NCBI RefSeq assembly: GCF_021172165.1
Contig: NZ_CP089096.1
Location: forward strand, 1,674,001-1,738,000
Source of the DNA: Flavobacterium channae
GTDB lineage: Bacteria > Bacteroidota > Bacteroidia > Flavobacteriales > Flavobacteriaceae
Length of the DNA: 64,000 bases
Reading direction: 5' to 3'
This document shows, in pieces, positions 1-64,000 of this stretch. Position numbers and translations under genes: made by a program. The first letter of the stretch is position 1. Every line of letters starts with the position of its first letter. A model generated the notes under the pieces. That model was given only the letters and a program-made list of their open reading frames with translations, had not been told where the DNA came from and did not search any database.

Positions 1-14
1 TTTTTAATTATAAA

Positions 15-518
15 ATGAAAAAATACCATTCTCAAAATTCGCTAGAAATATTTCTACCTTTTTTATTGTTATTAATATTGATAGTAGTATTAAAAATTAT
101 CTACGTAAAATATAACTTATTCGTATTTGTTTCAAGCCTTCTTTTTTCTTTAGCTGTTCTTATTTATACAATTATTAAAACAAGAGCAAGTATTTTTGAC
201 ATTTATTTTTTTGATGATAAAATCGAAATCAAATATCTCTACATCAATAAAATAGAAACATTAAAATATTCAGACATATCTGAATATCATTTCATTAGAA
301 CTAACAAAAGTAAAACTGATCACATAAAATATGCTTCTGGAAAGAAATCATTTACTTCTGTTGAAAATAATAATACTATAGAATATATAAAATGGTTAAA
401 AGAGAAAAATCCCAATATCAAAATAGTTATTTCTCCTACTGATTCTACATTAGAATATGAATATCAGAAAGAATTTGGTTCCAAATTCAGAAAATTCCGC
501 AAAGATTCTCTTAATTAA
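15..518 (+). CDS. small membrane protein with two N-terminal helices
   Basis: Unrecognised 167-residue protein. Two hydrophobic helices fill roughly residues 12-30 and 34-55. They are followed by a soluble, lysine- and beta-strand-rich domain (about 56-167) that looks like a bacterial PH-like membrane protein, though this is only a topology resemblance. The start is the first ATG after an AT-rich leader; the upstream region is cut by the window edge. Its last 8 bases overlap the end of the convergent arsenite pump gene, so the two transcripts collide here. No regulatory link to the ars operon is seen. Confidence 0.7.
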   Translation: MKKYHSQNSLEIFLPFLLLLILIVVLKIIYVKYNLFVFVSSLLFSLAVLIYTIIKTRASIFDIYFFDDKIEIKYLYINKIETLKYSDISEYHFIRTNKSKTDHIKYASGKKSFTSVENNNTIEYIKWLKEKNPNIKIVISPTDSTLEYEYQKEFGSKFRKFRKDSLN

Positions 519-1542
519 AATATTTCTTTCTTAACCAGAAAGCTACATTTACTAAAATTATTAAAGCTGGAACTTCCACTAAAGGTCCAATTACACCCGC
601 AAATGCTTGTCCGCTATTGATTCCAAAAACACCAATTGAAACAGCAATTGCTAGTTCAAAATTATTTCCAGATGCAGTAAATGATAATGCCGTTGCATCT
701 CGGTAATCTGCACCGATTTTTTTTGCCACAAAAAACATCAAGAAAAACATTATTCCGAAGAAAATTACTAATGGAATCGCAATTCGTATAACATCCATTG
801 GCAAATCAACAATCATTTCTCCTTTTAAACTGAACATAATTACTATGGTAAAAAGCAATGCAATTAGCGTAATTGGTGAAACAAAAGGAATAAATTTTTG
901 ATTGAAAAACTTATCTCCTAAATACTTTTTTATTGTAAATCGGCTTACTACAGCCAATGCAAACGGAATTCCTAAATAGATTCCAACTGTTTTAGCTATT
1001 TCACTAATAGTAATATCTAATTCCAAACCTTTGATTCCAAATAAAGGAAGCATCACATGCAAATAAAAATAAGCGTATAAACTGAAGAAAAATACTTGAA
1101 GTAAGCTGTTAATCCCAATTAAACCTGCTGTTAATTCACGATTCCCTTCTGCAAGTTCGTTCCAAACAATTACCATGGCAATACATGGTGCAATTCCAAT
1201 GATAATTAAACCTGTCATGTATTCTGGATAGTCTTTTAAAAAGAAAGTTGCCAATAAAAACATTAAAAAAGGACCAACAATCCACGTAATAAAAAGTGAA
1301 GCCGATTGTAACTTTGGCTTTTTAAACATTTGAGGGACTTTAGAAAAATCAATTTTTGTTAATGGTGGATACATCATCAAAATCAATCCTAAAGCCAACG
1401 GAACAATAGTAGTTCCTGATGAAAAAGAATTGATAAAATTAGCTGAATTGGGAATGAAATAACCAATTCCAACACCAAGTAACATTGCTAAAAAAATCCA
1501 AATCGTTAAATAACGGTCTAAAAATCCTAATCTTTTTTTCAT
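511..1542 (-). CDS. acr3: arsenite efflux transporter, Acr3 family
   Basis: Inner-membrane carrier that extrudes arsenite. The 343 residues form about ten hydrophobic helices, the usual size for Acr3. The Acr3 signature APCIAMVIVWNELAEGN (about residues 118-134) contains the conserved cysteine that handles the trivalent metalloid. Last gene of a five-gene leftward operon arsR - DUF6428 - methyltransferase - arsenate reductase - acr3, starting 6 bases after the reductase stop. The reductase would supply its substrate. Expression is presumably released by ArsR when arsenite binds. Family call is firm; preference for arsenite rather than antimonite is from family knowledge. Confidence 0.93.
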   Translation of the reverse strand: MKKRLGFLDRYLTIWIFLAMLLGVGIGYFIPNSANFINSFSSGTTIVPLALGLILMMYPPLTKIDFSKVPQMFKKPKLQSASLFITWIVGPFLMFLLATFFLKDYPEYMTGLIIIGIAPCIAMVIVWNELAEGNRELTAGLIGINSLLQVFFFSLYAYFYLHVMLPLFGIKGLELDITISEIAKTVGIYLGIPFALAVVSRFTIKKYLGDKFFNQKFIPFVSPITLIALLFTIVIMFSLKGEMIVDLPMDVIRIAIPLVIFFGIMFFLMFFVAKKIGADYRDATALSFTASGNNFELAIAVSIGVFGINSGQAFAGVIGPLVEVPALIILVNVAFWLRKKYFN

Positions 1543-1548
1543 TTCTAA

Positions 1549-2157
1549 TTATTTGATTTGAGAAAATACATAATACATTTCACTCGCAATTTGTAAACTG
1601 CGTTCTGCGTATTTAGCATCCATTAAATCAGTTCCATCAAATGCTTTTGGATCATCATATTTGATAGGAAATCTTGCTTCTGCACCGAAAACCATCGGAC
1701 AACCTTCGTCAGCATTATTGCATGTCATAATAGCGCCAAAATTAGTTTTCGGATTAAAATCATCGAAATAAGCTTTTGAAAAACATACAATTGGTTGCTG
1801 ATTTTCATCAAATTTTACTGCGTAAACGGGATTTTGTTCGTTACTAAGTTTTTGAATTAGAAAACCTTGATTAACTAAGGTTTCACCAACTTTTGGAAAC
1901 ATGGCAGTAGCTTCTGTTCCACCAGAAAAACAAAAAACGTTTTTAATTCCGAACTGAAATGCCATGGTTTGCGCCCAAATTTGGGATAAATGACTACGAC
2001 GTGAATTGTGAGTACAAATAAAGTTCAAACGAATTTCTTCTTGATTAGCAACTTTACTTTGAATATAATCCACCAAAGGATTCAGGACTTCTTTACGTTC
2101 TTCCGAAACTGATAAATTAGCCAAACTCGCTATTGCTTGTTTCAAATTAGAATACAT
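1549..2157 (-). CDS. arsC: arsenate reductase, low-molecular-weight phosphatase type
   Basis: Cytosolic enzyme predicted to reduce arsenate to arsenite. It carries the phosphatase-like loop CTHNSRRS (C-X5-R, about residues 48-55) and a later pair of cysteines in MTCNNADEGCPMV. This fits the three-cysteine thiol relay of thioredoxin-coupled ArsC. At 202 residues it is longer than the roughly 130-residue B. subtilis type, with an N-terminal helical extension seen in Bacteroidota homologues. It sits between the methyltransferase gene (1 base upstream) and acr3, so its product can be exported directly. Confidence 0.88.
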   Translation of the reverse strand: MYSNLKQAIASLANLSVSEERKEVLNPLVDYIQSKVANQEEIRLNFICTHNSRRSHLSQIWAQTMAFQFGIKNVFCFSGGTEATAMFPKVGETLVNQGFLIQKLSNEQNPVYAVKFDENQQPIVCFSKAYFDDFNPKTNFGAIMTCNNADEGCPMVFGAEARFPIKYDDPKAFDGTDLMDAKYAERSLQIASEMYYVFSQIK

Positions 2158-2158
2158 A

Positions 2159-2776
2159 TTATTTTTTTATATAGTGAGCGAAAATAAAATTTTGAATGGT
2201 GTCAAAAGGTGTTTCGTGGTCTTCGGTAAAACAATTTTCTAATTCGAAATCTTCTTCAAGAATAGTTTCAAGCTTCTCAACAGAATATTGTGTAATATCC
2301 AAACCACTACATTTTTTTGGTCCATCTTCAGAAAAAGTTCCCAAAATAAAATGTCCGCCAGAATTTAAAGCGTTTACAACATTAGTTTTATACTTTTGAA
2401 CATCATTTACATACGTAATAAAATGAAAAGAAGCTCTATCGTGCCAAACATCAAATTTTACATCTGATCGAAAATTCAAACTATCTGAATTGATAAAATT
2501 TACTTGTTTTGCTTTATCACCTAATCGGTTTTTGGCACGCGCTAATGCAGCTTCTGAAATATCTAAAAGATATAAATTGGTATAACCCAAATCTAGTAGA
2601 GAATCTATCAAATAACTATCGCCGCCGCCAATATCAATAATTGCAGCATTTTTAGCCACTTTACAAGCTTGAATTAATTGAATAGAGGTTTGTGGTTGTT
2701 TTTGGTACCAACTCACTTCATTTTCAGCCTTTGTAGTAAAAACTGTTTCCCAATGTTGTTTTTTAGTATTTCCCAT
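2159..2776 (-). CDS. class I SAM-dependent methyltransferase in the ars operon
   Basis: A 205-residue Rossmann-fold methyltransferase. The SAM-binding motif I is AAIIDIGGGDSYLIDSLL (about residues 43-60), followed by the acidic strand end LLDIS. The substrate is unknown. Membership in the ars operon, with 1-2 base gaps on both sides, suggests a metalloid role. However, the three conserved cysteines typical of ArsM arsenite methyltransferases are not evident, so I do not call it ArsM. It could instead be a thiol or tellurite-type methyltransferase. Confidence 0.75.
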   Translation of the reverse strand: MGNTKKQHWETVFTTKAENEVSWYQKQPQTSIQLIQACKVAKNAAIIDIGGGDSYLIDSLLDLGYTNLYLLDISEAALARAKNRLGDKAKQVNFINSDSLNFRSDVKFDVWHDRASFHFITYVNDVQKYKTNVVNALNSGGHFILGTFSEDGPKKCSGLDITQYSVEKLETILEEDFELENCFTEDHETPFDTIQNFIFAHYIKK

Positions 2777-2777
2777 A

Positions 2778-3254
2778 TTAACAACAACCTGAATCTGGTG
2801 AGCAACAAGAAGTTTCTTTTGGCTTCCACTCGCCTATTTTTACTTTTGGTTTCTCAGTTGGAATTCCACATTTATCTTTTGCCAAACAATCCGTTACTTT
2901 TGTAGTTAATAAAAAATTAGTTCCGTCAAAATCCAAATTAAATTTACCAATAGTAGTTGCCATTTGATATTCTACTTCGATTTCAGCCTCTGGCAACCCT
3001 AATGTTTTCTCTGAAAGTTCGATAATATGAAGTAATTTTTCAGGATGCAAACGATGACCATAATCATTAGCCTCCCAAAGTTGAAAATTAACCACTTCTT
3101 CTGTTCTTACAGTTCCACCACAATCGATAAAATGTTTACTCACTTTTCCTACTTCAGTTACATGAAAGTGATTAGGAACTAATTCGCCATTTGGCAATTG
3201 AAAAGCTATAGCTGATAACTTTTTTAATTCTGATTTTATCTCTGAAAGTTTCAT
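2778..3254 (-). CDS. DUF6428-type protein with cysteine-rich tail
   Basis: A 158-residue cytosolic protein of a family (DUF6428, recalled rather than searched) that I associate with Bacteroidota arsenic operons. It has no known enzymatic motif. The C-terminus ends in a cysteine cluster (CC-SPDSG-CC), and two further cysteines lie in KVTDCLAKDKCGIP. These could bind trivalent arsenic, by analogy with the cysteine tail of the neighbouring ArsR. Second gene of the operon, 33 bases after arsR. A metallochaperone-like role is inference only. Confidence 0.7.
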   Translation of the reverse strand: MKLSEIKSELKKLSAIAFQLPNGELVPNHFHVTEVGKVSKHFIDCGGTVRTEEVVNFQLWEANDYGHRLHPEKLLHIIELSEKTLGLPEAEIEVEYQMATTIGKFNLDFDGTNFLLTTKVTDCLAKDKCGIPTEKPKVKIGEWKPKETSCCSPDSGCC

Positions 3255-3287
3255 TTTTTTAAATAATTAGTGATTAGTAAAAATTAA

Positions 3288-3611
3288 TTAGCAACACTTA
3301 TTTTTAAGCTGTTTATTTATAGAACCGAAATACTTTTCGATAATTTCAATAGTAGTTGGATTGATACAATAGCAAATAGCTGTTCCATCAATACTTCCTT
3401 TTATGATATTAGCATTTTTAAGCTCTTTTAAATGTTGAGAAACAGTAGGTTGAGCCAAAGGCAACACTTCCACAATATCACCACAAATACAACTATCAAC
3501 CGAAAGTAAATACTCTACAATAGCAACGCGTGCTGGATGTGATAACGCCTTAAATAAGTTTGCCATCTCATTGTGCTCTATTGAAAAAGAATCTGATTTT
3601 GATGCTCCCAT
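3288..3611 (-). CDS. arsR: ArsR/SmtB family metalloid-responsive repressor
   Basis: A 107-residue winged-helix repressor and first gene of the ars operon. The HTH covers about residues 30-80 (ALSHPARVAIVEYLL ... QPTVSQHLKEL). The sensor site is likely the CIC pair in SVDSCICGDIVE, the position of the alpha-3 cysteine motif of ArsR. A C-terminal CC pair is also present. A 12-bp palindrome 18 bases upstream overlaps the likely promoter, which fits autorepression released by arsenite. Confidence 0.9.
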   Translation of the reverse strand: MGASKSDSFSIEHNEMANLFKALSHPARVAIVEYLLSVDSCICGDIVEVLPLAQPTVSQHLKELKNANIIKGSIDGTAICYCINPTTIEIIEKYFGSINKQLKNKCC

Positions 3612-3627
3612 AATTTTATTGAATTAT

Positions 3628-3641
3628 TATATTGCAATATT
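3628..3641 (-). promoter_or_regulatory. ars operon operator overlapping -7 box
   Basis: The perfect 12-bp palindrome ATATTGCAATAT lies at 3629-3640. Read leftwards it overlaps TAATATTG, a near match to the Bacteroidota -7 box TAnnTTTG. The position 18-29 bases before the arsR start makes it the natural ArsR binding site. Confidence 0.6.
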
Positions 3642-3667
3642 ACGATAAACAAATTAAACGACAATAA

Positions 3668-3697
3668 AAAAATCCCGAAATTTCTTCCGGGATTTTA
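3668..3697 (-). terminator. rho-independent terminator after rpsA
   Basis: Stem AATCCCG/CGGGATT with flanking A and T runs lies just downstream of the rpsA stop on the minus strand. Confidence 0.75.
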
Positions 3698-3717
3698 AAT
3701 ATTTAGAAAATTAGAGA

Positions 3718-5481
3718 TTATTTACCTCCTTTTTCCATTTTAGCTTTTAATTCAGCAAGAATATCGTTGTTATCACCTAAAGTCGATGTTTGAGCTGGAG
3801 CTGAAGTGTTTTCTGCTACAGTTTTAACGTTTTTCTCTTCTTCTTCTCTGAAGATAGCTGTATGAGAAGCTACTACTCTTTTGAATTCTTTATTGAACTC
3901 AATAACTTTAAAGTCAGCAGTATCTCCTTTTTTCAATTTTTTACCGTCTTCTTTTTCTAAGTGACGTGTAGGAATGAAAGCAACGATATCGTCACCAAAT
4001 TCTACAGTAGCTCCTTTGTCAACGATTTCAGCGATAGTTCCGTTGTGAACAGTTCCAACAGCGAATGCATCTTCGTATTTATCCCAAGGATTAGCAGTAG
4101 TTTGTTTGTGACCTAAAGATAATTTACGACCTTCAACGTCTAATTCTAAAACAACTACGTCTAATTTATCACCTACATTTACAAATTCAGATGGGTGTTT
4201 GATTTTCTTAGTCCAAGACAAATCAGAGATATATACTAAACCGTCGATACCTTCTTCTAACTCTACGAAAATTCCGAAGTTAGTAAAGTTTCTAACGATT
4301 CCAGTGTGTTTAGAACCTACTGGGTATTTAGCAGTGATATCCGTCCATGGATCTTGTGTCATTTGTTTGATACCTAAAGACATTTTTCTTTCATCTCTAT
4401 CAAGAGTTAAGATAACTGCCTCTACCTCATCACCAATTTTCATGAAATCTTGAGCTGATCTTAAGTGAGTAGACCAAGACATTTCAGAAACGTGGATTAA
4501 ACCTTCAACACCTTCAGCAACTTCGATGAAAGCACCGTAATCAGCTAAAACAACAACTTTACCTTTTACTTTATCACCAACTTTTAATTCAGCTCCTAAA
4601 GCATCCCATGGATGAGCGTGTAATTGTTTTAAACCTAATTGAATTCTTGTTTTCTCATCATCGAAATCAAGGATTACAACGTTTAATTTTTGGTCTAACT
4701 CAAGAACTTCAGATGGGTGGTTGATTCTTGACCAAGATAAGTCAGTGATGTGGATTAATCCATCTACACCTCCTAAGTCAATAAATACACCGTAAGAAGT
4801 AATGTTTTTAACAACACCTTCTAATACTTGTCCTTTTTCTAATTGACCAATAATTTCTTTTTTCTGTACTTCGATATCAGCTTCGATAAGCGCTTTGTGA
4901 GATACAACTACATTTTTGAATTCGTGGTTAATTTTAACTACTTTGAATTCCATAGTTTTGTTCACATATTGATCGTAATCACGGATTGGTTTTACATCAA
5001 TTTGAGAACCTGGTAAGAATGCTTCGATTCCGAATACGTCAACGATCATACCACCTTTAGTTCTACATTTTACGAAACCATTAACGATTTCTCCTGTTTC
5101 GTTAGCAGCGATAACTCTATCCCAAGCTTTGATAGTTCTAGCTTTTCTGTGAGATAATACCAATTGACCTGTTTTATCTTCGCGAACGTCGATTAAAACT
5201 TCAACTTTATCACCAACTTTTAAGTTAGGATTGTAGCGGAATTCGTTTAAAGAAATAACACCTTCAGATTTAGCGTTGATATCAACGATAGCATCTCTAT
5301 CAGTAATTCTTACAACAACTCCTTCTACTACTTCTTCTTCTCCAGTTGAGATGAAAGTTTTAGTTACTAGATCTTCAAATTCTTGTAAGTTTTTCTCGTC
5401 TACTTGGTCAATACCTTCTGCATAGTTATGCCAGTTAAAATTCGCTAAAAACTCTTCTTGTGTTTTGTTAATTTCAGACAT
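3718..5481 (-). CDS. rpsA: 30S ribosomal protein S1
   Basis: mRNA-binding ribosomal protein of 587 residues. Six successive S1 (OB-fold) domains are visible. Repeated signatures include GVFIDLGGVDGLIHITDLSW, GAFIEVAEGVEGLIHVSEMSW and GIFVELEEGIDGLVYISDLSW. An acidic/alanine-rich tail follows. The long form is typical of Bacteroidota, where S1 binds mRNA leaders that mostly lack Shine-Dalgarno sequences. It is a single gene with its own promoter and terminator. The 115-base leader may be used for autoregulation, as known for S1 elsewhere. Confidence 0.97.
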   Translation of the reverse strand: MSEINKTQEEFLANFNWHNYAEGIDQVDEKNLQEFEDLVTKTFISTGEEEVVEGVVVRITDRDAIVDINAKSEGVISLNEFRYNPNLKVGDKVEVLIDVREDKTGQLVLSHRKARTIKAWDRVIAANETGEIVNGFVKCRTKGGMIVDVFGIEAFLPGSQIDVKPIRDYDQYVNKTMEFKVVKINHEFKNVVVSHKALIEADIEVQKKEIIGQLEKGQVLEGVVKNITSYGVFIDLGGVDGLIHITDLSWSRINHPSEVLELDQKLNVVILDFDDEKTRIQLGLKQLHAHPWDALGAELKVGDKVKGKVVVLADYGAFIEVAEGVEGLIHVSEMSWSTHLRSAQDFMKIGDEVEAVILTLDRDERKMSLGIKQMTQDPWTDITAKYPVGSKHTGIVRNFTNFGIFVELEEGIDGLVYISDLSWTKKIKHPSEFVNVGDKLDVVVLELDVEGRKLSLGHKQTTANPWDKYEDAFAVGTVHNGTIAEIVDKGATVEFGDDIVAFIPTRHLEKEDGKKLKKGDTADFKVIEFNKEFKRVVASHTAIFREEEEKNVKTVAENTSAPAQTSTLGDNNDILAELKAKMEKGGK

Positions 5482-5599
5482 GCTGATTAAAAATTTGTAT
5501 GCCGTGCTTCTTGCGTTTCATAAAGCGAATAGAAAACAACAGCAGTGTTTTACATAAATGATTGATACCTAATGGAAACGCTATCCGCCAAAAGGTGCG

Positions 5600-5630
5600 C
5601 AAAATTACAACTATATTTTTGATTTACAAA
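5600..5630 (-). promoter_or_regulatory. rpsA promoter
   Basis: On the minus strand a TTTG (5630-5627) is followed after 19 bases by TAATTTTG (5607-5600). This matches the Bacteroidota sigma consensus TTTG-N19-TAnnTTTG. It implies an rpsA leader of about 110 bases. Confidence 0.65.
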
Positions 5631-5676
5631 ACTTTGTAATGAGGTTTTTTACCTTAATTGTAACATTTATTTATGT

Positions 5677-5706
5677 TTTGTAAATGAGTTATTTTAAATA
5701 CATTTG
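5677..5706 (+). promoter_or_regulatory. promoter of TlpA-like lipoprotein gene
   Basis: TTTG at 5677-5680, an 18-base spacer, then TACATTTG at 5699-5706, 20 bases before the ATG. Confidence 0.65.
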
Positions 5707-5726
5707 CCAAAATTTAAACAATTAAA

Positions 5727-6851
5727 ATGAAAAAAATAGTATTTATCATTACAACTGCACTATTTGCGATCGCTTGTAATAATTTAAAAGATAATGAATT
5801 TTTAATTTCTGGTAAAGCAGAGGGTGTTGAAAACGGAAAAAAAGTATTTATCGAAGTACAAACTGAAACTGGTTCTTTAGCTAAAGATACCGCTGTTGTA
5901 AAAGATGGAAAATTTGAATTAAAAGGAATTACCGACGGTATTGATATAGGATTTGTACGTATTGAAAATGAAGAAATAAATCTACCTATCATCTTAGAAG
6001 AAGGCAAAATTGAGATTAATATTGTTAAAGATTCTATCCATAAATCTACTTTAGGCGGAACTCCTAATAATGAAAAATTTAATACTTTTAATTTGGAGAC
6101 AAAAGCTATCTCTAAAAAAGTTGCAAAATTTGAAAAAGATAATGGCCCAGCTATGCAAAAAGCTCAAATGAGCAAAGACACGGTTACCATCAACCGTTTA
6201 ATGAAAGAACACAAGAAATTTCAAGAAGAAATGAACGTGTATTCTAAAAACTTCATTAAAGATAATCCAGATGCTTTCTTATCTGTTTTATTATTAGAAA
6301 ACTTTTTAATGAGACAATATTTAACTCCAGAAGAAGTAAAAACTTATTTCGCTGGTTTGGATAAAAAAGTAACTGAAACTAAAAGCGGTAAAAAAATTAA
6401 AACTGCATTAGATGCAATGTTTGCTATTGTAATAGGAAAACCTGCCCCTGATTTTTCTGCTCCTTCTCCAGAAGGAAAAAGAATTTCTTTAAAAGAATCT
6501 TTAGGAAAAGTTACTATTATCGATTTCTGGGCTTCATGGTGCGGACCTTGTAGAGCTGAAAATCCTAATGTAGTAGCATTATATAATGAATTTCACGCAC
6601 AAGGATTAAACATTATTGGGGTATCTTTAGATAAAGATGCAGCAAAATGGAAAGAGGCAATTGCAAAAGATGGTTTAACTTGGGCTCACGTATCAAATCT
6701 TAAATTTTGGGAAGATCCAATTGCAAAACAATATAATGTACAGTCTATTCCTGCAACTTTCATCCTAGATGCAAAAGGAGTTATCGTAGCAAAAGACCTA
6801 AGAGGCGACGAATTAAAAGCTAAAGTAAAAGAATTATTAGGTGTAAAATAA
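5727..6851 (+). CDS. TlpA-like thiol-disulfide oxidoreductase lipoprotein with DUF4369
   Basis: A 374-residue exported lipoprotein. The signal ends at the lipobox FAIAC (Cys17). A DUF4369-type beta-rich domain covers about residues 20-120 and a helical linker follows. The C-terminal thioredoxin fold (about 235-374) has the redox motif WASWCGPCRAENP. It probably reduces or exchanges disulfides in the periplasm or at the membrane surface. Monocistronic, between its own promoter and a strong palindromic terminator. The in vivo partner is unknown; Bacteroidota have many paralogues, one of which lies at 61669. Confidence 0.9.
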   Translation: MKKIVFIITTALFAIACNNLKDNEFLISGKAEGVENGKKVFIEVQTETGSLAKDTAVVKDGKFELKGITDGIDIGFVRIENEEINLPIILEEGKIEINIVKDSIHKSTLGGTPNNEKFNTFNLETKAISKKVAKFEKDNGPAMQKAQMSKDTVTINRLMKEHKKFQEEMNVYSKNFIKDNPDAFLSVLLLENFLMRQYLTPEEVKTYFAGLDKKVTETKSGKKIKTALDAMFAIVIGKPAPDFSAPSPEGKRISLKESLGKVTIIDFWASWCGPCRAENPNVVALYNEFHAQGLNIIGVSLDKDAAKWKEAIAKDGLTWAHVSNLKFWEDPIAKQYNVQSIPATFILDAKGVIVAKDLRGDELKAKVKELLGVK

Positions 6852-6871
6852 CATTTAAAATCCTTAACATA

Positions 6872-6898
6872 AAAAAATCTCCATATGGAGATTTTTTT
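6872..6898 (+). terminator. palindromic terminator
   Basis: Perfect stem AAATCTCC/GGAGATTT followed by a T run, 20 bases after the TlpA-like stop codon. Confidence 0.8.
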
Positions 6899-6953
6899 AT
6901 GTTTTTCATTTACAGAAGGTTATAAAATAGTAGTGAAAATAGTCCAAAATATC

Positions 6954-6984
6954 TTTGTAAGTATAAAAAACAATTCTATATTTG
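6954..6984 (+). promoter_or_regulatory. tRNA-Tyr promoter
   Basis: TTTG (6954-6957), 19-base spacer, TATATTTG (6977-6984). A full-consensus Bacteroidota promoter about 30 bases before the mature tRNA. Confidence 0.7.
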
Positions 6985-7015
6985 CAACCGCTTAGACAAA
7001 TAAGCAAGATGGCTT

Positions 7016-7097
7016 GGGGAGATACTCAAGCGGCCAACGAGGGCGGACTGTAAATCCGCTGATTACATCTTCGCAGGTTCGAATCCTGCTCTCCCCA
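7016..7097 (+). tRNA. tRNA-Tyr (GTA)
   Basis: Acceptor stem GGGGAGA/TCTCCCC with discriminator A, anticodon loop CTGTAAA (anticodon GTA), a long variable arm and T-loop GGTTCGAATCC. The 82-base size and long variable arm suit tRNA-Tyr. No CCA is encoded. It is the last chromosomal gene before the cassette array, but no duplicated tRNA 3' end was seen, so it is probably not the attachment site. Confidence 0.95.
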
Positions 7098-7098
7098 C

Positions 7099-7127
7099 AA
7101 AAGCACTTCAATCGAGGTGCTTTTTTT
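7099..7127 (+). terminator. terminator after tRNA-Tyr
   Basis: Stem AAGCACTTC/GAGGTGCTT followed by seven T, immediately after the tRNA. Confidence 0.75.
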
Positions 7128-7147
7128 GTTTCTCATATTTTCAAATT

Positions 7148-7224
7148 ATACAGATAGCATACACTATCCATACACTATCCATACTGTATCTATACAGTAT
7201 CCATATAGCATCTATATAGTATTT
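7148..7224 (+). repeat. seven 11-bp tandem repeats before the array integrase
   Basis: Seven head-to-tail 11-bp units with consensus close to ATACAGTATCC (for example 7159-7169 and 7170-7180 are identical; later units drift to ATATAGTATTT). The near-helical period places every copy on the same DNA face. They end 35 bases before the integrase -7 box, so they look like iterated protein-binding sites, for the integrase itself or a regulator. Function is inferred. Confidence 0.75.
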
Positions 7225-7258
7225 CCTATTTAATTGAGAATTAATTACGTGATTTTTT

Positions 7259-7266
7259 TATATTTG
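7259..7266 (+). promoter_or_regulatory. -7 box of the array integrase gene
   Basis: TATATTTG, a perfect TAnnTTTG box, 20 bases upstream of the integrase ATG at 7287. Confidence 0.6.
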
Positions 7267-7286
7267 TTCCATACAAGCCATTAATT

Positions 7287-8330
7287 ATGAATTGGAAAGC
7301 CAAAACTTTACTACACAAAGGAACACCTAGAATTGCTGTTTATTTTGAAAAAAACACGGAATTAATTGCGCGCATTAAAACTTTTGAAGATGCAAGGTGG
7401 AGTCCAAATAACAAATACTGGCATTTACCCGATACAGAAGCTAATAGATTGCATTTTAAACTTCCATTAGCCCATACTTTAGTTCCAAATGCTGAAGGAA
7501 TTGCAAGCATTGAAACATTCAAACGCTATCTTTTATCAAAGCGCTACAGCCCAAATACGATTAACACGTATAGCGAAGCTTTGAAATCGTTTTTAACTTT
7601 TTGCAACACAAAAGCCGTAAAGGACATTACTAACGAAGATGTGATTTTATACAACAATGATTATATTTTAAAGCATAATTTATCTTCTTCGTATCAAAAT
7701 CAGATTGTAAATGCTATTAAACTGTATTTTAAGATTGTAAAAGACACTGCAATTGAAATTGACAAAATACATCGACCAAAACGAGAAAAAGTATTACCTA
7801 ATGTTTTGAGTAAAGAAGAGGTGAAAGCAATTATTTCTGCTCCTACAAACCAAAAACACAAAACAATGTTAAGTTTAATTTATTCTTGTGGGCTAAGATG
7901 TGGTGAGTTATTAGCACTTCAACCTCATCATATTGATTCTAAAAGAAATATAGTTTTACTGAAAAATTCAAAAGGGAAAAAGGACAGAATTGTTCCGTTA
8001 AGCCCTAAAATATTAGAACTATTAAGAGACTATTATAAAGTTTACAAACCAAAGACTTTTTTATTTGAGGGGCAAAAAGAAGGAACTCCTTATGATGCAA
8101 GAAGTTTACAGCTTATATTAAAACAAGCCTTAAAAAAAACCGGTATCACAAAACCTGCTACATTACATTGGTTGAGGCATAGCTATGCTACTCATTTACT
8201 TGAAAGTGGAACTGATTTACGTTATATTCAGGAACTTTTAGGCCACAACAGTAGCAAAACCACTGAAATTTACACCCATGTAAGTACAAAAAGTATACAA
8301 CAAATTAAAAGTCCATTTGATGATTTGTAA
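7287..8330 (+). CDS. tyrosine recombinase, likely cassette integrase
   Basis: A 347-residue recombinase. Residues 1-70 form an N-terminal domain (VYFEKNTELIARI ... ARWSPNNKYWHLP) seen in some Bacteroidota integrases. A SAM-like core-binding domain follows (about 75-160), then the catalytic domain. Catalytic residues are visible: Arg in SCGLRCGELL, Lys in NSKGKKDRIVPL, the box LHWLRHSYATHLLESG, His in LGHNSS and Tyr in EIYTHVS. The end IKSPFDDL recalls IntI (VRSPLDAL), as does GITKPATLH. The extra IntI helix region (patch III insertion, AGWHWVFP-like) is not present. It is encoded in the same direction as the cassettes, unlike most intI genes. It probably excises and inserts cassettes at the attI-like and attC-like sites. 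Confidence 0.85.
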   Translation: MNWKAKTLLHKGTPRIAVYFEKNTELIARIKTFEDARWSPNNKYWHLPDTEANRLHFKLPLAHTLVPNAEGIASIETFKRYLLSKRYSPNTINTYSEALKSFLTFCNTKAVKDITNEDVILYNNDYILKHNLSSSYQNQIVNAIKLYFKIVKDTAIEIDKIHRPKREKVLPNVLSKEEVKAIISAPTNQKHKTMLSLIYSCGLRCGELLALQPHHIDSKRNIVLLKNSKGKKDRIVPLSPKILELLRDYYKVYKPKTFLFEGQKEGTPYDARSLQLILKQALKKTGITKPATLHWLRHSYATHLLESGTDLRYIQELLGHNSSKTTEIYTHVSTKSIQQIKSPFDDL

Positions 8331-8349
8331 GAAAAATTTAATACATTTG
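8317..8349 (+). promoter_or_regulatory. Pc-like promoter reading into the cassette array
   Basis: TTTG (8317-8320), a 21-base spacer and TACATTTG (8342-8349). It straddles the integrase stop codon and points at the attI-like site 85 bases downstream. This is the place and direction of an integron Pc promoter. Match to consensus is seen; activity is inferred. Confidence 0.5.
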
Positions 8350-8397
8350 ATTTAACTAAAAAAGCGAAACAAAACTTCGTTTATCTACCCATAAATG

Positions 8398-8440
8398 GCT
8401 GTATATACGAAACTTTATATCGCATATATACAAGTTAGCG
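8398..8440 (+). other. attI-like recombination site
   Basis: Two inverted arms, GTATATACG and CGCATATATAC, flank a short AT centre. They are followed by the core CAAGTTAGCGG, with GTT at 8434-8436. The first cassette begins exactly here: TTAGCGGTGATTTT is the near reverse complement of AAAACCACCGCTAA at that cassette's end. The two-arm design is XerC/D-like and lacks the long folded hairpin of the attC sites, as expected of attI. Confidence 0.65.
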
Positions 8441-8577
8441 GTGATTTTACATGTAACGAAGAATGAATAAAATCTAGCCTTCCCATAATAAGATAAATCT
8501 ATTATTTTTAATAATAAAATAGAAACAAACGATTGAATTTTTGTTATATTTTAAAAATAGTAAACTAGTTTTGCTAT

Positions 8578-8727
8578 ATGAATAATAAAGCCGTAAATAA
8601 AGAAGCAATAATGAAATCTGTAGCCAAAATGGTTTCAGACAAAGCTTTGGTTCGTTCATTCTTGAAAGGCAATACTCCTATTGAAAAATTAACTCAAAAA
8701 GGAATCAAGTTTGCCAAACCAATATAA
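8578..8727 (+). CDS. small basic cassette protein (49 aa), C1 gene 1
   Basis: Short ORF (ATG 8578, TAA 8725-8727) of 49 residues, lysine-rich, ending KLTQKGIKFAKPI. A TAGTTTTG -7 box lies at 8566-8573 with TTTG 22 bases further upstream. It therefore has its own promoter, and the transcript would be nearly leaderless unless an internal Met (8611) is used. It overlaps the next gene by 17 bases in another frame, suggesting coupled translation. Unrecognised; the size and overlap are reminiscent of an antitoxin-like or adaptor gene, but no evidence fixes a role. Confidence 0.6.
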   Translation: MNNKAVNKEAIMKSVAKMVSDKALVRSFLKGNTPIEKLTQKGIKFAKPI

Positions 8728-9202
8728 CTATACTTACAACGAGGCGACAAGCACTTATAACTTTACAACTAAAAACGATATTGAATATAAAATTGTTTTT
8801 ATCGTTGATGAGTCACTTGACATTGCCTCTGAAGTTCATATTGAAAATATTTATCAAATTATTATTGAAAAAATAACTGATAAAATTGAACCTTTTGATG
8901 CTTTGGTGTCAAAAACTATTGAAAACATAATAACTGCTTTCTTTGCAAATGTACAAAATTCTCTAATTTATATTTGTTCAGAAAATGATGATAAAGCAGA
9001 AACTCGATTCAATGTTTTCGATAGATGGTACAAAAACAGTACTTTAGAATCCGTGACCAAAGTGGATAATATTATAAACTGTGAAGCTGAAGGTAATGTT
9101 TACACAATTTACACATCGTTATTATACCACAATGAAAATCCAAATATTGAGTATGTGATGACAGCATACCAAAAAATCGAAAATATTCTAAACGACAAAT
9201 AA
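8711..9202 (+). CDS. hypothetical protein, C1 gene 2 (TTG start)
   Basis: Unrecognised 163-residue soluble acidic protein. No ATG is available near the start. TTG at 8711 lies inside the end of the preceding small gene, which fits translational coupling. No membrane segment, signal peptide or catalytic motif is visible. The only other coding content of cassette C1 is the 49-residue gene, so the pair probably works together. The stop lies 8 bases before the attC1 left core. Confidence 0.6.
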   Translation: MPNQYNYTYNEATSTYNFTTKNDIEYKIVFIVDESLDIASEVHIENIYQIIIEKITDKIEPFDALVSKTIENIITAFFANVQNSLIYICSENDDKAETRFNVFDRWYKNSTLESVTKVDNIINCEAEGNVYTIYTSLLYHNENPNIEYVMTAYQKIENILNDK

Positions 9203-9209
9203 AAACCAC

Positions 9210-9341
9210 CGCTAACAAGGGTTTTATGAAATTGGGGTTTTAGGCAAAAATTAAAGGTAATTTTATATATTTGACTTCAGTCCTAATGGAATGGTTTGGG
9301 AATAAAAATCCCCAACTTCATAAAGCCCCGGGACGTTACCT
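9210..9341 (+). repeat. attC1-like site (end of C1)
   Basis: Left arm GCTAACAAGGGTTTTATGAA and right arm TTCATAAAGCCC...CGTTACC pair over about 25 bp, closing with TTGGGG/CCCCAA. A TATATTTG -7 box sits between the arms at 9266-9273. The left core GCTAAC pairs with the start of C1 (GTTAGC, 8434). Confidence 0.85.
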
Positions 9342-9402
9342 GCAAGCTTAAAACGAACCGCTAAAAAAGAAGAACGTTCTTCAATATTCAGAATTAATTT
9401 TG

Positions 9403-9410
9403 TAGATTTG
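9403..9410 (+). promoter_or_regulatory. -7 box of the C2 restriction enzyme gene
   Basis: TAGATTTG lies 21 bases before ATG 9432. Because the box includes the TTG that would open a longer frame at 9408, it argues for the ATG start. Confidence 0.55.
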
Positions 9411-9431
9411 CAAAAATATAAATTATTTCTT

Positions 9432-12023
9432 ATGAGCGAAGAGTTATTACAAAGAGATTTACAAAAAAATCCTGAAAAAATCGGAAAATGGGATTTTTAT
9501 AATATTGGTGCTACTTCAATCAAGAATCTAAAAGAATACGGAATCATAAGAAACGTTGATTATGGAAGCGAAGAAAAGAAAAAAGTTGATGCGTTAATTG
9601 TACAAAAGAAAAACGTAATTGCAGTAATTGAGTATAAAAAACCTTCTGAATTTAAAACAGAAATACAAAAACAGAAAGCAATTGAGCAAGAATTAGAAGT
9701 TGCAAGAAAGCTTGATGCTCATATAATTATCGCTACTGATACTAAAGATACTATTTGGGTAAATGTTCTAACAGGAAATAAAATAAAAGATGAAAAAGGA
9801 AATTTTATTAAAGAACATTTTGACCCAAAAGACGAAAAATTACCAGAATTAATTGAAAAAATTAAATATTCTATAAATGAATTAAGCGACCAAATTAAAC
9901 CAAAAGAATTAGTTAATCCAACTGATTTAGCTAAGCAAATTTGGCAAGACATTTGGTCTGTTAGTGGAGCAACACCTGAAAATTGCTTATATACTTTTGT
10001 AGAATTATTTATTTTTAAATACTTGAGTGATTTGGGAGTTTTGCAAGGTATCTTCAACTTCAATACTTTATATTCAAGCTACGATGGAAATACAGAAGAT
10101 GAAGTTTTAGAAACTTATGCAACAACTATTCGTCCAAAAATTAAAACGCTATTTCCTGAAAATCCGATAGACAAAACAACAATTATTAATGGAACTATAT
10201 TTGTAAGTAAAGACCAAAAAGCTGTTCAAGGATATAGCACAGTTTTTAAAAAAGTTCTAAAAAAGTTTAAAGATTATGGAAAACTTGAACATATTGATTA
10301 TGACTTTAAAAGTCAACTTTTTGAAAGTTTTTTAAAAGAAAGTATAAGCAAAAAAAATTGGGGTCAATTTTTCACACCTATAAAAGTTGTAAGAGCTGTT
10401 GTTGAAATGGCTAAAGATGATATTAAAGTTGGAACTAAAATTTGCGACCCAGCTTGTGGTGTTGGAAAATTCCTTTTAGAACCAATTATTACCAAACTTG
10501 ACCAATTTTATGAAGTTAAAAAAGGTAAGCTAATTCCAAAAATAACAATACACGGTTACGACAAAGGATTTGATAAAGACGAACAAAAAACAATCATATT
10601 GGCTAAAGCCAATATGCTTATTTATTTTTCAGATTTATTAAAAGACAATCCAACTATTACTACTGAATTTGCCAAACTATTTAATGAAAGTTTTATTTTA
10701 AAAACTAATTCTATTTTAGGAACACTTTCTGAACCAGTTGAAAATGAATATGATTTAATTGTAACTAATCCGCCATATGTAACAAGTGGAAGTAGTAATT
10801 TAAAAGATGAAATAAAAAAAGATGGCGACCTTGTAAATTATTACAAAATCAATGCTATTGGTGTGGAAGGTTTATTTATGGAATGGATTGTTAAAGCTTT
10901 AAAGCCAAATGGGAAAGCATTTATTATTGTTCCTGACGGTATTTTTAATCGTCAAAATGATAAAAATTTAAGACAATTTTTACTTGACGAATGCTTAATT
11001 GATGGTATTATTTCTTTACCAATTAAAACATTTTTTACAACACCAAAAAGAACATACATACTTTGTTTAACAAAAAAAGCAGATAAAAAACAAATCCAAA
11101 CTGACCCAGTTTTTACTTATTTTGTAAGTGAAATGGGAGAAAGCAGAGATGTATATAGATTTGATATTGACCAAGATGATTTGAATGAAGCAATAACATT
11201 ATATTCATTTTTTAAAGGAAATAAACAAAGTTTTAGTAAAATAAATACAGATATTCGTTGTAAGATTCAGCCAATTGAACTTTTTAAACCTGAAAATCAT
11301 TGGTGCGTAGAAAGATGGTGGTCAACAGAAGAAAAAGAGGTTTTAGGTATTAAAGATGAAAATCTTAAACTAAAAATTGATGAATTTCCAACTTTATTAG
11401 ACGAAGTTTCAAATAGCATTATTTCTATTAAAGCTGAAGTTGAAGAATTGGCAAATGATGCAAATAAACCTAAATTTATAAAACTTGCTATAAAAGATAT
11501 TTTTGATTTAAAAATCAAAACCAACAATAGTAAATTCACTAAAACATATATTGATAAAAATAAAGGAACAATTCCAGTTTATTCAGCTTCTAAATTTCCT
11601 GAAAACGTTGATTATGGTTATGTAAAAGACAAATTAGAAGGTGTAAAATATTTTGAAGACTGTTTGACTTGGAATATTGATGGTTCGATAGGGAAAGTAT
11701 ATTTACGTCAGGGTAGATTTTCATTGTCTGAAAAAGTAATTCCTTTAATTCTTCAAAAAAAGTATAAGGATAATTTAGATTTGCTGTTTTTGAAATATGC
11801 AATTGAAATGGAATTTAGCAAACATTACTTTGGTTTTGACAACAAAGCAGGTAAAGGTAAAATTCAAGAAATTGAAATATCAATTCCAACTGACAAAAAA
11901 GGTAAATTTGACTTAACTTTACAAAAACAATTAGCAGAAAAATTTAAACGAATAGAAGATATAAAGAAAAGCATTTCTGACGAATTAGAAAAAATATCAA
12001 GTACAGAAATTGACTTTGAATAA
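9432..12023 (+). CDS. type IIG-like restriction-modification enzyme, cassette C2
   Basis: One 863-residue polypeptide appears to hold all restriction-modification activities. An N-terminal PD-(D/E)XK-like nuclease (D53 ... E67-Y-K69 in KVDALIVQKK NVIAVIEYKK) is followed by a helical HsdM-N-like region. An N6-adenine methyltransferase core comes next, with motif I DPACGVGKFL near residue 337 and catalytic NPPY near 446. A C-terminal HsdS-like target recognition domain starts near residue 680 (IKDIFDLKIKTNNSKFTKTY). Architecture matches type IIG enzymes, which need no partner, so they suit a single cassette. The target sequence cannot be predicted. It ends 10 bases before attC2. Confidence 0.85.
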   Translation: MSEELLQRDLQKNPEKIGKWDFYNIGATSIKNLKEYGIIRNVDYGSEEKKKVDALIVQKKNVIAVIEYKKPSEFKTEIQKQKAIEQELEVARKLDAHIIIATDTKDTIWVNVLTGNKIKDEKGNFIKEHFDPKDEKLPELIEKIKYSINELSDQIKPKELVNPTDLAKQIWQDIWSVSGATPENCLYTFVELFIFKYLSDLGVLQGIFNFNTLYSSYDGNTEDEVLETYATTIRPKIKTLFPENPIDKTTIINGTIFVSKDQKAVQGYSTVFKKVLKKFKDYGKLEHIDYDFKSQLFESFLKESISKKNWGQFFTPIKVVRAVVEMAKDDIKVGTKICDPACGVGKFLLEPIITKLDQFYEVKKGKLIPKITIHGYDKGFDKDEQKTIILAKANMLIYFSDLLKDNPTITTEFAKLFNESFILKTNSILGTLSEPVENEYDLIVTNPPYVTSGSSNLKDEIKKDGDLVNYYKINAIGVEGLFMEWIVKALKPNGKAFIIVPDGIFNRQNDKNLRQFLLDECLIDGIISLPIKTFFTTPKRTYILCLTKKADKKQIQTDPVFTYFVSEMGESRDVYRFDIDQDDLNEAITLYSFFKGNKQSFSKINTDIRCKIQPIELFKPENHWCVERWWSTEEKEVLGIKDENLKLKIDEFPTLLDEVSNSIISIKAEVEELANDANKPKFIKLAIKDIFDLKIKTNNSKFTKTYIDKNKGTIPVYSASKFPENVDYGYVKDKLEGVKYFEDCLTWNIDGSIGKVYLRQGRFSLSEKVIPLILQKKYKDNLDLLFLKYAIEMEFSKHYFGFDNKAGKGKIQEIEISIPTDKKGKFDLTLQKQLAEKFKRIEDIKKSISDELEKISSTEIDFE

Positions 12024-12032
12024 AAAGCCAGC

Positions 12033-12163
12033 AGGTAACAGCAGTTTGGCAAAATGGCGGGTTCAGTGCTAAATTGAACATATGTTTTCAAATGAACATT
12101 AGTACTAAATTGAAAGTAAGTGCTTCAACATCCGCCACTTCGCCAAGCTGCAAAACGTTAGCC
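12033..12163 (+). repeat. attC2-like site (end of C2)
   Basis: Arms TAACAGCAGTTTGGCAAAAT and CTTCGCCAAGCTGC with right core ACGTTAGCC. The central part holds repeats of CAGTGCTAAA/TAGTACTAAA. It is nearly identical to attC7. There is no perfect -7 box inside (TATGTTTT only). The left core AGGTAAC matches the C2 start GTTACCTGC. Confidence 0.85.
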
Positions 12164-12207
12164 ACAATGCAAGGACGACCGAGCCAACATAAAACAAACA
12201 GACAAAA

Positions 12208-14349
12208 ATGAACGAATTAGAATCTCTCAAAAATATATTCAAAGACAGAATTTTTAAAATTCCAGACTATCAACGTGGTTACGCTTGGACAACAAGACAA
12301 CTGAAAGACTTTTGGGAAGATTTGGTTAATCTGCCTTCTGAAAGATTTCACTACACGGGACTACTTTCTTTGAAAAAAGTCGACAGAAATGTTTGGGCAA
12401 ATTGGAATGACGAACGTTGGCTTATTGAAGACAGAGGATTTAAACCTTTTCACATCGTTGACGGACAACAGCGTTTGACAACATTTGTAATTTTCATTCA
12501 AGCAATTTCCGAACAACTCAAATCAATTCCAGAAAACAAAGACAAAAAGGACGAAGAAATTTATCTTGGCTCTTTCAGTTTGAAAACGATTAAAGAAGAA
12601 TATTTGGTGATTGAAAGACCACCTCAATTTATTATCAAAACATACAAATTTGGCTACGAAGTAGACAATCCAAGTTTCAAGTTTTTGCGACACAAAATTT
12701 TCTTAGAACCGAACAGCGGAACTATTCAAGAAACTTTTTATACACTTAATCTTGAAAACGCAAAGCGTTTTTTCAAAGAAAACCTACAAAACTACTACGA
12801 CAAATACGGTTTAACAGAAATAGAAGCGTTATTTAAAAAAGTAACGCAAAATCTAATGTTCAACGTTTACGAAATAGGCGATGATTTTGATGTATTCGTT
12901 GCATTTGAAACAATGAACAACAGAGGGAAAAAATTATCAAATTTAGAATTGCTCAAAAATCGTCTGATATATTTAACGACTTTGTATGACGACAAAGAAT
13001 TAAAAAATGACGAAAGAAATTCATTAAGAGAAAAAATCAATGACGCCTGGAAAGAGGTTTATTATCAACTTGGCAGAAACAAACAAAATCCATTAAATGA
13101 CGATGATTTTTTAGTGGCTCATTGGATAATGTATTTCCAATACACAAGAGAAAAAGGAGACGATTACATTAGATTTTTATTAGAGCAAAAATTTACGCCA
13201 CAAAACATTTACGCAAAGACAGAAGTAAAACTTAGTTCTTTACAGGAGTTTGAAGAAATCCGAGAGGACGAAGAAACCGACCAAGAAGAAGTTGAAGTAA
13301 ACGGAGATGAAGAAGTTATTGTTTTACGTTCCAAACTTTCGCCAAAAGAAATTGAAGATTATGTAAACAGTTTAAAAGCAGCCGCAGTTCATTGGTATAA
13401 CACACATAATCCTGTAAACAATTCAGACTTAACATCAGCAGAAAGCCTTTGGATTGACCGACTAAACAGAATTGGTATCATTTATTTCCGACCGCTTGTT
13501 ACGGTTTCGTTTTTAAATAAAGATATAGATTCTAAAAAACGTATTCAACTATTCAAAGCTATTGAACGCTTTATCTTCATCACATTTAGGCTTAGCCGAG
13601 CCTTTTCAACTTATCGGAATAGTGAGTTTTATCGTGCAGCAAGACAGTTAAGGAATAATGAATTGTCCGTTGACGATATTGTTCAAAGGCTAAACGACAG
13701 GATGAGTTATTGTTTCTACACCCCAGAGGATTCAAAAGAAAGTTACTTTGACTACACATACTTTCAAAAATTCATAGACAAGAAATTTAAAAGTGGTGGT
13801 GGTTTCTACTATTGGAATGGTCTTCGTTATTTCCTCTATGAATACGAAATGGACAAGGTTAGACAAAGAGGAAGCCAAAAAATTGACTGGAAACTTTTTG
13901 TAAAGAGTGAGAAGGACAAAGTTTCAATTGAACACATTTATCCGCAAACACCAACTCATAAAACTTGGAAAGAAAATTTCAAGGATTACAAAAAATCACA
14001 GCAAATATTTTTTCAAGGAACATTAGGAAACCTCTTGCCTCTTTCTCAAAGTATCAATTCAAGTTTACAGAATGATTGTTTTGACGACAAGAAAAATCCA
14101 AAATTCAACGACAAAAAAGAGAAAATAAGACAAGGTTATTCTGACGGCTCACATTCTGAAATTGAAGTTGCAGGTTATGACATTTGGAATCCCGACAACA
14201 TTCTTGACAGAGGAAATAAATTGTTACAGTTTATGGAAAAACGTTGGGACTTAAAATTTGAGGACGACTATGCAATGGCTGAATTGCTATTCCTTGACTT
14301 TATGTTCCCGGACGAAGAAACAGAACAAACAGAAACGAATGACGAATAA
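12208..14349 (+). CDS. GmrSD-like DUF262/DUF1524 nuclease, cassette C3
   Basis: A 713-residue protein. The N-terminal DUF262 (GmrS-like, ParB/Srx fold) has IPDYQRGYAW near residue 18 and the nucleotide-site motif DGQQRLTT near 85. The C-terminal DUF1524 HNH nuclease has VSIEHIYPQTPTH near 572, followed by GTLGNLLPLSQSIN. Fused GmrSD enzymes are NTP-dependent type IV restriction systems that cut glucosylated or otherwise modified phage DNA, so a defence role is likely. An acidic linker lies near residue 350. No promoter is seen inside the cassette, so it may depend on upstream transcription. Confidence 0.85.
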   Translation: MNELESLKNIFKDRIFKIPDYQRGYAWTTRQLKDFWEDLVNLPSERFHYTGLLSLKKVDRNVWANWNDERWLIEDRGFKPFHIVDGQQRLTTFVIFIQAISEQLKSIPENKDKKDEEIYLGSFSLKTIKEEYLVIERPPQFIIKTYKFGYEVDNPSFKFLRHKIFLEPNSGTIQETFYTLNLENAKRFFKENLQNYYDKYGLTEIEALFKKVTQNLMFNVYEIGDDFDVFVAFETMNNRGKKLSNLELLKNRLIYLTTLYDDKELKNDERNSLREKINDAWKEVYYQLGRNKQNPLNDDDFLVAHWIMYFQYTREKGDDYIRFLLEQKFTPQNIYAKTEVKLSSLQEFEEIREDEETDQEEVEVNGDEEVIVLRSKLSPKEIEDYVNSLKAAAVHWYNTHNPVNNSDLTSAESLWIDRLNRIGIIYFRPLVTVSFLNKDIDSKKRIQLFKAIERFIFITFRLSRAFSTYRNSEFYRAARQLRNNELSVDDIVQRLNDRMSYCFYTPEDSKESYFDYTYFQKFIDKKFKSGGGFYYWNGLRYFLYEYEMDKVRQRGSQKIDWKLFVKSEKDKVSIEHIYPQTPTHKTWKENFKDYKKSQQIFFQGTLGNLLPLSQSINSSLQNDCFDDKKNPKFNDKKEKIRQGYSDGSHSEIEVAGYDIWNPDNILDRGNKLLQFMEKRWDLKFEDDYAMAELLFLDFMFPDEETEQTETNDE

Positions 14350-14359
14350 AATGCACTGT

Positions 14360-14491
14360 GGCTAACAAGGGTTTGGCGTAATGGCGGCTGACGGACTTCT
14401 ACTGAGCTGACGTGCAAGGTCGAACACTAGTAATTCTAATCGGCTTCAGTGCTAAAAATCCGCCACTACGCCAAGCCCCAAAACGTTGTAG
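14360..14491 (+). repeat. attC3-like site (end of C3)
   Basis: Left arm GGCTAACAAGGGTTTGGCGT pairs with right arm ACGCCAAGCCCC; the inner stem is TGGCGG/CCGCCA. Right core ACGTTGTAG. The left core GTGGCTAAC matches the start of C3 (GTTAGCCAC). Confidence 0.85.
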
Positions 14492-14528
14492 GTAATTTTA
14501 AAATGTCGTACAAAAATAAATACTTGAA

Positions 14529-15221
14529 ATGAATTTAAATTTATCCAAAATAAATATTTTCTTTGTAATAATAGTTTCATTTTTAAATCTTTCTTGCGAA
14601 AAAATTAAAGAAAAGAATCCAAAAAGAATCCAAAAAGATAGGTTAATTGCTTCTGAAAAAGATACTTTATTCAAAAGAGAATGGATAATAATAGATTATG
14701 AAGATAATCGAACTGAAGAAATTGAAATTTACATTTCGGAAAATAATGATACAATATCAAATCAATATAAATCATTTGTTAATGATAATATCGATACTTT
14801 AAATAGTCATTTTTATGATTTAAAAATAACAAAAACAAATAATCCCCATGTATATAATGGTCAAATAACTTTACATACAAAATATAAAAACTTGAAGTTG
14901 AATAAACAAAATCGTAGAAAGATAGAATTTGCTTATTGCAACCAAAATAAAGATAGTGTTTTTCTTAGGTATGTAGAATCAAAAAAATCAAACATAATTA
15001 ACTTTCAATTTGAGAACCATTTCAGTAATAGATTACAAGGACAACTTTATCAAATTGTTGAAAGGGACACTATGGTTAATAACGAAGAAATGATTAATCT
15101 AAATCAATCATATATAATGGTTGACAATCAAATTGAAACCGTTAATTTTTTTCTTGATTCAGAACATATCAAGGAACATAAATTTAAATTAGGCCGTTTT
15201 CAACTTACAGAAAAGAAATAA
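14529..15221 (+). CDS. predicted lipoprotein, cassette C4
   Basis: Unrecognised 230-residue protein with an N-terminal hydrophobic segment ending in a lipobox (SFLNLSC, about Cys23), so probably anchored to a membrane. The rest is hydrophilic, beta-rich and lysine/asparagine-rich. It is the only gene of a roughly 0.88-kb cassette. No promoter box was recognised upstream. One of four lipoproteins in the array, suggesting selection for surface or periplasmic cargo. Confidence 0.65.
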   Translation: MNLNLSKINIFFVIIVSFLNLSCEKIKEKNPKRIQKDRLIASEKDTLFKREWIIIDYEDNRTEEIEIYISENNDTISNQYKSFVNDNIDTLNSHFYDLKITKTNNPHVYNGQITLHTKYKNLKLNKQNRRKIEFAYCNQNKDSVFLRYVESKKSNIINFQFENHFSNRLQGQLYQIVERDTMVNNEEMINLNQSYIMVDNQIETVNFFLDSEHIKEHKFKLGRFQLTEKK

Positions 15222-15228
15222 AAAACTA

Positions 15229-15367
15229 CCTACAACAGCGGTTTGCTTCAATGGCTACTTCCGGATTTTCCTACGGAAAATCCGCTGCTGAATGGAATGT
15301 TTTGTTATATTTGTAATGGCTTGGTGTTGGTGCAACGCCACTGAGAGCAAGCCGCAAAACGTTGGTA
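15229..15367 (+). repeat. attC4-like site (end of C4)
   Basis: Arms ACAGCGGTTTGCTTCAATGG and CCACTGAGAGCAAGCCGC with right core ACGTTGGTA. An extra perfect 10-bp hairpin CGGATTTTCC/GGAAAATCCG lies inside the left half. A TATATTTG box is at 15306-15313. Body nearly identical to attC11. The C4 ends match for 15 bases with one mismatch (GTTGTAGGTA / TACCTACAAC). Confidence 0.88.
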
Positions 15368-15486
15368 GCTATTTTATCCTAAAATGACGATTCATCCTTG
15401 AAAATCAACATTTCAGTATAATTTATTTAAATAGAATATTCAAAATTCAGAAGTTTGAACTTTGTAAACTCTAAAAAATAAAAAAA

Positions 15487-16242
15487 ATGACCCTAAAAAA
15501 CAATTCATTAGGAATGAATAGTATTTTAATTGCAATTTCTACATCATTAATTTCAATAATTTTGCACGAATCTGCGCATTATTTAATTGCAGAATATTTT
15601 AATTTGAATCCTGAACTGCATCATAATTATGTTAGACCTTTAATTGAACCATCAGAAAAACAATTAATGTTAATTGCTTTAGCAGGACCAACTTTCTCAT
15701 TAATAATTGGAATATTGATTCTTTTTATATCTATAAAACTTTTTAAACCATCTTTAATGAAACTTTTTTTATTATGGTTTGGTATGAGTAATATTCTAAA
15801 TTTTTTGGGTTATATGTTAATTGCTCCATTTATAAAAGATGGTGATACTGGTCGAGTTTTTAATTACTTTAAAATTCCATTTTTCATTTCAATAATTATT
15901 GCAGTTATCACATTTCTAATTACAAAAAAATTATTCCAATATTTATCTAAAGAGTTTATATTCTATAAAAATGCAGAACTATTTGATAAAAAAGAGTGTC
16001 AAAAACAACTGTTAATTTTTCCAATCATTTTTTTAATTATTGGAGTCTCATTACTTAATTTACCAATTACTGTTTGGTTTAGTTTATTGCCTACTGTTTT
16101 TGTACCTATGACTTATTTAAGTACATTAAGAGTATATAAAAAGATGGAAATAATTGATGCAGAAATAACTATAAATAAAATCTCGATTACATTATTAATT
16201 TTAACTATATTAGTTATTATAATATTTAGAAATTTAATATAA
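15487..16242 (+). CDS. M50-like membrane metallopeptidase, cassette C5
   Basis: A 251-residue polytopic membrane protein with about six hydrophobic helices. The first contains the zinc motif HESAH (HExxH) in IILHESAHYLIAEYF. A later segment, NFLGYMLIAPFIKDGDTGR, could hold the third ligand (D in DGDTG), as in site-2 protease-like M50 enzymes. Substrate unknown. Single gene of its cassette. The start is ATG 15487, after an A-rich leader typical of Bacteroidota. A catalytically active peptidase is plausible but not certain. Confidence 0.65.
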   Translation: MTLKNNSLGMNSILIAISTSLISIILHESAHYLIAEYFNLNPELHHNYVRPLIEPSEKQLMLIALAGPTFSLIIGILILFISIKLFKPSLMKLFLLWFGMSNILNFLGYMLIAPFIKDGDTGRVFNYFKIPFFISIIIAVITFLITKKLFQYLSKEFIFYKNAELFDKKECQKQLLIFPIIFLIIGVSLLNLPITVWFSLLPTVFVPMTYLSTLRVYKKMEIIDAEITINKISITLLILTILVIIIFRNLI

Positions 16243-16248
16243 AAAACA

Positions 16249-16385
16249 GCTACCAACACAGGTTTTACGCTATTGCGGGTTTTGGGCTTAATTTAGAGTT
16301 TCTTTTGTATCTTTGAAGTCAGTGCAAAACCGAAAGTTAAGGTTTATTTAATCCGCAACAGACGTAAAGCCTGGGAACGTTGTGT
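16249..16385 (+). repeat. attC5-like site (end of C5)
   Basis: Arms CAGGTTTTACGCTATTGCGG and CCGCAACAGACGTAAAGCCT, right core ACGTTGTGT. A TATCTTTG -7 box is at 16308-16315. The C5 ends match: GTTGGTAGCT at its start, AGCTACCAAC at its end. Body closely related to attC6. Confidence 0.88.
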
Positions 16386-16431
16386 GCTATTTTGTGACAA
16401 ATCGTTTAAATTGAAACTTTCCAATGATTAT

Positions 16432-16884
16432 ATGAAAAATTTTATATACATATTTCTACTTCTTATTTCTTCTTGCTATTCACAGCAAAACAATAGAAAA
16501 TATTCGATTGGTCAAGAAATAAAAAGCGAAGGTGGATTTCTATTAGATAAAGGTAAGCTCGATACTGATTATGGAATTGCATTTTCTAATTCTGAAACTA
16601 AAATATTCATATTATTTTTCAAAATTGAAAATACAAAAAAAATCATAATTGATATTTTAGAAATTGATAAGAAAGAATTGGAAGAAAATAAATTAACAGA
16701 ATATTGCTACACAAATAATGGTGCTGATACAGAAATTATTGCTCTTGTAAAAAAAACAGATAACAATGCCGAATTTTACACTAAAATTAAAAAAGCTTGG
16801 CGTGCGAATAGAAAAATTGGTAAATTTGAGAAAATAGCAAAACGGAAAGTAAAAAAATGTGATAACGAAAATAATGGAATTTAA
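16432..16884 (+). CDS. predicted lipoprotein, C6 gene 1
   Basis: Unrecognised 150-residue protein. I start it at ATG 16432, because the longer frame begins inside the attC5 right core. This start gives a clean signal MKNFIYIFLLLISSC with a lipobox at Cys15. The body is lysine-rich without known motifs. It is followed after 3 bases by a second lipoprotein gene. The TATCTTTG box in attC5 lies 117 bases upstream and is the only promoter candidate seen. Confidence 0.65.
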   Translation: MKNFIYIFLLLISSCYSQQNNRKYSIGQEIKSEGGFLLDKGKLDTDYGIAFSNSETKIFILFFKIENTKKIIIDILEIDKKELEENKLTEYCYTNNGADTEIIALVKKTDNNAEFYTKIKKAWRANRKIGKFEKIAKRKVKKCDNENNGI

Positions 16885-16887
16885 CCT

Positions 16888-17595
16888 TTGAAAAAACTCA
16901 CTTACATATTTATTATTCTACTTACAGCAAGTTGTAAGAATGCTTTACACAATAATTTTCATGCGGAAAAAATTGTTCTCACAGACACTGTTGCTACCGA
17001 AGAACTTCCCGAATATAAAGCTGATACACTTTCTAAAATAAGCAACCCATTTTTGTTAAATAAACTTTTGTGTTATTGGGAACATTTTTTTGTTATTTAC
17101 CATTATGGTGGTCTTGAAATTACTATGAAATTGTACGATTATAAATCAAAAAAGCTATTATTAAAATATGAGTATCAGCCAAAATATGAAGAAGACTATG
17201 ATTACAAATCTGTAGCATATTTTGACAGTATAAACAAACGCCATTTTGATGATTTTAATTTTGACGGATATAAGGATTTTACAATTTATGAATATGGCAG
17301 TATGCCAATGACAAGTGCAACTGTCATAATGCTTTTCAACAATGAAGCCAAAACATTTGAACATTCTGAATTATCTGCACCAGTTATTGAAGAAATAGAT
17401 AGTGTCAATAAAATTTTGACAACACACGAATGGGACATGGAAAACGCATATTATAAAAAATACCATTTCAATAAAAATGGAAAAATAAATTTTATAGAAA
17501 ATTATACCTATCCAAACGATACGGCTATTGTACATTACAAAAAAATAATAAATGATAAAATAGTAGAACAAAGAACCGAAACAATAAAAGAATAA
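16888..17595 (+). CDS. predicted lipoprotein, C6 gene 2 (TTG start)
   Basis: A 235-residue exported lipoprotein (MKKLTYIFIILLTASC, lipobox Cys16). The start codon is TTG at 16888, just after the upstream stop, which indicates coupled translation. The middle region HFDDFNFDGYKDFTIYEYG resembles the FG-GAP-like or XAC2610-related calcium-binding motif seen in Bacteroidota surface proteins; this is a tentative reading. Together with the gene before it, it forms a two-gene lipoprotein cassette. Confidence 0.65.
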   Translation: MKKLTYIFIILLTASCKNALHNNFHAEKIVLTDTVATEELPEYKADTLSKISNPFLLNKLLCYWEHFFVIYHYGGLEITMKLYDYKSKKLLLKYEYQPKYEEDYDYKSVAYFDSINKRHFDDFNFDGYKDFTIYEYGSMPMTSATVIMLFNNEAKTFEHSELSAPVIEEIDSVNKILTTHEWDMENAYYKKYHFNKNGKINFIENYTYPNDTAIVHYKKIINDKIVEQRTETIKE

Positions 17596-17602
17596 AAACA
17601 GC

Positions 17603-17736
17603 ACACAACACAGGTTTTGCAAGATTGCGGGTTTTGGGCTTAATTTAAAGTTGGTTTTGTATCTTTGAGTTCAGTGCTTAATCAAGAGTTACGGCTTCTT
17701 TAGTCCGCAACCTCGCAAAGCCTGGGAACGTTAGCC
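17603..17736 (+). repeat. attC6-like site (end of C6)
   Basis: Arms CAGGTTTTGCAAGATTGCGG and CCGCAACCTCGCAAAGCCTG, right core ACGTTAGCC. A TATCTTTG box is at 17660-17667. The C6 ends match: GTTGTGTGCT at its start, AGCACACAAC at its end. Confidence 0.88.
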
Positions 17737-17796
17737 GTCAGTGTAGCGAACCGCAAAAACCGACAGACAAACCGACAAAAACAGAAATTAAAAGCG

Positions 17797-17804
17797 TAAA
17801 TTTG
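17797..17804 (+). promoter_or_regulatory. -7 box of the C7 methyltransferase gene
   Basis: TAAATTTG, a perfect TAnnTTTG box, 28 bases before ATG 17832. Confidence 0.5.
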
Positions 17805-17831
17805 CGACTTTAACGAAATGACAAAATATCA

Positions 17832-18866
17832 ATGGCGAAATCACAAAATAAAAGTTTAAAAAACGCAAAAGCACTAAAGAATGACGAGTTTTACACTGAA
17901 CTTTCGGACATTGAAAAAGAATTAAGACACTACAAAACCCATTTTGAAGGAAAAACAATATTCTGTAATTGTGACGACCCAAGAATTAGTAATTTCTTTC
18001 ATTATTTCTCTCACAAATTTGAAGACTTAGGACTAAAACGCTTAATTACAACTTGTTACAAAAACCAAGAACGTGATTTATTTAGTGAACATTCCTCTGA
18101 AAGTGCAATTTGGCTTGAATACAATGGCGACAAAAATGGTGACAGAGTTCCAAATCCAGAAGAAATTGGAATACATAAATTAAAAGGCGATGGTGATTTT
18201 AGAAGCCAAGAAAGTATTGACTTGCTGAAGCAAGCCGATATTGTTGTTACAAATCCGCCATTTTCTTTATTTCGTGAATATGTTACGCAACTTATTGAGT
18301 TTAATAAAAAGTTCTTAATAATTGGAAATAAAAACGCAATAACCTATAAGGAAAGTTTTCAATTAATTAAAGAAAATAAAATGTGGGTTGGAGTTACACC
18401 AATGAGTACTGATATGTTGTTTGACGTACCAACTGATTACTCAAAAGTTCTAACTGAAACAAAAAAAGAAGGTAGTGGCTACAAAATTATCAATGGTAAA
18501 GTTAAAGCGAGAGCTCAAGCAATATGGTTTACTAATATTGACAATAGAAAAAGACACGAGGATATTATACTATACAAAACTTATTTAGGCAATGAAAGTG
18601 AATATCCTTTTTATGACAATTATGACGCAATAAATGTAGATAAAACTAAAGATATTCCTATGGATTTCAAGGGTGTTATGGGCGTGCCAATATCATTTTT
18701 AGATAAATATAATCCTGAACAATTTGAAATTTTAGGTATGGCTTCTTCAGCAGGTTATAACGAGGAGGTTGTAGGAATACCATTTTTAGGCGACAAAGAT
18801 GCAAGACCAATAATTAAAGGAGTTAACACCTTTGCACGTGTATTTATAAAGAATAGAAGAATATGA
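17832..18866 (+). CDS. EcoRI-family adenine methyltransferase, C7 gene 1
   Basis: A 344-residue methyltransferase related to M.EcoRI. It has the N-terminal NDEFYTELSDIEKEL, the region IFCNCDDPRISNFFHYF, and catalytic motif IV NPPF in DIVVTNPPFSLFREY (near residue 138). It probably methylates adenine in a short site and protects host DNA. Its stop overlaps the start of the DUF262-HNH gene by 4 bases (ATGA), so both are translated together. No restriction gene of EcoRI type is present; the HNH protein takes that place. Confidence 0.85.
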   Translation: MAKSQNKSLKNAKALKNDEFYTELSDIEKELRHYKTHFEGKTIFCNCDDPRISNFFHYFSHKFEDLGLKRLITTCYKNQERDLFSEHSSESAIWLEYNGDKNGDRVPNPEEIGIHKLKGDGDFRSQESIDLLKQADIVVTNPPFSLFREYVTQLIEFNKKFLIIGNKNAITYKESFQLIKENKMWVGVTPMSTDMLFDVPTDYSKVLTETKKEGSGYKIINGKVKARAQAIWFTNIDNRKRHEDIILYKTYLGNESEYPFYDNYDAINVDKTKDIPMDFKGVMGVPISFLDKYNPEQFEILGMASSAGYNEEVVGIPFLGDKDARPIIKGVNTFARVFIKNRRI

Positions 18867-19945
18867 AAATAGAACTTAAGGAAATAAAAATAAGCGAAGT
18901 TGCAAATGGCTATTTTAACGACAACGAAGAAGGCGTTGTTGGTTTTGGTGGCTTACTAAATATTCGTCCAAAATATCAGCGTGAATTTGTTTACAAAGAC
19001 AAACAGCGAGATTCTGTAATAGAAACGGTGCAAAAGAATTTCCCATTAAATGTAATGTATTGGGTAAAAAACGAAGATGACACTTACGAAGTTTTGGACG
19101 GACAACAACGAACCATTAGTATTTGTGAATATGTTTCGGGAAGTTTTTCTTTAAATTCAATGTATTTCAACAATCTAACTGATGTAGAACAAAACCAAAT
19201 TTTGGATTATAAACTTATGGTTTATTTCTGCGAAGGTAACGACAAAGAAAAATTAGATTGGTTCAAAACCATAAATATTGCAGGCGAAAAACTAACTTCA
19301 CAAGAATTGCGAAACGCAATTTATACAGGAACTTGGCTAACAGAAGCTAAAAAATATTTCAGTAAAACAGGTTGTCCAGCTTACAACATTGGTAGCGATT
19401 ATATGACAGGTTCGCCTATTCGACAAGATTATTTAGAAACTGTAATTAGTTGGATTAGCAAAGATAATATTGAGCAATATATGGCTGAAAACCAACACAA
19501 GCCAAATGCAAGTGAATTGTGGTTATACTTTACAAGTTTGATGAATTGGATAAAAGTCGTTTTTCCAAAATATCGCAAAGAAATGAAAGGTATCAATTAT
19601 GGTTTTTTGTATAATAATTATAAAGATCAAAATTTTGACGCTAAAAAATTAGAAGAAGAAATTACGACCTTAATGCAAGACGAAGATGTAACTAAGAAGT
19701 CAGGCATTTACGAATACGTTTTGACACGAAACGAAAAGTATTTAAGCATTAGAGCATTTACAGACAAACAAAAGCGTGAAGCGTTTGAACGACAAAAGGG
19801 AATTTGTGTAAAATGTGGTGTTGAATTTGAAATTAACGAAATGGAAGCCGACCACATTACACCTTGGCACGAAGGCGGAAAAACAACAGCCGAAAATTGT
19901 CAAATGTTATGCAAACACGACAACCGAATAAAGAGTGGAAAATAA
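18863..19945 (+). CDS. DUF262-HNH endonuclease, C7 gene 2
   Basis: A 360-residue protein. The N-terminal DUF262 has RPKYQREFVYKDKQRDSV (about residues 35-52) and DGQQRTIS near 77. The C-terminal HNH has zinc-like CVKCG (near 318) and EADHITPWHEGGKTTAENCQ (near 330). DUF262-HNH proteins are NTP-linked nucleases found in phage-defence loci. The 4-base overlap with an adenine methyltransferase indicates a restriction-modification-like pair in which the methyl mark controls this nuclease. Specificity is unknown. Confidence 0.85.
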   Translation: MKIELKEIKISEVANGYFNDNEEGVVGFGGLLNIRPKYQREFVYKDKQRDSVIETVQKNFPLNVMYWVKNEDDTYEVLDGQQRTISICEYVSGSFSLNSMYFNNLTDVEQNQILDYKLMVYFCEGNDKEKLDWFKTINIAGEKLTSQELRNAIYTGTWLTEAKKYFSKTGCPAYNIGSDYMTGSPIRQDYLETVISWISKDNIEQYMAENQHKPNASELWLYFTSLMNWIKVVFPKYRKEMKGINYGFLYNNYKDQNFDAKKLEEEITTLMQDEDVTKKSGIYEYVLTRNEKYLSIRAFTDKQKREAFERQKGICVKCGVEFEINEMEADHITPWHEGGKTTAENCQMLCKHDNRIKSGK

Positions 19946-19953
19946 CACCGAAC

Positions 19954-20086
19954 GGCTAACAGCAGTTTGGCAAAATGGCGGGTTCAGTGCTAAAATGAAA
20001 ATTTAGTTTTCAAATGAAGTTTAGTGCTAAAATGAAAGTAAGTGCTCCAAAATCCGCCACTTCGCCAAGCTGCAAAACCGTTAGCA
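19954..20086 (+). repeat. attC7-like site (end of C7)
   Basis: Arms TAACAGCAGTTTGGCAAAAT and CTTCGCCAAGCTGC, right core CCGTTAGCA (one extra C before GTT compared with attC2). Body nearly identical to attC2, with three CAGTGCTAAAA-like repeats. The C7 start GTTAGCCGT matches its end ACGGCTAAC. Confidence 0.88.
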
Positions 20087-20109
20087 AACAGTTTAGAAAA
20101 ATCATAATT

Positions 20110-20601
20110 ATGGGACAAATTAAAGCTAAAACGCATTTGGAAAAACTTGGATTTTCCGATAGTGACAAAAAAGATTCTAAACACGACATTATTCAAAAAT
20201 GGGTTCAGAAAAACATAGAAACTATAGTTTCCGAAACTTTTATGGCTAATAATCCTCATCCGTTTACTATTAAAAATGTTTATTGGGAATATCCTGTAAA
20301 TCATATAAGCGGAAGTTATAAAATGCTTGTTGGTTATGTTGATATAGTTGCGCATATAAAATGTAAAATTTATTTTAGTGATACTAAAGAATATGAAGAT
20401 GCTGAAATGTATGCTTTCATAGAAATAAAAACTCAAATACCAAGTTTAGGAGAACTCATTAGACAAATGAGAGCTTACCAAAACTATAACGACAGAAGAA
20501 CTTCTTATATAATTGTTTCACCAGACGACAGACATTCTGAAACTTTAGAATCTCAAGGTTTTTATTTCTATAAATACAAAGACCCTACTCAATTATTTTA
20601 A
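20110..20601 (+). CDS. PD-(D/E)XK-like protein, C8 gene 1
   Basis: A 163-residue protein. The longer frame from 20014 starts inside attC7, so ATG 20110 (MGQIKAKTH) is preferred. The motif GYVDIVAHIKC followed by YAFIEIKTQIPSLGELIRQ gives a D...E-x-K pattern and a trailing Q, as in PD-(D/E)XK nucleases. The last part, RRTSYIIVSPDDRH, looks like the closing helix-strand of that fold. A restriction-like or nicking role is plausible. It converges on, and overlaps by 17 bases, a small gene on the other strand. Confidence 0.65.
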   Translation: MGQIKAKTHLEKLGFSDSDKKDSKHDIIQKWVQKNIETIVSETFMANNPHPFTIKNVYWEYPVNHISGSYKMLVGYVDIVAHIKCKIYFSDTKEYEDAEMYAFIEIKTQIPSLGELIRQMRAYQNYNDRRTSYIIVSPDDRHSETLESQGFYFYKYKDPTQLF

Positions 20602-20809
20602 GACCTTTTTCAATTGTACATTCTTTAAATGCTTTAAAAGTTTCATGATTTTCATTTTTTAAAATTTCGTAAAACTCCAATAGTGTATATTCTTTATTTG
20701 ATTTTAAAATTCTATTTATGGCACTAAATAACCAAATACTTGCTTCAGGAGCTTCTTTATCTAACTGTTTTAATAATTGTTTTGCTATGTATAATCTTGA
20801 ATCTGACAT
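20585..20809 (-). CDS. small cassette protein on the opposite strand, C8 gene 2
   Basis: A 74-residue, mostly helical protein (MSDSRLYIAKQLLKQLDKE...). Composition is typical of a real Flavobacterium protein and it starts at an ATG after an A/T-rich leader. It runs against the array direction and overlaps the end of the PD-(D/E)XK-like gene. Counter-oriented small genes in integron cassettes are often toxin-antitoxin parts or carry their own promoter. Here the partner relation is only a guess. Confidence 0.55.
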   Translation of the reverse strand: MSDSRLYIAKQLLKQLDKEAPEASIWLFSAINRILKSNKEYTLLEFYEILKNENHETFKAFKECTIEKGLKIIE

Positions 20810-20873
20810 AATTTTATTTTTTAATGTTTAATAATTGAAAAAGACGAAAAAACTTAACCAAATAAAACCGATT

Positions 20874-21011
20874 TGCTAACAGCGGTTTAAAAATATGGCT
20901 GGTTTCGGGAAAATCCGAAATGGCGCAGTTGTTTAATTTAAAGTTTTGGTTATATTTGTGAAGGCTTGGTGTTGCATTTTCGCCACATTTTTAAGCCGCG
21001 GAACGTTAGCA
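20874..21011 (+). repeat. attC8-like site (end of C8)
   Basis: Arms ACAGCGGTTTAAAAATATGG and CCACATTTTTAAGCCGCGG, right core ACGTTAGCA. A TATATTTG box at 20951-20958 is the only promoter seen before the C9 gene (82 bases). The C8 start GTTAGCAAA matches its end TTTGCTAAC. Confidence 0.88.
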
Positions 21012-21039
21012 AATATTATATTACCAAGAAACTTTACAA

Positions 21040-22107
21040 ATGAAAATAATATCTAAAATCGCAATCATAATTACTTTACTTTTGGGCGCAAAAGGAATAA
21101 GCCAAACGAATCAAGAATTACTTAGGCAAATTGATTCGTTATTAACGAATAATAACCAAAATAACACCATAAATGGTAATGTATTAGTTATTCAAAATAG
21201 TGAAGTTTTATATGAAAAATCATTTGGTTTTGCGGAACCAAATCGAAAAATAAAATTGAATAAAGAATCTAAATTTTTAATCGGTTCAATTTACAAAGAG
21301 TTTCCAGCTGTAGCAATAATGCAATTAAGCGAAAAAGGGTTAATCAACGTAGAAGACAATATCGACAAATATATTCCTGGATTGCCTTCGTGGTCTAAAG
21401 ATATATCAATAAAATATTTACTGCAATATTCAGCTGGGCTACCAGATATTCAAACCAAAAAATATCCACAAGATAAAATTATCACCACTAAAGATATTTT
21501 TAATGATCTTTTAAATATTCCAAACTTAATTTATAAACCTGGAACTGATTATTTGTACACCAATTATAGTCCCCTTTTACTAATGAAAATTGTTGAAAAT
21601 GTAAGTGGCAAAACATTTAATGAATACTCGAAAATTTTCCTTTTTAACTCCGAAAATATTAACATAAAAACACAATATCCATATATAGAAAAGGACAATT
21701 TAGCAGTATCATTTAATAATGAATTTGTTCCTGACAATTTTAAATTAGAAATTCCATTTTTGTTTGTTAGTAATTCTTATGGTTTGTACGATTGGTTTAA
21801 GAGAATTGATGAAAATTCTTTAATAAGTGAAAAATCAAAATTATTTCTCGGTAAAACTGCAAATATTTTATCCGATAAATCCATGCAAAGTCCTTTTGGA
21901 AAACTATATACTACAAAACAAATAACATCTAGAGAAATTTCAGTTACAGAACATACTCACGATGGAAGTTTTGGAAATTTTAAATGTATTGCAAGAAGGT
22001 TTAATTTGGAAAATATTACTATAATAATCTTGACTAATCAGAATACGAATAATGTTTACGAAATATCAGAGGCAATTTACAATTTAGTAATTAAAAAGAC
22101 AAAATAA
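21040..22107 (+). CDS. serine hydrolase (beta-lactamase/DD-peptidase fold), cassette C9
   Basis: A 355-residue exported class C-type hydrolase with signal peptide (residues 1-21, ending GISQ). The nucleophile motif SxxK appears as GSIYKEF (near residue 84). YTN, in DYLYTNYSPLLL, is the YxN motif. HDG in EHTHDGSFG matches the HxG/KTG position. Such proteins act as esterases, peptidases or amide hydrolases; beta-lactam resistance cannot be claimed. No promoter inside the 35-base leader, so transcription likely starts in attC8. Confidence 0.8.
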   Translation: MKIISKIAIIITLLLGAKGISQTNQELLRQIDSLLTNNNQNNTINGNVLVIQNSEVLYEKSFGFAEPNRKIKLNKESKFLIGSIYKEFPAVAIMQLSEKGLINVEDNIDKYIPGLPSWSKDISIKYLLQYSAGLPDIQTKKYPQDKIITTKDIFNDLLNIPNLIYKPGTDYLYTNYSPLLLMKIVENVSGKTFNEYSKIFLFNSENINIKTQYPYIEKDNLAVSFNNEFVPDNFKLEIPFLFVSNSYGLYDWFKRIDENSLISEKSKLFLGKTANILSDKSMQSPFGKLYTTKQITSREISVTEHTHDGSFGNFKCIARRFNLENITIIILTNQNTNNVYEISEAIYNLVIKKTK

Positions 22108-22114
22108 TAACATT

Positions 22115-22246
22115 TGCTAACAGGCGTTTGGCAAGATTGCGAATTTTGTAGTAAATTCACGTTTATTTCACGCAAGAAATTTTATCTTTAACAGAAAATA
22201 ATCGGTTCCGAAGTTCGCAACCTCGCCAAGCGCCAGAACGTTAGCG
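22115..22246 (+). repeat. attC9-like site (end of C9)
   Basis: Arms CAGGCGTTTGGCAAGATTGC and GCAACCTCGCCAAGCGCC, right core ACGTTAGCG. A weaker TATCTTTA box is at 22183-22190. The C9 start GTTAGCAAATATTAT matches its end AATAACATTTGCTAAC. Confidence 0.85.
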
Positions 22247-22351
22247 GTCATTGTAAATGTACAAGCATTAAACGCCCGACAAAAAAACTAACACTTCGTT
22301 GGTCTTGTTAATTATTTTTCGCAACTCGACATTGACGTCTTAAACTTTGTT

Positions 22352-22359
22352 TATATTTG
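22352..22359 (+). promoter_or_regulatory. -7 box at the start of cassette C10
   Basis: TATATTTG in the C10 leader, probably the original promoter of the MFS pump gene. It is now separated from it by the inserted IS. The stretch up to 22445 otherwise shows only a short hairpin AGCGTTCTACGCT and no gene. Confidence 0.45.
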
Positions 22360-22504
22360 TGCCATTATGAGGCAATAATATTTTCATAGCGTTCTACGCT
22401 TTTTTTCTTAACCAAATCTGGTTGATGTAAATCGTCAGCAAAAAGTGGACTGATTTAGTTCAAAACTAAGAGAGTGTTTTCAAAATCCTTAAATTTGAAT
22501 TATT

Positions 22505-22858
22505 ATGAAAACACCCAAGAAAAAAACAGCAGAGAATTTCATCAAAGACATTCGTAGAAACACACGAAGAATCTTTAGTTCTGAACAAAAAATTCAGATT
22601 GTTATGGAAGCTTTACGAGCAGAAATGTCAGTTGCAGAATTGTGTCGTAAGTATTCCATTAATGAATCTCAGTTTTATAAGTGGAACAAAGAATTTTTGG
22701 AAGCAGGTAAAAAGCGTTTAGCAGGCGATGTAACAAGAGAAGCTACGAGTGATGAAGTATCAGAGCTCAAGAAAGAAAATCAGTCTTTAAAAGTAATGAT
22801 TGCCGATTTAGTTTTACGCTACGATATTGTAAAAAAAAGCTTGGACATGCTGGATTAA
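22505..22858 (+). CDS. IS3-family transposase OrfA
   Basis: A 117-residue DNA-binding subunit. The HTH is RIFSSEQKIQIVMEALRAE ... VAELCRKYSINESQFYKWNKEF (about residues 20-65), followed by a leucine-zipper-like coiled coil (ELKKENQSLKVMIADLVL). Near its end, A8G at 22831-22839 is a slippery run. The -1 frame is open from there through the orfB start, so an OrfAB fusion is probably made by frameshifting. Confidence 0.92.
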   Translation: MKTPKKKTAENFIKDIRRNTRRIFSSEQKIQIVMEALRAEMSVAELCRKYSINESQFYKWNKEFLEAGKKRLAGDVTREATSDEVSELKKENQSLKVMIADLVLRYDIVKKSLDMLD

Positions 22859-22878
22859 CTGAAAAGTTTAAGAAATAT

Positions 22879-23889
22879 ATGCGACTTACAGTATCCGAAA
22901 AACAAGAAATCATTCACATGGTTACTCGTTCAGAAATTGGCGTAAATCGAACACTTCGGGAGATTGGAATCAATAAAAGTACGTTTTACAATTGGTATCA
23001 TGCTTACAGCGAAAATGGTGTTGAAGGATTGCTTCCAACCAAAAGAGCAGCAAACAGGCAATGGAATAGCATTCCACAAGAGCAGAAGAATTTGGTTGTA
23101 AAATTAGCTTTAGATTATCCTGATTTGTCTTCTCGAGAATTAGCCTATAAAATCACTGATGAACAACAGATATTCCTATCAGAATCAAGTGTTTATCGGA
23201 TTTTAAAGTCAAGAGGTTTAATTACAGCTCCAGCTCATATTTTTCTGAGTGCAGGTAATGAATTTACAGACAAAACAGGCTTTGTTCATCAAATGTGGCA
23301 AACGGATTTTACCTATTTTAAAATATTGGGTTGGGGTTGGTATTACTTGAGTACGGTTTTAGATGATTACAGCCGATACATTGTGCATTGGGAACTTTGC
23401 TCAAGCATGAAAGCCGATGATGTAAAAAGAACTGTGGATACTGCCATTAAAAAAGCAAAATTGGTAACTAAACAAAAACCAAAACTCTTGTCAGACAATG
23501 GTTCGTGCTATATTGCAAGCGAATTAAAAACGTATTTAAAAGACAATTATCAAATGCAACAAGTACATGGCAGACCCAATCATCCACAAACACAAGGAAA
23601 AATTGAACGCTATCACAGAACTATGAAAAACGTGGTAAAACTTGATAATTACTTTGCTCCCGAAGAATTAGAAGCTGCTTTAGAAAAGTTTGTTTATCGC
23701 TATAACAATGAACGCTATCATGAATCATTAAACAACTTAACCCCAGCAGATGTCTATTTTGGAAGAGGTGAAATGATTTTAAAAGAACGTGAACGATTAA
23801 AGAAAATGGCTATTATTGGCCGAAGAAATGAGTACCAAAAATTAAAATTAACAACAAATCAAAAAAAACATTTATCTTTGAATTATTAA
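22879..23889 (+). CDS. IS3-family transposase OrfB (DDE)
   Basis: A 336-residue catalytic subunit with an HTH_21-like N-terminus and an integrase core. The DDE residues are in MWQTDFTYF, LLSDNGSCY and TQGKIERYHRTMK. It lies in the -1 frame relative to orfA with no stop between the A8G run and ATG 22879. Intact, so the IS may still be mobile. Confidence 0.94.
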   Translation: MRLTVSEKQEIIHMVTRSEIGVNRTLREIGINKSTFYNWYHAYSENGVEGLLPTKRAANRQWNSIPQEQKNLVVKLALDYPDLSSRELAYKITDEQQIFLSESSVYRILKSRGLITAPAHIFLSAGNEFTDKTGFVHQMWQTDFTYFKILGWGWYYLSTVLDDYSRYIVHWELCSSMKADDVKRTVDTAIKKAKLVTKQKPKLLSDNGSCYIASELKTYLKDNYQMQQVHGRPNHPQTQGKIERYHRTMKNVVKLDNYFAPEELEAALEKFVYRYNNERYHESLNNLTPADVYFGRGEMILKERERLKKMAIIGRRNEYQKLKLTTNQKKHLSLNY

Positions 23890-24022
23890 CTAAATACTCT
23901 CTTAGGAAAAGTCCACTTTAGTTTGAAGACGTACATGGTTGAGACTCTTCTTAATTGAATTTATTATTAACAAACTGCATTATACTTTTCAGAGTAATGC
24001 TATAATTTATCGCTTCATAAAA

Positions 24023-25258
24023 ATGAAATCAAATCATAAATCAACACTCATATTTGTATTAATAGTTGTCGTAATTGACACCGCAGGTTTTGGACTAATT
24101 TTTCCAGTTCTACCACAACTACTAATTAATCTACTTCATTCAGACATCAGCACAGTCGCCAAATACGGAGGCTGGCTCTCATTTGCTTATGCAATTATGC
24201 AATTTGTTTTTGCACCAGTTTTAGGGAATTTAAGCGACCAATATGGCAGGCGACCAGTACTTTTAAGCTCATTGTTTGGGTTTAGCATCGACTGCATTTT
24301 TCTTGCTTTTGCACCAAGTATTTTGTGGCTTTTTGTTGGGCGGACAATTGCAGGTATAACAGGAGCAAGCTATTCCGTTGCATCTGCTTGTGTTGCCGAC
24401 ATTAGCACAGACGATAATAGAACTAAAAATTTCGGACTTATAAACGCAGGCTTTGGTTTGGGGTTTATAATTGGACCCATAATTGGCGGAACATTGGGAC
24501 AATTCGGAACTCATACACCCTTTATTGTTGCTGCTATTTTAAGTTTTATCAATTTTATTTTCGGCTATTACTTTTTCCCGGAATCGTTAAAAGCAAATAA
24601 CCGCAGGAAATTTGACTGGAAAAGAGCTAATCCATTTGGTTCCCTCAAACACTTACAGAAATTCCCATTGATAAAAACTTTAGTGCTATCAATGATTTTT
24701 GTTTCCATCGCTAATCACAGTATGGAAAGTGTTTGGGCATTTTTCACCATTGAAAAATTTAAGTGGAGCACCTCTCTTGTTGGCTACTCATTAGCATTTA
24801 TAGGCATTCTATCAATTATCGTTCAGTTATGGTTAGTCAGTATTTTGGCAAAAAAATTGGGCGACAAACGAATGGCAGTATTAGGATTTGTACTTATGAT
24901 GACGGGCTTTTTTCTGTTTGCTTTTACACCGTGGCAATGGTTGCTCTTTACCGCTTTATTACTTTTCATAGTTGGTGGAATTCAAGGCACAGCCGTTCAA
25001 AGTATTATGTCTTCTGCAATGCCCGACAACGAACAAGGTGAACTTCAAGGTGCTTTAGGCAGTTTAATGGGCTTGACAACTCTGATTGCACCACCGTTAA
25101 TGACAAGCAGTTTTTCTTACTTTACGGGAAAACAATCCGAGATTTATTTTCCAGGAATTCCTTTTTTAATTGCTTCAATATTGACATTAATTAGTTTAAT
25201 TTTGTTTCTTAAAAGTTTTAAAAAATCAAATAGACTGATAAAATCGGTGGACAAGTAA
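24023..25258 (+). CDS. MFS drug transporter, TetA-like, cassette C10
   Basis: A 411-residue major facilitator with twelve hydrophobic helices. Motif A is GNLSDQYGRRPVLL (about residue 70). The start DTAGFGLIFPVLPQLL and the conserved AGITGASYSVASACVADI resemble the TCR/Tet subfamily, so it is a drug:proton antiporter candidate. I start it at ATG 24023; the frame is open 28 codons further upstream without a signal-like sequence. The IS lies just upstream and may have removed or replaced its promoter. Confidence 0.88.
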   Translation: MKSNHKSTLIFVLIVVVIDTAGFGLIFPVLPQLLINLLHSDISTVAKYGGWLSFAYAIMQFVFAPVLGNLSDQYGRRPVLLSSLFGFSIDCIFLAFAPSILWLFVGRTIAGITGASYSVASACVADISTDDNRTKNFGLINAGFGLGFIIGPIIGGTLGQFGTHTPFIVAAILSFINFIFGYYFFPESLKANNRRKFDWKRANPFGSLKHLQKFPLIKTLVLSMIFVSIANHSMESVWAFFTIEKFKWSTSLVGYSLAFIGILSIIVQLWLVSILAKKLGDKRMAVLGFVLMMTGFFLFAFTPWQWLLFTALLLFIVGGIQGTAVQSIMSSAMPDNEQGELQGALGSLMGLTTLIAPPLMTSSFSYFTGKQSEIYFPGIPFLIASILTLISLILFLKSFKKSNRLIKSVDK

Positions 25259-25285
25259 TGACCATATAGACAGAAAACAACGAAC

Positions 25286-25415
25286 CGCTAACAGCACCTA
25301 AAAAAAATGGCGGGCGAAGTGCGAATATAAACAGTTGTGCAACTAATAAACATTGTGCGTTTAGACAGTTTAGTGTTCCAAAGCCGCCACTTCTTTTAGC
25401 CGCAACCCGTTAGCC
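25286..25415 (+). repeat. attC10-like site (end of C10)
   Basis: Arms ACAGCACCTAAAAAAAATGG and CCACTTCTTTTAGCCGC, outer stem GGCGG/CCGCC, right core CCGTTAGCC. No -7 box. The C10 start GTTAGCGG (22240) matches its end CCGCTAAC, although an IS now lies between them, so the cassette was intact before the IS arrived. Confidence 0.85.
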
Positions 25416-25450
25416 GTCAGTTTGGCGAAATCGTAAAAATGAAACATAAA

Positions 25451-26146
25451 ATGAAAAAAATATTTTTAATTTTTATTTCTTACTATATACTTATTTCTTG
25501 TGCAGTAACTCACCATAAAAAAGATTTAATAGATTTTAAAATCAACAAAATTCCTGAAAATAAATTAAAACTCGATGGTTACTATTATAGAGAATTTGAA
25601 TCCGATATGGATTGGGAAAATCCTCCTTATCACTATAAAAAATATATAACCGAAACTGGAATAACTAAATTTAAAACATTGAATTCTTTATTCATTTACA
25701 GCGATGGTTTTACTTTCGTTCTATCAGGAATTGATGGATTATCAAATTATTACTGTGCTGAAGGAATAATATTTGAAAACAGTTATGAAAATGCTCATAG
25801 AAATATTCAGTTAATGATTGAAGCACAGAAATCAAAAGATAAAAAACTCAGAAGAAGATGTGATTTTGAACCAGATTACATAAATAATAAAGGATTAACA
25901 GAAATTATAGGTGATAAAATTAGAATTCAACATTATCAAGCTGAAATGCAAATTCCTGACAAAGATTCTTTTAATTCATATTATTTATATGAAATGAACG
26001 GAATTATAAAAAATGATACCACATTTGTCATAAATGAAATAAAAAATTACAGAACTGATTCGATTATTAAGGTCAACTATATTTATAAATTTAGAAGAAA
26101 CATTCAAAAACCAGAAATATCAAATTATTTTAAAAAGCATATGTAG
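25451..26146 (+). CDS. predicted lipoprotein, cassette C11
   Basis: Unrecognised 231-residue protein from ATG 25451. A second ATG lies 12 bases upstream, but the later one gives the cleaner signal MKKIFLIFISYYILISC with a lipobox cysteine. The mature part is charged, tyrosine-rich and beta-like. It is the only gene of cassette C11, whose attC was split by the 21.8-kb element starting 15 bases after the stop codon. Confidence 0.65.
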   Translation: MKKIFLIFISYYILISCAVTHHKKDLIDFKINKIPENKLKLDGYYYREFESDMDWENPPYHYKKYITETGITKFKTLNSLFIYSDGFTFVLSGIDGLSNYYCAEGIIFENSYENAHRNIQLMIEAQKSKDKKLRRRCDFEPDYINNKGLTEIIGDKIRIQHYQAEMQIPDKDSFNSYYLYEMNGIIKNDTTFVINEIKNYRTDSIIKVNYIYKFRRNIQKPEISNYFKKHM

Positions 26147-26157
26147 AAAAACCGAAC

Positions 26158-26172
26158 GGCTAACAGCGGTTT
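26158..26172 (+). repeat. left fragment of attC11 / attL of the 21.8-kb element
   Basis: GGCTAACAGCGGTTT is the left core and start of an attC whose remainder lies at 48007-48129. The C11 start GTTAGCCGT (25409) matches ACGGCTAAC here. TAACAGCGGTTT (26161-26172) is repeated at 47995-48006. Confidence 0.85.
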
Positions 26173-26234
26173 AGCTCCATTACGCCTGTAAAGCACTATA
26201 TTTATTGATATTTTTAGTTTTCAAACATCCATTA

Positions 26235-26258
26235 GTACAACATAAGTACAACAAATCA
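26235..26258 (+). repeat. left arm-type integrase sites
   Basis: GTACAACA, 3 bases, GTACAACAAATCA. The same pair with a 4-base spacer occurs at 47863-47887 near the other end. These are likely arm-type binding sites of the element's integrase. Confidence 0.6.
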
Positions 26259-26747
26259 GAACTTTTTTACATGCTTGTAAATACCTCGTTTTTTAAGTTG
26301 TGCTTTGCGATTCATTTTTTGAAATTCTGCTAATCGTCCACAATAATACTCGTCTGTTGCTTTTGCAAATCCATTGATCAAAAGCAAATCATTCAAGCAC
26401 TCCCCTCCTGGCAAGATTACATATCCTAATTGTCGGTTCCAATAATCGTAAAAGTTATCCTGTTCTGTAATTATCGTTACAATCGTTTTAGGCGGTGCTA
26501 CCTTCAAAACATAATGCAAGGCTTCCAATCCTAATTGGATTAAAAATTGGGCTGCTAAACGTGTTTTCTGTTCGTCCTCTTTCATCTTTCTATTGTACTT
26601 TACTTCTGGTGCATCTAAACCATAAAGTCGTATCTCTTTTCGCAAACGAGTGAAAAGGTTGCTAATGATTATGCTGTCTCCATCTAAGACTTCATCTATT
26701 TGCCAATGGGTTTCCACCAAATAGGGTGCTTTTGCGTTGTATTGCAT
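26256..26747 (-). CDS. SNase-like (thermonuclease family) protein
   Basis: A 163-residue OB-fold nuclease homologue. It has VLDGDSIIISN, IRLYGLDAPEVKYNRKM (the RLxGIDAPE signature with the catalytic Arg and Asp region), and LGYVILPGGECLNDLLLINGFAKA. No signal peptide is seen, so it would act in the cytoplasm unless exported otherwise. First gene inside the element's left end. Homologues are common cargo of Bacteroidota mobile elements. Substrate not predictable. Confidence 0.85.
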   Translation of the reverse strand: MQYNAKAPYLVETHWQIDEVLDGDSIIISNLFTRLRKEIRLYGLDAPEVKYNRKMKEDEQKTRLAAQFLIQLGLEALHYVLKVAPPKTIVTIITEQDNFYDYWNRQLGYVILPGGECLNDLLLINGFAKATDEYYCGRLAEFQKMNRKAQLKKRGIYKHVKKF

Positions 26748-26844
26748 TGATTTTCAGTATTTTAAGTTATTGCAAATCAAAGATAATGAATGATATTTGA
26801 GTATAAAATTTCACTTAAATATTAACTTCTAAAATCTTTACAAA

Positions 26845-27648
26845 ATGGCTAGACAGAAAGGCGTTTTAAAGTATGTGGGAACTCTTGGAGATGTTCGCCA
26901 CTTTAAAATTAAAGGACAAGAAGGGTACTTTGCCGGAATGGTAGGTGGACCTTCAGGGGAGCAAGTTTTATCAGCTCCAGAATTTGAAAGAACTCGTGAG
27001 AACATGAACGAGTTTGGTGCTTGTGCTAAAGCAGGAAAATCCGTTAGAACTGGTTTATCACAAATCGTGAAGCAAATGTCTGATACGCAAGTAGCAGGGC
27101 GTTTAACAGCTATCATGAAGAAAATCAATTTGGAAGACCAAACCGAAGCCAGAGGGTATCGTAAAATTGAGATTACCACTCAAAGAAATTACTTGGTAGG
27201 TTTTGAGTTTGACAAAAACACTTCCTTAAATGGTATTTTCAATGCTCCTTACAGTGTTACGCATGACCCAGCAAGAAACACTGCTGATTTTGTAATTCCT
27301 GCGTTTAATCCAGCGAATTTGATTAATGCTCCTGCAGGTGCTACTCACTTTAGATTGATTCACACGCTTTCTGTTGTGAGTGACTTTGCTTACAATGCTG
27401 TAACGAATAGTTATGATCCTATTGACACAGCTCAAAATGAAGTGAGTGATGTTCAATTTAGTGGTTTCTTAGACTTGTATGCTCCTGCAACTGCAACTAC
27501 CATTACAGCAACTTTGCCAAATGGTATCACTCCATCAACAGATGTTACCGTTCTTCAAGGTATTGGAATTGAGTTCTACCAACAAGTAGGTTCAAACTAT
27601 TACTTATTTGCAAGTGGAAACTGCTTGAAAATTGAGGACGCATTTTAA
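26845..27648 (+). CDS. conserved hypothetical protein of a four-gene module
   Basis: A 267-residue protein without signal or membrane segment. The N-terminal part is conserved in style (VLKYVGTLGDVRHFKIKGQEGYFAGMVGG written in two parts: LKYVGTLGDVRHFKIK and GYFAGMVGG). The C-terminal half is beta-rich. Less AT-rich than its neighbours. I recognise it only as a protein that accompanies DUF5675 genes in Flavobacteriia. Its compact beta-rich look could suit a particle or effector protein, but that is a guess. A terminator follows at 27663. Confidence 0.6.
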   Translation: MARQKGVLKYVGTLGDVRHFKIKGQEGYFAGMVGGPSGEQVLSAPEFERTRENMNEFGACAKAGKSVRTGLSQIVKQMSDTQVAGRLTAIMKKINLEDQTEARGYRKIEITTQRNYLVGFEFDKNTSLNGIFNAPYSVTHDPARNTADFVIPAFNPANLINAPAGATHFRLIHTLSVVSDFAYNAVTNSYDPIDTAQNEVSDVQFSGFLDLYAPATATTITATLPNGITPSTDVTVLQGIGIEFYQQVGSNYYLFASGNCLKIEDAF

Positions 27649-27662
27649 GAATCCTACTTACA

Positions 27663-27691
27663 AATCCCTCAGAACTTCTGGGGGATTTTTT
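27663..27691 (+). terminator. terminator
   Basis: Stem AATCCC/GGGGATT with a T run, 15 bases after the 26845-27648 stop and before the DUF5675 gene. Confidence 0.7.
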
Positions 27692-27716
27692 GTTTTAACT
27701 TACTAATTCAATTCCC

Positions 27717-28169
27717 ATGGAAACAAAAATCATTCGCGTAGCACAGGGCAAACAAAGTACATTAAGCCAATTATATATCAACGGAGTATTTCAATGCTAT
27801 TTACTTGAGGATAAAATACGAACAGAAAAAATCAAGGAACATACTGCCATACCTACTGGATCCTATTCATTGCAGCTTAATACTTGGGGTGCAAAAAATG
27901 TCAACTACAAAAAAGCATTTGGAAAAGTTCACCAAGGTATGATTGAAATTACAGGTTTACCAAATTTCAGTTATGTGTATATCCATACAGGAAATACGAT
28001 TGAAGATACCGCAGGATGTCCGCTTTGTGGATTTGGGTTCCAACTTATCCAGGGCGATTACCGAGTTACGCAAAGTGTTATGGCTTACCAAATGATTTAT
28101 CCTAAGCTAGTTGCATTAGCAAAGAACAAAGCAAACAAGATTAGTATCGAAAACAATTTCCAATTTTAA
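27717..28169 (+). CDS. DUF5675 family protein
   Basis: A 150-residue protein with the DUF5675 pattern: FQCYLLEDKIRTEKI..TAIPTGSY near residue 25, then YVYIHTGNTIEDTAGCPLCG with H and C residues (about 90-110). It resembles the His/Cys site of small cell-wall peptidase or L,D-transpeptidase-like folds. DUF5675 genes often occur in phage and phage-like lysis regions. Here it is followed by a one-helix coiled-coil protein and a small glycine-rich membrane protein. A lysis or cell-wall role is inferred from this order. Confidence 0.75.
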   Translation: METKIIRVAQGKQSTLSQLYINGVFQCYLLEDKIRTEKIKEHTAIPTGSYSLQLNTWGAKNVNYKKAFGKVHQGMIEITGLPNFSYVYIHTGNTIEDTAGCPLCGFGFQLIQGDYRVTQSVMAYQMIYPKLVALAKNKANKISIENNFQF

Positions 28170-28181
28170 ACTTGTAATGCC

Positions 28182-28445
28182 ATGGAACAAGCTCCACAAT
28201 TAATGGTACTTTTTGGAAGTTTAATAAGCTTATTATTATCGGTTGTAGCCTATTTTATCAAACAATTGCACACAGATTTCAAAAGAATGGAAAAAGACCT
28301 TGTTGAAGTAAAAACCATGGCATTATTAATCAAAACCGAGTTTAAAAGTAGTAGTGATTTACTGAACCAAAAAGTAGATTATTTAGAACACCGAGTACAA
28401 AAATTAGAATTATCCATCTTTAAAAATCACGAACATGAAAAGTAA
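28182..28445 (+). CDS. small holin- or spanin-like membrane protein
   Basis: An 87-residue protein with one N-terminal transmembrane helix (about residues 6-24) and a C-terminal coiled coil of about 55 residues. The layout matches XhlA/holin-associated or anchor proteins of phage lysis modules. It starts 12 bases after the DUF5675 gene and overlaps the next gene by 11 bases. No sequence family was recognised. Confidence 0.6.
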   Translation: MEQAPQLMVLFGSLISLLLSVVAYFIKQLHTDFKRMEKDLVEVKTMALLIKTEFKSSSDLLNQKVDYLEHRVQKLELSIFKNHEHEK

Positions 28446-28692
28446 TGAAATGAATATCGTTCAAAGAGTAAAAGCTCCAACACCAAAGTTTTTCAAAGTA
28501 TTGAGAACAATTGGTTTAGCCTTGGCAACCGTTGGAGGAACTATCATCGCTTCACCAATTGCATTGCCGGCTGGATTAGTTGCAGCTGCAGGTTATTTGG
28601 TTTTGGGCGGTGGTGTATTGTCGGCAGTATCGCAAACCGCTGTACAAGATGACGACGAACCGAGAGTTCCACAGGAAGACAGGGTTCAATAA
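28435..28692 (+). CDS. small glycine/alanine-rich membrane protein
   Basis: An 85-residue protein with two adjacent hydrophobic segments (IGLALATVGGTIIASPIAL and LVAAAGYLVLGGGVLSA) and a charged tail, so holin-like in size and hydropathy. It overlaps the preceding gene by 11 bases and is followed by a terminator at 28721. Last gene of the module; role unproven. Confidence 0.6.
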   Translation: MKSNEMNIVQRVKAPTPKFFKVLRTIGLALATVGGTIIASPIALPAGLVAAAGYLVLGGGVLSAVSQTAVQDDDEPRVPQEDRVQ

Positions 28693-28718
28693 AACTAAAT
28701 TTGCTTAAAAATTGCAAT

Positions 28719-28749
28719 CAAAAGCTCCTATTTCAGGGGCTTTTTTTTG
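28719..28749 (+). terminator. terminator
   Basis: Stem AAAGCTCCT/AGGGGCTTT followed by eight T, closing the rightward four-gene module. Confidence 0.7.
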
Positions 28750-28863
28750 TTTTATACCCAATTGCTTCGCTTTTTCCAATTTTATTTAATTGGTGCGTTT
28801 ATATTGCGGTTATGTATTGTTTTGCTTCGGGATAGGGATTGTTTTTGGAAATTTGATGAAATG

Positions 28864-28892
28864 AAAAAACCTAGCCCATCGGGGCCAGGTTT
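28864..28892 (-). terminator. terminator
   Basis: AACCTAGCCC/GGGGCCAGGTT hairpin with a T run on the minus strand, directly after the 28896-29318 gene. Confidence 0.65.
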
Positions 28893-28895
28893 GTG

Positions 28896-29318
28896 TTATT
28901 TGTTTCTGTAACGGAGTAAGATGGCGTTACGGATTTCGTTGATTAAGTGGATGTTTTTTGCGTGGTGTGCTTCTTGTTCTTGCAGCAGCTTGAGTGCTTG
29001 TATGTTTTTATGGTGCAGCTCGTGTTCACGCATTAATCGGGTTGCTTTTGGATTGAACTCTTTTTTGAATTCATAGAGAGATAAGAACAGAATAACCGAA
29101 CCGCGAAGAAAAGGCATCCAGAATTTGGATTTCCATAGGCTCATGGCTATCCAAAAGATGTCCTCTTTTTGAGCTTCGGTTTGAAATACAAGTACAAAGC
29201 TGTTTGTAAAGGGTTCGTTTTGAGGTTTTCCGCTATTCAGTCCTTTTGATAATACGAAAAAGTGCGGTTTGGCATAGTGCGCCCCAGGTTGGTGGGTTTT
29301 AATAAAAATAGTGTCCAT
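28896..29318 (-). CDS. hypothetical protein, possibly DUF6943
   Basis: A 140-residue protein that resembles what I remember as DUF6943, a family from Bacteroidota mobile elements; not verified. No signal peptide. The middle is hydrophobic-aromatic (DIFWIAMSLWKSKFWMPFL) and the C-terminus is a His-rich helix (REHELHHKNIQALKLLQEQEAHHAKNIH). A stem terminator follows its stop. Function unknown. Confidence 0.6.
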   Translation of the reverse strand: MDTIFIKTHQPGAHYAKPHFFVLSKGLNSGKPQNEPFTNSFVLVFQTEAQKEDIFWIAMSLWKSKFWMPFLRGSVILFLSLYEFKKEFNPKATRLMREHELHHKNIQALKLLQEQEAHHAKNIHLINEIRNAILLRYRNK

Positions 29319-29442
29319 AATACAAGGATTTAACAGGTTAACTTCCTTCGTCTTTCCTTCGTGATTGCCCGAAATGTGATTGGAAACCGAGATGATTACT
29401 CAATGTATTATTGTTTTTTATTGGATTTCGTGAATTCCGTTT

Positions 29443-29730
29443 CACTCCATTTCACACACTTTTTTGCAAAAGAAAAAAGGAAAAAAAAGAAAGCCGTCTT
29501 GCCTTGTGGAGGGTTTCAAAAAAGCAAGTTTTACGGGTAAAATACTACCCATATGCGTCTGTGGAAACGCTAAGTGGATGTTGTGGTATTGAAAATGTAT
29601 GGGTGGAGATTTTATCCGGAACCGAAGGCTTGAACTTGCTTTTTTGAATACCCGGAACAAACCTTTGGCTTCTTTTTTATCCTTTTTTTTGTAAAAATGT
29701 TTACCCCAAATGTTCTTATGAAATGGGGTT
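29443..29730. repeat. large imperfect inverted repeat A
   Basis: An extended hairpin with arms of more than 100 bases. The perfect core TTCAAAAAAGCAAGTT (29515-29530) pairs with AACTTGCTTTTTTGAA (29633-29648). The inner stem CTACCCATA pairs with TATGGGTGGAG. The outer arms (AAAAGAAAGCC / GGCTTCTTTTTT and ACTCCATTTCAC / GAAATGGGGT) continue the pairing. It explains the overlapping short ORFs on both strands here, which I do not call as genes. Confidence 0.75.
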
Positions 29731-29992
29731 TTAGGGGTGTTCAATCGGGACTTGTAAACAAGGGTGTTTTTTTATTTGCTTACGTGGTGTATCGGTTGTT
29801 GATGCAAATAAAAATACACTCTTGTGATAGTTTGATTTTTGAGGATGCTTGATAGTTCAGTTAGCAGTCGCGGTTTTCAGTTAGCAGTTAACGTCTGATG
29901 GAAATGGGAAGCATCTTCAAAAAACAATGCAAATTACGTTAGCGGTAGCGTTCCTATTATTCTTCGGGTGGGTGCGGCTGGGCGCGGATATT

Positions 29993-30067
29993 TTACATAA
30001 TAACCCTTATAACTTTCAGGGGGACTGCGTGGGGTGTTGGGAATGAATTATAAGGTTTATTATGTAA
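29993..30067. repeat. inverted repeat B
   Basis: TTACATAATAACCCTTATAA (29993-30012) pairs with TTATAAGGTTTATTATGTAA (30048-30067), 19 of 20 positions, around a G-rich loop. Confidence 0.75.
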
Positions 30068-30079
30068 TAATAGCTTGGG

Positions 30080-30234
30080 AGTGGTTTTTGTGTGTTTTTA
30101 GCGTTTGTTTTTTGGATTGGGTGTAAGTGTATAAAAAAAGGCGGACTGTGCGCGAGGGGTTGGGAAAACAGGGAGCCTTTTTTTATTGACTTACTTTGGG
30201 TAAAACAAGTGCTAAAAACACACAAAATACCACT
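30080..30234. repeat. large inverted repeat C
   Basis: TTTGTGTGTTTTTAGC (30087-30102) pairs perfectly with GCTAAAAACACACAAA (30211-30226). Nested inside, ATAAAAAAAGGC (30131-30142) pairs with GCCTTTTTTTAT (30175-30186). The G-rich loop is about 32 bases. No convincing gene in this stretch. Confidence 0.75.
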
Positions 30235-30303
30235 AGTGCGGTGGGGAGCGTTGGACTGGGTGGGTGAAACTACTTCAGCGAAGCGTTCCTATTTTAATAA
30301 TTC

Positions 30304-31383
30304 TTATTTATTATCATCATTAAGAAGTTCATCTTCATAATTTACTAAAGGGTCAATCCAATCCGCTTTTTTATTTGCCCAATTGAGCCATTCTTGTGTT
30401 TCTTGGTCTAGCGTATTTTCGTTTTGTGCTTTCTCTTTTTTTGCTTCAATGTATTTCCTAATTATAAGTGATTTATTGTATTGTTCGGATAATTTTAGGA
30501 GTTTATTGAATTTTTCGAGCTCTTCGTTTCTTCTTTGTTTTATTTCTTCCTTCCTTTTTAATTCTGCTTCATAGTTTAAGTGCCAAATACGATTTCTTTC
30601 TTTTTGGATTTTTTCTTCAGCTGCATAAATTTCGAGTTTAGCCATTATTTTTGCTAACATTTCTTCAACTTTAGATTTACCATCACGCCATTCTCTTTCA
30701 CCAGAGTATTTTCCCATTTTAAAAATTAACTCTCCTGTTGGAATATATTGAGAAGACCCATATTTTGTTGTTGGTGGAATTCTCTTTGAAGCTTCTCTTA
30801 AATCGATTTCAATGAAAACAGTATCGATTAAAACACCAGTATAGCTATATTCTTTACTCCAAGTATGTCCTCTGTACCGCAATAATTTTGTAAAAGTATC
30901 CATGAAAAGTAATGCTCTTTTTTCACAATTCTCCCCAACTCTTATAGGATAGACAATTCTATTATCCTCACGATAAGAATTGAATTTTATTTTACCTTTC
31001 CAATAATCCTTTGTTTGAATTGTAAGTATATCTGGCTTTGTTATAGTTTCTGGAACTGTTAAAGGAGCATTGGGATCATTCTCAATTTCTTTGGTTCTTA
31101 TTGTTAATGGAGTTTGGTCAACATTGATAGTGTTTCCTTCTTCTCGTAATGTCATAACAATTTTATCAATACCTCCAAAAATAGGATTTAGTTTCTCTAT
31201 TTTAACTTTTTTATTGTATTTGAGTTTTAGCCAAAAACCATTTGGTGGCATAGGAATTTCAAATTTTTTACAGATTTTTTTAAACCCTTCATTTGAAATA
31301 GCATACTGCTGTGTCAATTGTGAAATTGGTGTAGACCAAACTAAATCATACAATAGCTTTCTTGATAATTCAATTGTTTCCAT
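30304..31383 (-). CDS. HTH-containing hypothetical protein
   Basis: A 359-residue protein. The N-terminus LLYDLVWSTPISQLTQQYAI followed by FKKICKKFEIPMPPNGFWLK is a recognisable HTH-like family start (VW.TPM..LA..Y..S...L.K.C....IP.P..G.W) found in many bacteria. The middle is beta-rich and the C-terminus (about 235-330) is a long charged coiled coil. No catalytic motif. It sits alone between the inverted repeats and an HTH gene. It may be a DNA-binding accessory or defence gene; not resolved. Confidence 0.65.
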   Translation of the reverse strand: METIELSRKLLYDLVWSTPISQLTQQYAISNEGFKKICKKFEIPMPPNGFWLKLKYNKKVKIEKLNPIFGGIDKIVMTLREEGNTINVDQTPLTIRTKEIENDPNAPLTVPETITKPDILTIQTKDYWKGKIKFNSYREDNRIVYPIRVGENCEKRALLFMDTFTKLLRYRGHTWSKEYSYTGVLIDTVFIEIDLREASKRIPPTTKYGSSQYIPTGELIFKMGKYSGEREWRDGKSKVEEMLAKIMAKLEIYAAEEKIQKERNRIWHLNYEAELKRKEEIKQRRNEELEKFNKLLKLSEQYNKSLIIRKYIEAKKEKAQNENTLDQETQEWLNWANKKADWIDPLVNYEDELLNDDNK

Positions 31384-31452
31384 ATAAAATAATTGTTTAA
31401 AAATTACAATTAAAGATAATATATGTTAATTGAAAAATGAAATTAGCGAAAT

Positions 31453-31524
31453 GAAGCAAACAAAGAATTGATGCTAGGAATACTTGGACTAGGAGCGATT
31501 TTTGTGCAGCTGAATGAGATAATT
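31453..31524 (+). repeat. intergenic repeat, copy 1
   Basis: The sequence around GCTAGGAATACTTGG ... CTAGGAGCGATTTTTGTGCA recurs at 35160-35254, where a 22-base piece with the palindrome CCGATAGCTATCGG is inserted. A related partial copy lies at 33361-33392. Confidence 0.7.
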
Positions 31525-31663
31525 TAACCGATTAATCAACAATTATTATAGTTTTAAAAACAAGTGTTTGTTTTTAAAATGGAATAAAGTGATTGTCTAG
31601 GTGGATTAGACTACATAAGCAATTGTATTCAATTTTTAAATTAGTATTCAAAATTGATTTATG

Positions 31664-31987
31664 TTATCTGAACGGATTTCTTTTTCGAGCAATGTATTCA
31701 TTGGCTTCATTTTCTATGTCTTGTCTTGTTTTGACTTTATTTGCGTATATCCATTCATCTATTTCTTCTTTTTTAAAAAATAGCTTTTTACCTAATTTGT
31801 AATGTGGGATTTCTGCAGTTGATGTTAACTTATAAATTGCAGATGTAGAAGTACCCATATAGGCAACTACTTCTTTTAAATTCATTGGTTTGGATTCTGC
31901 AACAATACTATTTTCTGTTTTTAGATTGGATATTGCTTTTTCAATTCTATCTAATCTTTCCATTATTAACTCAAAAGGATTTTCCAT
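31664..31987 (-). CDS. HTH (excisionase-type) DNA-binding protein
   Basis: A 107-residue protein. A short coiled coil (about residues 5-30) precedes a MerR-like HTH_17 domain (MNLKEVVAYMGTSTSAIYKLTS ... LGKKLFFKKEEIDEWI in parts, about 35-85). Such proteins act as excisionases or regulators in Bacteroidota integrative elements. It is distant from the integrase (15 kb), while a second HTH protein (44935-45216) is closer. It may regulate the cargo instead. Confidence 0.75.
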   Translation of the reverse strand: MENPFELIMERLDRIEKAISNLKTENSIVAESKPMNLKEVVAYMGTSTSAIYKLTSTAEIPHYKLGKKLFFKKEEIDEWIYANKVKTRQDIENEANEYIARKRNPFR

Positions 31988-32129
31988 AATTGATTCAAAT
32001 TTAATTACATATAAACGAAACTAATATAATTCAAAGTATTTATTTGATATTATAATTTTTTGAAAATTAAAGTTGAAGCCGTTTTTAATGTCTCAAAACC
32101 TATGGCATAATTAACTTTAAAATAGTATT

Positions 32130-32513
32130 ATGCAATTTTATTACGAAAAATTAGAACCAAACTTTGTATTGGATTTTTTAAAAGACAACCGTTTTGCAGG
32201 TGTATTTGGTTATATGACCACTTTTACCTTCTATGACGAATTTGTTGTTACTCCTTATCCTTACCACATTGAATTAAAAAATGATGATACATTAATTATC
32301 GTTTTGCTATATGTGGGGTTTGACTATAAACAGTATATGGAACTTGATAGTGTCCATATTGTTTCATTAAATCCAATTGTTTGGGAAATGGTAGAGTTTG
32401 AGAATCTTGAGATTAAGTATGTAAGTCCTCATGCTTTATTTCATATGATTACTGAACTTGTGCCTGAAACACGAGCTGAGGAGATTCGGTTTTTATTGAC
32501 CAACCATTTTTAA
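32130..32513 (+). CDS. hypothetical protein (127 aa)
   Basis: Unrecognised 127-residue acidic, aromatic-rich soluble protein (YYEKLEPNFVLDFLKD...). Only rightward gene between 28.7 kb and the right end of the element. No signal peptide or known motif. A strong terminator hairpin lies 4 bases after the stop and also serves the convergent UDG-like gene. Confidence 0.6.
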   Translation: MQFYYEKLEPNFVLDFLKDNRFAGVFGYMTTFTFYDEFVVTPYPYHIELKNDDTLIIVLLYVGFDYKQYMELDSVHIVSLNPIVWEMVEFENLEIKYVSPHALFHMITELVPETRAEEIRFLLTNHF

Positions 32514-32516
32514 TAT

Positions 32517-32553
32517 AAAAAAGCGGACCATTCTATGAATAGTCCGCTTTTTA
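32517..32553. terminator. bidirectional terminator
   Basis: AAAAAGCGGAC/GTCCGCTTTTT stem with A and T runs on both sides, between two convergent genes. Confidence 0.8.
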
Positions 32554-32582
32554 TTGATATTAATTCTTTATTATATTTTTAT

Positions 32583-33332
32583 TTATTCTACTATTTTCAA
32601 TAATTCTGGTGCAATCTTGTTTAATAATTCTTCATCACTCAACCCTTTTCTTCTGGTATAACCAAATAGATTCATACCGTCTGATTTTCTTTTGAAGTTA
32701 CCGCAATATTTATTGGCATCATAATCTAATGTTTTAGTCCAATTATCGCCATCATCGTATAAATCATCCATAAAATCAAAAGCACTTTTACCTTCACAAA
32801 TAATGTTTTCGGGATTTATTATTTCTATCAATTCTTTCGTCCACTTTTTATTGTTTTCTATTAAATGATTGTATAATTCTCTATGATTTCTATATAAAAA
32901 ATCTTCAAATATTTTCATCTCACCTACTCCTACAGTTGCATAAAATTTAGTATTCATTTTAACTGTATTTTCTAATAGATTAAATTTATCTATTTTATTG
33001 AAAATTTTCTTTGTATTCTTTGCTAACATATAATCATTTCGTTCATCATCAAGATATTCTATAATTTTATGCTCTTCATTGTAATATACAAAAGGATTTC
33101 CTGTATCACCTCCACCTGGATTGATACCAATAAATACTATTTTAGAATTGATAACAATTGGACTGTAGAATATTTTCCAGCCTAAAAGTAAACTTGTTAT
33201 TTCCTTGTTTTCTCCAATTGCTTTTTTAAGAAGTAAAGCAAAATCTCTTACCTCATTTTCAATAGTTTCAATTTGATTTTGAATAGTTTCCAAATCAATA
33301 TTTTCTCTTTTATCTTGGCTTTTTAAAATCAT
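32583..33332 (-). CDS. uracil-DNA-glycosylase-like protein
   Basis: A 249-residue protein containing IVFIGINPGGGDTGNPF (about residues 65-80), matching motif 1 (GINPG) of the UDG superfamily. The second motif is not clear; EGKSAFDFMDDL lies where the second motif might be. It could be a base-excision enzyme or a catalytically altered UDG-fold defence protein. Last leftward gene of the restriction cluster, 109 bases after the Fic gene, with an intergenic-repeat fragment between them. Confidence 0.6.
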   Translation of the reverse strand: MILKSQDKRENIDLETIQNQIETIENEVRDFALLLKKAIGENKEITSLLLGWKIFYSPIVINSKIVFIGINPGGGDTGNPFVYYNEEHKIIEYLDDERNDYMLAKNTKKIFNKIDKFNLLENTVKMNTKFYATVGVGEMKIFEDFLYRNHRELYNHLIENNKKWTKELIEIINPENIICEGKSAFDFMDDLYDDGDNWTKTLDYDANKYCGNFKRKSDGMNLFGYTRRKGLSDEELLNKIAPELLKIVE

Positions 33333-33441
33333 ATTTTTATGTTAATTAACCTTTCGACATAGTTCAGGACAAGCTATGGAGCAACCGACACTACTATTTG
33401 CATCTTAAAATAGATTTTTTATTCATGGAATCCATTCTGTG

Positions 33442-34923
33442 TTACAATGTTATAATTTTTAGTTTAGCTTCGTCGTGTTCTTTGAAGGCGTTGCTTTGGG
33501 TTAGGTGATTTTCTAATACTTCCATTTCACTAGCTACTAGTGTTGCGCTGAATTCTTGTGCTCTTTGTAACATTCTGATATACACTGCTGGATCATCGTT
33601 TCTTGTTAGTCTTCTTAATGCTCCCAAATAATCATCGCGGTAGACTGTTGGAATTATGATTCTTGTTTGGTTTGCTTTCACTAATTCGGCATTCATCATT
33701 ACTCTTGCTATTCTACCGTTTCCATCTAAGAATGGGTGAATTTCGCTTATCATAAACATGATGTAAGCTGCTTTGGCAAATGGTTCTTGTAATGCTTGAT
33801 AATAATCAAAACCCTTTATTAAAGTTCCTCTTACTAAGGTATGGTCAACAAAATGTGTTTCTCCCGCACGGTTGTTTTTATCTTTGAATTGACCGGGCTT
33901 TTTTGAGGTTCTGGCTGCTAAAAGTATTTGATGTCTGTACTGTAAAATATTCAACAATTCCTCTGGATTTGATGGCGTTGTAGCCATTTCCTTTTGATTG
34001 CTTACTAATTTGTAGGTTCCTAAAATGTCGTGTGAATCTTCATCACGATTTGGAATTGGTGTTTCTGTTTGAATGATACTTTTGGCTTCTTCTATTTCAA
34101 AAATAGTACCTTCGATGTAGTTTGAAAAATACGCTTCAAAGAAAGCAAAGTTTCTAAACGCATTTGTTTCTGTATTTATATCTTTTCGGTCTTTATAGGG
34201 TTGTTGCTGTAATTCTATGAATAATTTTTCAAACAACTCTATTCTGTGTTTGTCATATGGATTTCCTAATGCTCTTGCTACAGCAATTGGTGAAGTAAGT
34301 ATTTTTGAAGGTTTTGTTGTAAGTAAAGCACTTATTAGTTTGTTTAGTTTTTCAAACTCCGATTGCATTTCCAGTTTTTCTGCTATTTCTCTGGCTTTGT
34401 CTCTGAATTGATTTAGCCCTTCTTCTCCTTTTACTTGAACGATTTGCTCAAGTTTGTTTTCGATTTCGGGTAGTGTAAGCGTTTTGGAAGTTGGTCCTAC
34501 TTGTCGAGACGTTTGCATGTTTTCTAGAAAAGCTCTTTCTTGTTGCGCTACAAATAATTCGCCAGCGAATGGGTTATCTCCTTCAATTGCAGGGCTTCCT
34601 TCCATAAAACGAATTGTGATTCCAGGAAGTTCAATTTTTTTGGTATAGGTATAGGTAACAAAAATTTGATTCGCCGCTGTTGGTTTAAATTCTAAAGCAG
34701 AACGATGACTTAACACCGCTCCTGGATACAACTTACCCAAAATGGTAAAGATGTTTCTTCTAATTATTACTTCTTTTGATTCGTTGAAGTTTGAGGTATA
34801 GATACGTGGCGCAATTTTTTTAATTTGCCCTTCTTTTTCCAATTTACTTAATTGCCTATTTAAAGCAGTATCGCTTGTTGCAAAAATGATTTCTTGTAAG
34901 TGGATTGGGATATTATTTTCCAT
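33442..34923 (-). CDS. Fic AMP-transferase fused to AbiEi-like DNA-binding domain
   Basis: A 493-residue protein. Residues about 15-130 look like the AbiEi antitoxin/HTH module (LSKLEKEGQIKKIAPRIY ... YPGAVLSHRSALEF). The Fic part has the N-terminal inhibitory motif SNYIEG (near 270) and the catalytic loop HPFLDGNGRIAR (near 400). Family knowledge: Fic enzymes transfer AMP to proteins and the S/T-xxx-E-G/N helix restrains them. The DNA-binding domain probably autoregulates the gene through the TTTTCCATTATAA repeats around its start. It lies in the type I restriction operon region. Confidence 0.85.
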   Translation of the reverse strand: MENNIPIHLQEIIFATSDTALNRQLSKLEKEGQIKKIAPRIYTSNFNESKEVIIRRNIFTILGKLYPGAVLSHRSALEFKPTAANQIFVTYTYTKKIELPGITIRFMEGSPAIEGDNPFAGELFVAQQERAFLENMQTSRQVGPTSKTLTLPEIENKLEQIVQVKGEEGLNQFRDKAREIAEKLEMQSEFEKLNKLISALLTTKPSKILTSPIAVARALGNPYDKHRIELFEKLFIELQQQPYKDRKDINTETNAFRNFAFFEAYFSNYIEGTIFEIEEAKSIIQTETPIPNRDEDSHDILGTYKLVSNQKEMATTPSNPEELLNILQYRHQILLAARTSKKPGQFKDKNNRAGETHFVDHTLVRGTLIKGFDYYQALQEPFAKAAYIMFMISEIHPFLDGNGRIARVMMNAELVKANQTRIIIPTVYRDDYLGALRRLTRNDDPAVYIRMLQRAQEFSATLVASEMEVLENHLTQSNAFKEHDEAKLKIITL

Positions 34924-35105
34924 TATAATTGCTTTTGAAACTCAAAATTAGCTCTTATTTTCCATTAAAGAGTGGTTTTTAGCAAAAATTTTCCATTATA
35001 AATACATTGGTTGTGTTTTTTCATTTCCACTACATGTACTTTTTAGTGGAAAATAGTATTGTATTTTCCATTATAGACCTGTTTTTTGCAAAAATTTTCC
35101 AGTAA
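34916..35105. promoter_or_regulatory. iterated TTTTCCATTATAA operator-like motifs upstream of fic
   Basis: Copies at 34916-34928 (over the start codon), 34958-34969, 34989-35002 and 35064-35077. A partial copy is at 35095-35104, and an inverted pair TTTCCACTA/TAGTGGAAA lies at 35024-35053. The remaining gene-free stretch to 35346 holds intergenic repeat copy 2. Likely autoregulatory binding sites of the AbiEi-like domain. Confidence 0.6.
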
Positions 35106-35159
35106 CTAAACTTTTTATTATTGTTAATTAATCCTACGATTTAACTCAGGACAGGCTAT

Positions 35160-35254
35160 GAAGCAAACGGCAGCATTGTGCTAGGAATACTTGGATACCG
35201 ATAGCTATCGGCACAGGCTAGGAGCGATTTTTGTGCAGCTGAATGAGGTAATTA
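35160..35254 (+). repeat. intergenic repeat, copy 2, with palindrome
   Basis: Same sequence as 31453-31524, but with a 22-base insert carrying the perfect 14-bp palindrome CCGATAGCTATCGG, a REP-like piece common in flavobacterial genomes. Confidence 0.7.
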
Positions 35255-35346
35255 AATCACTTTATCTAAATCATTGTAATTCTAAAAGCCAAGGTTTTAT
35301 TTCTACAACTTGGACAGTAATTTCCTTCTTCATTGATTTATTTCAT

Positions 35347-37704
35347 TTAAACATATAAATACTTTTGATACTCTATAAAATTATTTCTGATGGTTTTTAA
35401 ATCTCCAAGGATTGGTTTGGCATCAGCGATGGTTTTGTATTTTAATTGGAGGAATGTTCCTAATTTTTCATCGTCTAGTTCGTAAACTCCGTTTAGTATG
35501 TATTGGTTTAATACAAATTCTAAAAATTCTTGATGGTTGGCATTTAACTCTTTGAAATGTTCTCTCATTTTAGCCGCTCGTTGTTCTCTTTCCAGAATTT
35601 CTGATTGGTAAGCTACATAAGATAATACATCGTATATGTCACTGTTTTCTGCATGCAGTATTTTTTGAAATTCTGATAGTTGCTCTTTTGTAAATCCTTT
35701 TTCAGAAAGTCGTTCTAATAAACTTTTTCTTGTTGCTGGTACACTCCATTGTGTTTTTAAATCTTCTTCTGAATTGAATAAATCAGGAATTGAACCGTAT
35801 AGTGTTTTTAAGAATTCTGTTGCTGTAATGGGTTTACCCTCTGGACTCCAAAAAGTAGTAGTTGTCATAGATTGTAACTGACGTACTTTTCCATCTGATA
35901 ATACTACTTCGATTATTTCTTTTTGATTGTCGCAACGGCAATCGATGTAGCCGCACATTTCACATGGTTCTTTATCTGGTTTTGGACAAATGCATGGTTT
36001 TTGACCGCAAACGGAACATTCTTTTAATGGTCCTCGAGGTTCTTTTGGTTCTGGTTCAAGTGGTTCACCATCCCAAGCTGGGTCATTGAAATGTTTGTAG
36101 GCTTTTACAAAATCGTAAATAGTAAAGTAATCTTTCCCTTCAAAATAACGAGTTCCTCGTCCTACAATTTGCTTGAACTCAATCATAGAGTTAACCGGTC
36201 GCATTAATACGATATTGCGAATTTCGGGAGCATCTACACCTGTGCTTAACTTTTGCGAGGTCGTAAGGATTGTAGGTATCGATTTTTCGTTGTCTTGGAA
36301 ATCTCTTAAATGTTTTTCTCCTATTTCACCATCGTTTGCTGTTACTCTTTGACAATAATTAGGGTTTTTACTTTCGCAGTGTTGGTTGATTAAATCTCTT
36401 ACCGCTAAAGCATGGTCTTGGGTAGCACAGAAAACTAAGGTTTTATGATTTTGATTGATCATTTTCAAAAATTCCTTTACTCGGTATTCTTCTCTGGCTT
36501 TTATGGTTATGATTCTGTTGAAATCGCTTTCTGTATATTCTCTTCCTTCTTCGACCATTCCCGATATTACATCATCATCTGAAGTGAATTGGTATTCATC
36601 GATATTGGTTTGAATTTGTTTTACTCGGAATGGTGTTAAGTACCCATCGTTGATTCCTTCTTTTAATGAATACACAGAAACTGGTTCGCCAAAGTATTTA
36701 TAGGTATCGCCGTTTACATCACGTTTTGGTGTAGCTGTTAACCCTAATTGGGTTGCGGGTTCAAAATATTCTAAAATAGCTCTCCAGGTACTTTCGTCAT
36801 TGGCACCACCACGGTGACATTCGTCTACAATAATAAAGTCGAAGAAGTCTTTAGGATATTGACCGAAATTTGGTTCTTCTCCTGACATGAAGGTTTGGAA
36901 AATGGTAAAAAAGATACTTCCGTTTGTGGGAACTTTTCCTTCTTTTTTTATCTCTGATGGTTTAATTCTCTTTAATGCATCATCTTCAAAAGCACCAAAA
37001 GCATTAAAGGCTTGGTCGGCTAAAATGTTTCTATCGGCAAGGAATAAAATTCTTGGGCTACGGATTCCATCTTTGTTGATGTTCCATTTGGCTTGGAATA
37101 ATTTCCATGCAATTTGAAAGGCTACGGCGGTTTTTCCTGTACCTGTTGCTAATGTGATTAGTATTTTCTTTTGGTCGTTTGCGACCGCTTTTAATACTTT
37201 ATTGATGGCATTTTGTTGGTAATATCGTAGTTCCCAACTTCCTCCTTTGGTTTCGAAGGGTACATTGAAAAAGCGTTGTTCCCAATTAAAGGCATCTTGG
37301 TTTTTCTTTTGTTCTACTGCATACAACTTTTCCCATAATTGTTCTGGTGTAGGTACTTCTGTAATGTCTCCTTCCTTTCCTTGAAGGTCTGCCATGTAAT
37401 ATTTTACACCATTAGTACAAATGGCATATCTCAAATTTAAACGAGTAGCGTAATCTTTAGCTTGTGCCAAACCTTCAGTATAGTAGCAGCCTTCTGCTTT
37501 TGCTTCTAAAACAGCTACATTACGATTGTTGAATTGCAGAATGTAATCGGCTTTATCTGGCATGGCACGTTTGCCACTTCCAATAAGGCGACCTTTTGTA
37601 ATGGGATATTCCCTGCGAATTCTACTTTCAGGAATAACCGCCCAACCTTGTTGTTGCAAGTGTGGGTCAATTAATTCGGCACGGGTTTCGGATTCGTTTC
37701 TCAT
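35347..37704 (-). CDS. hsdR: type I restriction enzyme, R subunit
   Basis: A 785-residue motor and nuclease subunit. The N-terminal nuclease has DKADYILQFNNRNVAVLEAKA (PD-(D/E)XK, D...E-A-K). The helicase has Walker A ATGTGKT (near 185), DEAH-like DECHRGG and SAT-like LTATPKR. It has an EcoEI-type C-terminus with a cysteine-rich insert (CSVCGQKPCICP..CEMCGYIDC), which may bind zinc. It forms a complex with HsdM and HsdS encoded upstream. The AlbA_2 gene between S and R is a frequent insertion in such loci. Confidence 0.95.
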   Translation of the reverse strand: MRNESETRAELIDPHLQQQGWAVIPESRIRREYPITKGRLIGSGKRAMPDKADYILQFNNRNVAVLEAKAEGCYYTEGLAQAKDYATRLNLRYAICTNGVKYYMADLQGKEGDITEVPTPEQLWEKLYAVEQKKNQDAFNWEQRFFNVPFETKGGSWELRYYQQNAINKVLKAVANDQKKILITLATGTGKTAVAFQIAWKLFQAKWNINKDGIRSPRILFLADRNILADQAFNAFGAFEDDALKRIKPSEIKKEGKVPTNGSIFFTIFQTFMSGEEPNFGQYPKDFFDFIIVDECHRGGANDESTWRAILEYFEPATQLGLTATPKRDVNGDTYKYFGEPVSVYSLKEGINDGYLTPFRVKQIQTNIDEYQFTSDDDVISGMVEEGREYTESDFNRIITIKAREEYRVKEFLKMINQNHKTLVFCATQDHALAVRDLINQHCESKNPNYCQRVTANDGEIGEKHLRDFQDNEKSIPTILTTSQKLSTGVDAPEIRNIVLMRPVNSMIEFKQIVGRGTRYFEGKDYFTIYDFVKAYKHFNDPAWDGEPLEPEPKEPRGPLKECSVCGQKPCICPKPDKEPCEMCGYIDCRCDNQKEIIEVVLSDGKVRQLQSMTTTTFWSPEGKPITATEFLKTLYGSIPDLFNSEEDLKTQWSVPATRKSLLERLSEKGFTKEQLSEFQKILHAENSDIYDVLSYVAYQSEILEREQRAAKMREHFKELNANHQEFLEFVLNQYILNGVYELDDEKLGTFLQLKYKTIADAKPILGDLKTIRNNFIEYQKYLYV

Positions 37705-37859
37705 TTTTGTTATAATATTTATAAAGTACTCAATACAATCACCTTTATAATGTTTTATAAAAACATCTTTTTTATCCCTTGATTTATAAGTACTTATTAT
37801 TTTATTTCTTTTACCTTATGTTTTTTATTGAGCATTTTATTGAGCATTTTTCGATTTAC

Positions 37860-39506
37860 TTACATGTTTTGCTCAATAGAATATCTCAACCACTTTTTAA
37901 TGCCATCAGACTTTAGTTGACGATTATCAACCATTTGCTTCAACATTCTACGAACTTTGTGCTTATTAATTTCTAGTCCTATTCGTTGATGTATTTCACT
38001 AAATGCACTATTTGGATAGGCTGTTAGGTCTTTAAAGATTAATTCTTCTAATCGATAATCTTCGATATTTTTTAAATTGGTTTTGCCTTTAAAATTAATT
38101 TTACGGATAAATTCAGGATTGACGGCATATTGTGTCCCTTTTCCTTTTCCTGTTTTAATAACTAATTCTAAATCAATTAATCGACCTAACCAGTTTCTTA
38201 AACCAACTTCTTCATTTTGATTTAAGATGCTGGATATTTCAAGAGCTGTATAGGATTGTTGCTGTGCTAAAAGACCTAAAGAAATTAATTCTTTTTGTTT
38301 TAAAGTAAATTCGTTACTTGCTTTATCCATTAATCGAACCACTTCTTTACTCACGAATTGTTTTTTTACAATTACAGTTACTCTTTCATTTGTTTCAATA
38401 ACGGTTGGTAATGGTTTTCCTGAACCTAGTAATTTTGCATATACTAAATCATAACCACTGCCTTCTTTTTCCATCAAACCTAAATCGTAGAAAACTTTTG
38501 ATAAATGTTCATTTCTTCTTATTGATTGGCTTAAAATGTTTTTTGGTGTAACCCCAAAAGGTAATCTACCTGGACTATGAATTTCCATTCTGTCAGGGTA
38601 TATATTTATAAAAACATCACCTCTAGTGGTGTATGTTCTATGAACCAAAGCATTAACCACTAATTCTCGCACTACTTCAATAGGGAAAAAAGGAATGTTT
38701 TTTCTGAACATTCCTTCAGATACTTCGACACTTTCTTGCCAGTCTGGCACATCGTTTAGTACTTTTTCTAGAAGTTCTTTTGGATTGGCGAAATAATCAT
38801 CTAATAATAGTTTCCAAACTTTTTCATCTTTATCATCAAAACGAATAACCTGAATAGCAGGAGGATATAATAATGAAGCTCTGTCGTTTCTTTTACCAAT
38901 CCAAAGAATACCTAAATTGGTTAAATACCCATTTTTTTGAATAAAATAAAAATCTAGAATTTCATCATCGCTCATTTCCTTTATGAATGAACTAACCCGC
39001 TGCGAATTTCTAACCTCTCTTATGAAATTTATACGTTTTGATTCATCAAATTGAGAAGCTGGCACTTTCTTAGTGATTTGTTCTTCCCAAACAAAGGCAT
39101 TTCTATCTGCAGCTAAGCGTGCCATTTCATCTGGTGGTATGGGCTTACATTCGTCATGAACTCTTACATAATATTTACCATCAGTAGTTGAAGCAATGGT
39201 TTGTGCATTTCTAAAAATTTGAATTTTTAAAAATTCGGCTTTGTTTTCTGCTGTTTCAATAGTTACCGCAACACTAACATTAATGGTTCTTTGTGCTATG
39301 TTTTTTTGAATAATATCCGGTTGGTTTCTATCTACTATTTTTTGTTTTTCTGGTGGCAAAGTAGCTGCATCTTCAATTCCAATATAGATAAAACCGCCTT
39401 GTGCATTCGCAAAACTAACACAATCTTTAGCTAATTCATCCCAATCCGTATTTTTCCCTTTAAGGAATTTGAGTGATTTTTTATCTATGTTTTTATTTTC
39501 TTCCAT
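37860..39506 (-). CDS. AlbA_2/Schlafen-type ATP-binding protein
   Basis: A 548-residue protein. The N-terminal AlbA_2 (divergent AAA-4, Schlafen-like) domain has CVSFANAQGGFIYIGIED (about residues 28-46). A central ATP-binding helicase-like C-terminal domain has VRELVVNALVHRTY (near 270), followed by HSPGRLPFGVTPKN. Winged-helix parts lie near the C-terminus. It begins at the hsdS stop (1-base overlap) and precedes hsdR, so it is part of the restriction operon. Known association with type I loci; its function there is unresolved. Confidence 0.88.
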   Translation of the reverse strand: MEENKNIDKKSLKFLKGKNTDWDELAKDCVSFANAQGGFIYIGIEDAATLPPEKQKIVDRNQPDIIQKNIAQRTINVSVAVTIETAENKAEFLKIQIFRNAQTIASTTDGKYYVRVHDECKPIPPDEMARLAADRNAFVWEEQITKKVPASQFDESKRINFIREVRNSQRVSSFIKEMSDDEILDFYFIQKNGYLTNLGILWIGKRNDRASLLYPPAIQVIRFDDKDEKVWKLLLDDYFANPKELLEKVLNDVPDWQESVEVSEGMFRKNIPFFPIEVVRELVVNALVHRTYTTRGDVFINIYPDRMEIHSPGRLPFGVTPKNILSQSIRRNEHLSKVFYDLGLMEKEGSGYDLVYAKLLGSGKPLPTVIETNERVTVIVKKQFVSKEVVRLMDKASNEFTLKQKELISLGLLAQQQSYTALEISSILNQNEEVGLRNWLGRLIDLELVIKTGKGKGTQYAVNPEFIRKINFKGKTNLKNIEDYRLEELIFKDLTAYPNSAFSEIHQRIGLEINKHKVRRMLKQMVDNRQLKSDGIKKWLRYSIEQNM

Positions 39507-40666
39507 TACACTTTTTCTATTTCTTTAGTGCTTAACTCCCCTTTAAACGCTTTCTCTAAAATACTTTTTTTGAGTTCTTCTAGATTGGCTAGTTTTTGTT
39601 GGTATTTGGTTACTAATAGATTGGTTTGTTCTTGTAATTTTTCGATTTGAGGAATTAATCGTTTTTGTTCCTCAATATTGGGAAATGAAATTTTAATTCT
39701 TCTCAAATCATCATTATATAACCTTGAAATTGTTGCTCCTTTTGATGGATTCCAATCACAAACTTTATAGAAATGGTATAAAAAATCATTTAAAACTTTA
39801 TCCTCATTATTATCAATCCAAACGATATTTGAATCTTGAAAAAATGAAGGTTTACCATCAAAAATTACTGTTCTTCCAATAGTTCCAGATGCAGATAACA
39901 ATATTTGACCTTTTTTTGGATAGGAATACTTTGTACTATATTCTTCAAAAATTTCTTTAGAAATATATGCATCAGGTTCTTTTCCAAATGTTCCTATTTT
40001 ATAAAATGGGATATCACCTTTTGGTAATGTTTGATTTTTTAAAATTCTTTTACACATTGAAACTTTACCCAATTCTCCTAATGTTTTTATCTGCCAACCC
40101 TCGTTATTTTCAGTTTCAGTGCTTAGAGTATTTTTAGAAAAAATTTGATTCAATTTAGATTGAAACAATTCTTTAGCGTTGGCGATGTTTTTTTCGATGT
40201 TGGCTTTGGCTTGATCTATGGCTGCAAAAGCTTGGTCGAGTTTGGCTACTATAGTGCGTTGTTCTTCGAGAGAAGGTAATGGTATTGGAATACTTCTTAA
40301 TTTTTCCTGATTAAGTTTAGGTACAGTCAAGCCAGTTATATAATCAGATAAATCACGATGATTAAGGTAATAAACCAAATAGCTGTCGATTAAATTATTT
40401 TTTGGTTTTAAAACATGTGCATGATTATTCACCCAAACTTTACCTTCTACAATAAAAGCAGTGTTATCACCAGAACACCATTTTGCACCATCTTCCCCAA
40501 CTAAAACTAACCTTTCATCAAAGATAAAGTCATTTACATAATCTACTATACCTGTCGCACCATAGTATGGAAATTCCCCAGCTATTCGTTTATTTTTAGA
40601 TATAGGTTTTCTTTTGTTATCTAATATTTCACAAATTTCACCTAACTTTTCTTTTTCCCATTTCAT
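39506..40666 (-). CDS. hsdS: type I restriction enzyme, specificity subunit
   Basis: A 386-residue subunit with two target recognition domains. TRD1 covers about residues 1-150 (WEKEKLGEICEIL...) and TRD2 about 190-340 (GWQIKTLGELGKVSM...). Each is followed by a conserved helix (LPSLEEQRTIVAKLDQAF and NIEEQKRLIPQIEKLQ) that sets the spacer length. I choose ATG 40666, directly after the hsdM stop (TAATATG); an ATG 15 bases upstream would overlap hsdM. The bipartite recognition sequence cannot be predicted. Confidence 0.92.
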   Translation of the reverse strand: MKWEKEKLGEICEILDNKRKPISKNKRIAGEFPYYGATGIVDYVNDFIFDERLVLVGEDGAKWCSGDNTAFIVEGKVWVNNHAHVLKPKNNLIDSYLVYYLNHRDLSDYITGLTVPKLNQEKLRSIPIPLPSLEEQRTIVAKLDQAFAAIDQAKANIEKNIANAKELFQSKLNQIFSKNTLSTETENNEGWQIKTLGELGKVSMCKRILKNQTLPKGDIPFYKIGTFGKEPDAYISKEIFEEYSTKYSYPKKGQILLSASGTIGRTVIFDGKPSFFQDSNIVWIDNNEDKVLNDFLYHFYKVCDWNPSKGATISRLYNDDLRRIKISFPNIEEQKRLIPQIEKLQEQTNLLVTKYQQKLANLEELKKSILEKAFKGELSTKEIEKV

Positions 40667-40667
40667 A

Positions 40668-42155
40668 TTACACCAACTCATTTAAAGTTCCTAAAATCTC
40701 ATTGGTTTCTTCGTCTAGTGTTTGCATTTCTTCTAAAATTAGTGCTGGTTCACGTAGTGGAGCTTCTTCTGGTTTGTTTGGGTTTTTAACGGATAAGTCG
40801 TAATTAGACACTTCGCCTCTCGACTCCGCTCGAGATGACAACGCTGCAATTGAGAGGTTCCAAGACTTTTCGGTTTCGGGCTTCGACACGCTCAGTTTTA
40901 GAAAATCTTCTAAATCAGCATCGTTTAATGGGTTGTTTTTGCCTAAGTTTCTACCGGCATCAAACTGATAGTACCAAATGTTTTTTGTAGGTTCGCCTTT
41001 GGTAAAAAACAACACTACTGTTTTAACTCCTGCCCCTAAGAACGTTCCTTGAGGCATGTCGAGTATGGTGTGCAAATTACAGGTTTCTAATAAGTGTTGG
41101 CGTAAAGCTACCGAAGCGTTATCGGTATTACTTAAAAACGTATTTTTAATGACTACCGCTGCACGACCGCCAGCTTTTAATGACTTAATAAAATGTTGCA
41201 TGAACAAGAATGCCGTTTCTCCTGTTTTGATGTCGAAGTTTTGTTGCACTTCGATACGTTCTTTTCCTCCAAATGGTGGATTAGCTAGGATGATATCGTA
41301 ACGGTCTTTTTCTTGAATGTCGCGTATGTTTTCGCCAAGGGTATTGGTGTGCACAATGTTTGGTGCTTCGATGCCATGCAAAATCATGTTCATCGTACCG
41401 ATGATGTAGGCTAAGTTTTTCTTTTCTTTTCCGAAGAACGTATTGTCTTGTAACTGCTCTAAATTGGCAGCTGTTTTTTCCATTTTCTCATACAAATACT
41501 CGTACGCTTCACACAAGAAACCTGCAGAACCACAGGCAGGATCGTATATTTTTTCTCCAATTTTCGGGTTCATTACTTTTATCATCGCACGAATCAATGG
41601 TCGTGGTGTATAATATTGTCCACCATTACGACCGGCATTGCCCATGTTTTTAATCTTGGTTTCGTACAAATGCGATAGTTCGTGTTTGTCTACACTGGTT
41701 CCAAATGGTAAACCGTCGACCATGTTGATGATTTCACGCATGTTATACCCCGATTTGATTTTGTTACTCAGCTCGGAGAAGATTTCGCCAATTTTATATT
41801 CGATGGTTTTTGGGTTATCGATGTGTTTTTCTTTGAAACTTGCTAGGTATGGGAATAATTCGAATTCTACAAACTTTACTAAATCGGGTCCGATTAGTGC
41901 TTTGTGGATGTCGATTTCTCCTTTTTCATTTTTAGGCGCTGCCCAAGTTTCCCATTGGAATTTTGGTTCTAGAATAGCTGTATAGTTTTTTCCTTCTAGT
42001 ATGGCTTCGTCTTCGCGGTTTTTGTCAAAACTGTCTAAGTATCTTAAAAACAATACCCAAGAGGTTTGCTCGATGTAATCGATTTCTGAATCTGCTCCTG
42101 AATCTTTATATAGTAAGTCGTCAATGTTTTTGAATGTTTGCTCGAAATTGGCCAT
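40668..42155 (-). CDS. hsdM: type I restriction enzyme, methylase subunit
   Basis: A 495-residue N6-adenine methyltransferase. Motif I is DPACGSAGFLCEAYEYL (near 200) and motif IV is NPPFGGKERIEV (near 285). An HsdM N-terminal helical domain precedes them. Near residues 435-455 the sequence SSRAESRGEVSNYD is the translation of a genomic repeat (40818-40840) inserted in frame, in a loop where it seems tolerated. First gene of the leftward operon. Confidence 0.94.
   Translation of the reverse strand: MANFEQTFKNIDDLLYKDSGADSEIDYIEQTSWVLFLRYLDSFDKNREDEAILEGKNYTAILEPKFQWETWAAPKNEKGEIDIHKALIGPDLVKFVEFELFPYLASFKEKHIDNPKTIEYKIGEIFSELSNKIKSGYNMREIINMVDGLPFGTSVDKHELSHLYETKIKNMGNAGRNGGQYYTPRPLIRAMIKVMNPKIGEKIYDPACGSAGFLCEAYEYLYEKMEKTAANLEQLQDNTFFGKEKKNLAYIIGTMNMILHGIEAPNIVHTNTLGENIRDIQEKDRYDIILANPPFGGKERIEVQQNFDIKTGETAFLFMQHFIKSLKAGGRAAVVIKNTFLSNTDNASVALRQHLLETCNLHTILDMPQGTFLGAGVKTVVLFFTKGEPTKNIWYYQFDAGRNLGKNNPLNDADLEDFLKLSVSKPETEKSWNLSIAALSSRAESRGEVSNYDLSVKNPNKPEEAPLREPALILEEMQTLDEETNEILGTLNELV
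40800..40850. repeat. REP-like repeat inside hsdM
   Basis: CTCGACTCCGCTCGAGATGA and its neighbourhood, nearly the same as 44160-44190 inside the primase gene. It contributes in-frame residues SRAESRGE. A second repeat-like piece, TTCGACACGCTCAG, follows near 40882. Confidence 0.7.
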
Positions 42156-42552
42156 TGTATTTTCGTAAGTTTATTAATTCGTAAATATAGTTAAAAGCAA
42201 TTGAAAGAAAAATGAGGAAAACCGTATTTGAATAAAAAATAATGAAAATTAAAGAAAAAAAAAGCAGGGTGTAGGGTGTAGGGAAAAAACGTGTAAAAGA
42301 TTTTTATTTTTTTGAAAATAAAAAAAACGGATTTATTCGAGGAATTGGGTGCAAACTACACTTAGTAGTTTATTGATTTGCTTTTGATTGTACTGATGTT
42401 GCTAGAAAATTTGAACAGTAAAAAAACTCAAAATGTTTGTGTGGAAATTTGGTTACACCCCTTACACCCTCTTTTTAGTGTTCAGTTTTCGGTGGTCAGT
42501 TTGCAGAAAAAAAAGTGGCAACTTTCGTTTACCACTTTTGATTTTTTTGAGT
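42156..42552. other. gene-free stretch before hsdM
   Basis: No credible ORF. A weak minus-strand -7 box TATATTTA lies at 42189-42182 before hsdM. Tandem CAGTTTTCGGTGGTCAGTTT-type sequence occurs near 42482, a flavobacterial simple repeat. Otherwise AT-rich spacer. Confidence 0.5.
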
Positions 42553-44745
42553 TTAGATTTCGGATTGTCGGTTGGTTTGATCTACTTCTTCGTAGGTAAA
42601 TTCTTTTACTGCGTAGACTGGACTTCCTTTTCGCATTAGTCTTGTGAAATTGTGCTTTTTTAAAGCTTTTCCGATTTTGTTTATTGTTCCGTCGTTAATA
42701 GTGATTTTTGCTCTTTCTGCTAGTTTAGCTGCTATTTGTGAAGCATTTAAAAATGCATTTGCCTTTTCTCTATCGCAAGGTTCAAACCATGTTAAAAGCA
42801 ATTCTTCTTCTGGGCTTCGTAGTTGGTATTGTTCGTTGTTTTCTGTGATGTTTTTGATTTCTTCTTGGTCGAACCAATGTCTGAATCCTGTTTTAAATAA
42901 ATACAAGGCTTGGGATAATACATTGTCAATATTGATTTCGTGTTGGTATTGGATGTTTTCCACTTCAAAACAAAGGAATCGTCTGCTTCCTGTACTGTCG
43001 TTTAAGAATTGCGCTGTGTTGACACTTCCGGCAAATGATGCGCGTCTTGGCATAGTTTCGTTGTTGTGTCCGTAGGCTTTTCTCATTCTGATTTGTGTCT
43101 TTGTGATGATTTCTTTTAAGCTACCAATTTCGGAACGGTTTAGATTTTCTAATTCGTCCAGGTTAATCAACATACATTCTGATAGCTGTACTAAAGTGTC
43201 TTTGTTGTTTGGGTTTATGGTTCCTGAGAACAAATACTCTTTTAATTTTCTAGGGACTAGCTTTTCTACCCAAGTGGTTTTTCCTAATCCTTGTTTTCCA
43301 CTGAATACAATTACCGTGTGATTGATTACTTTGTCATCCAATACACAACCGACCATTGCTACCATCCATTTTTTAAAACACTCTTGCCAAAGTTCTTGTT
43401 TTGTAGTGGTTATCGTGTTTGCTAATTCTAAAATATAGTCTGTTTTTTCATCATACGATGGTAGATTGTAAAAGTAATCTTCGAATGGATTGTATAATTC
43501 ACAGAAATCGGAATACAATAGGTTTCGCAAAGAAGAAAGGTTTGTTTTGATTCTTCCTTTTAAACATTCGCGAAGCATTGAGTTTTCTATAAAGTCGTTC
43601 ATTACATGCCATTTCTTTTTACCGAAATATTGAAACTCTAACTTGCCTGAAACCATGTTGTGCCGAAATACATATCTTGTGGATAGGAATAATTCTAATC
43701 GGTCGATTTGGGTTGGTTTTGGTTTGTCATCATCGATTTCATCGATGTTAGCCTTCTTGGAAGGAGTTTCCTCGGCATAGCTCGGAATGACAGCGTTTTT
43801 TGATTTACTTTTAGTGTTTCTGTTCTTTTCAAAGTATTCATCTTTTCCAAATTCGTGAATGTTTCCGTAGGCGCTGTGTACTGTTTGTGTTACTTCTTTT
43901 TCGTCATAGCCAAAGTCTGTTAGTATGAAGCTTAGTGCTTCGTTTAATGAAATGCCTTTTCGGTTTAGGTTGCACGCGAGTTGGTGTACGAATACATTTC
44001 GGCTACCTGTCACGTATTGCACTTTTTTTTCGGTGAAACGAACGCAGTGGTTATAAACAGCTTCGCTGTTTTCCGTTGTCGGTTGTTGGTTGTCGGTTTG
44101 TCGCACTTCGACAGGCTCAGTGTGACTAGATTGATTTGAGTTTGTTGCACTCAAACGCATCTCGCCCCTCGACTCCGCTCGGGATGACAGCATTTCATTT
44201 TGCTCTCCTGTGACAAATGTCTTTGCAGCTTCGTTATGATAGAGGTTATCGTCGAATGAGTAGAAACATAGTCGGGTTATGTCTTTTCCGGATTTGTCTA
44301 TTTCATGGTTTAATAGGGTTTCATAGTGTTTTTGGATGGCTAAAAAGGTTTCTTTATGGTCTTCTTTTGTGGTGTTTACTTTTACTAAAATCTTTAATCC
44401 ATTGCCTGATGGACTTATGAAACTTGCATAGGTGTATTCAGATTGATTGGCTTTATGTTTTGCGTTTTGTAAATCGGTTTGACTTAATTTATCGATGTCT
44501 AGGATTATGAAATTGGAGTATGCTTCCAAAAATTCCATTTTTCTTCCACCTACAAATTTTCCTGAAGGTGTGAATGCAGGTAATGATTTTTTGGCTTTTT
44601 CATAGGCTTCTAGTTTGTTTTCGGCTAATGATTTACGCAAATAGGTTATCCCTGGTCTGTACTTTCCTGTTTTGATTTCGTGCAGGATTTCGGGAATTGT
44701 TTTGTGTTCTATTACTTCGTTGAAGTTTTTGAAGATTGTTATCAT
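42553..44745 (-). CDS. BT4734/VirE-type primase-helicase of the element
   Basis: A 730-residue replication protein. The N-terminal BT4734/BF3469-like domain is primase-related (FIILDIDKLSQTDL, then SPSGNGLKILVKVN). A middle repeat-rich linker follows, then a VirE-like P-loop ATPase (VFSGKQGLGKTTWVEKL, near 440). It is typical of integrative elements and phage satellites in Bacteroidota and probably initiates replication of the excised circle. The linker carries three genomic repeats read in frame (near 43765, 44105 and 44175), giving residues such as SSRAESRGE and HTEPVEVR. Confidence 0.87.
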   Translation of the reverse strand: MITIFKNFNEVIEHKTIPEILHEIKTGKYRPGITYLRKSLAENKLEAYEKAKKSLPAFTPSGKFVGGRKMEFLEAYSNFIILDIDKLSQTDLQNAKHKANQSEYTYASFISPSGNGLKILVKVNTTKEDHKETFLAIQKHYETLLNHEIDKSGKDITRLCFYSFDDNLYHNEAAKTFVTGEQNEMLSSRAESRGEMRLSATNSNQSSHTEPVEVRQTDNQQPTTENSEAVYNHCVRFTEKKVQYVTGSRNVFVHQLACNLNRKGISLNEALSFILTDFGYDEKEVTQTVHSAYGNIHEFGKDEYFEKNRNTKSKSKNAVIPSYAEETPSKKANIDEIDDDKPKPTQIDRLELFLSTRYVFRHNMVSGKLEFQYFGKKKWHVMNDFIENSMLRECLKGRIKTNLSSLRNLLYSDFCELYNPFEDYFYNLPSYDEKTDYILELANTITTTKQELWQECFKKWMVAMVGCVLDDKVINHTVIVFSGKQGLGKTTWVEKLVPRKLKEYLFSGTINPNNKDTLVQLSECMLINLDELENLNRSEIGSLKEIITKTQIRMRKAYGHNNETMPRRASFAGSVNTAQFLNDSTGSRRFLCFEVENIQYQHEINIDNVLSQALYLFKTGFRHWFDQEEIKNITENNEQYQLRSPEEELLLTWFEPCDREKANAFLNASQIAAKLAERAKITINDGTINKIGKALKKHNFTRLMRKGSPVYAVKEFTYEEVDQTNRQSEI
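43758..44190. repeat. three REP-like repeats inside the primase gene
   Basis: CCTCGGCATAGCTCGGAATG (near 43771), CACTTCGACAGGCTCAGTGT (near 44104) and CCTCGACTCCGCTCGGGATG (near 44167). These are palindromic genomic repeats of flavobacteria, all read without frameshift in the linker of the primase. Confidence 0.7.
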
Positions 44746-44762
44746 GTTTGAGTGAAAAGTGA

Positions 44763-44933
44763 TTAGTGAAAAGTCTTAGTGGTTGTTCCTGTTTTACAGT
44801 CACATACCTCACATGTTCCATTACATTTTTTTTTATGGTAGTTTTTATTTGATTTTTTAATTGTCATAAAGAATCGCTTTATTTTTATTGGATTTTTTTT
44901 TATAAAAAAGCAGTTGTTAAGTTGCGATTTCAT
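44763..44933 (-). CDS. small basic cysteine-rich protein
   Basis: A 56-residue ORF whose ATG (44933) follows the HTH gene's stop by one base (TAGTATG), suggesting coupled translation. Very basic, ending with the cysteine cluster CNGTCEVCDC, which could bind a metal. It is short and AT-rich, so coding status is uncertain. Confidence 0.4.
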   Translation of the reverse strand: MKSQLNNCFFIKKNPIKIKRFFMTIKKSNKNYHKKKCNGTCEVCDCKTGTTTKTFH

Positions 44934-44934
44934 A

Positions 44935-45216
44935 CTATTTTCCTTTGAATGATTTGTTGTAGTGTTCTTGTAGTAGTTTTTCAACGTCAGAAAGTTTGTA
45001 GTAGATTTTGCTTCCTACTTGACTGAATGAGATTTTACCTTCATCTCTCCAGGTTTGTGCTGTGCGTTTGGAGATTTTCATCAGCATGATGAACTCTTGA
45101 TTGTCTAAGAAGGTTTCTTTCTTTGGGTCTGGCTTGGTGTTTAGTTGGCTTTGAATTGCATCTAATTTTGCCATTAAGTCATTGTACTGGTCTTTTGTTA
45201 AAATAATTGCTTCCAT
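44935..45216 (-). CDS. HTH DNA-binding protein (excisionase/regulator type)
   Basis: A 93-residue protein starting MEAIILTKDQYNDL; a start 30 bases upstream lacks conservation logic. A coiled-coil lead (about residues 8-25) precedes an HTH_17 domain (LMKISKRTAQTWRDEGKISFSQVGSKIYY). Located between the primase and the RteC-like gene, near the integrase. Typical place of the element's recombination directionality factor or copy regulator. Confidence 0.8.
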   Translation of the reverse strand: MEAIILTKDQYNDLMAKLDAIQSQLNTKPDPKKETFLDNQEFIMLMKISKRTAQTWRDEGKISFSQVGSKIYYKLSDVEKLLQEHYNKSFKGK

Positions 45217-45264
45217 TTTCGTGGTTTTTAAAAGATTATGGAGCAAAATTGTGAAGTAAAAAAA

Positions 45265-45297
45265 AGTCCCTTAGTCCCAAACGGGTCCCAAGGGACT
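45265..45297 (-). terminator. terminator
   Basis: AGTCCCTT/AAGGGACT hairpin with a second inner TCCCAAACGGGT part, followed by a T run on the minus strand, after the RteC-like gene. Confidence 0.7.
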
Positions 45298-45305
45298 ATT
45301 ATTTT

Positions 45306-46214
45306 TTAGAGGAAGTTATCGAGGTCTATTCGTTTGTGGGTCTTTGGTCGTTTATCGCCTCGTGATGGTTTGAGGATGGTTTCGACTGTTTGGGGACTTA
45401 TTTCGTTGTTGTCTTTGTCGATAAAGTTATTGACGATCATATTTACTATGTCGCCATTGGAAGCATCAATAAATGATTTTCCATCAACAAATAGTTCGCG
45501 ACTTAGTTGGTAGAATATATCTACTAATTGGTTTAGGTTTCCGTTAAATTTTAGTTTTTTAGTTATTAGTTTTTTCTCCAGTTCTAGTTCTTTTTCTTTC
45601 TCAATTTCCGAACGCATTTTGCGAAGCGTTTGTAATTTTTCAATCAACTGAACGCATTGTTGGTCATAAGAATGTAGTTTACTGTTTATTGAAATGATGT
45701 CGGCTTGTCGGTATTCGAAAATTTCTTCGTTTAAAAATAAAATTTGATCATTGAAGGATTCCATTTTTTCAACCTGTTGTTTGATTTCAAAAAATGAAAA
45801 ATAACGATCTTCCGATTCGGCATTGATTAACCTTTTTGGAGTACTTTGTTTGGTTTCTTTTATGCTCGAAGATTGCAGCTCTGTTCGTTTTTTCTCGATT
45901 ATGTTGTACAATTTATTGAATCTACTCAATGCCTTTTGACTAAAGAATAGTTCTTCATTGTTGGCTAATAATTTTTCGAACTTGTTTAACCAAGTGTTTC
46001 CGTCTTGGGCAATTTGGAGTTGGTAGTTAATGAATTCGGGTAGTTGGGATTGTGGGATTGTAAATACTTTTTCAAGTAAAGCAATACAATAGTTTTCCAG
46101 TGTGGGTTCCTGGTCGTGCGTAATGTCAAAAATAGAAGCTGCACTTTGTGCTGTGTCGATAGTTCTCCATTCTGAGAATAATGATTTTTTGATGTTTTGC
46201 CCTTTCAAGTTCAC
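45306..46214 (-). CDS. coiled-coil protein with RteC-like C-terminus
   Basis: A 302-residue protein. A central coiled coil (about residues 90-215) is followed by LNQLVDIFYQLSRELFVDG and ends VETILKPSRGDKRPKTHKRIDL. This tail style is frequent in Bacteroidota element proteins related to RteC, a regulator of excision. Assignment is tentative. It lies between the integrase and the HTH gene, which supports a role in control of excision or transfer. Confidence 0.6.
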   Translation of the reverse strand: MNLKGQNIKKSLFSEWRTIDTAQSAASIFDITHDQEPTLENYCIALLEKVFTIPQSQLPEFINYQLQIAQDGNTWLNKFEKLLANNEELFFSQKALSRFNKLYNIIEKKRTELQSSSIKETKQSTPKRLINAESEDRYFSFFEIKQQVEKMESFNDQILFLNEEIFEYRQADIISINSKLHSYDQQCVQLIEKLQTLRKMRSEIEKEKELELEKKLITKKLKFNGNLNQLVDIFYQLSRELFVDGKSFIDASNGDIVNMIVNNFIDKDNNEISPQTVETILKPSRGDKRPKTHKRIDLDNFL

Positions 46215-46500
46215 GTTTTTTGCCGGTGTTAAATTTGTTCATTATTTGTTATTTGGTTACACTTTTTCCAATGTCACTACTTGAAATGGTATAGTTGCTT
46301 GAAGTTCAGGTATACTTCAAGTTGATTTCAATATGATTTTGGATTTTTTTTAATATTTGGGATGCCTAAAATTAGAACAAATTCAGTACCGCTTTGCGTT
46401 GTTTTTCGTACAAGTTTTCAACAAAATTGCGAGGGCTTGTATTTGCTAGGTTTTTGGAATTCAGGAGTAAAAAAGGATAAAATTTACCTTCGAAAAAGAA

Positions 46501-46535
46501 AACGAGAGTAATTTTTTGAAGTAATTACTCTCGTT
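46501..46535 (-). terminator. terminator after the element integrase
   Basis: Stem AACGAGAGTAATT/AATTACTCTCGTT (13 bp, perfect). On the minus strand it follows the integrase stop. The rest of 46215-46500 shows no gene. Confidence 0.75.
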
Positions 46536-46540
46536 CTGTT

Positions 46541-47758
46541 TTAGTAGATGTAGTTGTCAACCGCTTTGTCTAATTCTTCTGAAATGATTTTAGCATATAC
46601 CTGGGTTGTGCTAATATCGCGGTGGTCCATTAGTTTTGAAACGTGCTCAATTCTCATTCCGTTATTTAAAGCATTGGTTGCAAAGGTATGGCGGCTTATG
46701 TGAAATGTTACTTTTACTGGAATTTCTAATTTCTTTGCTATGCGCTGTAATTGAAAATTAGCTGCTTTATTGGCACTTTCAATAAAAGTATAACGGTATT
46801 CATCATTCTTTAAATACAGCTCTTTATTTGTGATTACAGGGAATATAAAGTCATCTTGTTCTGCATTTTCCTTTTTGTATTTGTTGATGATGTCCAATGC
46901 TAACTGCCCTATTTTAAACTGATGCATTCTTCCTGTTTTGCGAATTACTTTTTGTATTCTTCTTTCTTCTTCATTGAAGTGTTTTACTTGAAATTCTAAT
47001 ACATCACTGAATCGTAATCCTCCAGCGAAAATTGAAAAGATAAACATATCGCGATATACACTCGCTTTTGATTTTTCATCTAGTTTATAATTGATAATCG
47101 CTTCGAATTGCTCTTTCTTTAAAAACTGTCTTCTGCTTGGGTCTTTCTTTAATTTCAACTTACTAAACGGATACATGTATTCAGGAATTAAGTCTTCTTT
47201 GATAGCTTCTTTAAACATAATCGCCAAAATCATAATCGAATAACGTTGTGTTGTATTTCCGTTTTTTAGTTCGTTGCTTAGATAACTCATATAGTCCATT
47301 AATAATGAAACTGTAATGTCATCAAAATAAACCTCCTTGGTTCCTACCCATTTTTCGAACTTATCTAAATAGGCATGGTAATTTTTATAGGTTGAAATGG
47401 AAACGTTGTTTCTGATTCGTTCACAATGCTTTCTTGAATACTCGAAGAAATTTGGTACTTCTTTTCCTTTTATGGCTTCCTTTAGTTTTTTAATGGAAAC
47501 GGTTTTTACTTTACGCTCCATGTCGGCAATTTGTCCTTCAGCATCGGCAATTTTTTGAGCAAGTGCAGCATTCATTCGCGCGCTATTAGGATAGCTTTTC
47601 TTTACTCTCTGCTTTGCTTCATCCCAATCACTTTCTTTGAGTTTGAGTCCGGCAGTGATAAATTTCGTTTTTCTATCTTTTATAATTCTAATGTACAAAG
47701 GGCTTTTACCTGTTTGATCTTTCTGATTGGTGCGTAGTATTAATTTAATGGATGCCAT
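46541..47758 (-). CDS. int: tyrosine integrase of the 21.8-kb element
   Basis: A 405-residue recombinase of the Bacteroidota CTn/IME type. It has an Arm DNA-binding domain (about residues 1-85), a SAM5 core-binding domain (about 105-205) and a catalytic domain. Catalytic residues: Arg in GGLRFSDVLEF, the box HISRHTFATNAL, His in MDHRDISTT and Tyr in QVYAKI. Its start lies 236 bases from the right attachment repeat, with arm-type sites in between. It presumably recognises TAACAGCGGTTT in an attC and integrates there. Distinct from the cassette integrase at 7287. Confidence 0.93.
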   Translation of the reverse strand: MASIKLILRTNQKDQTGKSPLYIRIIKDRKTKFITAGLKLKESDWDEAKQRVKKSYPNSARMNAALAQKIADAEGQIADMERKVKTVSIKKLKEAIKGKEVPNFFEYSRKHCERIRNNVSISTYKNYHAYLDKFEKWVGTKEVYFDDITVSLLMDYMSYLSNELKNGNTTQRYSIMILAIMFKEAIKEDLIPEYMYPFSKLKLKKDPSRRQFLKKEQFEAIINYKLDEKSKASVYRDMFIFSIFAGGLRFSDVLEFQVKHFNEEERRIQKVIRKTGRMHQFKIGQLALDIINKYKKENAEQDDFIFPVITNKELYLKNDEYRYTFIESANKAANFQLQRIAKKLEIPVKVTFHISRHTFATNALNNGMRIEHVSKLMDHRDISTTQVYAKIISEELDKAVDNYIY

Positions 47759-47777
47759 AATTATAGAATATTAGAAA

Positions 47778-47887
47778 TGTTGTACTATATTTGTAAAGCG
47801 GTGAAAACGAGTGAAAGTATTGATTTTACTAGTGTTTCATTCTAGTGCAACGGAGTACTAAGGTACAACAATTGGTACAACAAATCA
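47778..47887. repeat. right arm-type integrase sites
   Basis: GTACAACA-N4-GTACAACAAATCA at 47863-47887 and an inverted copy TGTTGTAC at 47778-47785, close to the right end. Matching pair at 26235-26258. Confidence 0.6.
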
Positions 47888-47994
47888 AGTATTTTGATGC
47901 TTTTTTATGCTTAAATTTGCTTTAGTATTTTTTATAAAGTCAATAAATACAGTACTTTAAGTGCAAAAGGGTACTTGCAGAATTATTATAGAGA

Positions 47995-48129
47995 TAACAG
48001 CGGTTTGCTTCAATGGCTACTTCCGGATTTTCCTACGGAAAATCCTCTGCTGAATGGAATGTTTTGTTATATTTGTAATGGCTTGGTGTTGGTGCAACGC
48101 CACTGAGAGCAAGCCACAGAACGTTATAC
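47995..48129 (+). repeat. right part of attC11 / attR of the 21.8-kb element
   Basis: Begins with the 12-bp repeat TAACAGCGGTTT (47995-48006) and continues as an attC body nearly identical to attC4, including the CGGATTTTCC/GGAAAATCC hairpin, the TATATTTG box (48068-48075) and CCACTGAGAGCAAGCCAC. It ends with core ACGTTATAC. Confidence 0.9.
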
Positions 48130-48250
48130 ATTAGTTGCCAACTGCGCGGAAATTCAGGAACTTAATGCAACGAACTGGAATCGAAATCTTAAAAAATTGC
48201 AGTAAAAAATAATTGGAAATTCTTTGTGGAAAAATTCAATTTGAAAAAGA

Positions 48251-48310
48251 AACTGGAAAAGCAAACCGGAAAAACTAACCGGAAAAACTAACCGGAATAA
48301 CTAACTGGAA
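48251..48310 (+). repeat. short tandem repeats in cassette C12
   Basis: Five loose units of ACTAACCGGAAAA in a row within the ORF-less cassette, just upstream of the candidate RNA gene. Confidence 0.6.
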
Positions 48311-48345
48311 ATTCAGTACGCAAATCGTTGAAATCAAGTCTATCT

Positions 48346-48480
48346 TAAATTTGTTATAAGTGTGGAAGAAAAATCCACACACATAACAAATCACGCGCTT
48401 TCTTGAATGCCAGCGCGCATTAGCATTTTAGTTTTTTTTGAATTTTAAGTGTTGTTTAAAAAAACTAAAAAGCTAATTTC
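48346..48480 (+). ncRNA. candidate structured RNA gene, ORF-less cassette C12
   Basis: Cassette C12 (48124-48735) has no credible ORF. A TAAATTTG box (48346-48353, TTG 15 bases upstream) is followed by three stem-loops in a row. Stem 1 is TTTGTTAT..GTGTGGA / TCCACAC..ATAACAAA (48350-48390). Stem 2 is a GCGCG pair at 48394-48417. Stem 3 is an 18-bp stem, TAGCATTTTAGTTTTTTT paired with its complement (48421-48438 / 48458-48475), ending near a short T run. This looks like a small RNA with a terminator-like third hairpin. Expression is unproven. Confidence 0.45.
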
Positions 48481-48579
48481 CCTTCGCTCCTTTCGCGCCA
48501 ATTGGAACGCAAAAAACAGAACCGGAAAATTGGAATGTGAAAACTTTGTGTTTTTAAATATTTTGGGCGGCAACCAATG

Positions 48580-48741
48580 TATAACAGCAGTTTGGCAAAA
48601 TTGCTAGGTCAGTTTTTATCAGTGAGCACCGGTGTTTGCAATTCTTCTTCGAAGTGAGGTTTTTTCTTTCAAACTTTTCGGTATATTTGTTAACGTAACT
48701 AATTAATTGTCGCAACTTTGCCAAGCTGCAACACGTTAATG
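48580..48741 (+). repeat. attC12-like site (end of C12)
   Basis: Arms ACAGCAGTTTGGCAAAATTG and CAACTTTGCCAAGCTGC, right core ACGTTAATG. A TATATTTG box at 48682-48689 lies 72 bases before the C13 gene. The C12 ends match over 17 bases with one mismatch: GTTATACATTAGTTGCC at its start, GGCAACCAATGTATAAC at its end. Confidence 0.88.
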
Positions 48742-48761
48742 TAAAAAAACCGAGAAACTAA

Positions 48762-49556
48762 ATGAATAAAACAATATTTGAGATTACTAAAATGGACTGT
48801 CCTTCAGAGGAAAATCTAATCCGAATGAAATTGGACGGAATTCCAAGTATTGCGAATTTGGACTTTGACATTCCCAACCGAAAACTGACCGTTTTTCACA
48901 GCGGAGAAACTGACCAAATCGAAAAATCAGTTATCGAACTGAATTTAGGCGGAAAGAAAATCTCGACTGCACAAACTGACCAAACGGAATTTAATGAAAA
49001 TGCAAATCAAAAAAAATTACTTTGGACTGTCCTCGGAATAAATTTCGCATTTTTCCTAATCGAAATGACAACAGGAATAATCTCAAAGTCAATGGGTTTG
49101 GTCGCAGACAGTTTAGATATGCTTGCAGATAGTTTTGTTTATGGAATTAGTTTGTTTGCGGTTGGCGGAACAGTAATAAAGAAAAAACGGATTGCCAAAC
49201 TTGCTGGATATTTTCAAATAACACTTGCAATTATTGGATTTGTAGAAGTTTTAAGGAGATTTTTCAGAGACGAGAAACTACCCAACTTTTCGACAATGAT
49301 TATTGTTTCGATTTTTGCACTTATTGCAAACGGAATTTGCCTTTACATTTTACAAAAGTCAAAAAGTAAGGAAGATGCTCATATGAAAGCAAGTATGATT
49401 TTCACTTCAAACGATGTGATTATCAATTTAGGAGTAATTACAGCAGGACTTTTGGTAAATTGGTTGAGTTCAAGCAAACCTGATTTGATTATCGGAACAA
49501 TCGTTTTTGTTTTGGTAATTCAAGGAGCTTTTAGAATTTTAAAATTAAGTAAATAA
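48762..49556 (+). CDS. CDF-type cation transporter with HMA-like domain, cassette C13
   Basis: A 264-residue inner-membrane transporter. An N-terminal HMA-like metal-binding domain (FEITKMDCPSEENLIRMKL, residues 4-22, a single Cys) is followed by about five helices of a cation diffusion facilitator. The metal-site motif is in VADSLDMLADSF (near 115). It probably exports a divalent metal. Last cassette gene, with the attC12 -7 box just upstream. Confidence 0.82.
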   Translation: MNKTIFEITKMDCPSEENLIRMKLDGIPSIANLDFDIPNRKLTVFHSGETDQIEKSVIELNLGGKKISTAQTDQTEFNENANQKKLLWTVLGINFAFFLIEMTTGIISKSMGLVADSLDMLADSFVYGISLFAVGGTVIKKKRIAKLAGYFQITLAIIGFVEVLRRFFRDEKLPNFSTMIIVSIFALIANGICLYILQKSKSKEDAHMKASMIFTSNDVIINLGVITAGLLVNWLSSSKPDLIIGTIVFVLVIQGAFRILKLSK

Positions 49557-49564
49557 ATAAAAAA

Positions 49565-49701
49565 CACTAACCACAACAATGGCTATAAGTAATTGCTTGT
49601 TCTCGCCTACTTCTGAAAATCCTCGCGGATTTTCAGTTTGGTGTGTACTTGCACAGTTAAGTGCTAAACCACGCAACTACTCATAGCCGAGACCGTTAAA
49701 A
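49565..49701 (+). repeat. attC13-like site, right end of the array
   Basis: Arms CAATGGCTATAAGTAATTGC and CGCAACTACTCATAGCCG, right core CCGTTAAAA. An extra hairpin CTGAAAATCC/GGATTTTCAG is inside. The C13 start GTTAATGT matches its end CACTAAC. After this site no further attC is seen and the chromosome resumes. Confidence 0.85.
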
Positions 49702-49757
49702 CTAAACCTTAATAAGCTGTTTATGGCTACTCGCCATTTTTAAGTATAATAAAAAAA

Positions 49758-49786
49758 GCCAGAACAAATATTCTGGCTTTTTTTAT
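49758..49786 (-). terminator. terminator after SIMPL gene
   Basis: AAAAAGCCAGAA/TTCTGGCTTTTT hairpin with T run on the minus strand, downstream of the SIMPL gene stop. Confidence 0.75.
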
Positions 49787-49797
49787 ATTCTTTTAGT

Positions 49798-50487
49798 TTA
49801 TTCTAAAACAAACGAAACGGTAACATTTGAAACTATTTCAATTTCTCCAATCGCTAATGTTTCTTTTGGCATTGAAGCTCCATCCATTGCTCTAGTTTTC
49901 ATTTCTGCATAAACCGGTCTTGGATAATTGGTAAACGAATTATCTGAAATAACTAACGCCTTCCCTACTTTTTGACCTGCTAAAACAGAGACATAATCTT
50001 CCGCTTTTTGTTTGGCATCTAACATCGCTTTCTTACGAGCTTGGCTTTCGTAATCTTTAATCTTAGACGATTTAAATTCTACACCCTGAATTGCATTAAT
50101 ACCGCTATCTACTAAATCCATCATCAACTTATCATATTTTGACAAATCTTTTAAATGAATTGAGATTGTCTGATTGGCAACATAGTTGTATTTTTTTGTA
50201 TTGTAATCGTAATTTTTATACAAATTAACTCGTTGGGTTTGATAGTCTGAAGTAGGAATTCCTTTTTGTTTTATCAATTTTAAAACTTTATCCACAACTT
50301 CATCGTTGCTCTTTTTAACTTCAGCGGATTCTTTACCTGTATTTTCTACCGCAACTGTAATTATAGCTTCATCTGGAACAACTTTTATTTTTCCTTCTCC
50401 CGAAACACTAATTTGTGGTACTTGTTTTACTTCTTGTGCATACATTGTTGCTGTAACTAACGTTAATACTAAAAATATTTTTTTCAT
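49798..50487 (-). CDS. SIMPL domain (DUF541) exported protein
   Basis: A 229-residue periplasmic protein of the SIMPL/BP26 type. I use ATG 50487, which gives a signal peptide MKKIFLVLTLVTATMYAQ; the frame is open 10 codons further upstream. The family pattern ISVSGEGKIKVVPDEAIITVAVENTG opens the mature part. Members form ring-like assemblies and are linked to stress resistance. First chromosomal gene right of the array, with the rhomboid gene upstream on the same strand. Confidence 0.88.
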   Translation of the reverse strand: MKKIFLVLTLVTATMYAQEVKQVPQISVSGEGKIKVVPDEAIITVAVENTGKESAEVKKSNDEVVDKVLKLIKQKGIPTSDYQTQRVNLYKNYDYNTKKYNYVANQTISIHLKDLSKYDKLMMDLVDSGINAIQGVEFKSSKIKDYESQARKKAMLDAKQKAEDYVSVLAGQKVGKALVISDNSFTNYPRPVYAEMKTRAMDGASMPKETLAIGEIEIVSNVTVSFVLE

Positions 50488-50540
50488 AATCTTAAATTTT
50501 AGATTGTATGTATTCAAGGACTATGCCAAAATCGAACATC

Positions 50541-51167
50541 TTATAATTTATTCATTTTTTGAAGAAAAAATAACACTACTATAGGAATTAATAAAGCTCC
50601 AACAGTTACAGGTTCTGTAGTTATCAATTGAGGAATTTTTGACAACGTAATTATATAACCACCTATTGCTCCACCAAAATGCGCCACATGACCAATATTA
50701 TCCCGTTTAGCTTTCATTCCATAGATGGAAAATAGCATATAAGCAAATCCGAAAACATAACCTGGAATAAAACCATACATGTACAAATTAGGTTCTAATA
50801 AAATTGCACTAAAAATAACACCAGTTACAGCTCCAGATGCTCCTACGGCACGATATGAATATTCATTTTTATGAAAATAAAAAGTAAGCAAATTTCCAGC
50901 AATTAAACTTCCAAAATAAATGTAAAGGAAATAAAGTACATTCAAATTGTAAATTACATAAGGCGCAAAAAAATAAAGCGTTAGCATGTTAAAAAGCAAA
51001 TGCTGAAAATCAACATGTAAAAAACCTGAAGTAATTATACGTAACTGTTCGCCTGATTTGATACTACCAATGTGAAATTCATATTTTCTAAAAAAATAAG
51101 TATCATTTATGGCTTTATAGCTAACTAACACATTTATAACGATTAGTGATAACAAAATAATGTTCAT
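50541..51167 (-). CDS. rhomboid family intramembrane serine protease
   Basis: A 208-residue, six-helix membrane protease. The catalytic serine is in GASGAVTGV (near residue 112) and the histidine in NIGHVAHFGGAIGGY (near 165). The N-terminal HVDFQHLLFNM carries the conserved H..N pattern of loop 1 and helix 2. It would cleave transmembrane segments of unknown substrates. 54 bases upstream of the SIMPL gene and possibly co-transcribed. Confidence 0.92.
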   Translation of the reverse strand: MNIILLSLIVINVLVSYKAINDTYFFRKYEFHIGSIKSGEQLRIITSGFLHVDFQHLLFNMLTLYFFAPYVIYNLNVLYFLYIYFGSLIAGNLLTFYFHKNEYSYRAVGASGAVTGVIFSAILLEPNLYMYGFIPGYVFGFAYMLFSIYGMKAKRDNIGHVAHFGGAIGGYIITLSKIPQLITTEPVTVGALLIPIVVLFFLQKMNKL

Positions 51168-51225
51168 GTCTTTATTTTTTGTAAATTTAGGAATACTTTG
51201 TCAAATTTACTTACAAGTAAAAAAG

Positions 51226-51233
51226 TATATTTG
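51226..51233 (+). promoter_or_regulatory. -7 box of the acyltransferase gene
   Basis: TATATTTG 15 bases before ATG 51249; a TTTG lies 25 bases upstream at 51197. Confidence 0.5.
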
Positions 51234-51248
51234 TAAAAAATTTAAAGA

Positions 51249-52130
51249 ATGCAATTATTATTATTCATACTTATCTATCCAATTCTTTGGATAATATCTA
51301 TACTTCCCTTCCCTGTTTTTTATCTGTTTTCAGATTTTGTTTGTTTTCTGACTTATCGTGTTATTGGATACCGAAAAAAAGTAGTAAGAAACAATATCAA
51401 ACTTGCATTACCGCATTTATCTGATAAAGAACGTTTAGCAATTGAAAGAAAATTTTATAGTCATATGTGTGACATGTTTTTAGAAATGATTAAAACAATA
51501 ACCATTTCTAAAAAAGAGATGCAAAAACGCTTTGTTTTCAAAAATATCGAACTGTTTCATGAATATGAAAAGAAAAACAAAAGTATTGTACTATTCTATG
51601 CACATTATGCAAGTTGGGAATGGTCTATAGCATTAGGAACTCACATTAGTTTTAAAGGATTTGGTATTTATAAAAAAATCAGAAACCCTTATTTTAACAA
51701 GTTAGTAAAAGACATTCGTTCTCATTTTGATGCTGTTTTAATCGATACAAAATCTACCACTAAAACGGTAACTGAAAATCAACAAAATGGAATACTTGGC
51801 GTTTATGGATTTATTAGTGATCAAACACCTGCTAAACAAAGAGCTAAACATTGGGATAGTTTTATGGGATATGAAGTTCCAATACATACGGGAGGAGAAA
51901 GTTTAGCAAGAAACTTAGACATGAATGTTCTTTATATGAAAGTGAGTAAGGTGAAACGAGGTTATTATGAAGCTACGTTCATTCCGATTACAGATAATAT
52001 AAAAACAGAACCCGAATTTGCAGTTTCGAGTAAGTTCATTAAAGAAGTTGAAAAACAAATATATGAAGCTCCAGAATTTTACTTTTGGACGCATAAAAGA
52101 TGGAAACATATAAAAGAAAAAGCTCAGTAA
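51249..52130 (+). CDS. lysophospholipid/lipid A acyltransferase (LpxL family)
   Basis: A 293-residue membrane-associated acyltransferase. One N-terminal helix precedes the catalytic HxxxxE motif in FYAHYASWEW (about residues 117-126). The family block SDQTPAKQRAKHW and a later TGGESLARNL follow. It adds an acyl chain to a lipid A precursor or an aminolipid. Which one cannot be told here. Confidence 0.9.
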   Translation: MQLLLFILIYPILWIISILPFPVFYLFSDFVCFLTYRVIGYRKKVVRNNIKLALPHLSDKERLAIERKFYSHMCDMFLEMIKTITISKKEMQKRFVFKNIELFHEYEKKNKSIVLFYAHYASWEWSIALGTHISFKGFGIYKKIRNPYFNKLVKDIRSHFDAVLIDTKSTTKTVTENQQNGILGVYGFISDQTPAKQRAKHWDSFMGYEVPIHTGGESLARNLDMNVLYMKVSKVKRGYYEATFIPITDNIKTEPEFAVSSKFIKEVEKQIYEAPEFYFWTHKRWKHIKEKAQ

Positions 52131-52147
52131 ACACTGAGCTTTTTTTA

Positions 52148-53635
52148 TTAAATATGGAACCAATTGTGAACCATTTCCTTTATTCCTGTTTTAGCATCTT
52201 TATGAACAAACTCATTAGTCTTAGGATTGTATTCATAATCAACTCCCCATTCTTTATGATTTGCCGCTAATTCTTTAATCTTTTCGCAAACAAATTCAAT
52301 TTCTTCAGTAGTCGTTGTAGGATGTATCGACATTCTAATCCATCCTGGTTTTTGAATTAAATCGCCTGAAGAAATTTTACAAACCAAATCGTTTGATGTT
52401 TCCTGATCTACGTGTAATAAATAATGTCCGTAAGTACCAGCACAACTGCATCCGCCACGAGTTTGAATTCCAAATTTATCGTTCAATAATTTTACACCTA
52501 AGTTGTAATGCAAATCATCTATATAAAACGAAATTACTCCCAAACGATCTTTATGCTGATTGGCTAGTATGTGTAAATTATCAATATTATCAAGTGTTTC
52601 GAAAATATAATCTACAATCTCATGTTCGCGATCCAAAATGTTCTGAACTCCCATTTTTTCTTTCAACTGAATCGCTAAAGCGGTTTTCATTACTTGCAAG
52701 AATCCTGGAGTTCCACCATCTTCTCTATCTTCAATATTATCAATATATTTATGTCCGCCCCAAGGATTTGTCCAACTCACCGTTCCTCCACCCGGACAAT
52801 CTGGTACATTATTTTTGTATAAGTTTTTATTAAAAATCAAAACTCCAGAAGTTCCAGGTCCGCCCAAAAATTTATGCGGCGAAAAGAAAATAGCATCTAA
52901 ATAACTTTCTGCATCTTCTGGATGCATGTTTATATTTACATAAGGTCCTGAGCAAGCAAAATCAACAAAACAAACCCCATTATGTTGGTGCATTAATTTA
53001 GCAACTTCATGATATGGCGTCTTGATTCCTGTTACATTTGAACATGATGTAATCGAAGCAATCTTAAAACTTCTATCTTTATATTGTTCTAATAATTCTT
53101 TAAATTCCTTCATACAAAACAAGCCGTCTTCATCAGCAGGAATTACCACAACATCAGCAATAGTTTCTAACCAAGAAGTTTGATTAGAATGATGCTCCAT
53201 ATGCGAAATAAAAACAATTGGTTTTACTTCATTTGGAATAGCTGTAAACTCTTTTAAATTTTCAGGAATACGTAATCCTAAAATACGTTGAAATTTGTTT
53301 ACAACACCTGTCATTCCAGTTCCATCAGTGATCAAAATATCCGATTCAGATGCATTAACATGATGTTTAATGATATGACGCGCTTCATGATAAGCCATTG
53401 TCATAGCTGTTCCTGTAACTGAAGTCTCAGTATGCGTATTTGCTACAAATGGTCCGAACTCATTCATTATTTTTTCTTCAATCGGACGGTACAATCTTCC
53501 GCTTGCAGTCCAATCGGTGTAGATAATATTTTTTTCACCAAAAGGCGATTGAAAAGTTTGATTAATTCCAATTATTTCCTTTCTAAACTCTTCAAAATAA
53601 CATTCTAATTGGGTTTTTGTTGTTGTAGTCGACAT
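52148..53635 (-). CDS. class V aminotransferase-fold PLP enzyme
   Basis: A 495-residue PLP enzyme of the cysteine desulfurase/class V fold. The PLP lysine is in FFSPHKFLGGPGTSG (near 255). TSCSNVTG and DFACSGPYVNI line the cofactor pocket. RGGCSCAGTYGHYLL near the C-terminus resembles the SufS-type cysteine loop. It is longer than SufS/IscS and lacks suf neighbours, so the substrate is uncertain. Confidence 0.85.
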   Translation of the reverse strand: MSTTTTKTQLECYFEEFRKEIIGINQTFQSPFGEKNIIYTDWTASGRLYRPIEEKIMNEFGPFVANTHTETSVTGTAMTMAYHEARHIIKHHVNASESDILITDGTGMTGVVNKFQRILGLRIPENLKEFTAIPNEVKPIVFISHMEHHSNQTSWLETIADVVVIPADEDGLFCMKEFKELLEQYKDRSFKIASITSCSNVTGIKTPYHEVAKLMHQHNGVCFVDFACSGPYVNINMHPEDAESYLDAIFFSPHKFLGGPGTSGVLIFNKNLYKNNVPDCPGGGTVSWTNPWGGHKYIDNIEDREDGGTPGFLQVMKTALAIQLKEKMGVQNILDREHEIVDYIFETLDNIDNLHILANQHKDRLGVISFYIDDLHYNLGVKLLNDKFGIQTRGGCSCAGTYGHYLLHVDQETSNDLVCKISSGDLIQKPGWIRMSIHPTTTTEEIEFVCEKIKELAANHKEWGVDYEYNPKTNEFVHKDAKTGIKEMVHNWFHI

Positions 53636-53650
53636 TGTGTTGTTTTTTAA

Positions 53651-54145
53651 TTACTCTTGCTTTTGTCTTTCGTATAAAACCGTTTCTACAGTTTCAAAAT
53701 CAGTTGGTTTCCCTTCTGAAACAAAATATTTTATTAATACTTGTCCCCATAAATCGCCACATGAAAATTCTGCAATAATCCAACGATGATTTAAAATTTT
53801 TGAAGTATTAATTAGGAAAGGAATTCCATCAATAGGTTCGTAAGGAACTAATGGGTTTCCCTTTTTATTTTCGTTTAACGTTAAAAGATCTTCTTTTACT
53901 TTTACCGCTACTTTTTTATAATCTAAATTGTTAGAATAAAAATATTCTTGCGCATCTTCGTCACTTTCTAAAGAAAAATAATTTGCATTAGCTAAGCTTG
54001 CGACAGAATCTCTAGAAATTTTAAGATGGTCTTTTACTTTTAAAACTTCTTTATCTTTTGCATCCAATATTTTAGTAGAATTCACATATTGGAAAATGTT
54101 AAATAATAACGAAAAGATTAAAGCATACAAAATTACGTTCTTCAT
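53651..54145 (-). CDS. hypothetical membrane-anchored protein
   Basis: Unrecognised 164-residue protein with an N-terminal membrane segment (about residues 3-20) and a periplasmic or cytosolic soluble domain. It ends 15 bases before the aminotransferase gene and follows the MBL gene by 4 bases, so the three form an operon. The fragment WIIAEFSCGDLWGQVLIKY is the most distinctive part. Confidence 0.65.
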   Translation of the reverse strand: MKNVILYALIFSLLFNIFQYVNSTKILDAKDKEVLKVKDHLKISRDSVASLANANYFSLESDEDAQEYFYSNNLDYKKVAVKVKEDLLTLNENKKGNPLVPYEPIDGIPFLINTSKILNHRWIIAEFSCGDLWGQVLIKYFVSEGKPTDFETVETVLYERQKQE

Positions 54146-54149
54146 TGTC

Positions 54150-54914
54150 TTAAATATTTATTTCAAGGTTATCAAAAGCTACATGCACATTACTTGGTAA
54201 TTTTCTTTCAATTTCTTCATGAAATCCAAATAAATGACTGATGTGCGTTAAATATGTCGTCTTTGGTCGCACCAAAGATATGAAATGTAAAACTTCTTCT
54301 AAATTAAAATGTGTTGCATGTGGCTCTTCTCGCAAACAATTTACCACTAAAATGTTACAATTCTTTATTTTTTCAATTTCAGAAGCTTCCATTGTCTTTA
54401 CATCAGTCAAATACACAAAATCTTGAATACGGTATCCAAAAACCTGCAAATTTCCGTGGAAAGCATTAACAGGAATTATCTCTTCATTGTTTATTTTAAA
54501 AGATTGATTGTTTACAACTTCGTTTTCAATTATCGATGGTGCACCAGGATATTTATTCTCAGTTTCAAAAATATAATCAAATCTTCTTTCTAAATTTTTC
54601 AACACTCGCTCATGCGCATAAATAGGAATAGCGCCTTGTTTAAAAAAAAATGGTCGAATATCGTCTAAACCAGCAGTATGATCTGCATGTTCGTGTGTAA
54701 ATAATAACGCATCTATTTTAGGACATTTAGAGTTCAACATTTGTTGTCTAAAATCGGGACCACAATCTATTACAATAGAATTCTGCTCTGTTTCTATCCA
54801 AACAGAAACACGCAAGCGAGTATCGCGTTTATCAGTACTTAAGCATACAGAATGATGACTTCCAATTACTGGAATTCCTTGCGAGGTACCGGTTCCTAAA
54901 AAATAAATTTTCAC
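54150..54914 (-). CDS. MBL-fold metallo-hydrolase (PhnP-like)
   Basis: A 254-residue binuclear metal hydrolase. The zinc motif is THEHADHTAGLDD (HxHxDH, near 75). An early GTGTSQGIPVIG and a later TYLTHISHLFGFHEE supply further ligands. The arrangement resembles PhnP/tRNase Z-like phosphodiesterases. First gene of a three-gene leftward operon. The physiological substrate is unknown. Confidence 0.9.
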   Translation of the reverse strand: MKIYFLGTGTSQGIPVIGSHHSVCLSTDKRDTRLRVSVWIETEQNSIVIDCGPDFRQQMLNSKCPKIDALLFTHEHADHTAGLDDIRPFFFKQGAIPIYAHERVLKNLERRFDYIFETENKYPGAPSIIENEVVNNQSFKINNEEIIPVNAFHGNLQVFGYRIQDFVYLTDVKTMEASEIEKIKNCNILVVNCLREEPHATHFNLEEVLHFISLVRPKTTYLTHISHLFGFHEEIERKLPSNVHVAFDNLEINI

Positions 54915-54969
54915 AATCGTAACTTTTGCACAAAAATAACAATAATTATGGTTGTTTTTATAAAATGAT

Positions 54970-54977
54970 TAACTTTG
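54970..54977 (+). promoter_or_regulatory. -7 box of the 55022 gene
   Basis: TAACTTTG, a TAnnTTTG match, 45 bases before ATG 55022. Confidence 0.5.
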
Positions 54978-55021
54978 CCAATGGAGATTATTATTCCTAA
55001 TGTACCCCAAAATATATTTTA

Positions 55022-56500
55022 ATGAAAAGCATGGTTACAGATATTAAAGTTCGTGGAGATAAAGTTATTGAACAGATCCCATCAATAAAAGATAAAGCGC
55101 TTCGTATAAACCTAAATGAAAATATTTACGGAACCTTTGCAGAAATTGGTGCTGGACAAGAAACTGTTCGTAATTTCTTTAGAGCCGGAGCGTCTTCAGG
55201 AACTATTGCGAAAGCAATGTCTGCCTACGATAAAGACTTTAGTGATGCCATTTATGGTATTGAAGATGATGGAAGATATGTTACGGAAAGTCGTTTACGT
55301 AAAATGCTTACCCATGAAATCAATCTTGTAGAGCAACGTTTAAGTAGAGACAAACACCCAAATAAATTATTCTTTAGTTACGCAAATACAGTAGCAACTA
55401 TTGATTTTGCAAAACAATTTAAAGGTCATGGTTGGGTTGGAATCGTTTACCAAGTTGAACCAGATGAAGATTACAACGAAATTATTCTTCACATCCGTTT
55501 CAAAGAAAACGATGCCAAATTACAACAAGAAACTTTAGGTATTTTAGGAGTAAACTTAATTTATGGCGCTTTCTACAAATACAACGATCCAAAAAAATTA
55601 CTTCGTTATTTATACGATCATTTAGATAAAGACCAATTAGAGATTGACACTATTAACTTCTCAGGTCCTCGTTTTGCTAATGTAGACAATCGTTTAATGA
55701 GTTTACAATTGGTTAAAAACGGAATGACAGATGCCGTAATGTTTGGTCCAGATGGAAAAAACATTTTACCTGCAGCAGTTTTATACAAAAAGAATATTTT
55801 AGCATTAAGAGGAAGTTTTAGACCAGTAACAAAGGTAAATATGAACATGTATAAGAAATCTTATGATATGTTCATACAAGAAAACAAAGTAGACAAAGAA
55901 AATACTTTTGTTGTTTTCGAAATTACCCTTTCTAACCTTAAAGCTGAAGGAGAAATAGATGAAAGAGATTTCTTAGACAGAGCAGAATTACTTTGTAAGT
56001 TAGGACAAACCGTAATGATCTCTAATTTTCAAGAATACTTTAAAGTAGTAGAATATTTCTCTAATTATTCTAAAGCTCGTATGGGATTAGCTATGGGAGT
56101 AAACAATTTAGTTGAAATATTTGACGAAAAATACTATCGCCATTTATCTGGTGGAATCTTAGAAGCATTCGGAAAATTATTCTACAGAGACTTAAAAGTG
56201 TATTTATATCCAATGAAAGATGAAAATGGTACTATCATTACATCTGAAAACTTAAAAGTTCATCCAAGAATGAAAGAGTTGTATAAATTCTTTAAATTCA
56301 ATGGAAAAGTTATTGATATAAAAGATTTTGATGAAAAGAATTTAGAGATTTTCTCAAGACAAGTTCTTAAAATGATTTGCAAAGGCGAAAGCGGATGGGA
56401 AAATATGTTACCTGAAGGAACTGCAGATATTATTAAGAAAGAAAAATTATTTTCTTATGCTTGCGAAGTTGATTTGAAAGAAAAGGAAGAAATTAAATAA
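55022..56500 (+). CDS. conserved Bacteroidota protein of unknown function (492 aa)
   Basis: A 492-residue cytosolic protein. I know the family as a widely conserved Bacteroidota protein, often misnamed in databases (for example as TonB-dependent receptor or nicotinate-nucleotide adenylyltransferase); there is no signal or beta-barrel here. It is alpha/beta throughout, with a conserved start (INLNENIYGTFAEIGAGQET). Monocistronic with its own -7 box. Function unknown. Confidence 0.8.
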   Translation: MKSMVTDIKVRGDKVIEQIPSIKDKALRINLNENIYGTFAEIGAGQETVRNFFRAGASSGTIAKAMSAYDKDFSDAIYGIEDDGRYVTESRLRKMLTHEINLVEQRLSRDKHPNKLFFSYANTVATIDFAKQFKGHGWVGIVYQVEPDEDYNEIILHIRFKENDAKLQQETLGILGVNLIYGAFYKYNDPKKLLRYLYDHLDKDQLEIDTINFSGPRFANVDNRLMSLQLVKNGMTDAVMFGPDGKNILPAAVLYKKNILALRGSFRPVTKVNMNMYKKSYDMFIQENKVDKENTFVVFEITLSNLKAEGEIDERDFLDRAELLCKLGQTVMISNFQEYFKVVEYFSNYSKARMGLAMGVNNLVEIFDEKYYRHLSGGILEAFGKLFYRDLKVYLYPMKDENGTIITSENLKVHPRMKELYKFFKFNGKVIDIKDFDEKNLEIFSRQVLKMICKGESGWENMLPEGTADIIKKEKLFSYACEVDLKEKEEIK

Positions 56501-56558
56501 AGAACAAACCAAAATCACTCCATTTTAGAGTGATTTTTTTTATAAAATCCTTTCTTAT

Positions 56559-56566
56559 TACTTTTG
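56559..56566 (+). promoter_or_regulatory. -7 box of rlmH
   Basis: TACTTTTG 14 bases before ATG 56581. The longer reading frame from 56530 includes this box, so it is rejected as the start. Confidence 0.55.
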
Positions 56567-56580
56567 TAAAAATATCTCAT

Positions 56581-57054
56581 ATGAATATTCGCTTAATAGC
56601 TATCGGTAAAACTGATAATAAATCCTTACAAACATTAATTGACGATTATACAAAACGCTTGTCATTTTATGTGAAATTTGATTTGGAAATTATTCCAGAT
56701 ATCAAAAACGTTAAGAATTTATCCGAAGCGCAACAAAAAAAAAAAGAAGGCGAATTGATTTTATCTAAAATTGGTCCAACAGATCAGTTAATTCTATTGG
56801 ATGAAAATGGTAAAACATTTAGTAGTGTTGGTTTTTCCGACTTTTTGCAAAAGAAAATGAACGCCGGAATCAAAACATTAGTTTTTGTAATAGGTGGTCC
56901 TTATGGCTTTAGTGAAACTGTCTACCAAAAAGCACAAGGAAAAGTTTCGCTATCTGAAATGACTTTTTCACATCAAATGGTACGCTTATTTATAATCGAA
57001 CAAATTTATAGAGGATTTACGATTTTGAGAAACGAACCGTATCATCATCAGTAA
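56581..57054 (+). CDS. rlmH: 23S rRNA pseudouridine(1915)-N3-methyltransferase
   Basis: A 157-residue SPOUT methyltransferase, the usual RlmH length. It starts MNIRLIAIGKTDNKSLQTL. The SAM-knot signatures LLDENGKTFSS, FVIGGPYGFSE and the conserved end LSEMTFSHQMVRLFIIEQIYRGFTILRNEPYHHQ (in parts) are all present. It methylates helix 69 of 23S rRNA in assembled 70S ribosomes. Confidence 0.96.
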   Translation: MNIRLIAIGKTDNKSLQTLIDDYTKRLSFYVKFDLEIIPDIKNVKNLSEAQQKKKEGELILSKIGPTDQLILLDENGKTFSSVGFSDFLQKKMNAGIKTLVFVIGGPYGFSETVYQKAQGKVSLSEMTFSHQMVRLFIIEQIYRGFTILRNEPYHHQ

Positions 57055-57201
57055 TAATTAAGGTAAAAGGATAAAGGAAAAGGGTAAAAGTTAATTTTGC
57101 CAATAAAAATGCTCTTCTGAATTGGAATGTATAGTAAAAACTGAGCGATAAATTGATTTATTATTTACTATTTTATTTTTAAACTACTTACCTTTTCTGT
57201 C

Positions 57202-57654
57202 TTAATCTAGTTGAAGTTGTTTAAAATTTCTAATATAACAGCTATGTTTATACTGAAAAATTCCCTTATCCGTTGCAAATAAGTGTTTTTCATTCAATTT
57301 TTTATATCTTTTTTTTCGTAGTCTGTCGATCTTTTTTGACGAAATAAAATCATAAATTACATAATACATCATTATGATTTCAACATTATTGCAATCTTCT
57401 TTCAATTTTATTTCAGTAAATTCCATTCCAATAAAATCTAGACAAAGAGTATCATTTTTACCAGAAATAATAATTTTGAATTGACCATCAAAATCTGTTT
57501 CCCCAAGAAGTTCATTATCAGAATTTCTAATTTGTACACCTGCTAGTGGCTCTAAATCCTCAGAAATTACTTTACCATTAACACTTCGAGTTTGTCCATT
57601 GATAAAAAAACTAAAAAGAAATAGAACCATCGTTATTACAATATTTATCTTCAT
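57202..57654 (-). CDS. exported protein with CarboxypepD_reg-like domain
   Basis: A 150-residue protein with signal peptide (residues 1-20) and a beta-sandwich domain: SVNGKVISEDLEPLAGVQIR and GETDFDGQFKI are the CarboxypepD_reg-like signature. Usually such domains lead TonB-dependent receptors; here it stands alone with a basic C-terminus. Function unknown; possibly a remnant or a small surface adaptor. Confidence 0.75.
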   Translation of the reverse strand: MKINIVITMVLFLFSFFINGQTRSVNGKVISEDLEPLAGVQIRNSDNELLGETDFDGQFKIIISGKNDTLCLDFIGMEFTEIKLKEDCNNVEIIMMYYVIYDFISSKKIDRLRKKRYKKLNEKHLFATDKGIFQYKHSCYIRNFKQLQLD

Positions 57655-57695
57655 TATAATTACCTTATTTATAAGTTAGATTCCCTACTCCCAAC

Positions 57696-58436
57696 TTACA
57701 ACTTACAATTACATTCAGGCAATTTCTTTTCATCATAAACAAATTCAAAAGTTGAAATTTGAATTTCATTGTTTGTTGCTTTCCAAACCAAAATTTTGTT
57801 CTTAATGTATTGTTCGTAAGTCAATCGATTATCAAAATTCAAATGCAACATTGTAATTTTCCCATCACTTGTGAAATCAGCAAAATCTCTAATAAAACTA
57901 ATGAAATCTTCACGCGCAACGTCATTTCCATCTACTGTAATTTTATTGTCTTTATTGAAGTTTACAGTAAAATTGTGGTAGTTTCTAAAATGTTCTGCAT
58001 GTTTTTTGATAAAAAACTTTGAAAAATGCTTTCTATACTTAAATTGAACATCTGTAAATGGGAAAAAAGCCAAATTCTTAGCCACACTATCCGAATACGT
58101 AAAAACATTCATTGTGCCTGCTTTTGAATGCGAACTCGATTTCTTTTTTTCTTGTAAGTTCATTACCTCTGGAATAACCAATTTTAAAGGCAAACGCTTA
58201 TCGATATTGAAAACCCAATTTGTTGAGGCAATTGAATTTTTTCGGTTAACTTCTACAATTGTGTCTAGTTTTTCACTGTTGTCTTTATTTTCTTCTGTTT
58301 TAAAAAACATATAAATAGGCGAATGATCTTCTATATTTTTTAAAACACTTACATTTTCCTGAGGTAACAACACTTCTTCATTATTACATGAAAACAAACT
58401 AATTAAGGCCGCAACAGCCACTATTTTCTTTATCAT
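57696..58436 (-). CDS. predicted lipoprotein downstream of folP
   Basis: A 246-residue lipoprotein (MIKKIVAVAALISLFSC, Cys17) without known domains. It overlaps folP by 4 bases (ATGA), so they are co-translated. A functional link to folate is not implied. Hydrophilic and lysine-rich after the anchor; ends in a CNC cysteine pair. Confidence 0.7.
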   Translation of the reverse strand: MIKKIVAVAALISLFSCNNEEVLLPQENVSVLKNIEDHSPIYMFFKTEENKDNSEKLDTIVEVNRKNSIASTNWVFNIDKRLPLKLVIPEVMNLQEKKKSSSHSKAGTMNVFTYSDSVAKNLAFFPFTDVQFKYRKHFSKFFIKKHAEHFRNYHNFTVNFNKDNKITVDGNDVAREDFISFIRDFADFTSDGKITMLHLNFDNRLTYEQYIKNKILVWKATNNEIQISTFEFVYDEKKLPECNCKL

Positions 58437-59260
58437 TTATTCAATTTGTTAATTAATTTTACACATTCAACCGCTTCTTTTACATCATGAACACGTAGGA
58501 TTTTAGCTCCTTTTTGCAAAGCAATTGTATTGATAACAGTTGTTCCGTTTAGTGCATCTTGAGGTGTGTTTTCTAAAACTTTATAAATCATCGATTTTCT
58601 TGAAACTCCTGCTAACAAAGGCAATTCTAAAGTTGAAAACAATTCTAATTTATTTAAAACGTCATAATTTTGTTCCAATGTTTTAGCAAATAATCCAAAT
58701 CCTGGATCGATTACAATATCAGAAATCCCAAAACTTCTTGCCTTGCTAATTCGTTCCGAAAAATAGAATATCATTTCTTTTACAATATCATCATATTCCA
58801 CAAGACTTTGCATGGTTTGAGGATTTCCTCTCATATGCATCATGATATACGGAACTTTTAGTTCGGCAACGGTTTCCAACATTTTATCATCTAATAAACC
58901 TGCCGCAATATCATTCACAATTGCAACTCCATGTTCAACAGCAGCTTTGGCAACATTAGCTCTAAAAGTATCAACCGATAAAATGATATTAGGAAAAGTA
59001 GCAACCAATTCGTTAATAATTGGCAACAGACGATTAATTTCTTCGGAATCGGAAACAAACTCAGCACTTGGTTTACTCGAATAAGCACCAATATCAATAA
59101 AATCAGCTTCTTCAGTCAACATTTTATCCACCTGATGAATAATAGAATTAATCTCTTTATGTTTTCCACCATCGTAAAACGAATTAGGCGTCACATTCAA
59201 AATTCCCATTACTTTAGGAGTCGATAAATCAACTAATATTCCGTTGCAATTGATGTTCAT
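58433..59260 (-). CDS. folP: dihydropteroate synthase
   Basis: A 275-residue folate enzyme joining p-aminobenzoate to the pterin pyrophosphate. Family signatures: VMGILNVTPNSFYDGG (near 18), DIGAYSSKPSAE (near 57), VSVDTF-type LSVDTFRANVA, IVNDIAAG, and GVSRKSMI (near 220). Length is normal and it is the target of sulfonamides. It overlaps the next lipoprotein gene by 4 bases. Confidence 0.97.
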   Translation of the reverse strand: MNINCNGILVDLSTPKVMGILNVTPNSFYDGGKHKEINSIIHQVDKMLTEEADFIDIGAYSSKPSAEFVSDSEEINRLLPIINELVATFPNIILSVDTFRANVAKAAVEHGVAIVNDIAAGLLDDKMLETVAELKVPYIMMHMRGNPQTMQSLVEYDDIVKEMIFYFSERISKARSFGISDIVIDPGFGLFAKTLEQNYDVLNKLELFSTLELPLLAGVSRKSMIYKVLENTPQDALNGTTVINTIALQKGAKILRVHDVKEAVECVKLINKLNK

Positions 59261-59311
59261 ATTAATTTAATTTCTTTTTCCTTTTGACTTTTCCTTTTTG
59301 ACTTAATTCAT

Positions 59312-59319
59312 TACTTTTG
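59312..59319 (+). promoter_or_regulatory. -7 box of the DUF1599 gene
   Basis: TACTTTTG 30 bases before ATG 59349. Confidence 0.5.
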
Positions 59320-59348
59320 AAAATTATCACACAAATATAAAGTAAATA

Positions 59349-59888
59349 ATGTCGAATACTTCTCAACAATATGATAAAGTTATAGCGATTTGTCGCGATT
59401 TATTTTCTAAAAAAGCACATGATTACGGTACTGCTTGGCGCATTTTACGCTTGCCTTCTTTAACTGATCAAATCTTTATAAAAGCGCAAAGAATAAGAAG
59501 TTTACAAGAAAACGAAATTCGAAAAGTAGATGAAGATGAAACTTCGGAATTCATTGGAATTATCAATTATTGCGCAATGGCTTTAATTCAAATGGAAAAA
59601 GGTGTAGCTACACAACCTGACATGACAGCAGATGAAGCCATTGAATTGTACAACCAAAAAATTGCGGAAACTAAAGCGTTAATGGAAAATAAAAACCATG
59701 ATTATGGTGAAGCTTGGCGCGATATGAGAGTAAGTAGTTTAACCGATTTAATTTTACAAAAACTATTACGCGTTAAACAAATTGAAGATAACAAAGGAAA
59801 AACATTGGTTTCTGAAGGGATTGATGCCAATTATCAAGATATGATAAACTATTCTGTTTTCGCTTTAATATTGATGGGAAACAAATAA
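59349..59888 (+). CDS. DUF1599 protein with internal duplication
   Basis: A 179-residue protein composed of two copies of one helical module. HDYGTAWRILRLPSLTDQIF (near residue 24) and HDYGEAWRDMRVSSLTDLIL (near 118) align directly, each followed by an EN/EDN helix and a INYxxxAL helix. It resembles the all-alpha NTP pyrophosphatase style of nucleotide-binding helices, but the function is unproven. Divergently arranged from folP, as commonly seen in Bacteroidota. Confidence 0.88.
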   Translation: MSNTSQQYDKVIAICRDLFSKKAHDYGTAWRILRLPSLTDQIFIKAQRIRSLQENEIRKVDEDETSEFIGIINYCAMALIQMEKGVATQPDMTADEAIELYNQKIAETKALMENKNHDYGEAWRDMRVSSLTDLILQKLLRVKQIEDNKGKTLVSEGIDANYQDMINYSVFALILMGNK

Positions 59889-59949
59889 CAAGTCATTAAC
59901 AGAATCATTTTTTTGAATGTTGTATTTTAGCGTTTCACAAATCCCAAAA

Positions 59950-60416
59950 AGCAAATAATAAATTACAAATAAATCTAAAATTTCAATTATTTAAATTCAA
60001 AAAAACTAAATGAGTGAAAAAAGATTCGATCTAGAAGATAGAACCCTTGAATTTGCGATAGCTTGCAGAATTTACATCGGTAAATTACCCAAGACAATTT
60101 CAAATATCGAAGATTCAAAACAATTAGTTAGAGCATCAGGTTCAATTGGAGCAAATTACATCGAAGCCAATGAATCATTGAGTAAAAAAGATTTTGTTTT
60201 TAGATTGAAAATTTCGAGAAAGGAAAGTAAAGAAGCTGTATATTGGTTAAATATTTTAAACAGAATAAACCCTGAATTTAAATCCGAAACTGATCAACTG
60301 ATAAAAGAAGGAAATGAATTAAAGTTGATTTTTTCATCAATAATTGAAAAATATAAAGTTTAGTTTTTGGATTTGAAATTTTAAAATTGAATATTATTTG
60401 TAATTTATTATTTGCT
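59950..60416. repeat. nested inverted repeats flanking a four-helix-bundle gene
   Basis: A perfect 23-bp inverted pair, AGCAAATAATAAATTACAAATAA (first 20 bases AGCAAATAATAAATTACAAA) at 59950-59972 and its complement at 60394-60416, encloses a second pair TAAAATTTCAA (59976-59986) / TTGAAATTTTA (60373-60383). Only the 117-residue gene lies inside. Confidence 0.75.
60010..60363 (+). CDS. four-helix bundle protein (23S rRNA IVS-type)
   Basis: A 117-residue all-helical protein: FDLEDRTLEFAIACRIY, QLVRASGSIGANYIEANES and KDFVFRLKISRKESKEA are the marks of the S23/four-helix bundle family (TIGR02436-like). The family was first found inside 23S rRNA intervening sequences. Here it stands between housekeeping genes, enclosed by long nested inverted repeats, as such ORFs are in rRNA insertions. 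Molecular role unknown. Confidence 0.92.
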   Translation: MSEKRFDLEDRTLEFAIACRIYIGKLPKTISNIEDSKQLVRASGSIGANYIEANESLSKKDFVFRLKISRKESKEAVYWLNILNRINPEFKSETDQLIKEGNELKLIFSSIIEKYKV

Positions 60417-60436
60417 ATTTGTAATTTAAACATACT

Positions 60437-61525
60437 ATGAACTCGAAAAACATCTCTTGGATTTTACGCCTTGTTATTTCAGCCTTATTTATTGTTTCAG
60501 CAATTGCAAAATTATATCCTTCTCCTTATTTCTCAATCTCTACTTTTGAAGTAAAACAATTATATCCTCTTGGATTTTCAGAAGGTTTTGCACCGTATTT
60601 TTCTAGAATTTTAATCGGAATTGAATTTGCGCTTGGAATTGCAATTTTGTTAAATCATTATTTGAAAAAAATTACCATTCCTGCTACAATATTATTATTA
60701 TCTGTATTTGTAGTTCACTTAAGTTATACCACTTTTGTTAGTGGAAATTCAGGGAACTGTGGTTGTTTTGGAGAATTAATTCCAATGACTCCTGTTGAAG
60801 CAATCATAAAAAATATCATCGCAATCGGATTGTTAGTTTGGCTAAATAAATTACTTCCAAAAGATGGAAAATCAAATTTTTGGTTATTAAAATCAGTCGC
60901 ACTTGGTTGTATTCTAGGACTTTTCATGTTGGCTCCAATTCGCCCTGTTGAAGAAGTAATTGAAAGCCCAATTTCAGAAGTTCAAGAAAATTTAGGAGTT
61001 GTTGCAGATTCTACTTCGTTATTAACAGTTGAAATTCCAGAAACTGAAGTACCAACAACAAATGTTCCAACAGTTGAAAATCCTGAAGTTGAAGTAAAAA
61101 AAGTAGAAGAAGCTCCTAAAAAAGTAAAATCGGGATACGAAAAGTACTTTCCTGGAATTGATAACGACAAAAAAATTCTTTGCTATTTTGTTCCTGGTTG
61201 CGACCATTGTATGGAAACAGCTAAGGAAATCAACGAAATGCGTAAAAAGGATAAAAACTTCCCTCCTGTTTATGTTATTTTCATGAATGAAGAACCTGAG
61301 AAAATCCCAACATTCTTTGAATTCGCCGGAACAAAATTCCCATATAAATTAATTGATGTTATTCCTTTTTGGACAGAATTAGGAAACGGAAGAGATACTC
61401 CAGGTGTAAAATATTTGTGGAATGGAAATGAATTCACATTCTACGATGGAATTTCGGATAATAAATTCAATGGAGCCGAATTCAAGAAAACAATTAAAAA
61501 ACCATTATCAGAATTAAAAAAATAA
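60437..61525 (+). CDS. MauE/DoxX-like membrane protein with C-terminal thiol domain
   Basis: A 362-residue protein (BT_3928-like by memory). Four to five N-terminal helices (about residues 10-175) of the MauE/DoxX type are followed by a Pro/Glu/Val-rich linker (about 185-225). A periplasmic thioredoxin-like domain with redox-like CxxC in VPGCDHCMETAKEI follows (near 255). A pair of cysteines, NCGCFG, near 112 may take part in electron transfer across the membrane. The TlpA-like gene downstream fits a shared disulfide pathway. Confidence 0.85.
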   Translation: MNSKNISWILRLVISALFIVSAIAKLYPSPYFSISTFEVKQLYPLGFSEGFAPYFSRILIGIEFALGIAILLNHYLKKITIPATILLLSVFVVHLSYTTFVSGNSGNCGCFGELIPMTPVEAIIKNIIAIGLLVWLNKLLPKDGKSNFWLLKSVALGCILGLFMLAPIRPVEEVIESPISEVQENLGVVADSTSLLTVEIPETEVPTTNVPTVENPEVEVKKVEEAPKKVKSGYEKYFPGIDNDKKILCYFVPGCDHCMETAKEINEMRKKDKNFPPVYVIFMNEEPEKIPTFFEFAGTKFPYKLIDVIPFWTELGNGRDTPGVKYLWNGNEFTFYDGISDNKFNGAEFKKTIKKPLSELKK

Positions 61526-61531
61526 AAATAT

Positions 61532-61649
61532 AAACACATAGAAACATAGAAAATAAAAGCTTGTCTATTGTTATAAAATCGAAAGATTTTTTTCTAAAAA
61601 ATAATCTTTTACACTAAAATTGAAATAAAAACTATGTGTCTATGTGTTT
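61532..61649. repeat. inverted repeat between thiol genes
   Basis: AAACACATAGAAACATAG (61532-61549) and CTATGTGTCTATGTGTTT (61632-61649), 17 of 18 paired. A flavobacterial intergenic repeat. The longer ORF start at 61636 falls inside it. Confidence 0.65.
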
Positions 61650-61668
61650 TAAAAATAAAATAGAAAAT

Positions 61669-62169
61669 ATGAAAAAAATATTCGTTTTAACTACTATGCT
61701 AATCAGCATTTTAGGATGTGCTCAAAAAGAAGAAACAAGCTTTAAAAATGAAAGTCTGGAATATGTTTTAAAAACAACTGAAGATAACCCAATTACATTT
61801 CAAGAAATCTTAAAAAAACATGAAGGAAAAACGATATTCATAGAAATATGGGCTTCATGGTGTTCTGATTGTATAAAAGCAATGCCAGAAGTAAAAAAAT
61901 TAAACCAAACTTATAATAAAGATGTTGTTTTTGTAAACTTATCTTTTGATAAAACAGTTGAAAAATGGATTCAAGGAATCGATAAATATGAAGTAGAAGG
62001 CGAAAATTATTTCATTGGTGATAATATGAAAGGAACTTTTGGAAAATCATTAAATGTTGATTGGATTCCAAGATATTTAATTGTAGACAAAACAGGTAAA
62101 ATTGTTTTGTATCGAGCTATTGAAAAAGATTTTGATACAATAAAAGAAGTATTAAACAAGGTTAAATAA
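61669..62169 (+). CDS. TlpA-like thiol-disulfide oxidoreductase lipoprotein
   Basis: A 166-residue lipoprotein from ATG 61669 (MKKIFVLTTMLISILGC, lipobox Cys17). Thioredoxin fold with the active site WASWCSDCIKAMP (near 64) and cis-Pro WIPRY. The upstream start is rejected because it lies within an intergenic repeat. Shorter than the 5727 paralogue and without DUF4369. It follows the MauE-like gene and probably shares its redox pathway. Confidence 0.9.
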   Translation: MKKIFVLTTMLISILGCAQKEETSFKNESLEYVLKTTEDNPITFQEILKKHEGKTIFIEIWASWCSDCIKAMPEVKKLNQTYNKDVVFVNLSFDKTVEKWIQGIDKYEVEGENYFIGDNMKGTFGKSLNVDWIPRYLIVDKTGKIVLYRAIEKDFDTIKEVLNKVK

Positions 62170-62237
62170 ATAGTATAATCTCGCAAACCTTTGCGTAATT
62201 TTATTACAATCAGCTAGCAAAAAAGTATTCAAATTAG

Positions 62238-62245
62238 TACTTTTG
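62238..62245 (+). promoter_or_regulatory. -7 box of tpiA
   Basis: TACTTTTG, 24 bases before the tpiA ATG. Confidence 0.55.
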
Positions 62246-62268
62246 AATTTATTAACAATCATAATCTA

Positions 62269-63018
62269 ATGAGAAAAAATATCGTTGCAGGAAACTGGAA
62301 AATGCACAAAACACAAAAAGAAACTGTTGCATTATTAGAAGAAATTATCGCAAAAAAACCAAATACAACTACTGAAATAATTGTTGCTCCTACATTTGTA
62401 AACTTGTCAAAAGCAGTTGAAATTACAAATGGAAAAGGAATTACAGTTGCAGCTCAAAATATGCACCAAGCAGAAGGTGGTGCTTTTACAGGAGAAATTG
62501 CAGCAAGTATGTTAACTGATATTGGAGTAACGACTGTTATTTTAGGTCATAGCGAAAGACGTGCTTATTTTCATGAAACTGATGGTTTATTAGCTAATAA
62601 AGTTGATACTGCTTTAAAACATGAAATGCGTGTTATTTTCTGTTTTGGTGAAGAATTAAAAGATCGTCAAATAAACAATCATTTTAATATTGTTGAAAAT
62701 CAATTGCGCGATGGTTTATTCCATTTAGGGAAAAAAGATTGGGCAAATATTGTTCTAGCTTACGAACCTGTTTGGGCTATTGGAACAGGCGAAACAGCTT
62801 CTCCAGAACAAGCACAAGAAATGCACTTATTCATCAGAAACTTAGTTGAAAAAGTATACGGATTTGATATTGCAGACAATCTAACTATTTTATACGGAGG
62901 AAGTGTAAAACCTGATAATGCTAAAGAAATTTTCTCTAAACCTGATGTAGATGGTGGTTTAATTGGTGGTGCTGCATTAAAAGCAGACGACTTTTTAGCT
63001 ATCGTGAATGGTTTTTAA
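62269..63018 (+). CDS. tpiA: triosephosphate isomerase
   Basis: A 249-residue glycolytic enzyme interconverting dihydroxyacetone phosphate and glyceraldehyde 3-phosphate. The TIM-barrel signatures are complete: GNWKMHKT (Lys12 region), LGHSERRAYF (His electrophile), AYEPVWAIGTG (catalytic Glu), YGGSVKPDNA and VDGGLIGGAAL. Own promoter and terminator. Confidence 0.98.
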   Translation: MRKNIVAGNWKMHKTQKETVALLEEIIAKKPNTTTEIIVAPTFVNLSKAVEITNGKGITVAAQNMHQAEGGAFTGEIAASMLTDIGVTTVILGHSERRAYFHETDGLLANKVDTALKHEMRVIFCFGEELKDRQINNHFNIVENQLRDGLFHLGKKDWANIVLAYEPVWAIGTGETASPEQAQEMHLFIRNLVEKVYGFDIADNLTILYGGSVKPDNAKEIFSKPDVDGGLIGGAALKADDFLAIVNGF

Positions 63019-63046
63019 TTTTTAGAAATATATTATACAAAATATA

Positions 63047-63072
63047 AACTCCGATTTTCATCGGAGTTTTTT
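63047..63072 (+). terminator. tpiA terminator
   Basis: AAACTCCGAT/ATCGGAGTTT stem with T run. The same hairpin occurs after the next gene at 63494-63518. A TACATTTG box follows at 63074-63081 for the DUF1801 gene. Confidence 0.8.
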
Positions 63073-63098
63073 ATTACATTTGATTAAACTCAATCGCT

Positions 63099-63491
63099 AT
63101 GAATCCAGATATTCAAGACTATAACAACGCCAGAACAACAGAAGAACAACTCATTTGCAATCTGTTAGCAAATGAAATTAGCAAACATTTACCCGAGGCT
63201 GAAAATAAAATTTGGCATGCGCATCCGGTTTGGTTTTTAGACGGAAATCCCATTGTAGGCTATAGTAAACAAAAAGAAGGAATACGATTGTTATTTTGGA
63301 GCGGAAAATCTTTTGAAGAAGGCAAACTAAATGTTTTGGGAGCAAAATTTCAAGACGCTTCTATATTTTACAATTCGGTTAATGAAATCGATACTACCGA
63401 TTTAGAAAATTGGCTGCAAAAAGCAAAAGAAATTCAGTGGGATTACAAGAATATTGTAAAACGTAAAGGCGTTTTAGAAAGACTAAAATAA
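63099..63491 (+). CDS. DUF1801 domain protein
   Basis: A 130-residue cytosolic protein of the DUF1801 (YdhG-like) fold: KIWHAHPVWFLDGNPIVGYSKQKEGIRLLFWSG in parts is the typical core (about residues 38-70). It has its own -7 box and is separated from rho by a shared terminator. Function unknown. Confidence 0.82.
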   Translation: MNPDIQDYNNARTTEEQLICNLLANEISKHLPEAENKIWHAHPVWFLDGNPIVGYSKQKEGIRLLFWSGKSFEEGKLNVLGAKFQDASIFYNSVNEIDTTDLENWLQKAKEIQWDYKNIVKRKGVLERLK

Positions 63492-63493
63492 AA

Positions 63494-63518
63494 AAACTCC
63501 GATTTTCATCGGAGTTTC
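63494..63518. terminator. terminator between DUF1801 gene and rho
   Basis: AAACTCCGAT/ATCGGAGTTT stem between two convergent genes; identical to the tpiA terminator. Confidence 0.75.
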
Positions 63519-63523
63519 TGTTT

Positions 63524-64000
63524 TTATTCATTCATTGAAATTAAGAATTCTTCGTTGTTTCTTGTTTTCTTGAAACGGTCGTGGATGAAATCCATAGCTT
63601 CTACTGGGTTCATATCAGCTAAGTATTTACGCATAATCCACATTCTTTGAATGGTGTTTTCGTCTAATAATAAGTCATCACGACGCGTACTTGAAGAAAC
63701 CAAGTCAATTGCAGGGAAAATACGTTTGTTGGCAATTCTTCTGTCCAACTGTAATTCCATGTTTCCTGTTCCTTTGAATTCTTCAAAGATAACTTCGTCC
63801 ATTTTAGAACCTGTTTCTGTTAATGCGGTTGCAATAATACTCAACGAACCACCGTTTTCTACATTACGAGCCGCTCCAAAGAAACGTTTTGGTTTTTGTA
63901 ATGCATTCGCATCAACACCTCCACTCAATACCTTTCCAGATGCTGGTTGTACCGTATTGTAAGCTCTTGCTAAACGTGTAATCGAGTCTAATAAAATCAC
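63524..64000 (-). CDS. rho: transcription termination factor Rho, C-terminal part
   Basis: The last 158 residues of Rho; the gene continues beyond the window. Walker B and Q-loop region [14 protein letters not shown], then [20 protein letters not shown], and the R-loop [23 protein letters not shown] confirm the family. The valine codon GTG at the window edge is internal, not a start. Bacteroidota Rho proteins carry long N-terminal insertions not seen here. Confidence 0.95.

What the first reader, a model, noticed from the sequence alone, without database searches (positions are those of the whole stretch)
7148..49701. Integron-like cassette array run by a non-IntI tyrosine recombinase
Thirteen cassettes in one orientation are each closed by a roughly 130-bp attC-like hairpin. 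They are preceded by a tyrosine recombinase, a Pc-like promoter and a two-arm attI-like site. The recombinase shares the IntI/XerC active-site style (GITKPAT, LRHSYATHL, SPFDDL end) but seems to lack the additional IntI segment. It has a separate N-terminal domain and is co-directional with the cassettes. If it moves these cassettes, this is an integron-like system typical of Bacteroidota that evolved beside classical integrons. I know of no standard annotation for it.
Basis: partly seen in the sequence, partly recalled or inferred. Interest (0 to 1): 0.93.

Follow-up and report, generated by a model that had tools for sequence, protein, structure and literature searches.

The report
Integron-like gene-capture platform in Bacteroidota
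This stretch of DNA is a gene-collecting platform built like an integron (integrase, promoter, docking site and a row of mobile gene cassettes) but run by a different enzyme lineage that lacks the part thought essential in integrons; it recurs across the Bacteroidota and may be where a clinically important resistance-gene cassette came from.

Summary
Confirmed. An integrase gene, a promoter motif in its 3' end, an attI-like site about 104 nt after the stop, and 13 hairpin-closed cassettes (one split by a 21.8-kb element). The hairpins covary. In cassettes 1-12 the first 9-10 nt are the inverse of the cassette's own end. A second array in this genome carries two cassettes twice, 1095 and 715 bp, 100% identical, with identity ending at the junction. 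A relative shares 98% of the 400 nt before attI, then 35% just after GTT. In 80 homologous loci, 143 of 144 sense hits lie downstream of the integrase; attI and promoter recur. The IntI insert is absent in 89 of 89 sequences, and integrase and IntI form separate clades. On plasmids, blaVEB-3 sits at such an attI beside a truncated integrase of this lineage, and a class 1 integron blaVEB-1 cassette carries this system's end signature. No description was found in nine searches of an open-access library. Catalysis, folded single-strand substrate and promoter activity are inferred. It works like an integron; it fails the IntI-integron membership test.

The parts
7016..7098 (+). tRNA-Tyr upstream of the platform (context)
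7287..8330 (+). Integrase gene, 347 aa: N-terminal ~70-aa extra part, SAM-like core domain, tyrosine recombinase catalytic domain without the IntI insert
8316..8349 (+). Pc-like Bacteroidota-type promoter motif: TTTG (8316-8319, inside the last codons) and TACATTTG (8342-8349) pointing into the array
   Evidence: sequence
8389..8444 (+). attI-like site; junction G at 8434; palindrome arms at 8407-8412 and 8418-8423 (by eye 4 of 6 pairs form in this copy)
9211..9340 (+). attC-like hairpin 1 (closes cassette 1, DUF6169 protein)
12034..12162 (+). attC-like hairpin 2 (cassette 2: N6 methylase with specificity domain)
14361..14490 (+). attC-like hairpin 3 (cassette 3: GmrSD-type protein; same cassette in L089)
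15231..15366 (+). attC-like hairpin 4
16252..16384 (+). attC-like hairpin 5
17604..17735 (+). attC-like hairpin 6
19955..20085 (+). attC-like hairpin 7 (cassette 7: EcoRI-type methylase and HNH-type restriction enzyme)
20875..21010 (+). attC-like hairpin 8
22116..22245 (+). attC-like hairpin 9 (cassette 9: PF00144 family protein)
25287..25414 (+). attC-like hairpin 10 (cassette 10: MFS transporter, with a transposase pair inside)
26159..26172 (+). Left part of attC-like hairpin 11, split at the core TAACAGCGGTTT (26161-26172) by the integrative element
26173..47994 (.). Integrative element inserted in hairpin 11 (arm-binding integrase 46541-47758 minus, VapE-like protein, type I restriction genes); not part of the cassette array
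47995..48128 (+). Core copy (47995-48006) and right part of attC-like hairpin 11
48580..48740 (+). attC-like hairpin 12
49572..49700 (+). Divergent attC-like hairpin 13, closing a cation-efflux cassette; end of array

Best explanation
A sedentary gene-cassette capture platform. The integrase made from 7287-8330 recombines the hairpin sites (attC-like) of cassettes with each other and with attI at 8434, cutting between G and TT. Excision gives a circle whose two ends complete one hairpin; re-insertion at attI places the cassette next to the promoter in the integrase 3' end, so the newest gene is expressed first. Shown by sequence: anatomy, conserved hairpin structure, per-cassette matched ends, exact junctions, duplicated and exchanged cassettes, coupling and fixed orientation with this integrase lineage. 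Inferred: that this integrase is the catalyst, that the substrate is a folded single strand (probably the bottom strand), that the promoter motif drives cassettes, and that cassette circles are the intermediate.
For: Covariation of 12 window sites: 91.7% of 264 cells paired, 47 two-sided cells, 0 of 500 shuffles as high. Across 150 matches in 44 loci (144 sense, 6 antisense images): 90.9% paired, 859 two-sided cells against a shuffled mean of 256 (alignment fitted to the structure; two of its five measures, pairs with a two-sided change and further pair types, do not exceed shuffles). End rule: 12 of 13 in-order pairs in the window (the exception spans the element), 23 of 23 in the second array, 88 of 99 in other loci against a shuffled mean of 3.4 and maximum of 10. 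Of the best 150 of 157 matches, 143 of 144 sense hits lie downstream of the integrase. attI deduced from cassette ends alone falls 92-106 nt after the stop in 30 of 44 loci (counted by hand). TAnnTTTG just after the stop in 42 of 80 distinct leaders, shuffled mean 0.33. Break at G|TT in 22 of 24 pairs (not independent) with >=80% identical upstream DNA. Two whole cassettes duplicated at 100%. Cassette 3 recurs at 79% identity over 2.2 kb inside another host's array. Site model and integrase co-occur: 119 both, 12 integrase only, 54 sites only, 62 neither, of 247. Catalytic-type R, K, HxxR, H and Y columns are invariant in 43 homologues (roles recalled).
Against: No recombination assay. 54 of 247 genomes have sites without a detected integrase and 12 an integrase without detected sites; the own genome holds 10 sites upstream of the second integrase with none of their own, so a trans-acting or lost integrase must be assumed. 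11 of 99 pairs break the end rule. On the Chryseobacterium plasmid L150 only 1 of 4 pairs reaches 8 nt and no attI was found at the usual place; L149 has an attI-like motif at +104 but no site hit. In four divergent loci of other classes 2 of 9 pairs reach 8 nt. In L052 the integrase frame stops early (237 aa). 38 of 80 leaders lack the -7 motif in the tested interval. Breaks after GTT could in part reflect rearrangement by other routes.
Confidence: 0.9

Rival explanations
1. A classical integron whose IntI is merely divergent.
For: Same layout and logic; TIGR02249 (integron integrase) gives 200 bits; shared C-terminal SPxD-type motif. Matched cassette ends also occur in class 1 cassettes (aadB 12 nt, cmlA 8 nt).
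Against: TIGR02249 cut-off is 265 and the match splits in two; the IntI insert (107-aa segment in 31 of 31 IntI) is absent (65-66 aa in 89 of 89); separate clades. The site model gives no hit on the R100 stretch with the aadA1 cassette at E <= 0.1, and on the stretch with blaVEB-1, aadB, arr-2 and cmlA5 only the blaVEB-1 hairpin at E <= 1, filters off.
Confidence: 0.04
2. The hairpins are passive repeats or transposon ends moved by another enzyme (host XerCD, an IS transposase), and the integrase is a neighbour by chance.
For: Sites also occur without a nearby or detected integrase. In L143 and L150 several sites are followed by one and the same start sequence, unexplained.
Against: Orientation and position relative to this integrase in 44 loci of several families; attI at a near-fixed distance from its stop; in 50 IntI-bearing genomes of the phylum, sites in 16 of 19 with the integrase, 6 of 31 without (counted by hand).
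Confidence: 0.04
3. Same platform, but recombination is ordinary double-strand exchange at the G|TT core, and the hairpin is conserved for another reason (for example cruciform or replication effects).
For: The integrase is most like XerA recombinases in solved structures and lacks the IntI helix tied to single-strand sites; IntI keeps double-strand activity (PMC4792948, passages).
Against: Stem sequence is free while pairing is kept; the strands differ by invariant mismatches, which suits choice of one strand.
Confidence: 0.2

Closest known systems
Chromosomal (sedentary) integrons with IntI, attI, attC and Pc
   Same: Integrase, promoter, attI and oriented array of gene cassettes closed by imperfect hairpins; junction at G|TT; matched cassette ends
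   Different: Integrase lacks the IntI insert and is a separate clade; has an extra N-terminal part; gene co-directional with the array; hairpins carry a one-sided unpaired spacer and invariant mismatches rather than conserved extrahelical bases; ends match 9-10 nt, then typically a mismatch at position 11, then further pairs; attI has covarying palindromic arms
XerA / XerCD tyrosine recombinases
   Same: Nearest solved relatives by sequence and fold (4a8e, 5hxy); NCBI model NF040815
   Different: XerCD act in chromosome dimer resolution (recalled); this one sits at cassette arrays and has the extra N-terminal part
'Integron-like subgroup' of Smyshlyaev et al. 2021 (PMC8138268, passages read)
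   Different: It calls the insertion essential for integron function, holds no occurrence of 'attC', and the passages returned describe no arrays for members without the insertion
blaVEB cassettes in class 1 integrons
   Same: Start, end signature and hairpin fit this system
   Different: Carried in a class 1 integron, or in other records beside a truncated integrase of the present lineage

Membership tests
Integron (IntI type) | Integrase with the IntI additional domain / insert | tested here: not met
   Segment 65-66 aa in 89 of 89 (window's included; 4 incomplete sequences left out) against 107 aa in 31 of 31 IntI
Integron (IntI type) | Integrase above the TIGR02249 cut-off | tested here: not met
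   200.3 bits, cut-off 265
Integron (IntI type) | Integrase within the IntI clade | tested here: not met
   Two separate clades on 45 of 89 and 16 of 31 sequences; long Xer outgroup branches
Integron (works-like test) | attI next to the integrase where cassettes enter | tested here: met
   entry inferred from sequence
Integron (works-like test) | Cassettes closed by a hairpin with outer boxes pairing around AAC/GTT | tested here: met
Integron (IntI type) | attC with extrahelical bases in the L stem | tested here: inconclusive
   No conserved one-sided extra base seen in the 12 aligned window sites; invariant 1x1 mismatches instead; 3 of 12 have one extra nt
Integron (works-like test) | Promoter reading into the first cassette | tested here: inconclusive
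   Conserved motif and position; transcription not tested
Integron (works-like test) | Integrase-catalysed excision and insertion on the attC bottom strand | not testable with these tools
   Needs experiment
XerA / Xer recombinase | NF040815 above cut-off | tested here: met
   223.1 bits, cut-off 220
Xer recombinase | Acts on a chromosomal dif site | not tested
   The genome has two other Xer-like enzymes, used as outgroup rows (L001, L004)
HARP / DUF5710 domain (N-terminal part) | Pfam match of the N-terminal 73 aa | tested here: inconclusive
   8 of 24 members hit DUF5710, best E 0.0034; 1 hits HARP, E 0.013; the window's copy hits neither

The most novel reading that the evidence does not exclude
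A second lineage of single-strand cassette-capture machines: an integrase without the IntI helix, perhaps using its own N-terminal part, reads both attC and attI as folded hairpins. It would be the main gene-capture platform of the Bacteroidota, largely invisible to IntI-based surveys, and it feeds cassettes such as blaVEB into class 1 integrons.
Probability: 0.4. Interest if true: 0.97.

Novelty: new variant of a known kind. Interest (0 to 1): 0.93.

Why it matters
IntegronFinder 2.0 uses the IntI extra domain to tell IntI apart and reports only In0 in Bacteroidetes earlier, then a complete integron in Salinibacter (PMC9024848, passages). Here the site model rings in 169 of 199 genomes of the genus and 173 of 247 of the class. 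It makes directly testable whether the IntI insert is needed for folded-DNA recombination (Messier and Roy 2001, title seen in reference lists only) and how integrons arose. Several window cassettes carry restriction-type genes, and blaVEB links the platform to clinical resistance spread.

Tried and rejected
Rejected: classical integron, chance repeats, an uninterrupted array. A promoter with both boxes inside the stop-to-attI leader occurs in only 3 of 81 loci; extending the search into the integrase 3' end found both boxes in 47 of 82. The promoter/terminator scan tool was not used. Rfam at gathering cut-offs finds only the tRNA. The N-terminal part looked HARP-like to me (recalled pattern); Pfam and PDB profile searches gave only weak hits and the stand-alone model was poor (pLDDT 50), so no fold claim is made; whole-model fold searches barely test residues 1-60, which shows nothing. 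Klebsiella and Aeromonas homologues first looked like array-free relatives; those I followed are truncated integrases next to blaVEB. Most of the 391 plasmid records matched (Sinorhizobium, Rhizobium, Acinetobacter and others, mostly under 60% identity) were not examined for arrays. Classical cassettes also have matched ends (aadB 12 nt, cmlA 8 nt; the script found no candidate for arr-2 or aadA1), so the end rule as such is shared with integrons. In L152 the model finds no hairpin after blaVEB-3. The blaVEB-1 hairpin score is modest (34 bits). In one search one short weak hit (E 0.044) and antisense images were left out. In one search some of the 82 picks may be wrong (L089's differs). Literature: looked for a description (listings and starts of abstracts); one search was for HARP. 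The library lacks most subscription papers and preprints, so absence from print is not shown.
Full report
OBSERVATION. The window lies at 1674001-1738000 of a 2.81-Mb single-contig genome; its nearest named integrase relatives are mostly Flavobacterium. After a tRNA-Tyr comes a 347-aa tyrosine recombinase (7287-8330), then a row of ~130-nt hairpins on the + strand. I defined 12 sites from AAC to GTT, aligned them and counted pairs for one named stem: 91.7% of 264 cells pair and 47 cells changed on both sides, against shuffled means of 72.0% and 13.7 (0 of 500 shuffles reach either); sliding one arm by 1-3 columns drops pairing to 27-45% (the stem came from the fold of one of these sequences, which favours it over slid versions). 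An unfiltered covariance-model scan of the 64-kb window gives 13 + strand sites with E <= 5.7e-8, 12 of them the training set.

CASSETTE LOGIC. In cassettes 1 to 12 the first 9-10 nt (from the G of GTT left by the preceding site) are the exact inverse of the nt that end the same cassette at its own hairpin; mostly a mismatch follows at position 11 and further pairs after it. In-order pairing beats all of 100,000 permutations. The one failing pair of the 13 in that call spans 26.2-48.0 kb. Cassette 13 was not tested. This is what one expects if the unit is a circle whose hairpin is complete, which the array then opens: in the array the two outer arms of one hairpin belong to different cassettes.

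STRAND ASYMMETRY. Some mismatches are invariant in the 12 sites: top-strand A.C at model positions 7/123 and 21/105 (T.G on the bottom strand), and in all or nearly all T.G at 12/114 (A.C on the bottom strand); four to five unpaired nt lie on one side next to the outer box. The two strands therefore fold differently. Known attC sites use an unpaired spacer, extrahelical bases and a variable tip (PMC2727003, passages); here a spacer is present and no extrahelical base is conserved.

CLASSICAL COMPARISON. The model gives no hit on the R100 stretch that holds the aadA1 cassette, and on a class 1 integron stretch with blaVEB-1, aadB, arr-2 and cmlA5 it hits only the blaVEB-1 hairpin.

INTERRUPTION. 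26173-47994 is an integrative element with an arm-binding integrase, a VapE-like protein and type I restriction genes. The 12-nt core TAACAGCGGTTT occurs at both ends (26161, 47995); joining the flanks gives a site that folds like the others. Two further copies of the element's integrase end in the genome abut the same core and the same start of a hairpin (L135, L138), so this element family appears to target these hairpins.

SECOND ARRAY AND MOBILITY. The genome has a paralogous integrase (88% identity, 975438-976478 minus) with 14 sites downstream and 10 upstream of it, on its strand; 23 of 23 consecutive ends match for 9-10 nt. Two cassettes occur twice, 1095 and 715 bp, 100% identical end to end; the match extends only 2-3 nt past either junction and the 60-nt flanks are 38-42% identical.

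HOMOLOGOUS LOCI. Of 157 site matches the best 150 were placed: 144 sense, of which 143 lie downstream of the integrase, and 6 antisense images; 44 of 80 loci have one. Of the 36 without, 33 hold under 2.4 kb after the integrase; 34 of the 37 loci with 2.4 kb or more have sites, and one of the other three (L046) has a hit at E 0.0018 outside the best 150. The stretches upstream of the integrase act as an internal negative control. 88 of 99 consecutive pairs match for 8 nt or more, against a shuffled mean of 3.4.

attI. Searching only for the inverse of the first cassette's end, with no motif, led to a point 92-106 nt after the integrase stop in 30 of 44 loci; 2 gave none and 12 lay elsewhere, among them L052, whose integrase frame stops early. 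A motif search on the last 10 nt before the junction, 40-190 nt after the stop, then gave 82 rows (11 of the loci tried gave none), 71 of them at 90-110 nt; conservation of those last 10 nt is partly the result of that selection. Not selected for: A at +11 in 81 of 82, and 6-bp arms around a 5-nt loop that covary: 78.8% paired and 149 two-sided cells in 80 distinct rows, against 51.7% and 45 when right arms are dealt out anew (maxima 60.2% and 83). The window's own copy forms only 4 of the 6 pairs. Palindromic double-strand binding could also give this pattern; classical attI is held to be read as double strand (PMC4792948, passages).

JUNCTION. Of 24 pairs of loci (not independent) with at least 80% identity in the 400 nt before the junction, 22 have 25-65% identity in positions 4-23 after it; the other two pairs are identical throughout and are probably the same genomes from two collections. 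The window and L052 (Flavobacterium sp. UBA7663) share 98% before and 35% after, so they hold different first cassettes at the same attI.

PROMOTER. TAnnTTTG starts 0-30 nt after the start of the stop codon in 48 of 82 loci, most often at 14; 47 of 82 have TTTG 17-23 nt before such a box, in 39 of them TTTG lying inside the last codons, 12 nt before the stop. For the downstream box alone it is 42 of 80 distinct leaders against a shuffled mean of 0.33 and maximum of 3. That this is the Bacteroidota promoter consensus is recalled.

INTEGRASE. The segment between RIVPLS and LRHS is 65-66 aa in 89 sequences (window's included; four incomplete ones left out), 107 aa in 31 IntI (30 from this phylum and IntI1 of R100), 69-73 in 4 Xer. 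The tree of 65 rows separates 45 of the 89 (99/98) from 16 of the 31 IntI (100/100); Xer branches are long and the programme warns of that, so which is nearer to Xer is not settled. IntI above cut-off occurs in 84 of 296 phylum genomes, of which one is in the window's class (how many of the 296 belong to that class is not printed). Nearest solved structures are XerA, with IntI4 close behind. Residues 1-60 are modelled with high confidence as two strands, helix, two strands, helix, but have no firm family.

DISTRIBUTION. Site model in 169 of 199 genomes of the genus at E <= 1e-3 and in 173 of 247 of the class at 1e-4; integrase at 1e-45 in 131 of the same 247; 119 have both, odds ratio 11 (species are related, so the p value is not independent evidence). 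In 50 IntI-bearing genomes of the phylum, sites occur in 16 of 19 with this integrase and 6 of 31 without. Four of those genomes show a shorter integrase facing away from sites of the same kind, as in classical integrons; there only 2 of 9 consecutive pairs match for 8 nt or more, and in one of them several sites are followed by the same start sequence, which I cannot explain.

CARGO AND REACH. Window cassettes include a methylase-specificity fusion, GmrSD-type proteins, an EcoRI-type methylase with a restriction enzyme, an MFS transporter and a cation efflux protein. Two Chryseobacterium plasmids carry the full-length integrase at 67% identity; one has five sense hits downstream, but only 1 of 4 consecutive pairs obeys the end rule, and the other has an attI-like motif and no site hit. 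In an Aeromonas veronii plasmid, and three near-identical Klebsiella records, a truncated integrase ending KSPFDDL is followed by an attI-like palindrome, the junction 74 nt after the stop, and then blaVEB-3; no hairpin was found after the gene there. Of 40 records listed of 50, 26 matches to that stretch start within 3 nt of the junction (counted by hand). The blaVEB-1 cassette of a class 1 integron has the 10-nt match with the mismatch at position 11 and a hairpin that the model finds at E 1.1e-6. I infer that blaVEB entered class 1 integrons as a cassette of this system; that IntI1 itself captured it is likely but not shown.

LITERATURE. IntegronFinder 2.0 (PMC9024848, passages) treats the extra domain as what distinguishes IntI and reports only In0 in Bacteroidetes earlier and then a complete integron in Salinibacter. 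A 2008 survey selected genes by the additional domain or the intI patch (PMC2426708, passages). Smyshlyaev 2021 (PMC8138268, passages) notes the insertion is not fully conserved in its integron-like subgroup. The Natural History of Integrons (PMC8618304, passages) lists Bacteroidota among phyla with integrons. PMC8352920 holds no 'Bacteroid' or 'Flavobact'; PMC10989005 holds no 'integron', 'recombinase' or 'VEB'. Nine searches found no description of this system, in an open-access library only.

VERDICT. The anatomy and comparative evidence are strong that this is a real, active kind of cassette platform; catalysis and strand use are inferred. It works like an integron and fails the membership test for IntI integrons.

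Noticed in passing
26161-48006; L135 about 6824-12722; L138 about 9887-15297: Integrative element family (arm-binding tyrosine integrase, VapE-like, type I restriction cargo) whose end abuts the core TAACAGCGGTTT of these hairpins in three genomic copies: a mobile element that seems to target the cassette sites.
   Followed up: partly
L152 5001-6763; L153 3001-4077: Truncated integrase of this lineage plus attI directly before blaVEB-3, and a blaVEB-1 cassette with this system's end signature in a class 1 integron.
   Followed up: partly
G000:C1:983760-992399: Ten sites in series upstream of the second array's integrase with no integrase of their own; the nine consecutive pairs obey the end rule.
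   Followed up: partly
L143, L144, L145, L146: Shorter integrases facing away from hairpins of the same kind in other classes of the phylum; in L145 a palindromic attI-like site lies about 112 nt from the gene start.
   Followed up: partly
L143 sites; L150 15119-20699: Several sites in one locus are followed by one and the same start sequence (L143: four of five; L150: three of four), perhaps elements that insert at these sites; unexplained.
   Followed up: no
7287-7500: N-terminal consensus GARWSxxxKxWHxPD, weakly like DUF5710/HARP; a possible DNA-binding replacement for the IntI insert.
   Followed up: partly
22505-23889: Transposase pair (HTH_Tnp_1 and rve) inside cassette 10, before the MFS transporter gene.
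   Followed up: no
15231-15366 and 47993-48128: Two hairpins 97.7% identical over 130 bp with no further match around them, so hairpins themselves may spread or convert.
   Followed up: no
7148-7240: Short AT-rich near-repeats (CATACACTATC, CATACTGTATC, ATATAGCATC) between the tRNA-Tyr and the integrase.
   Followed up: no
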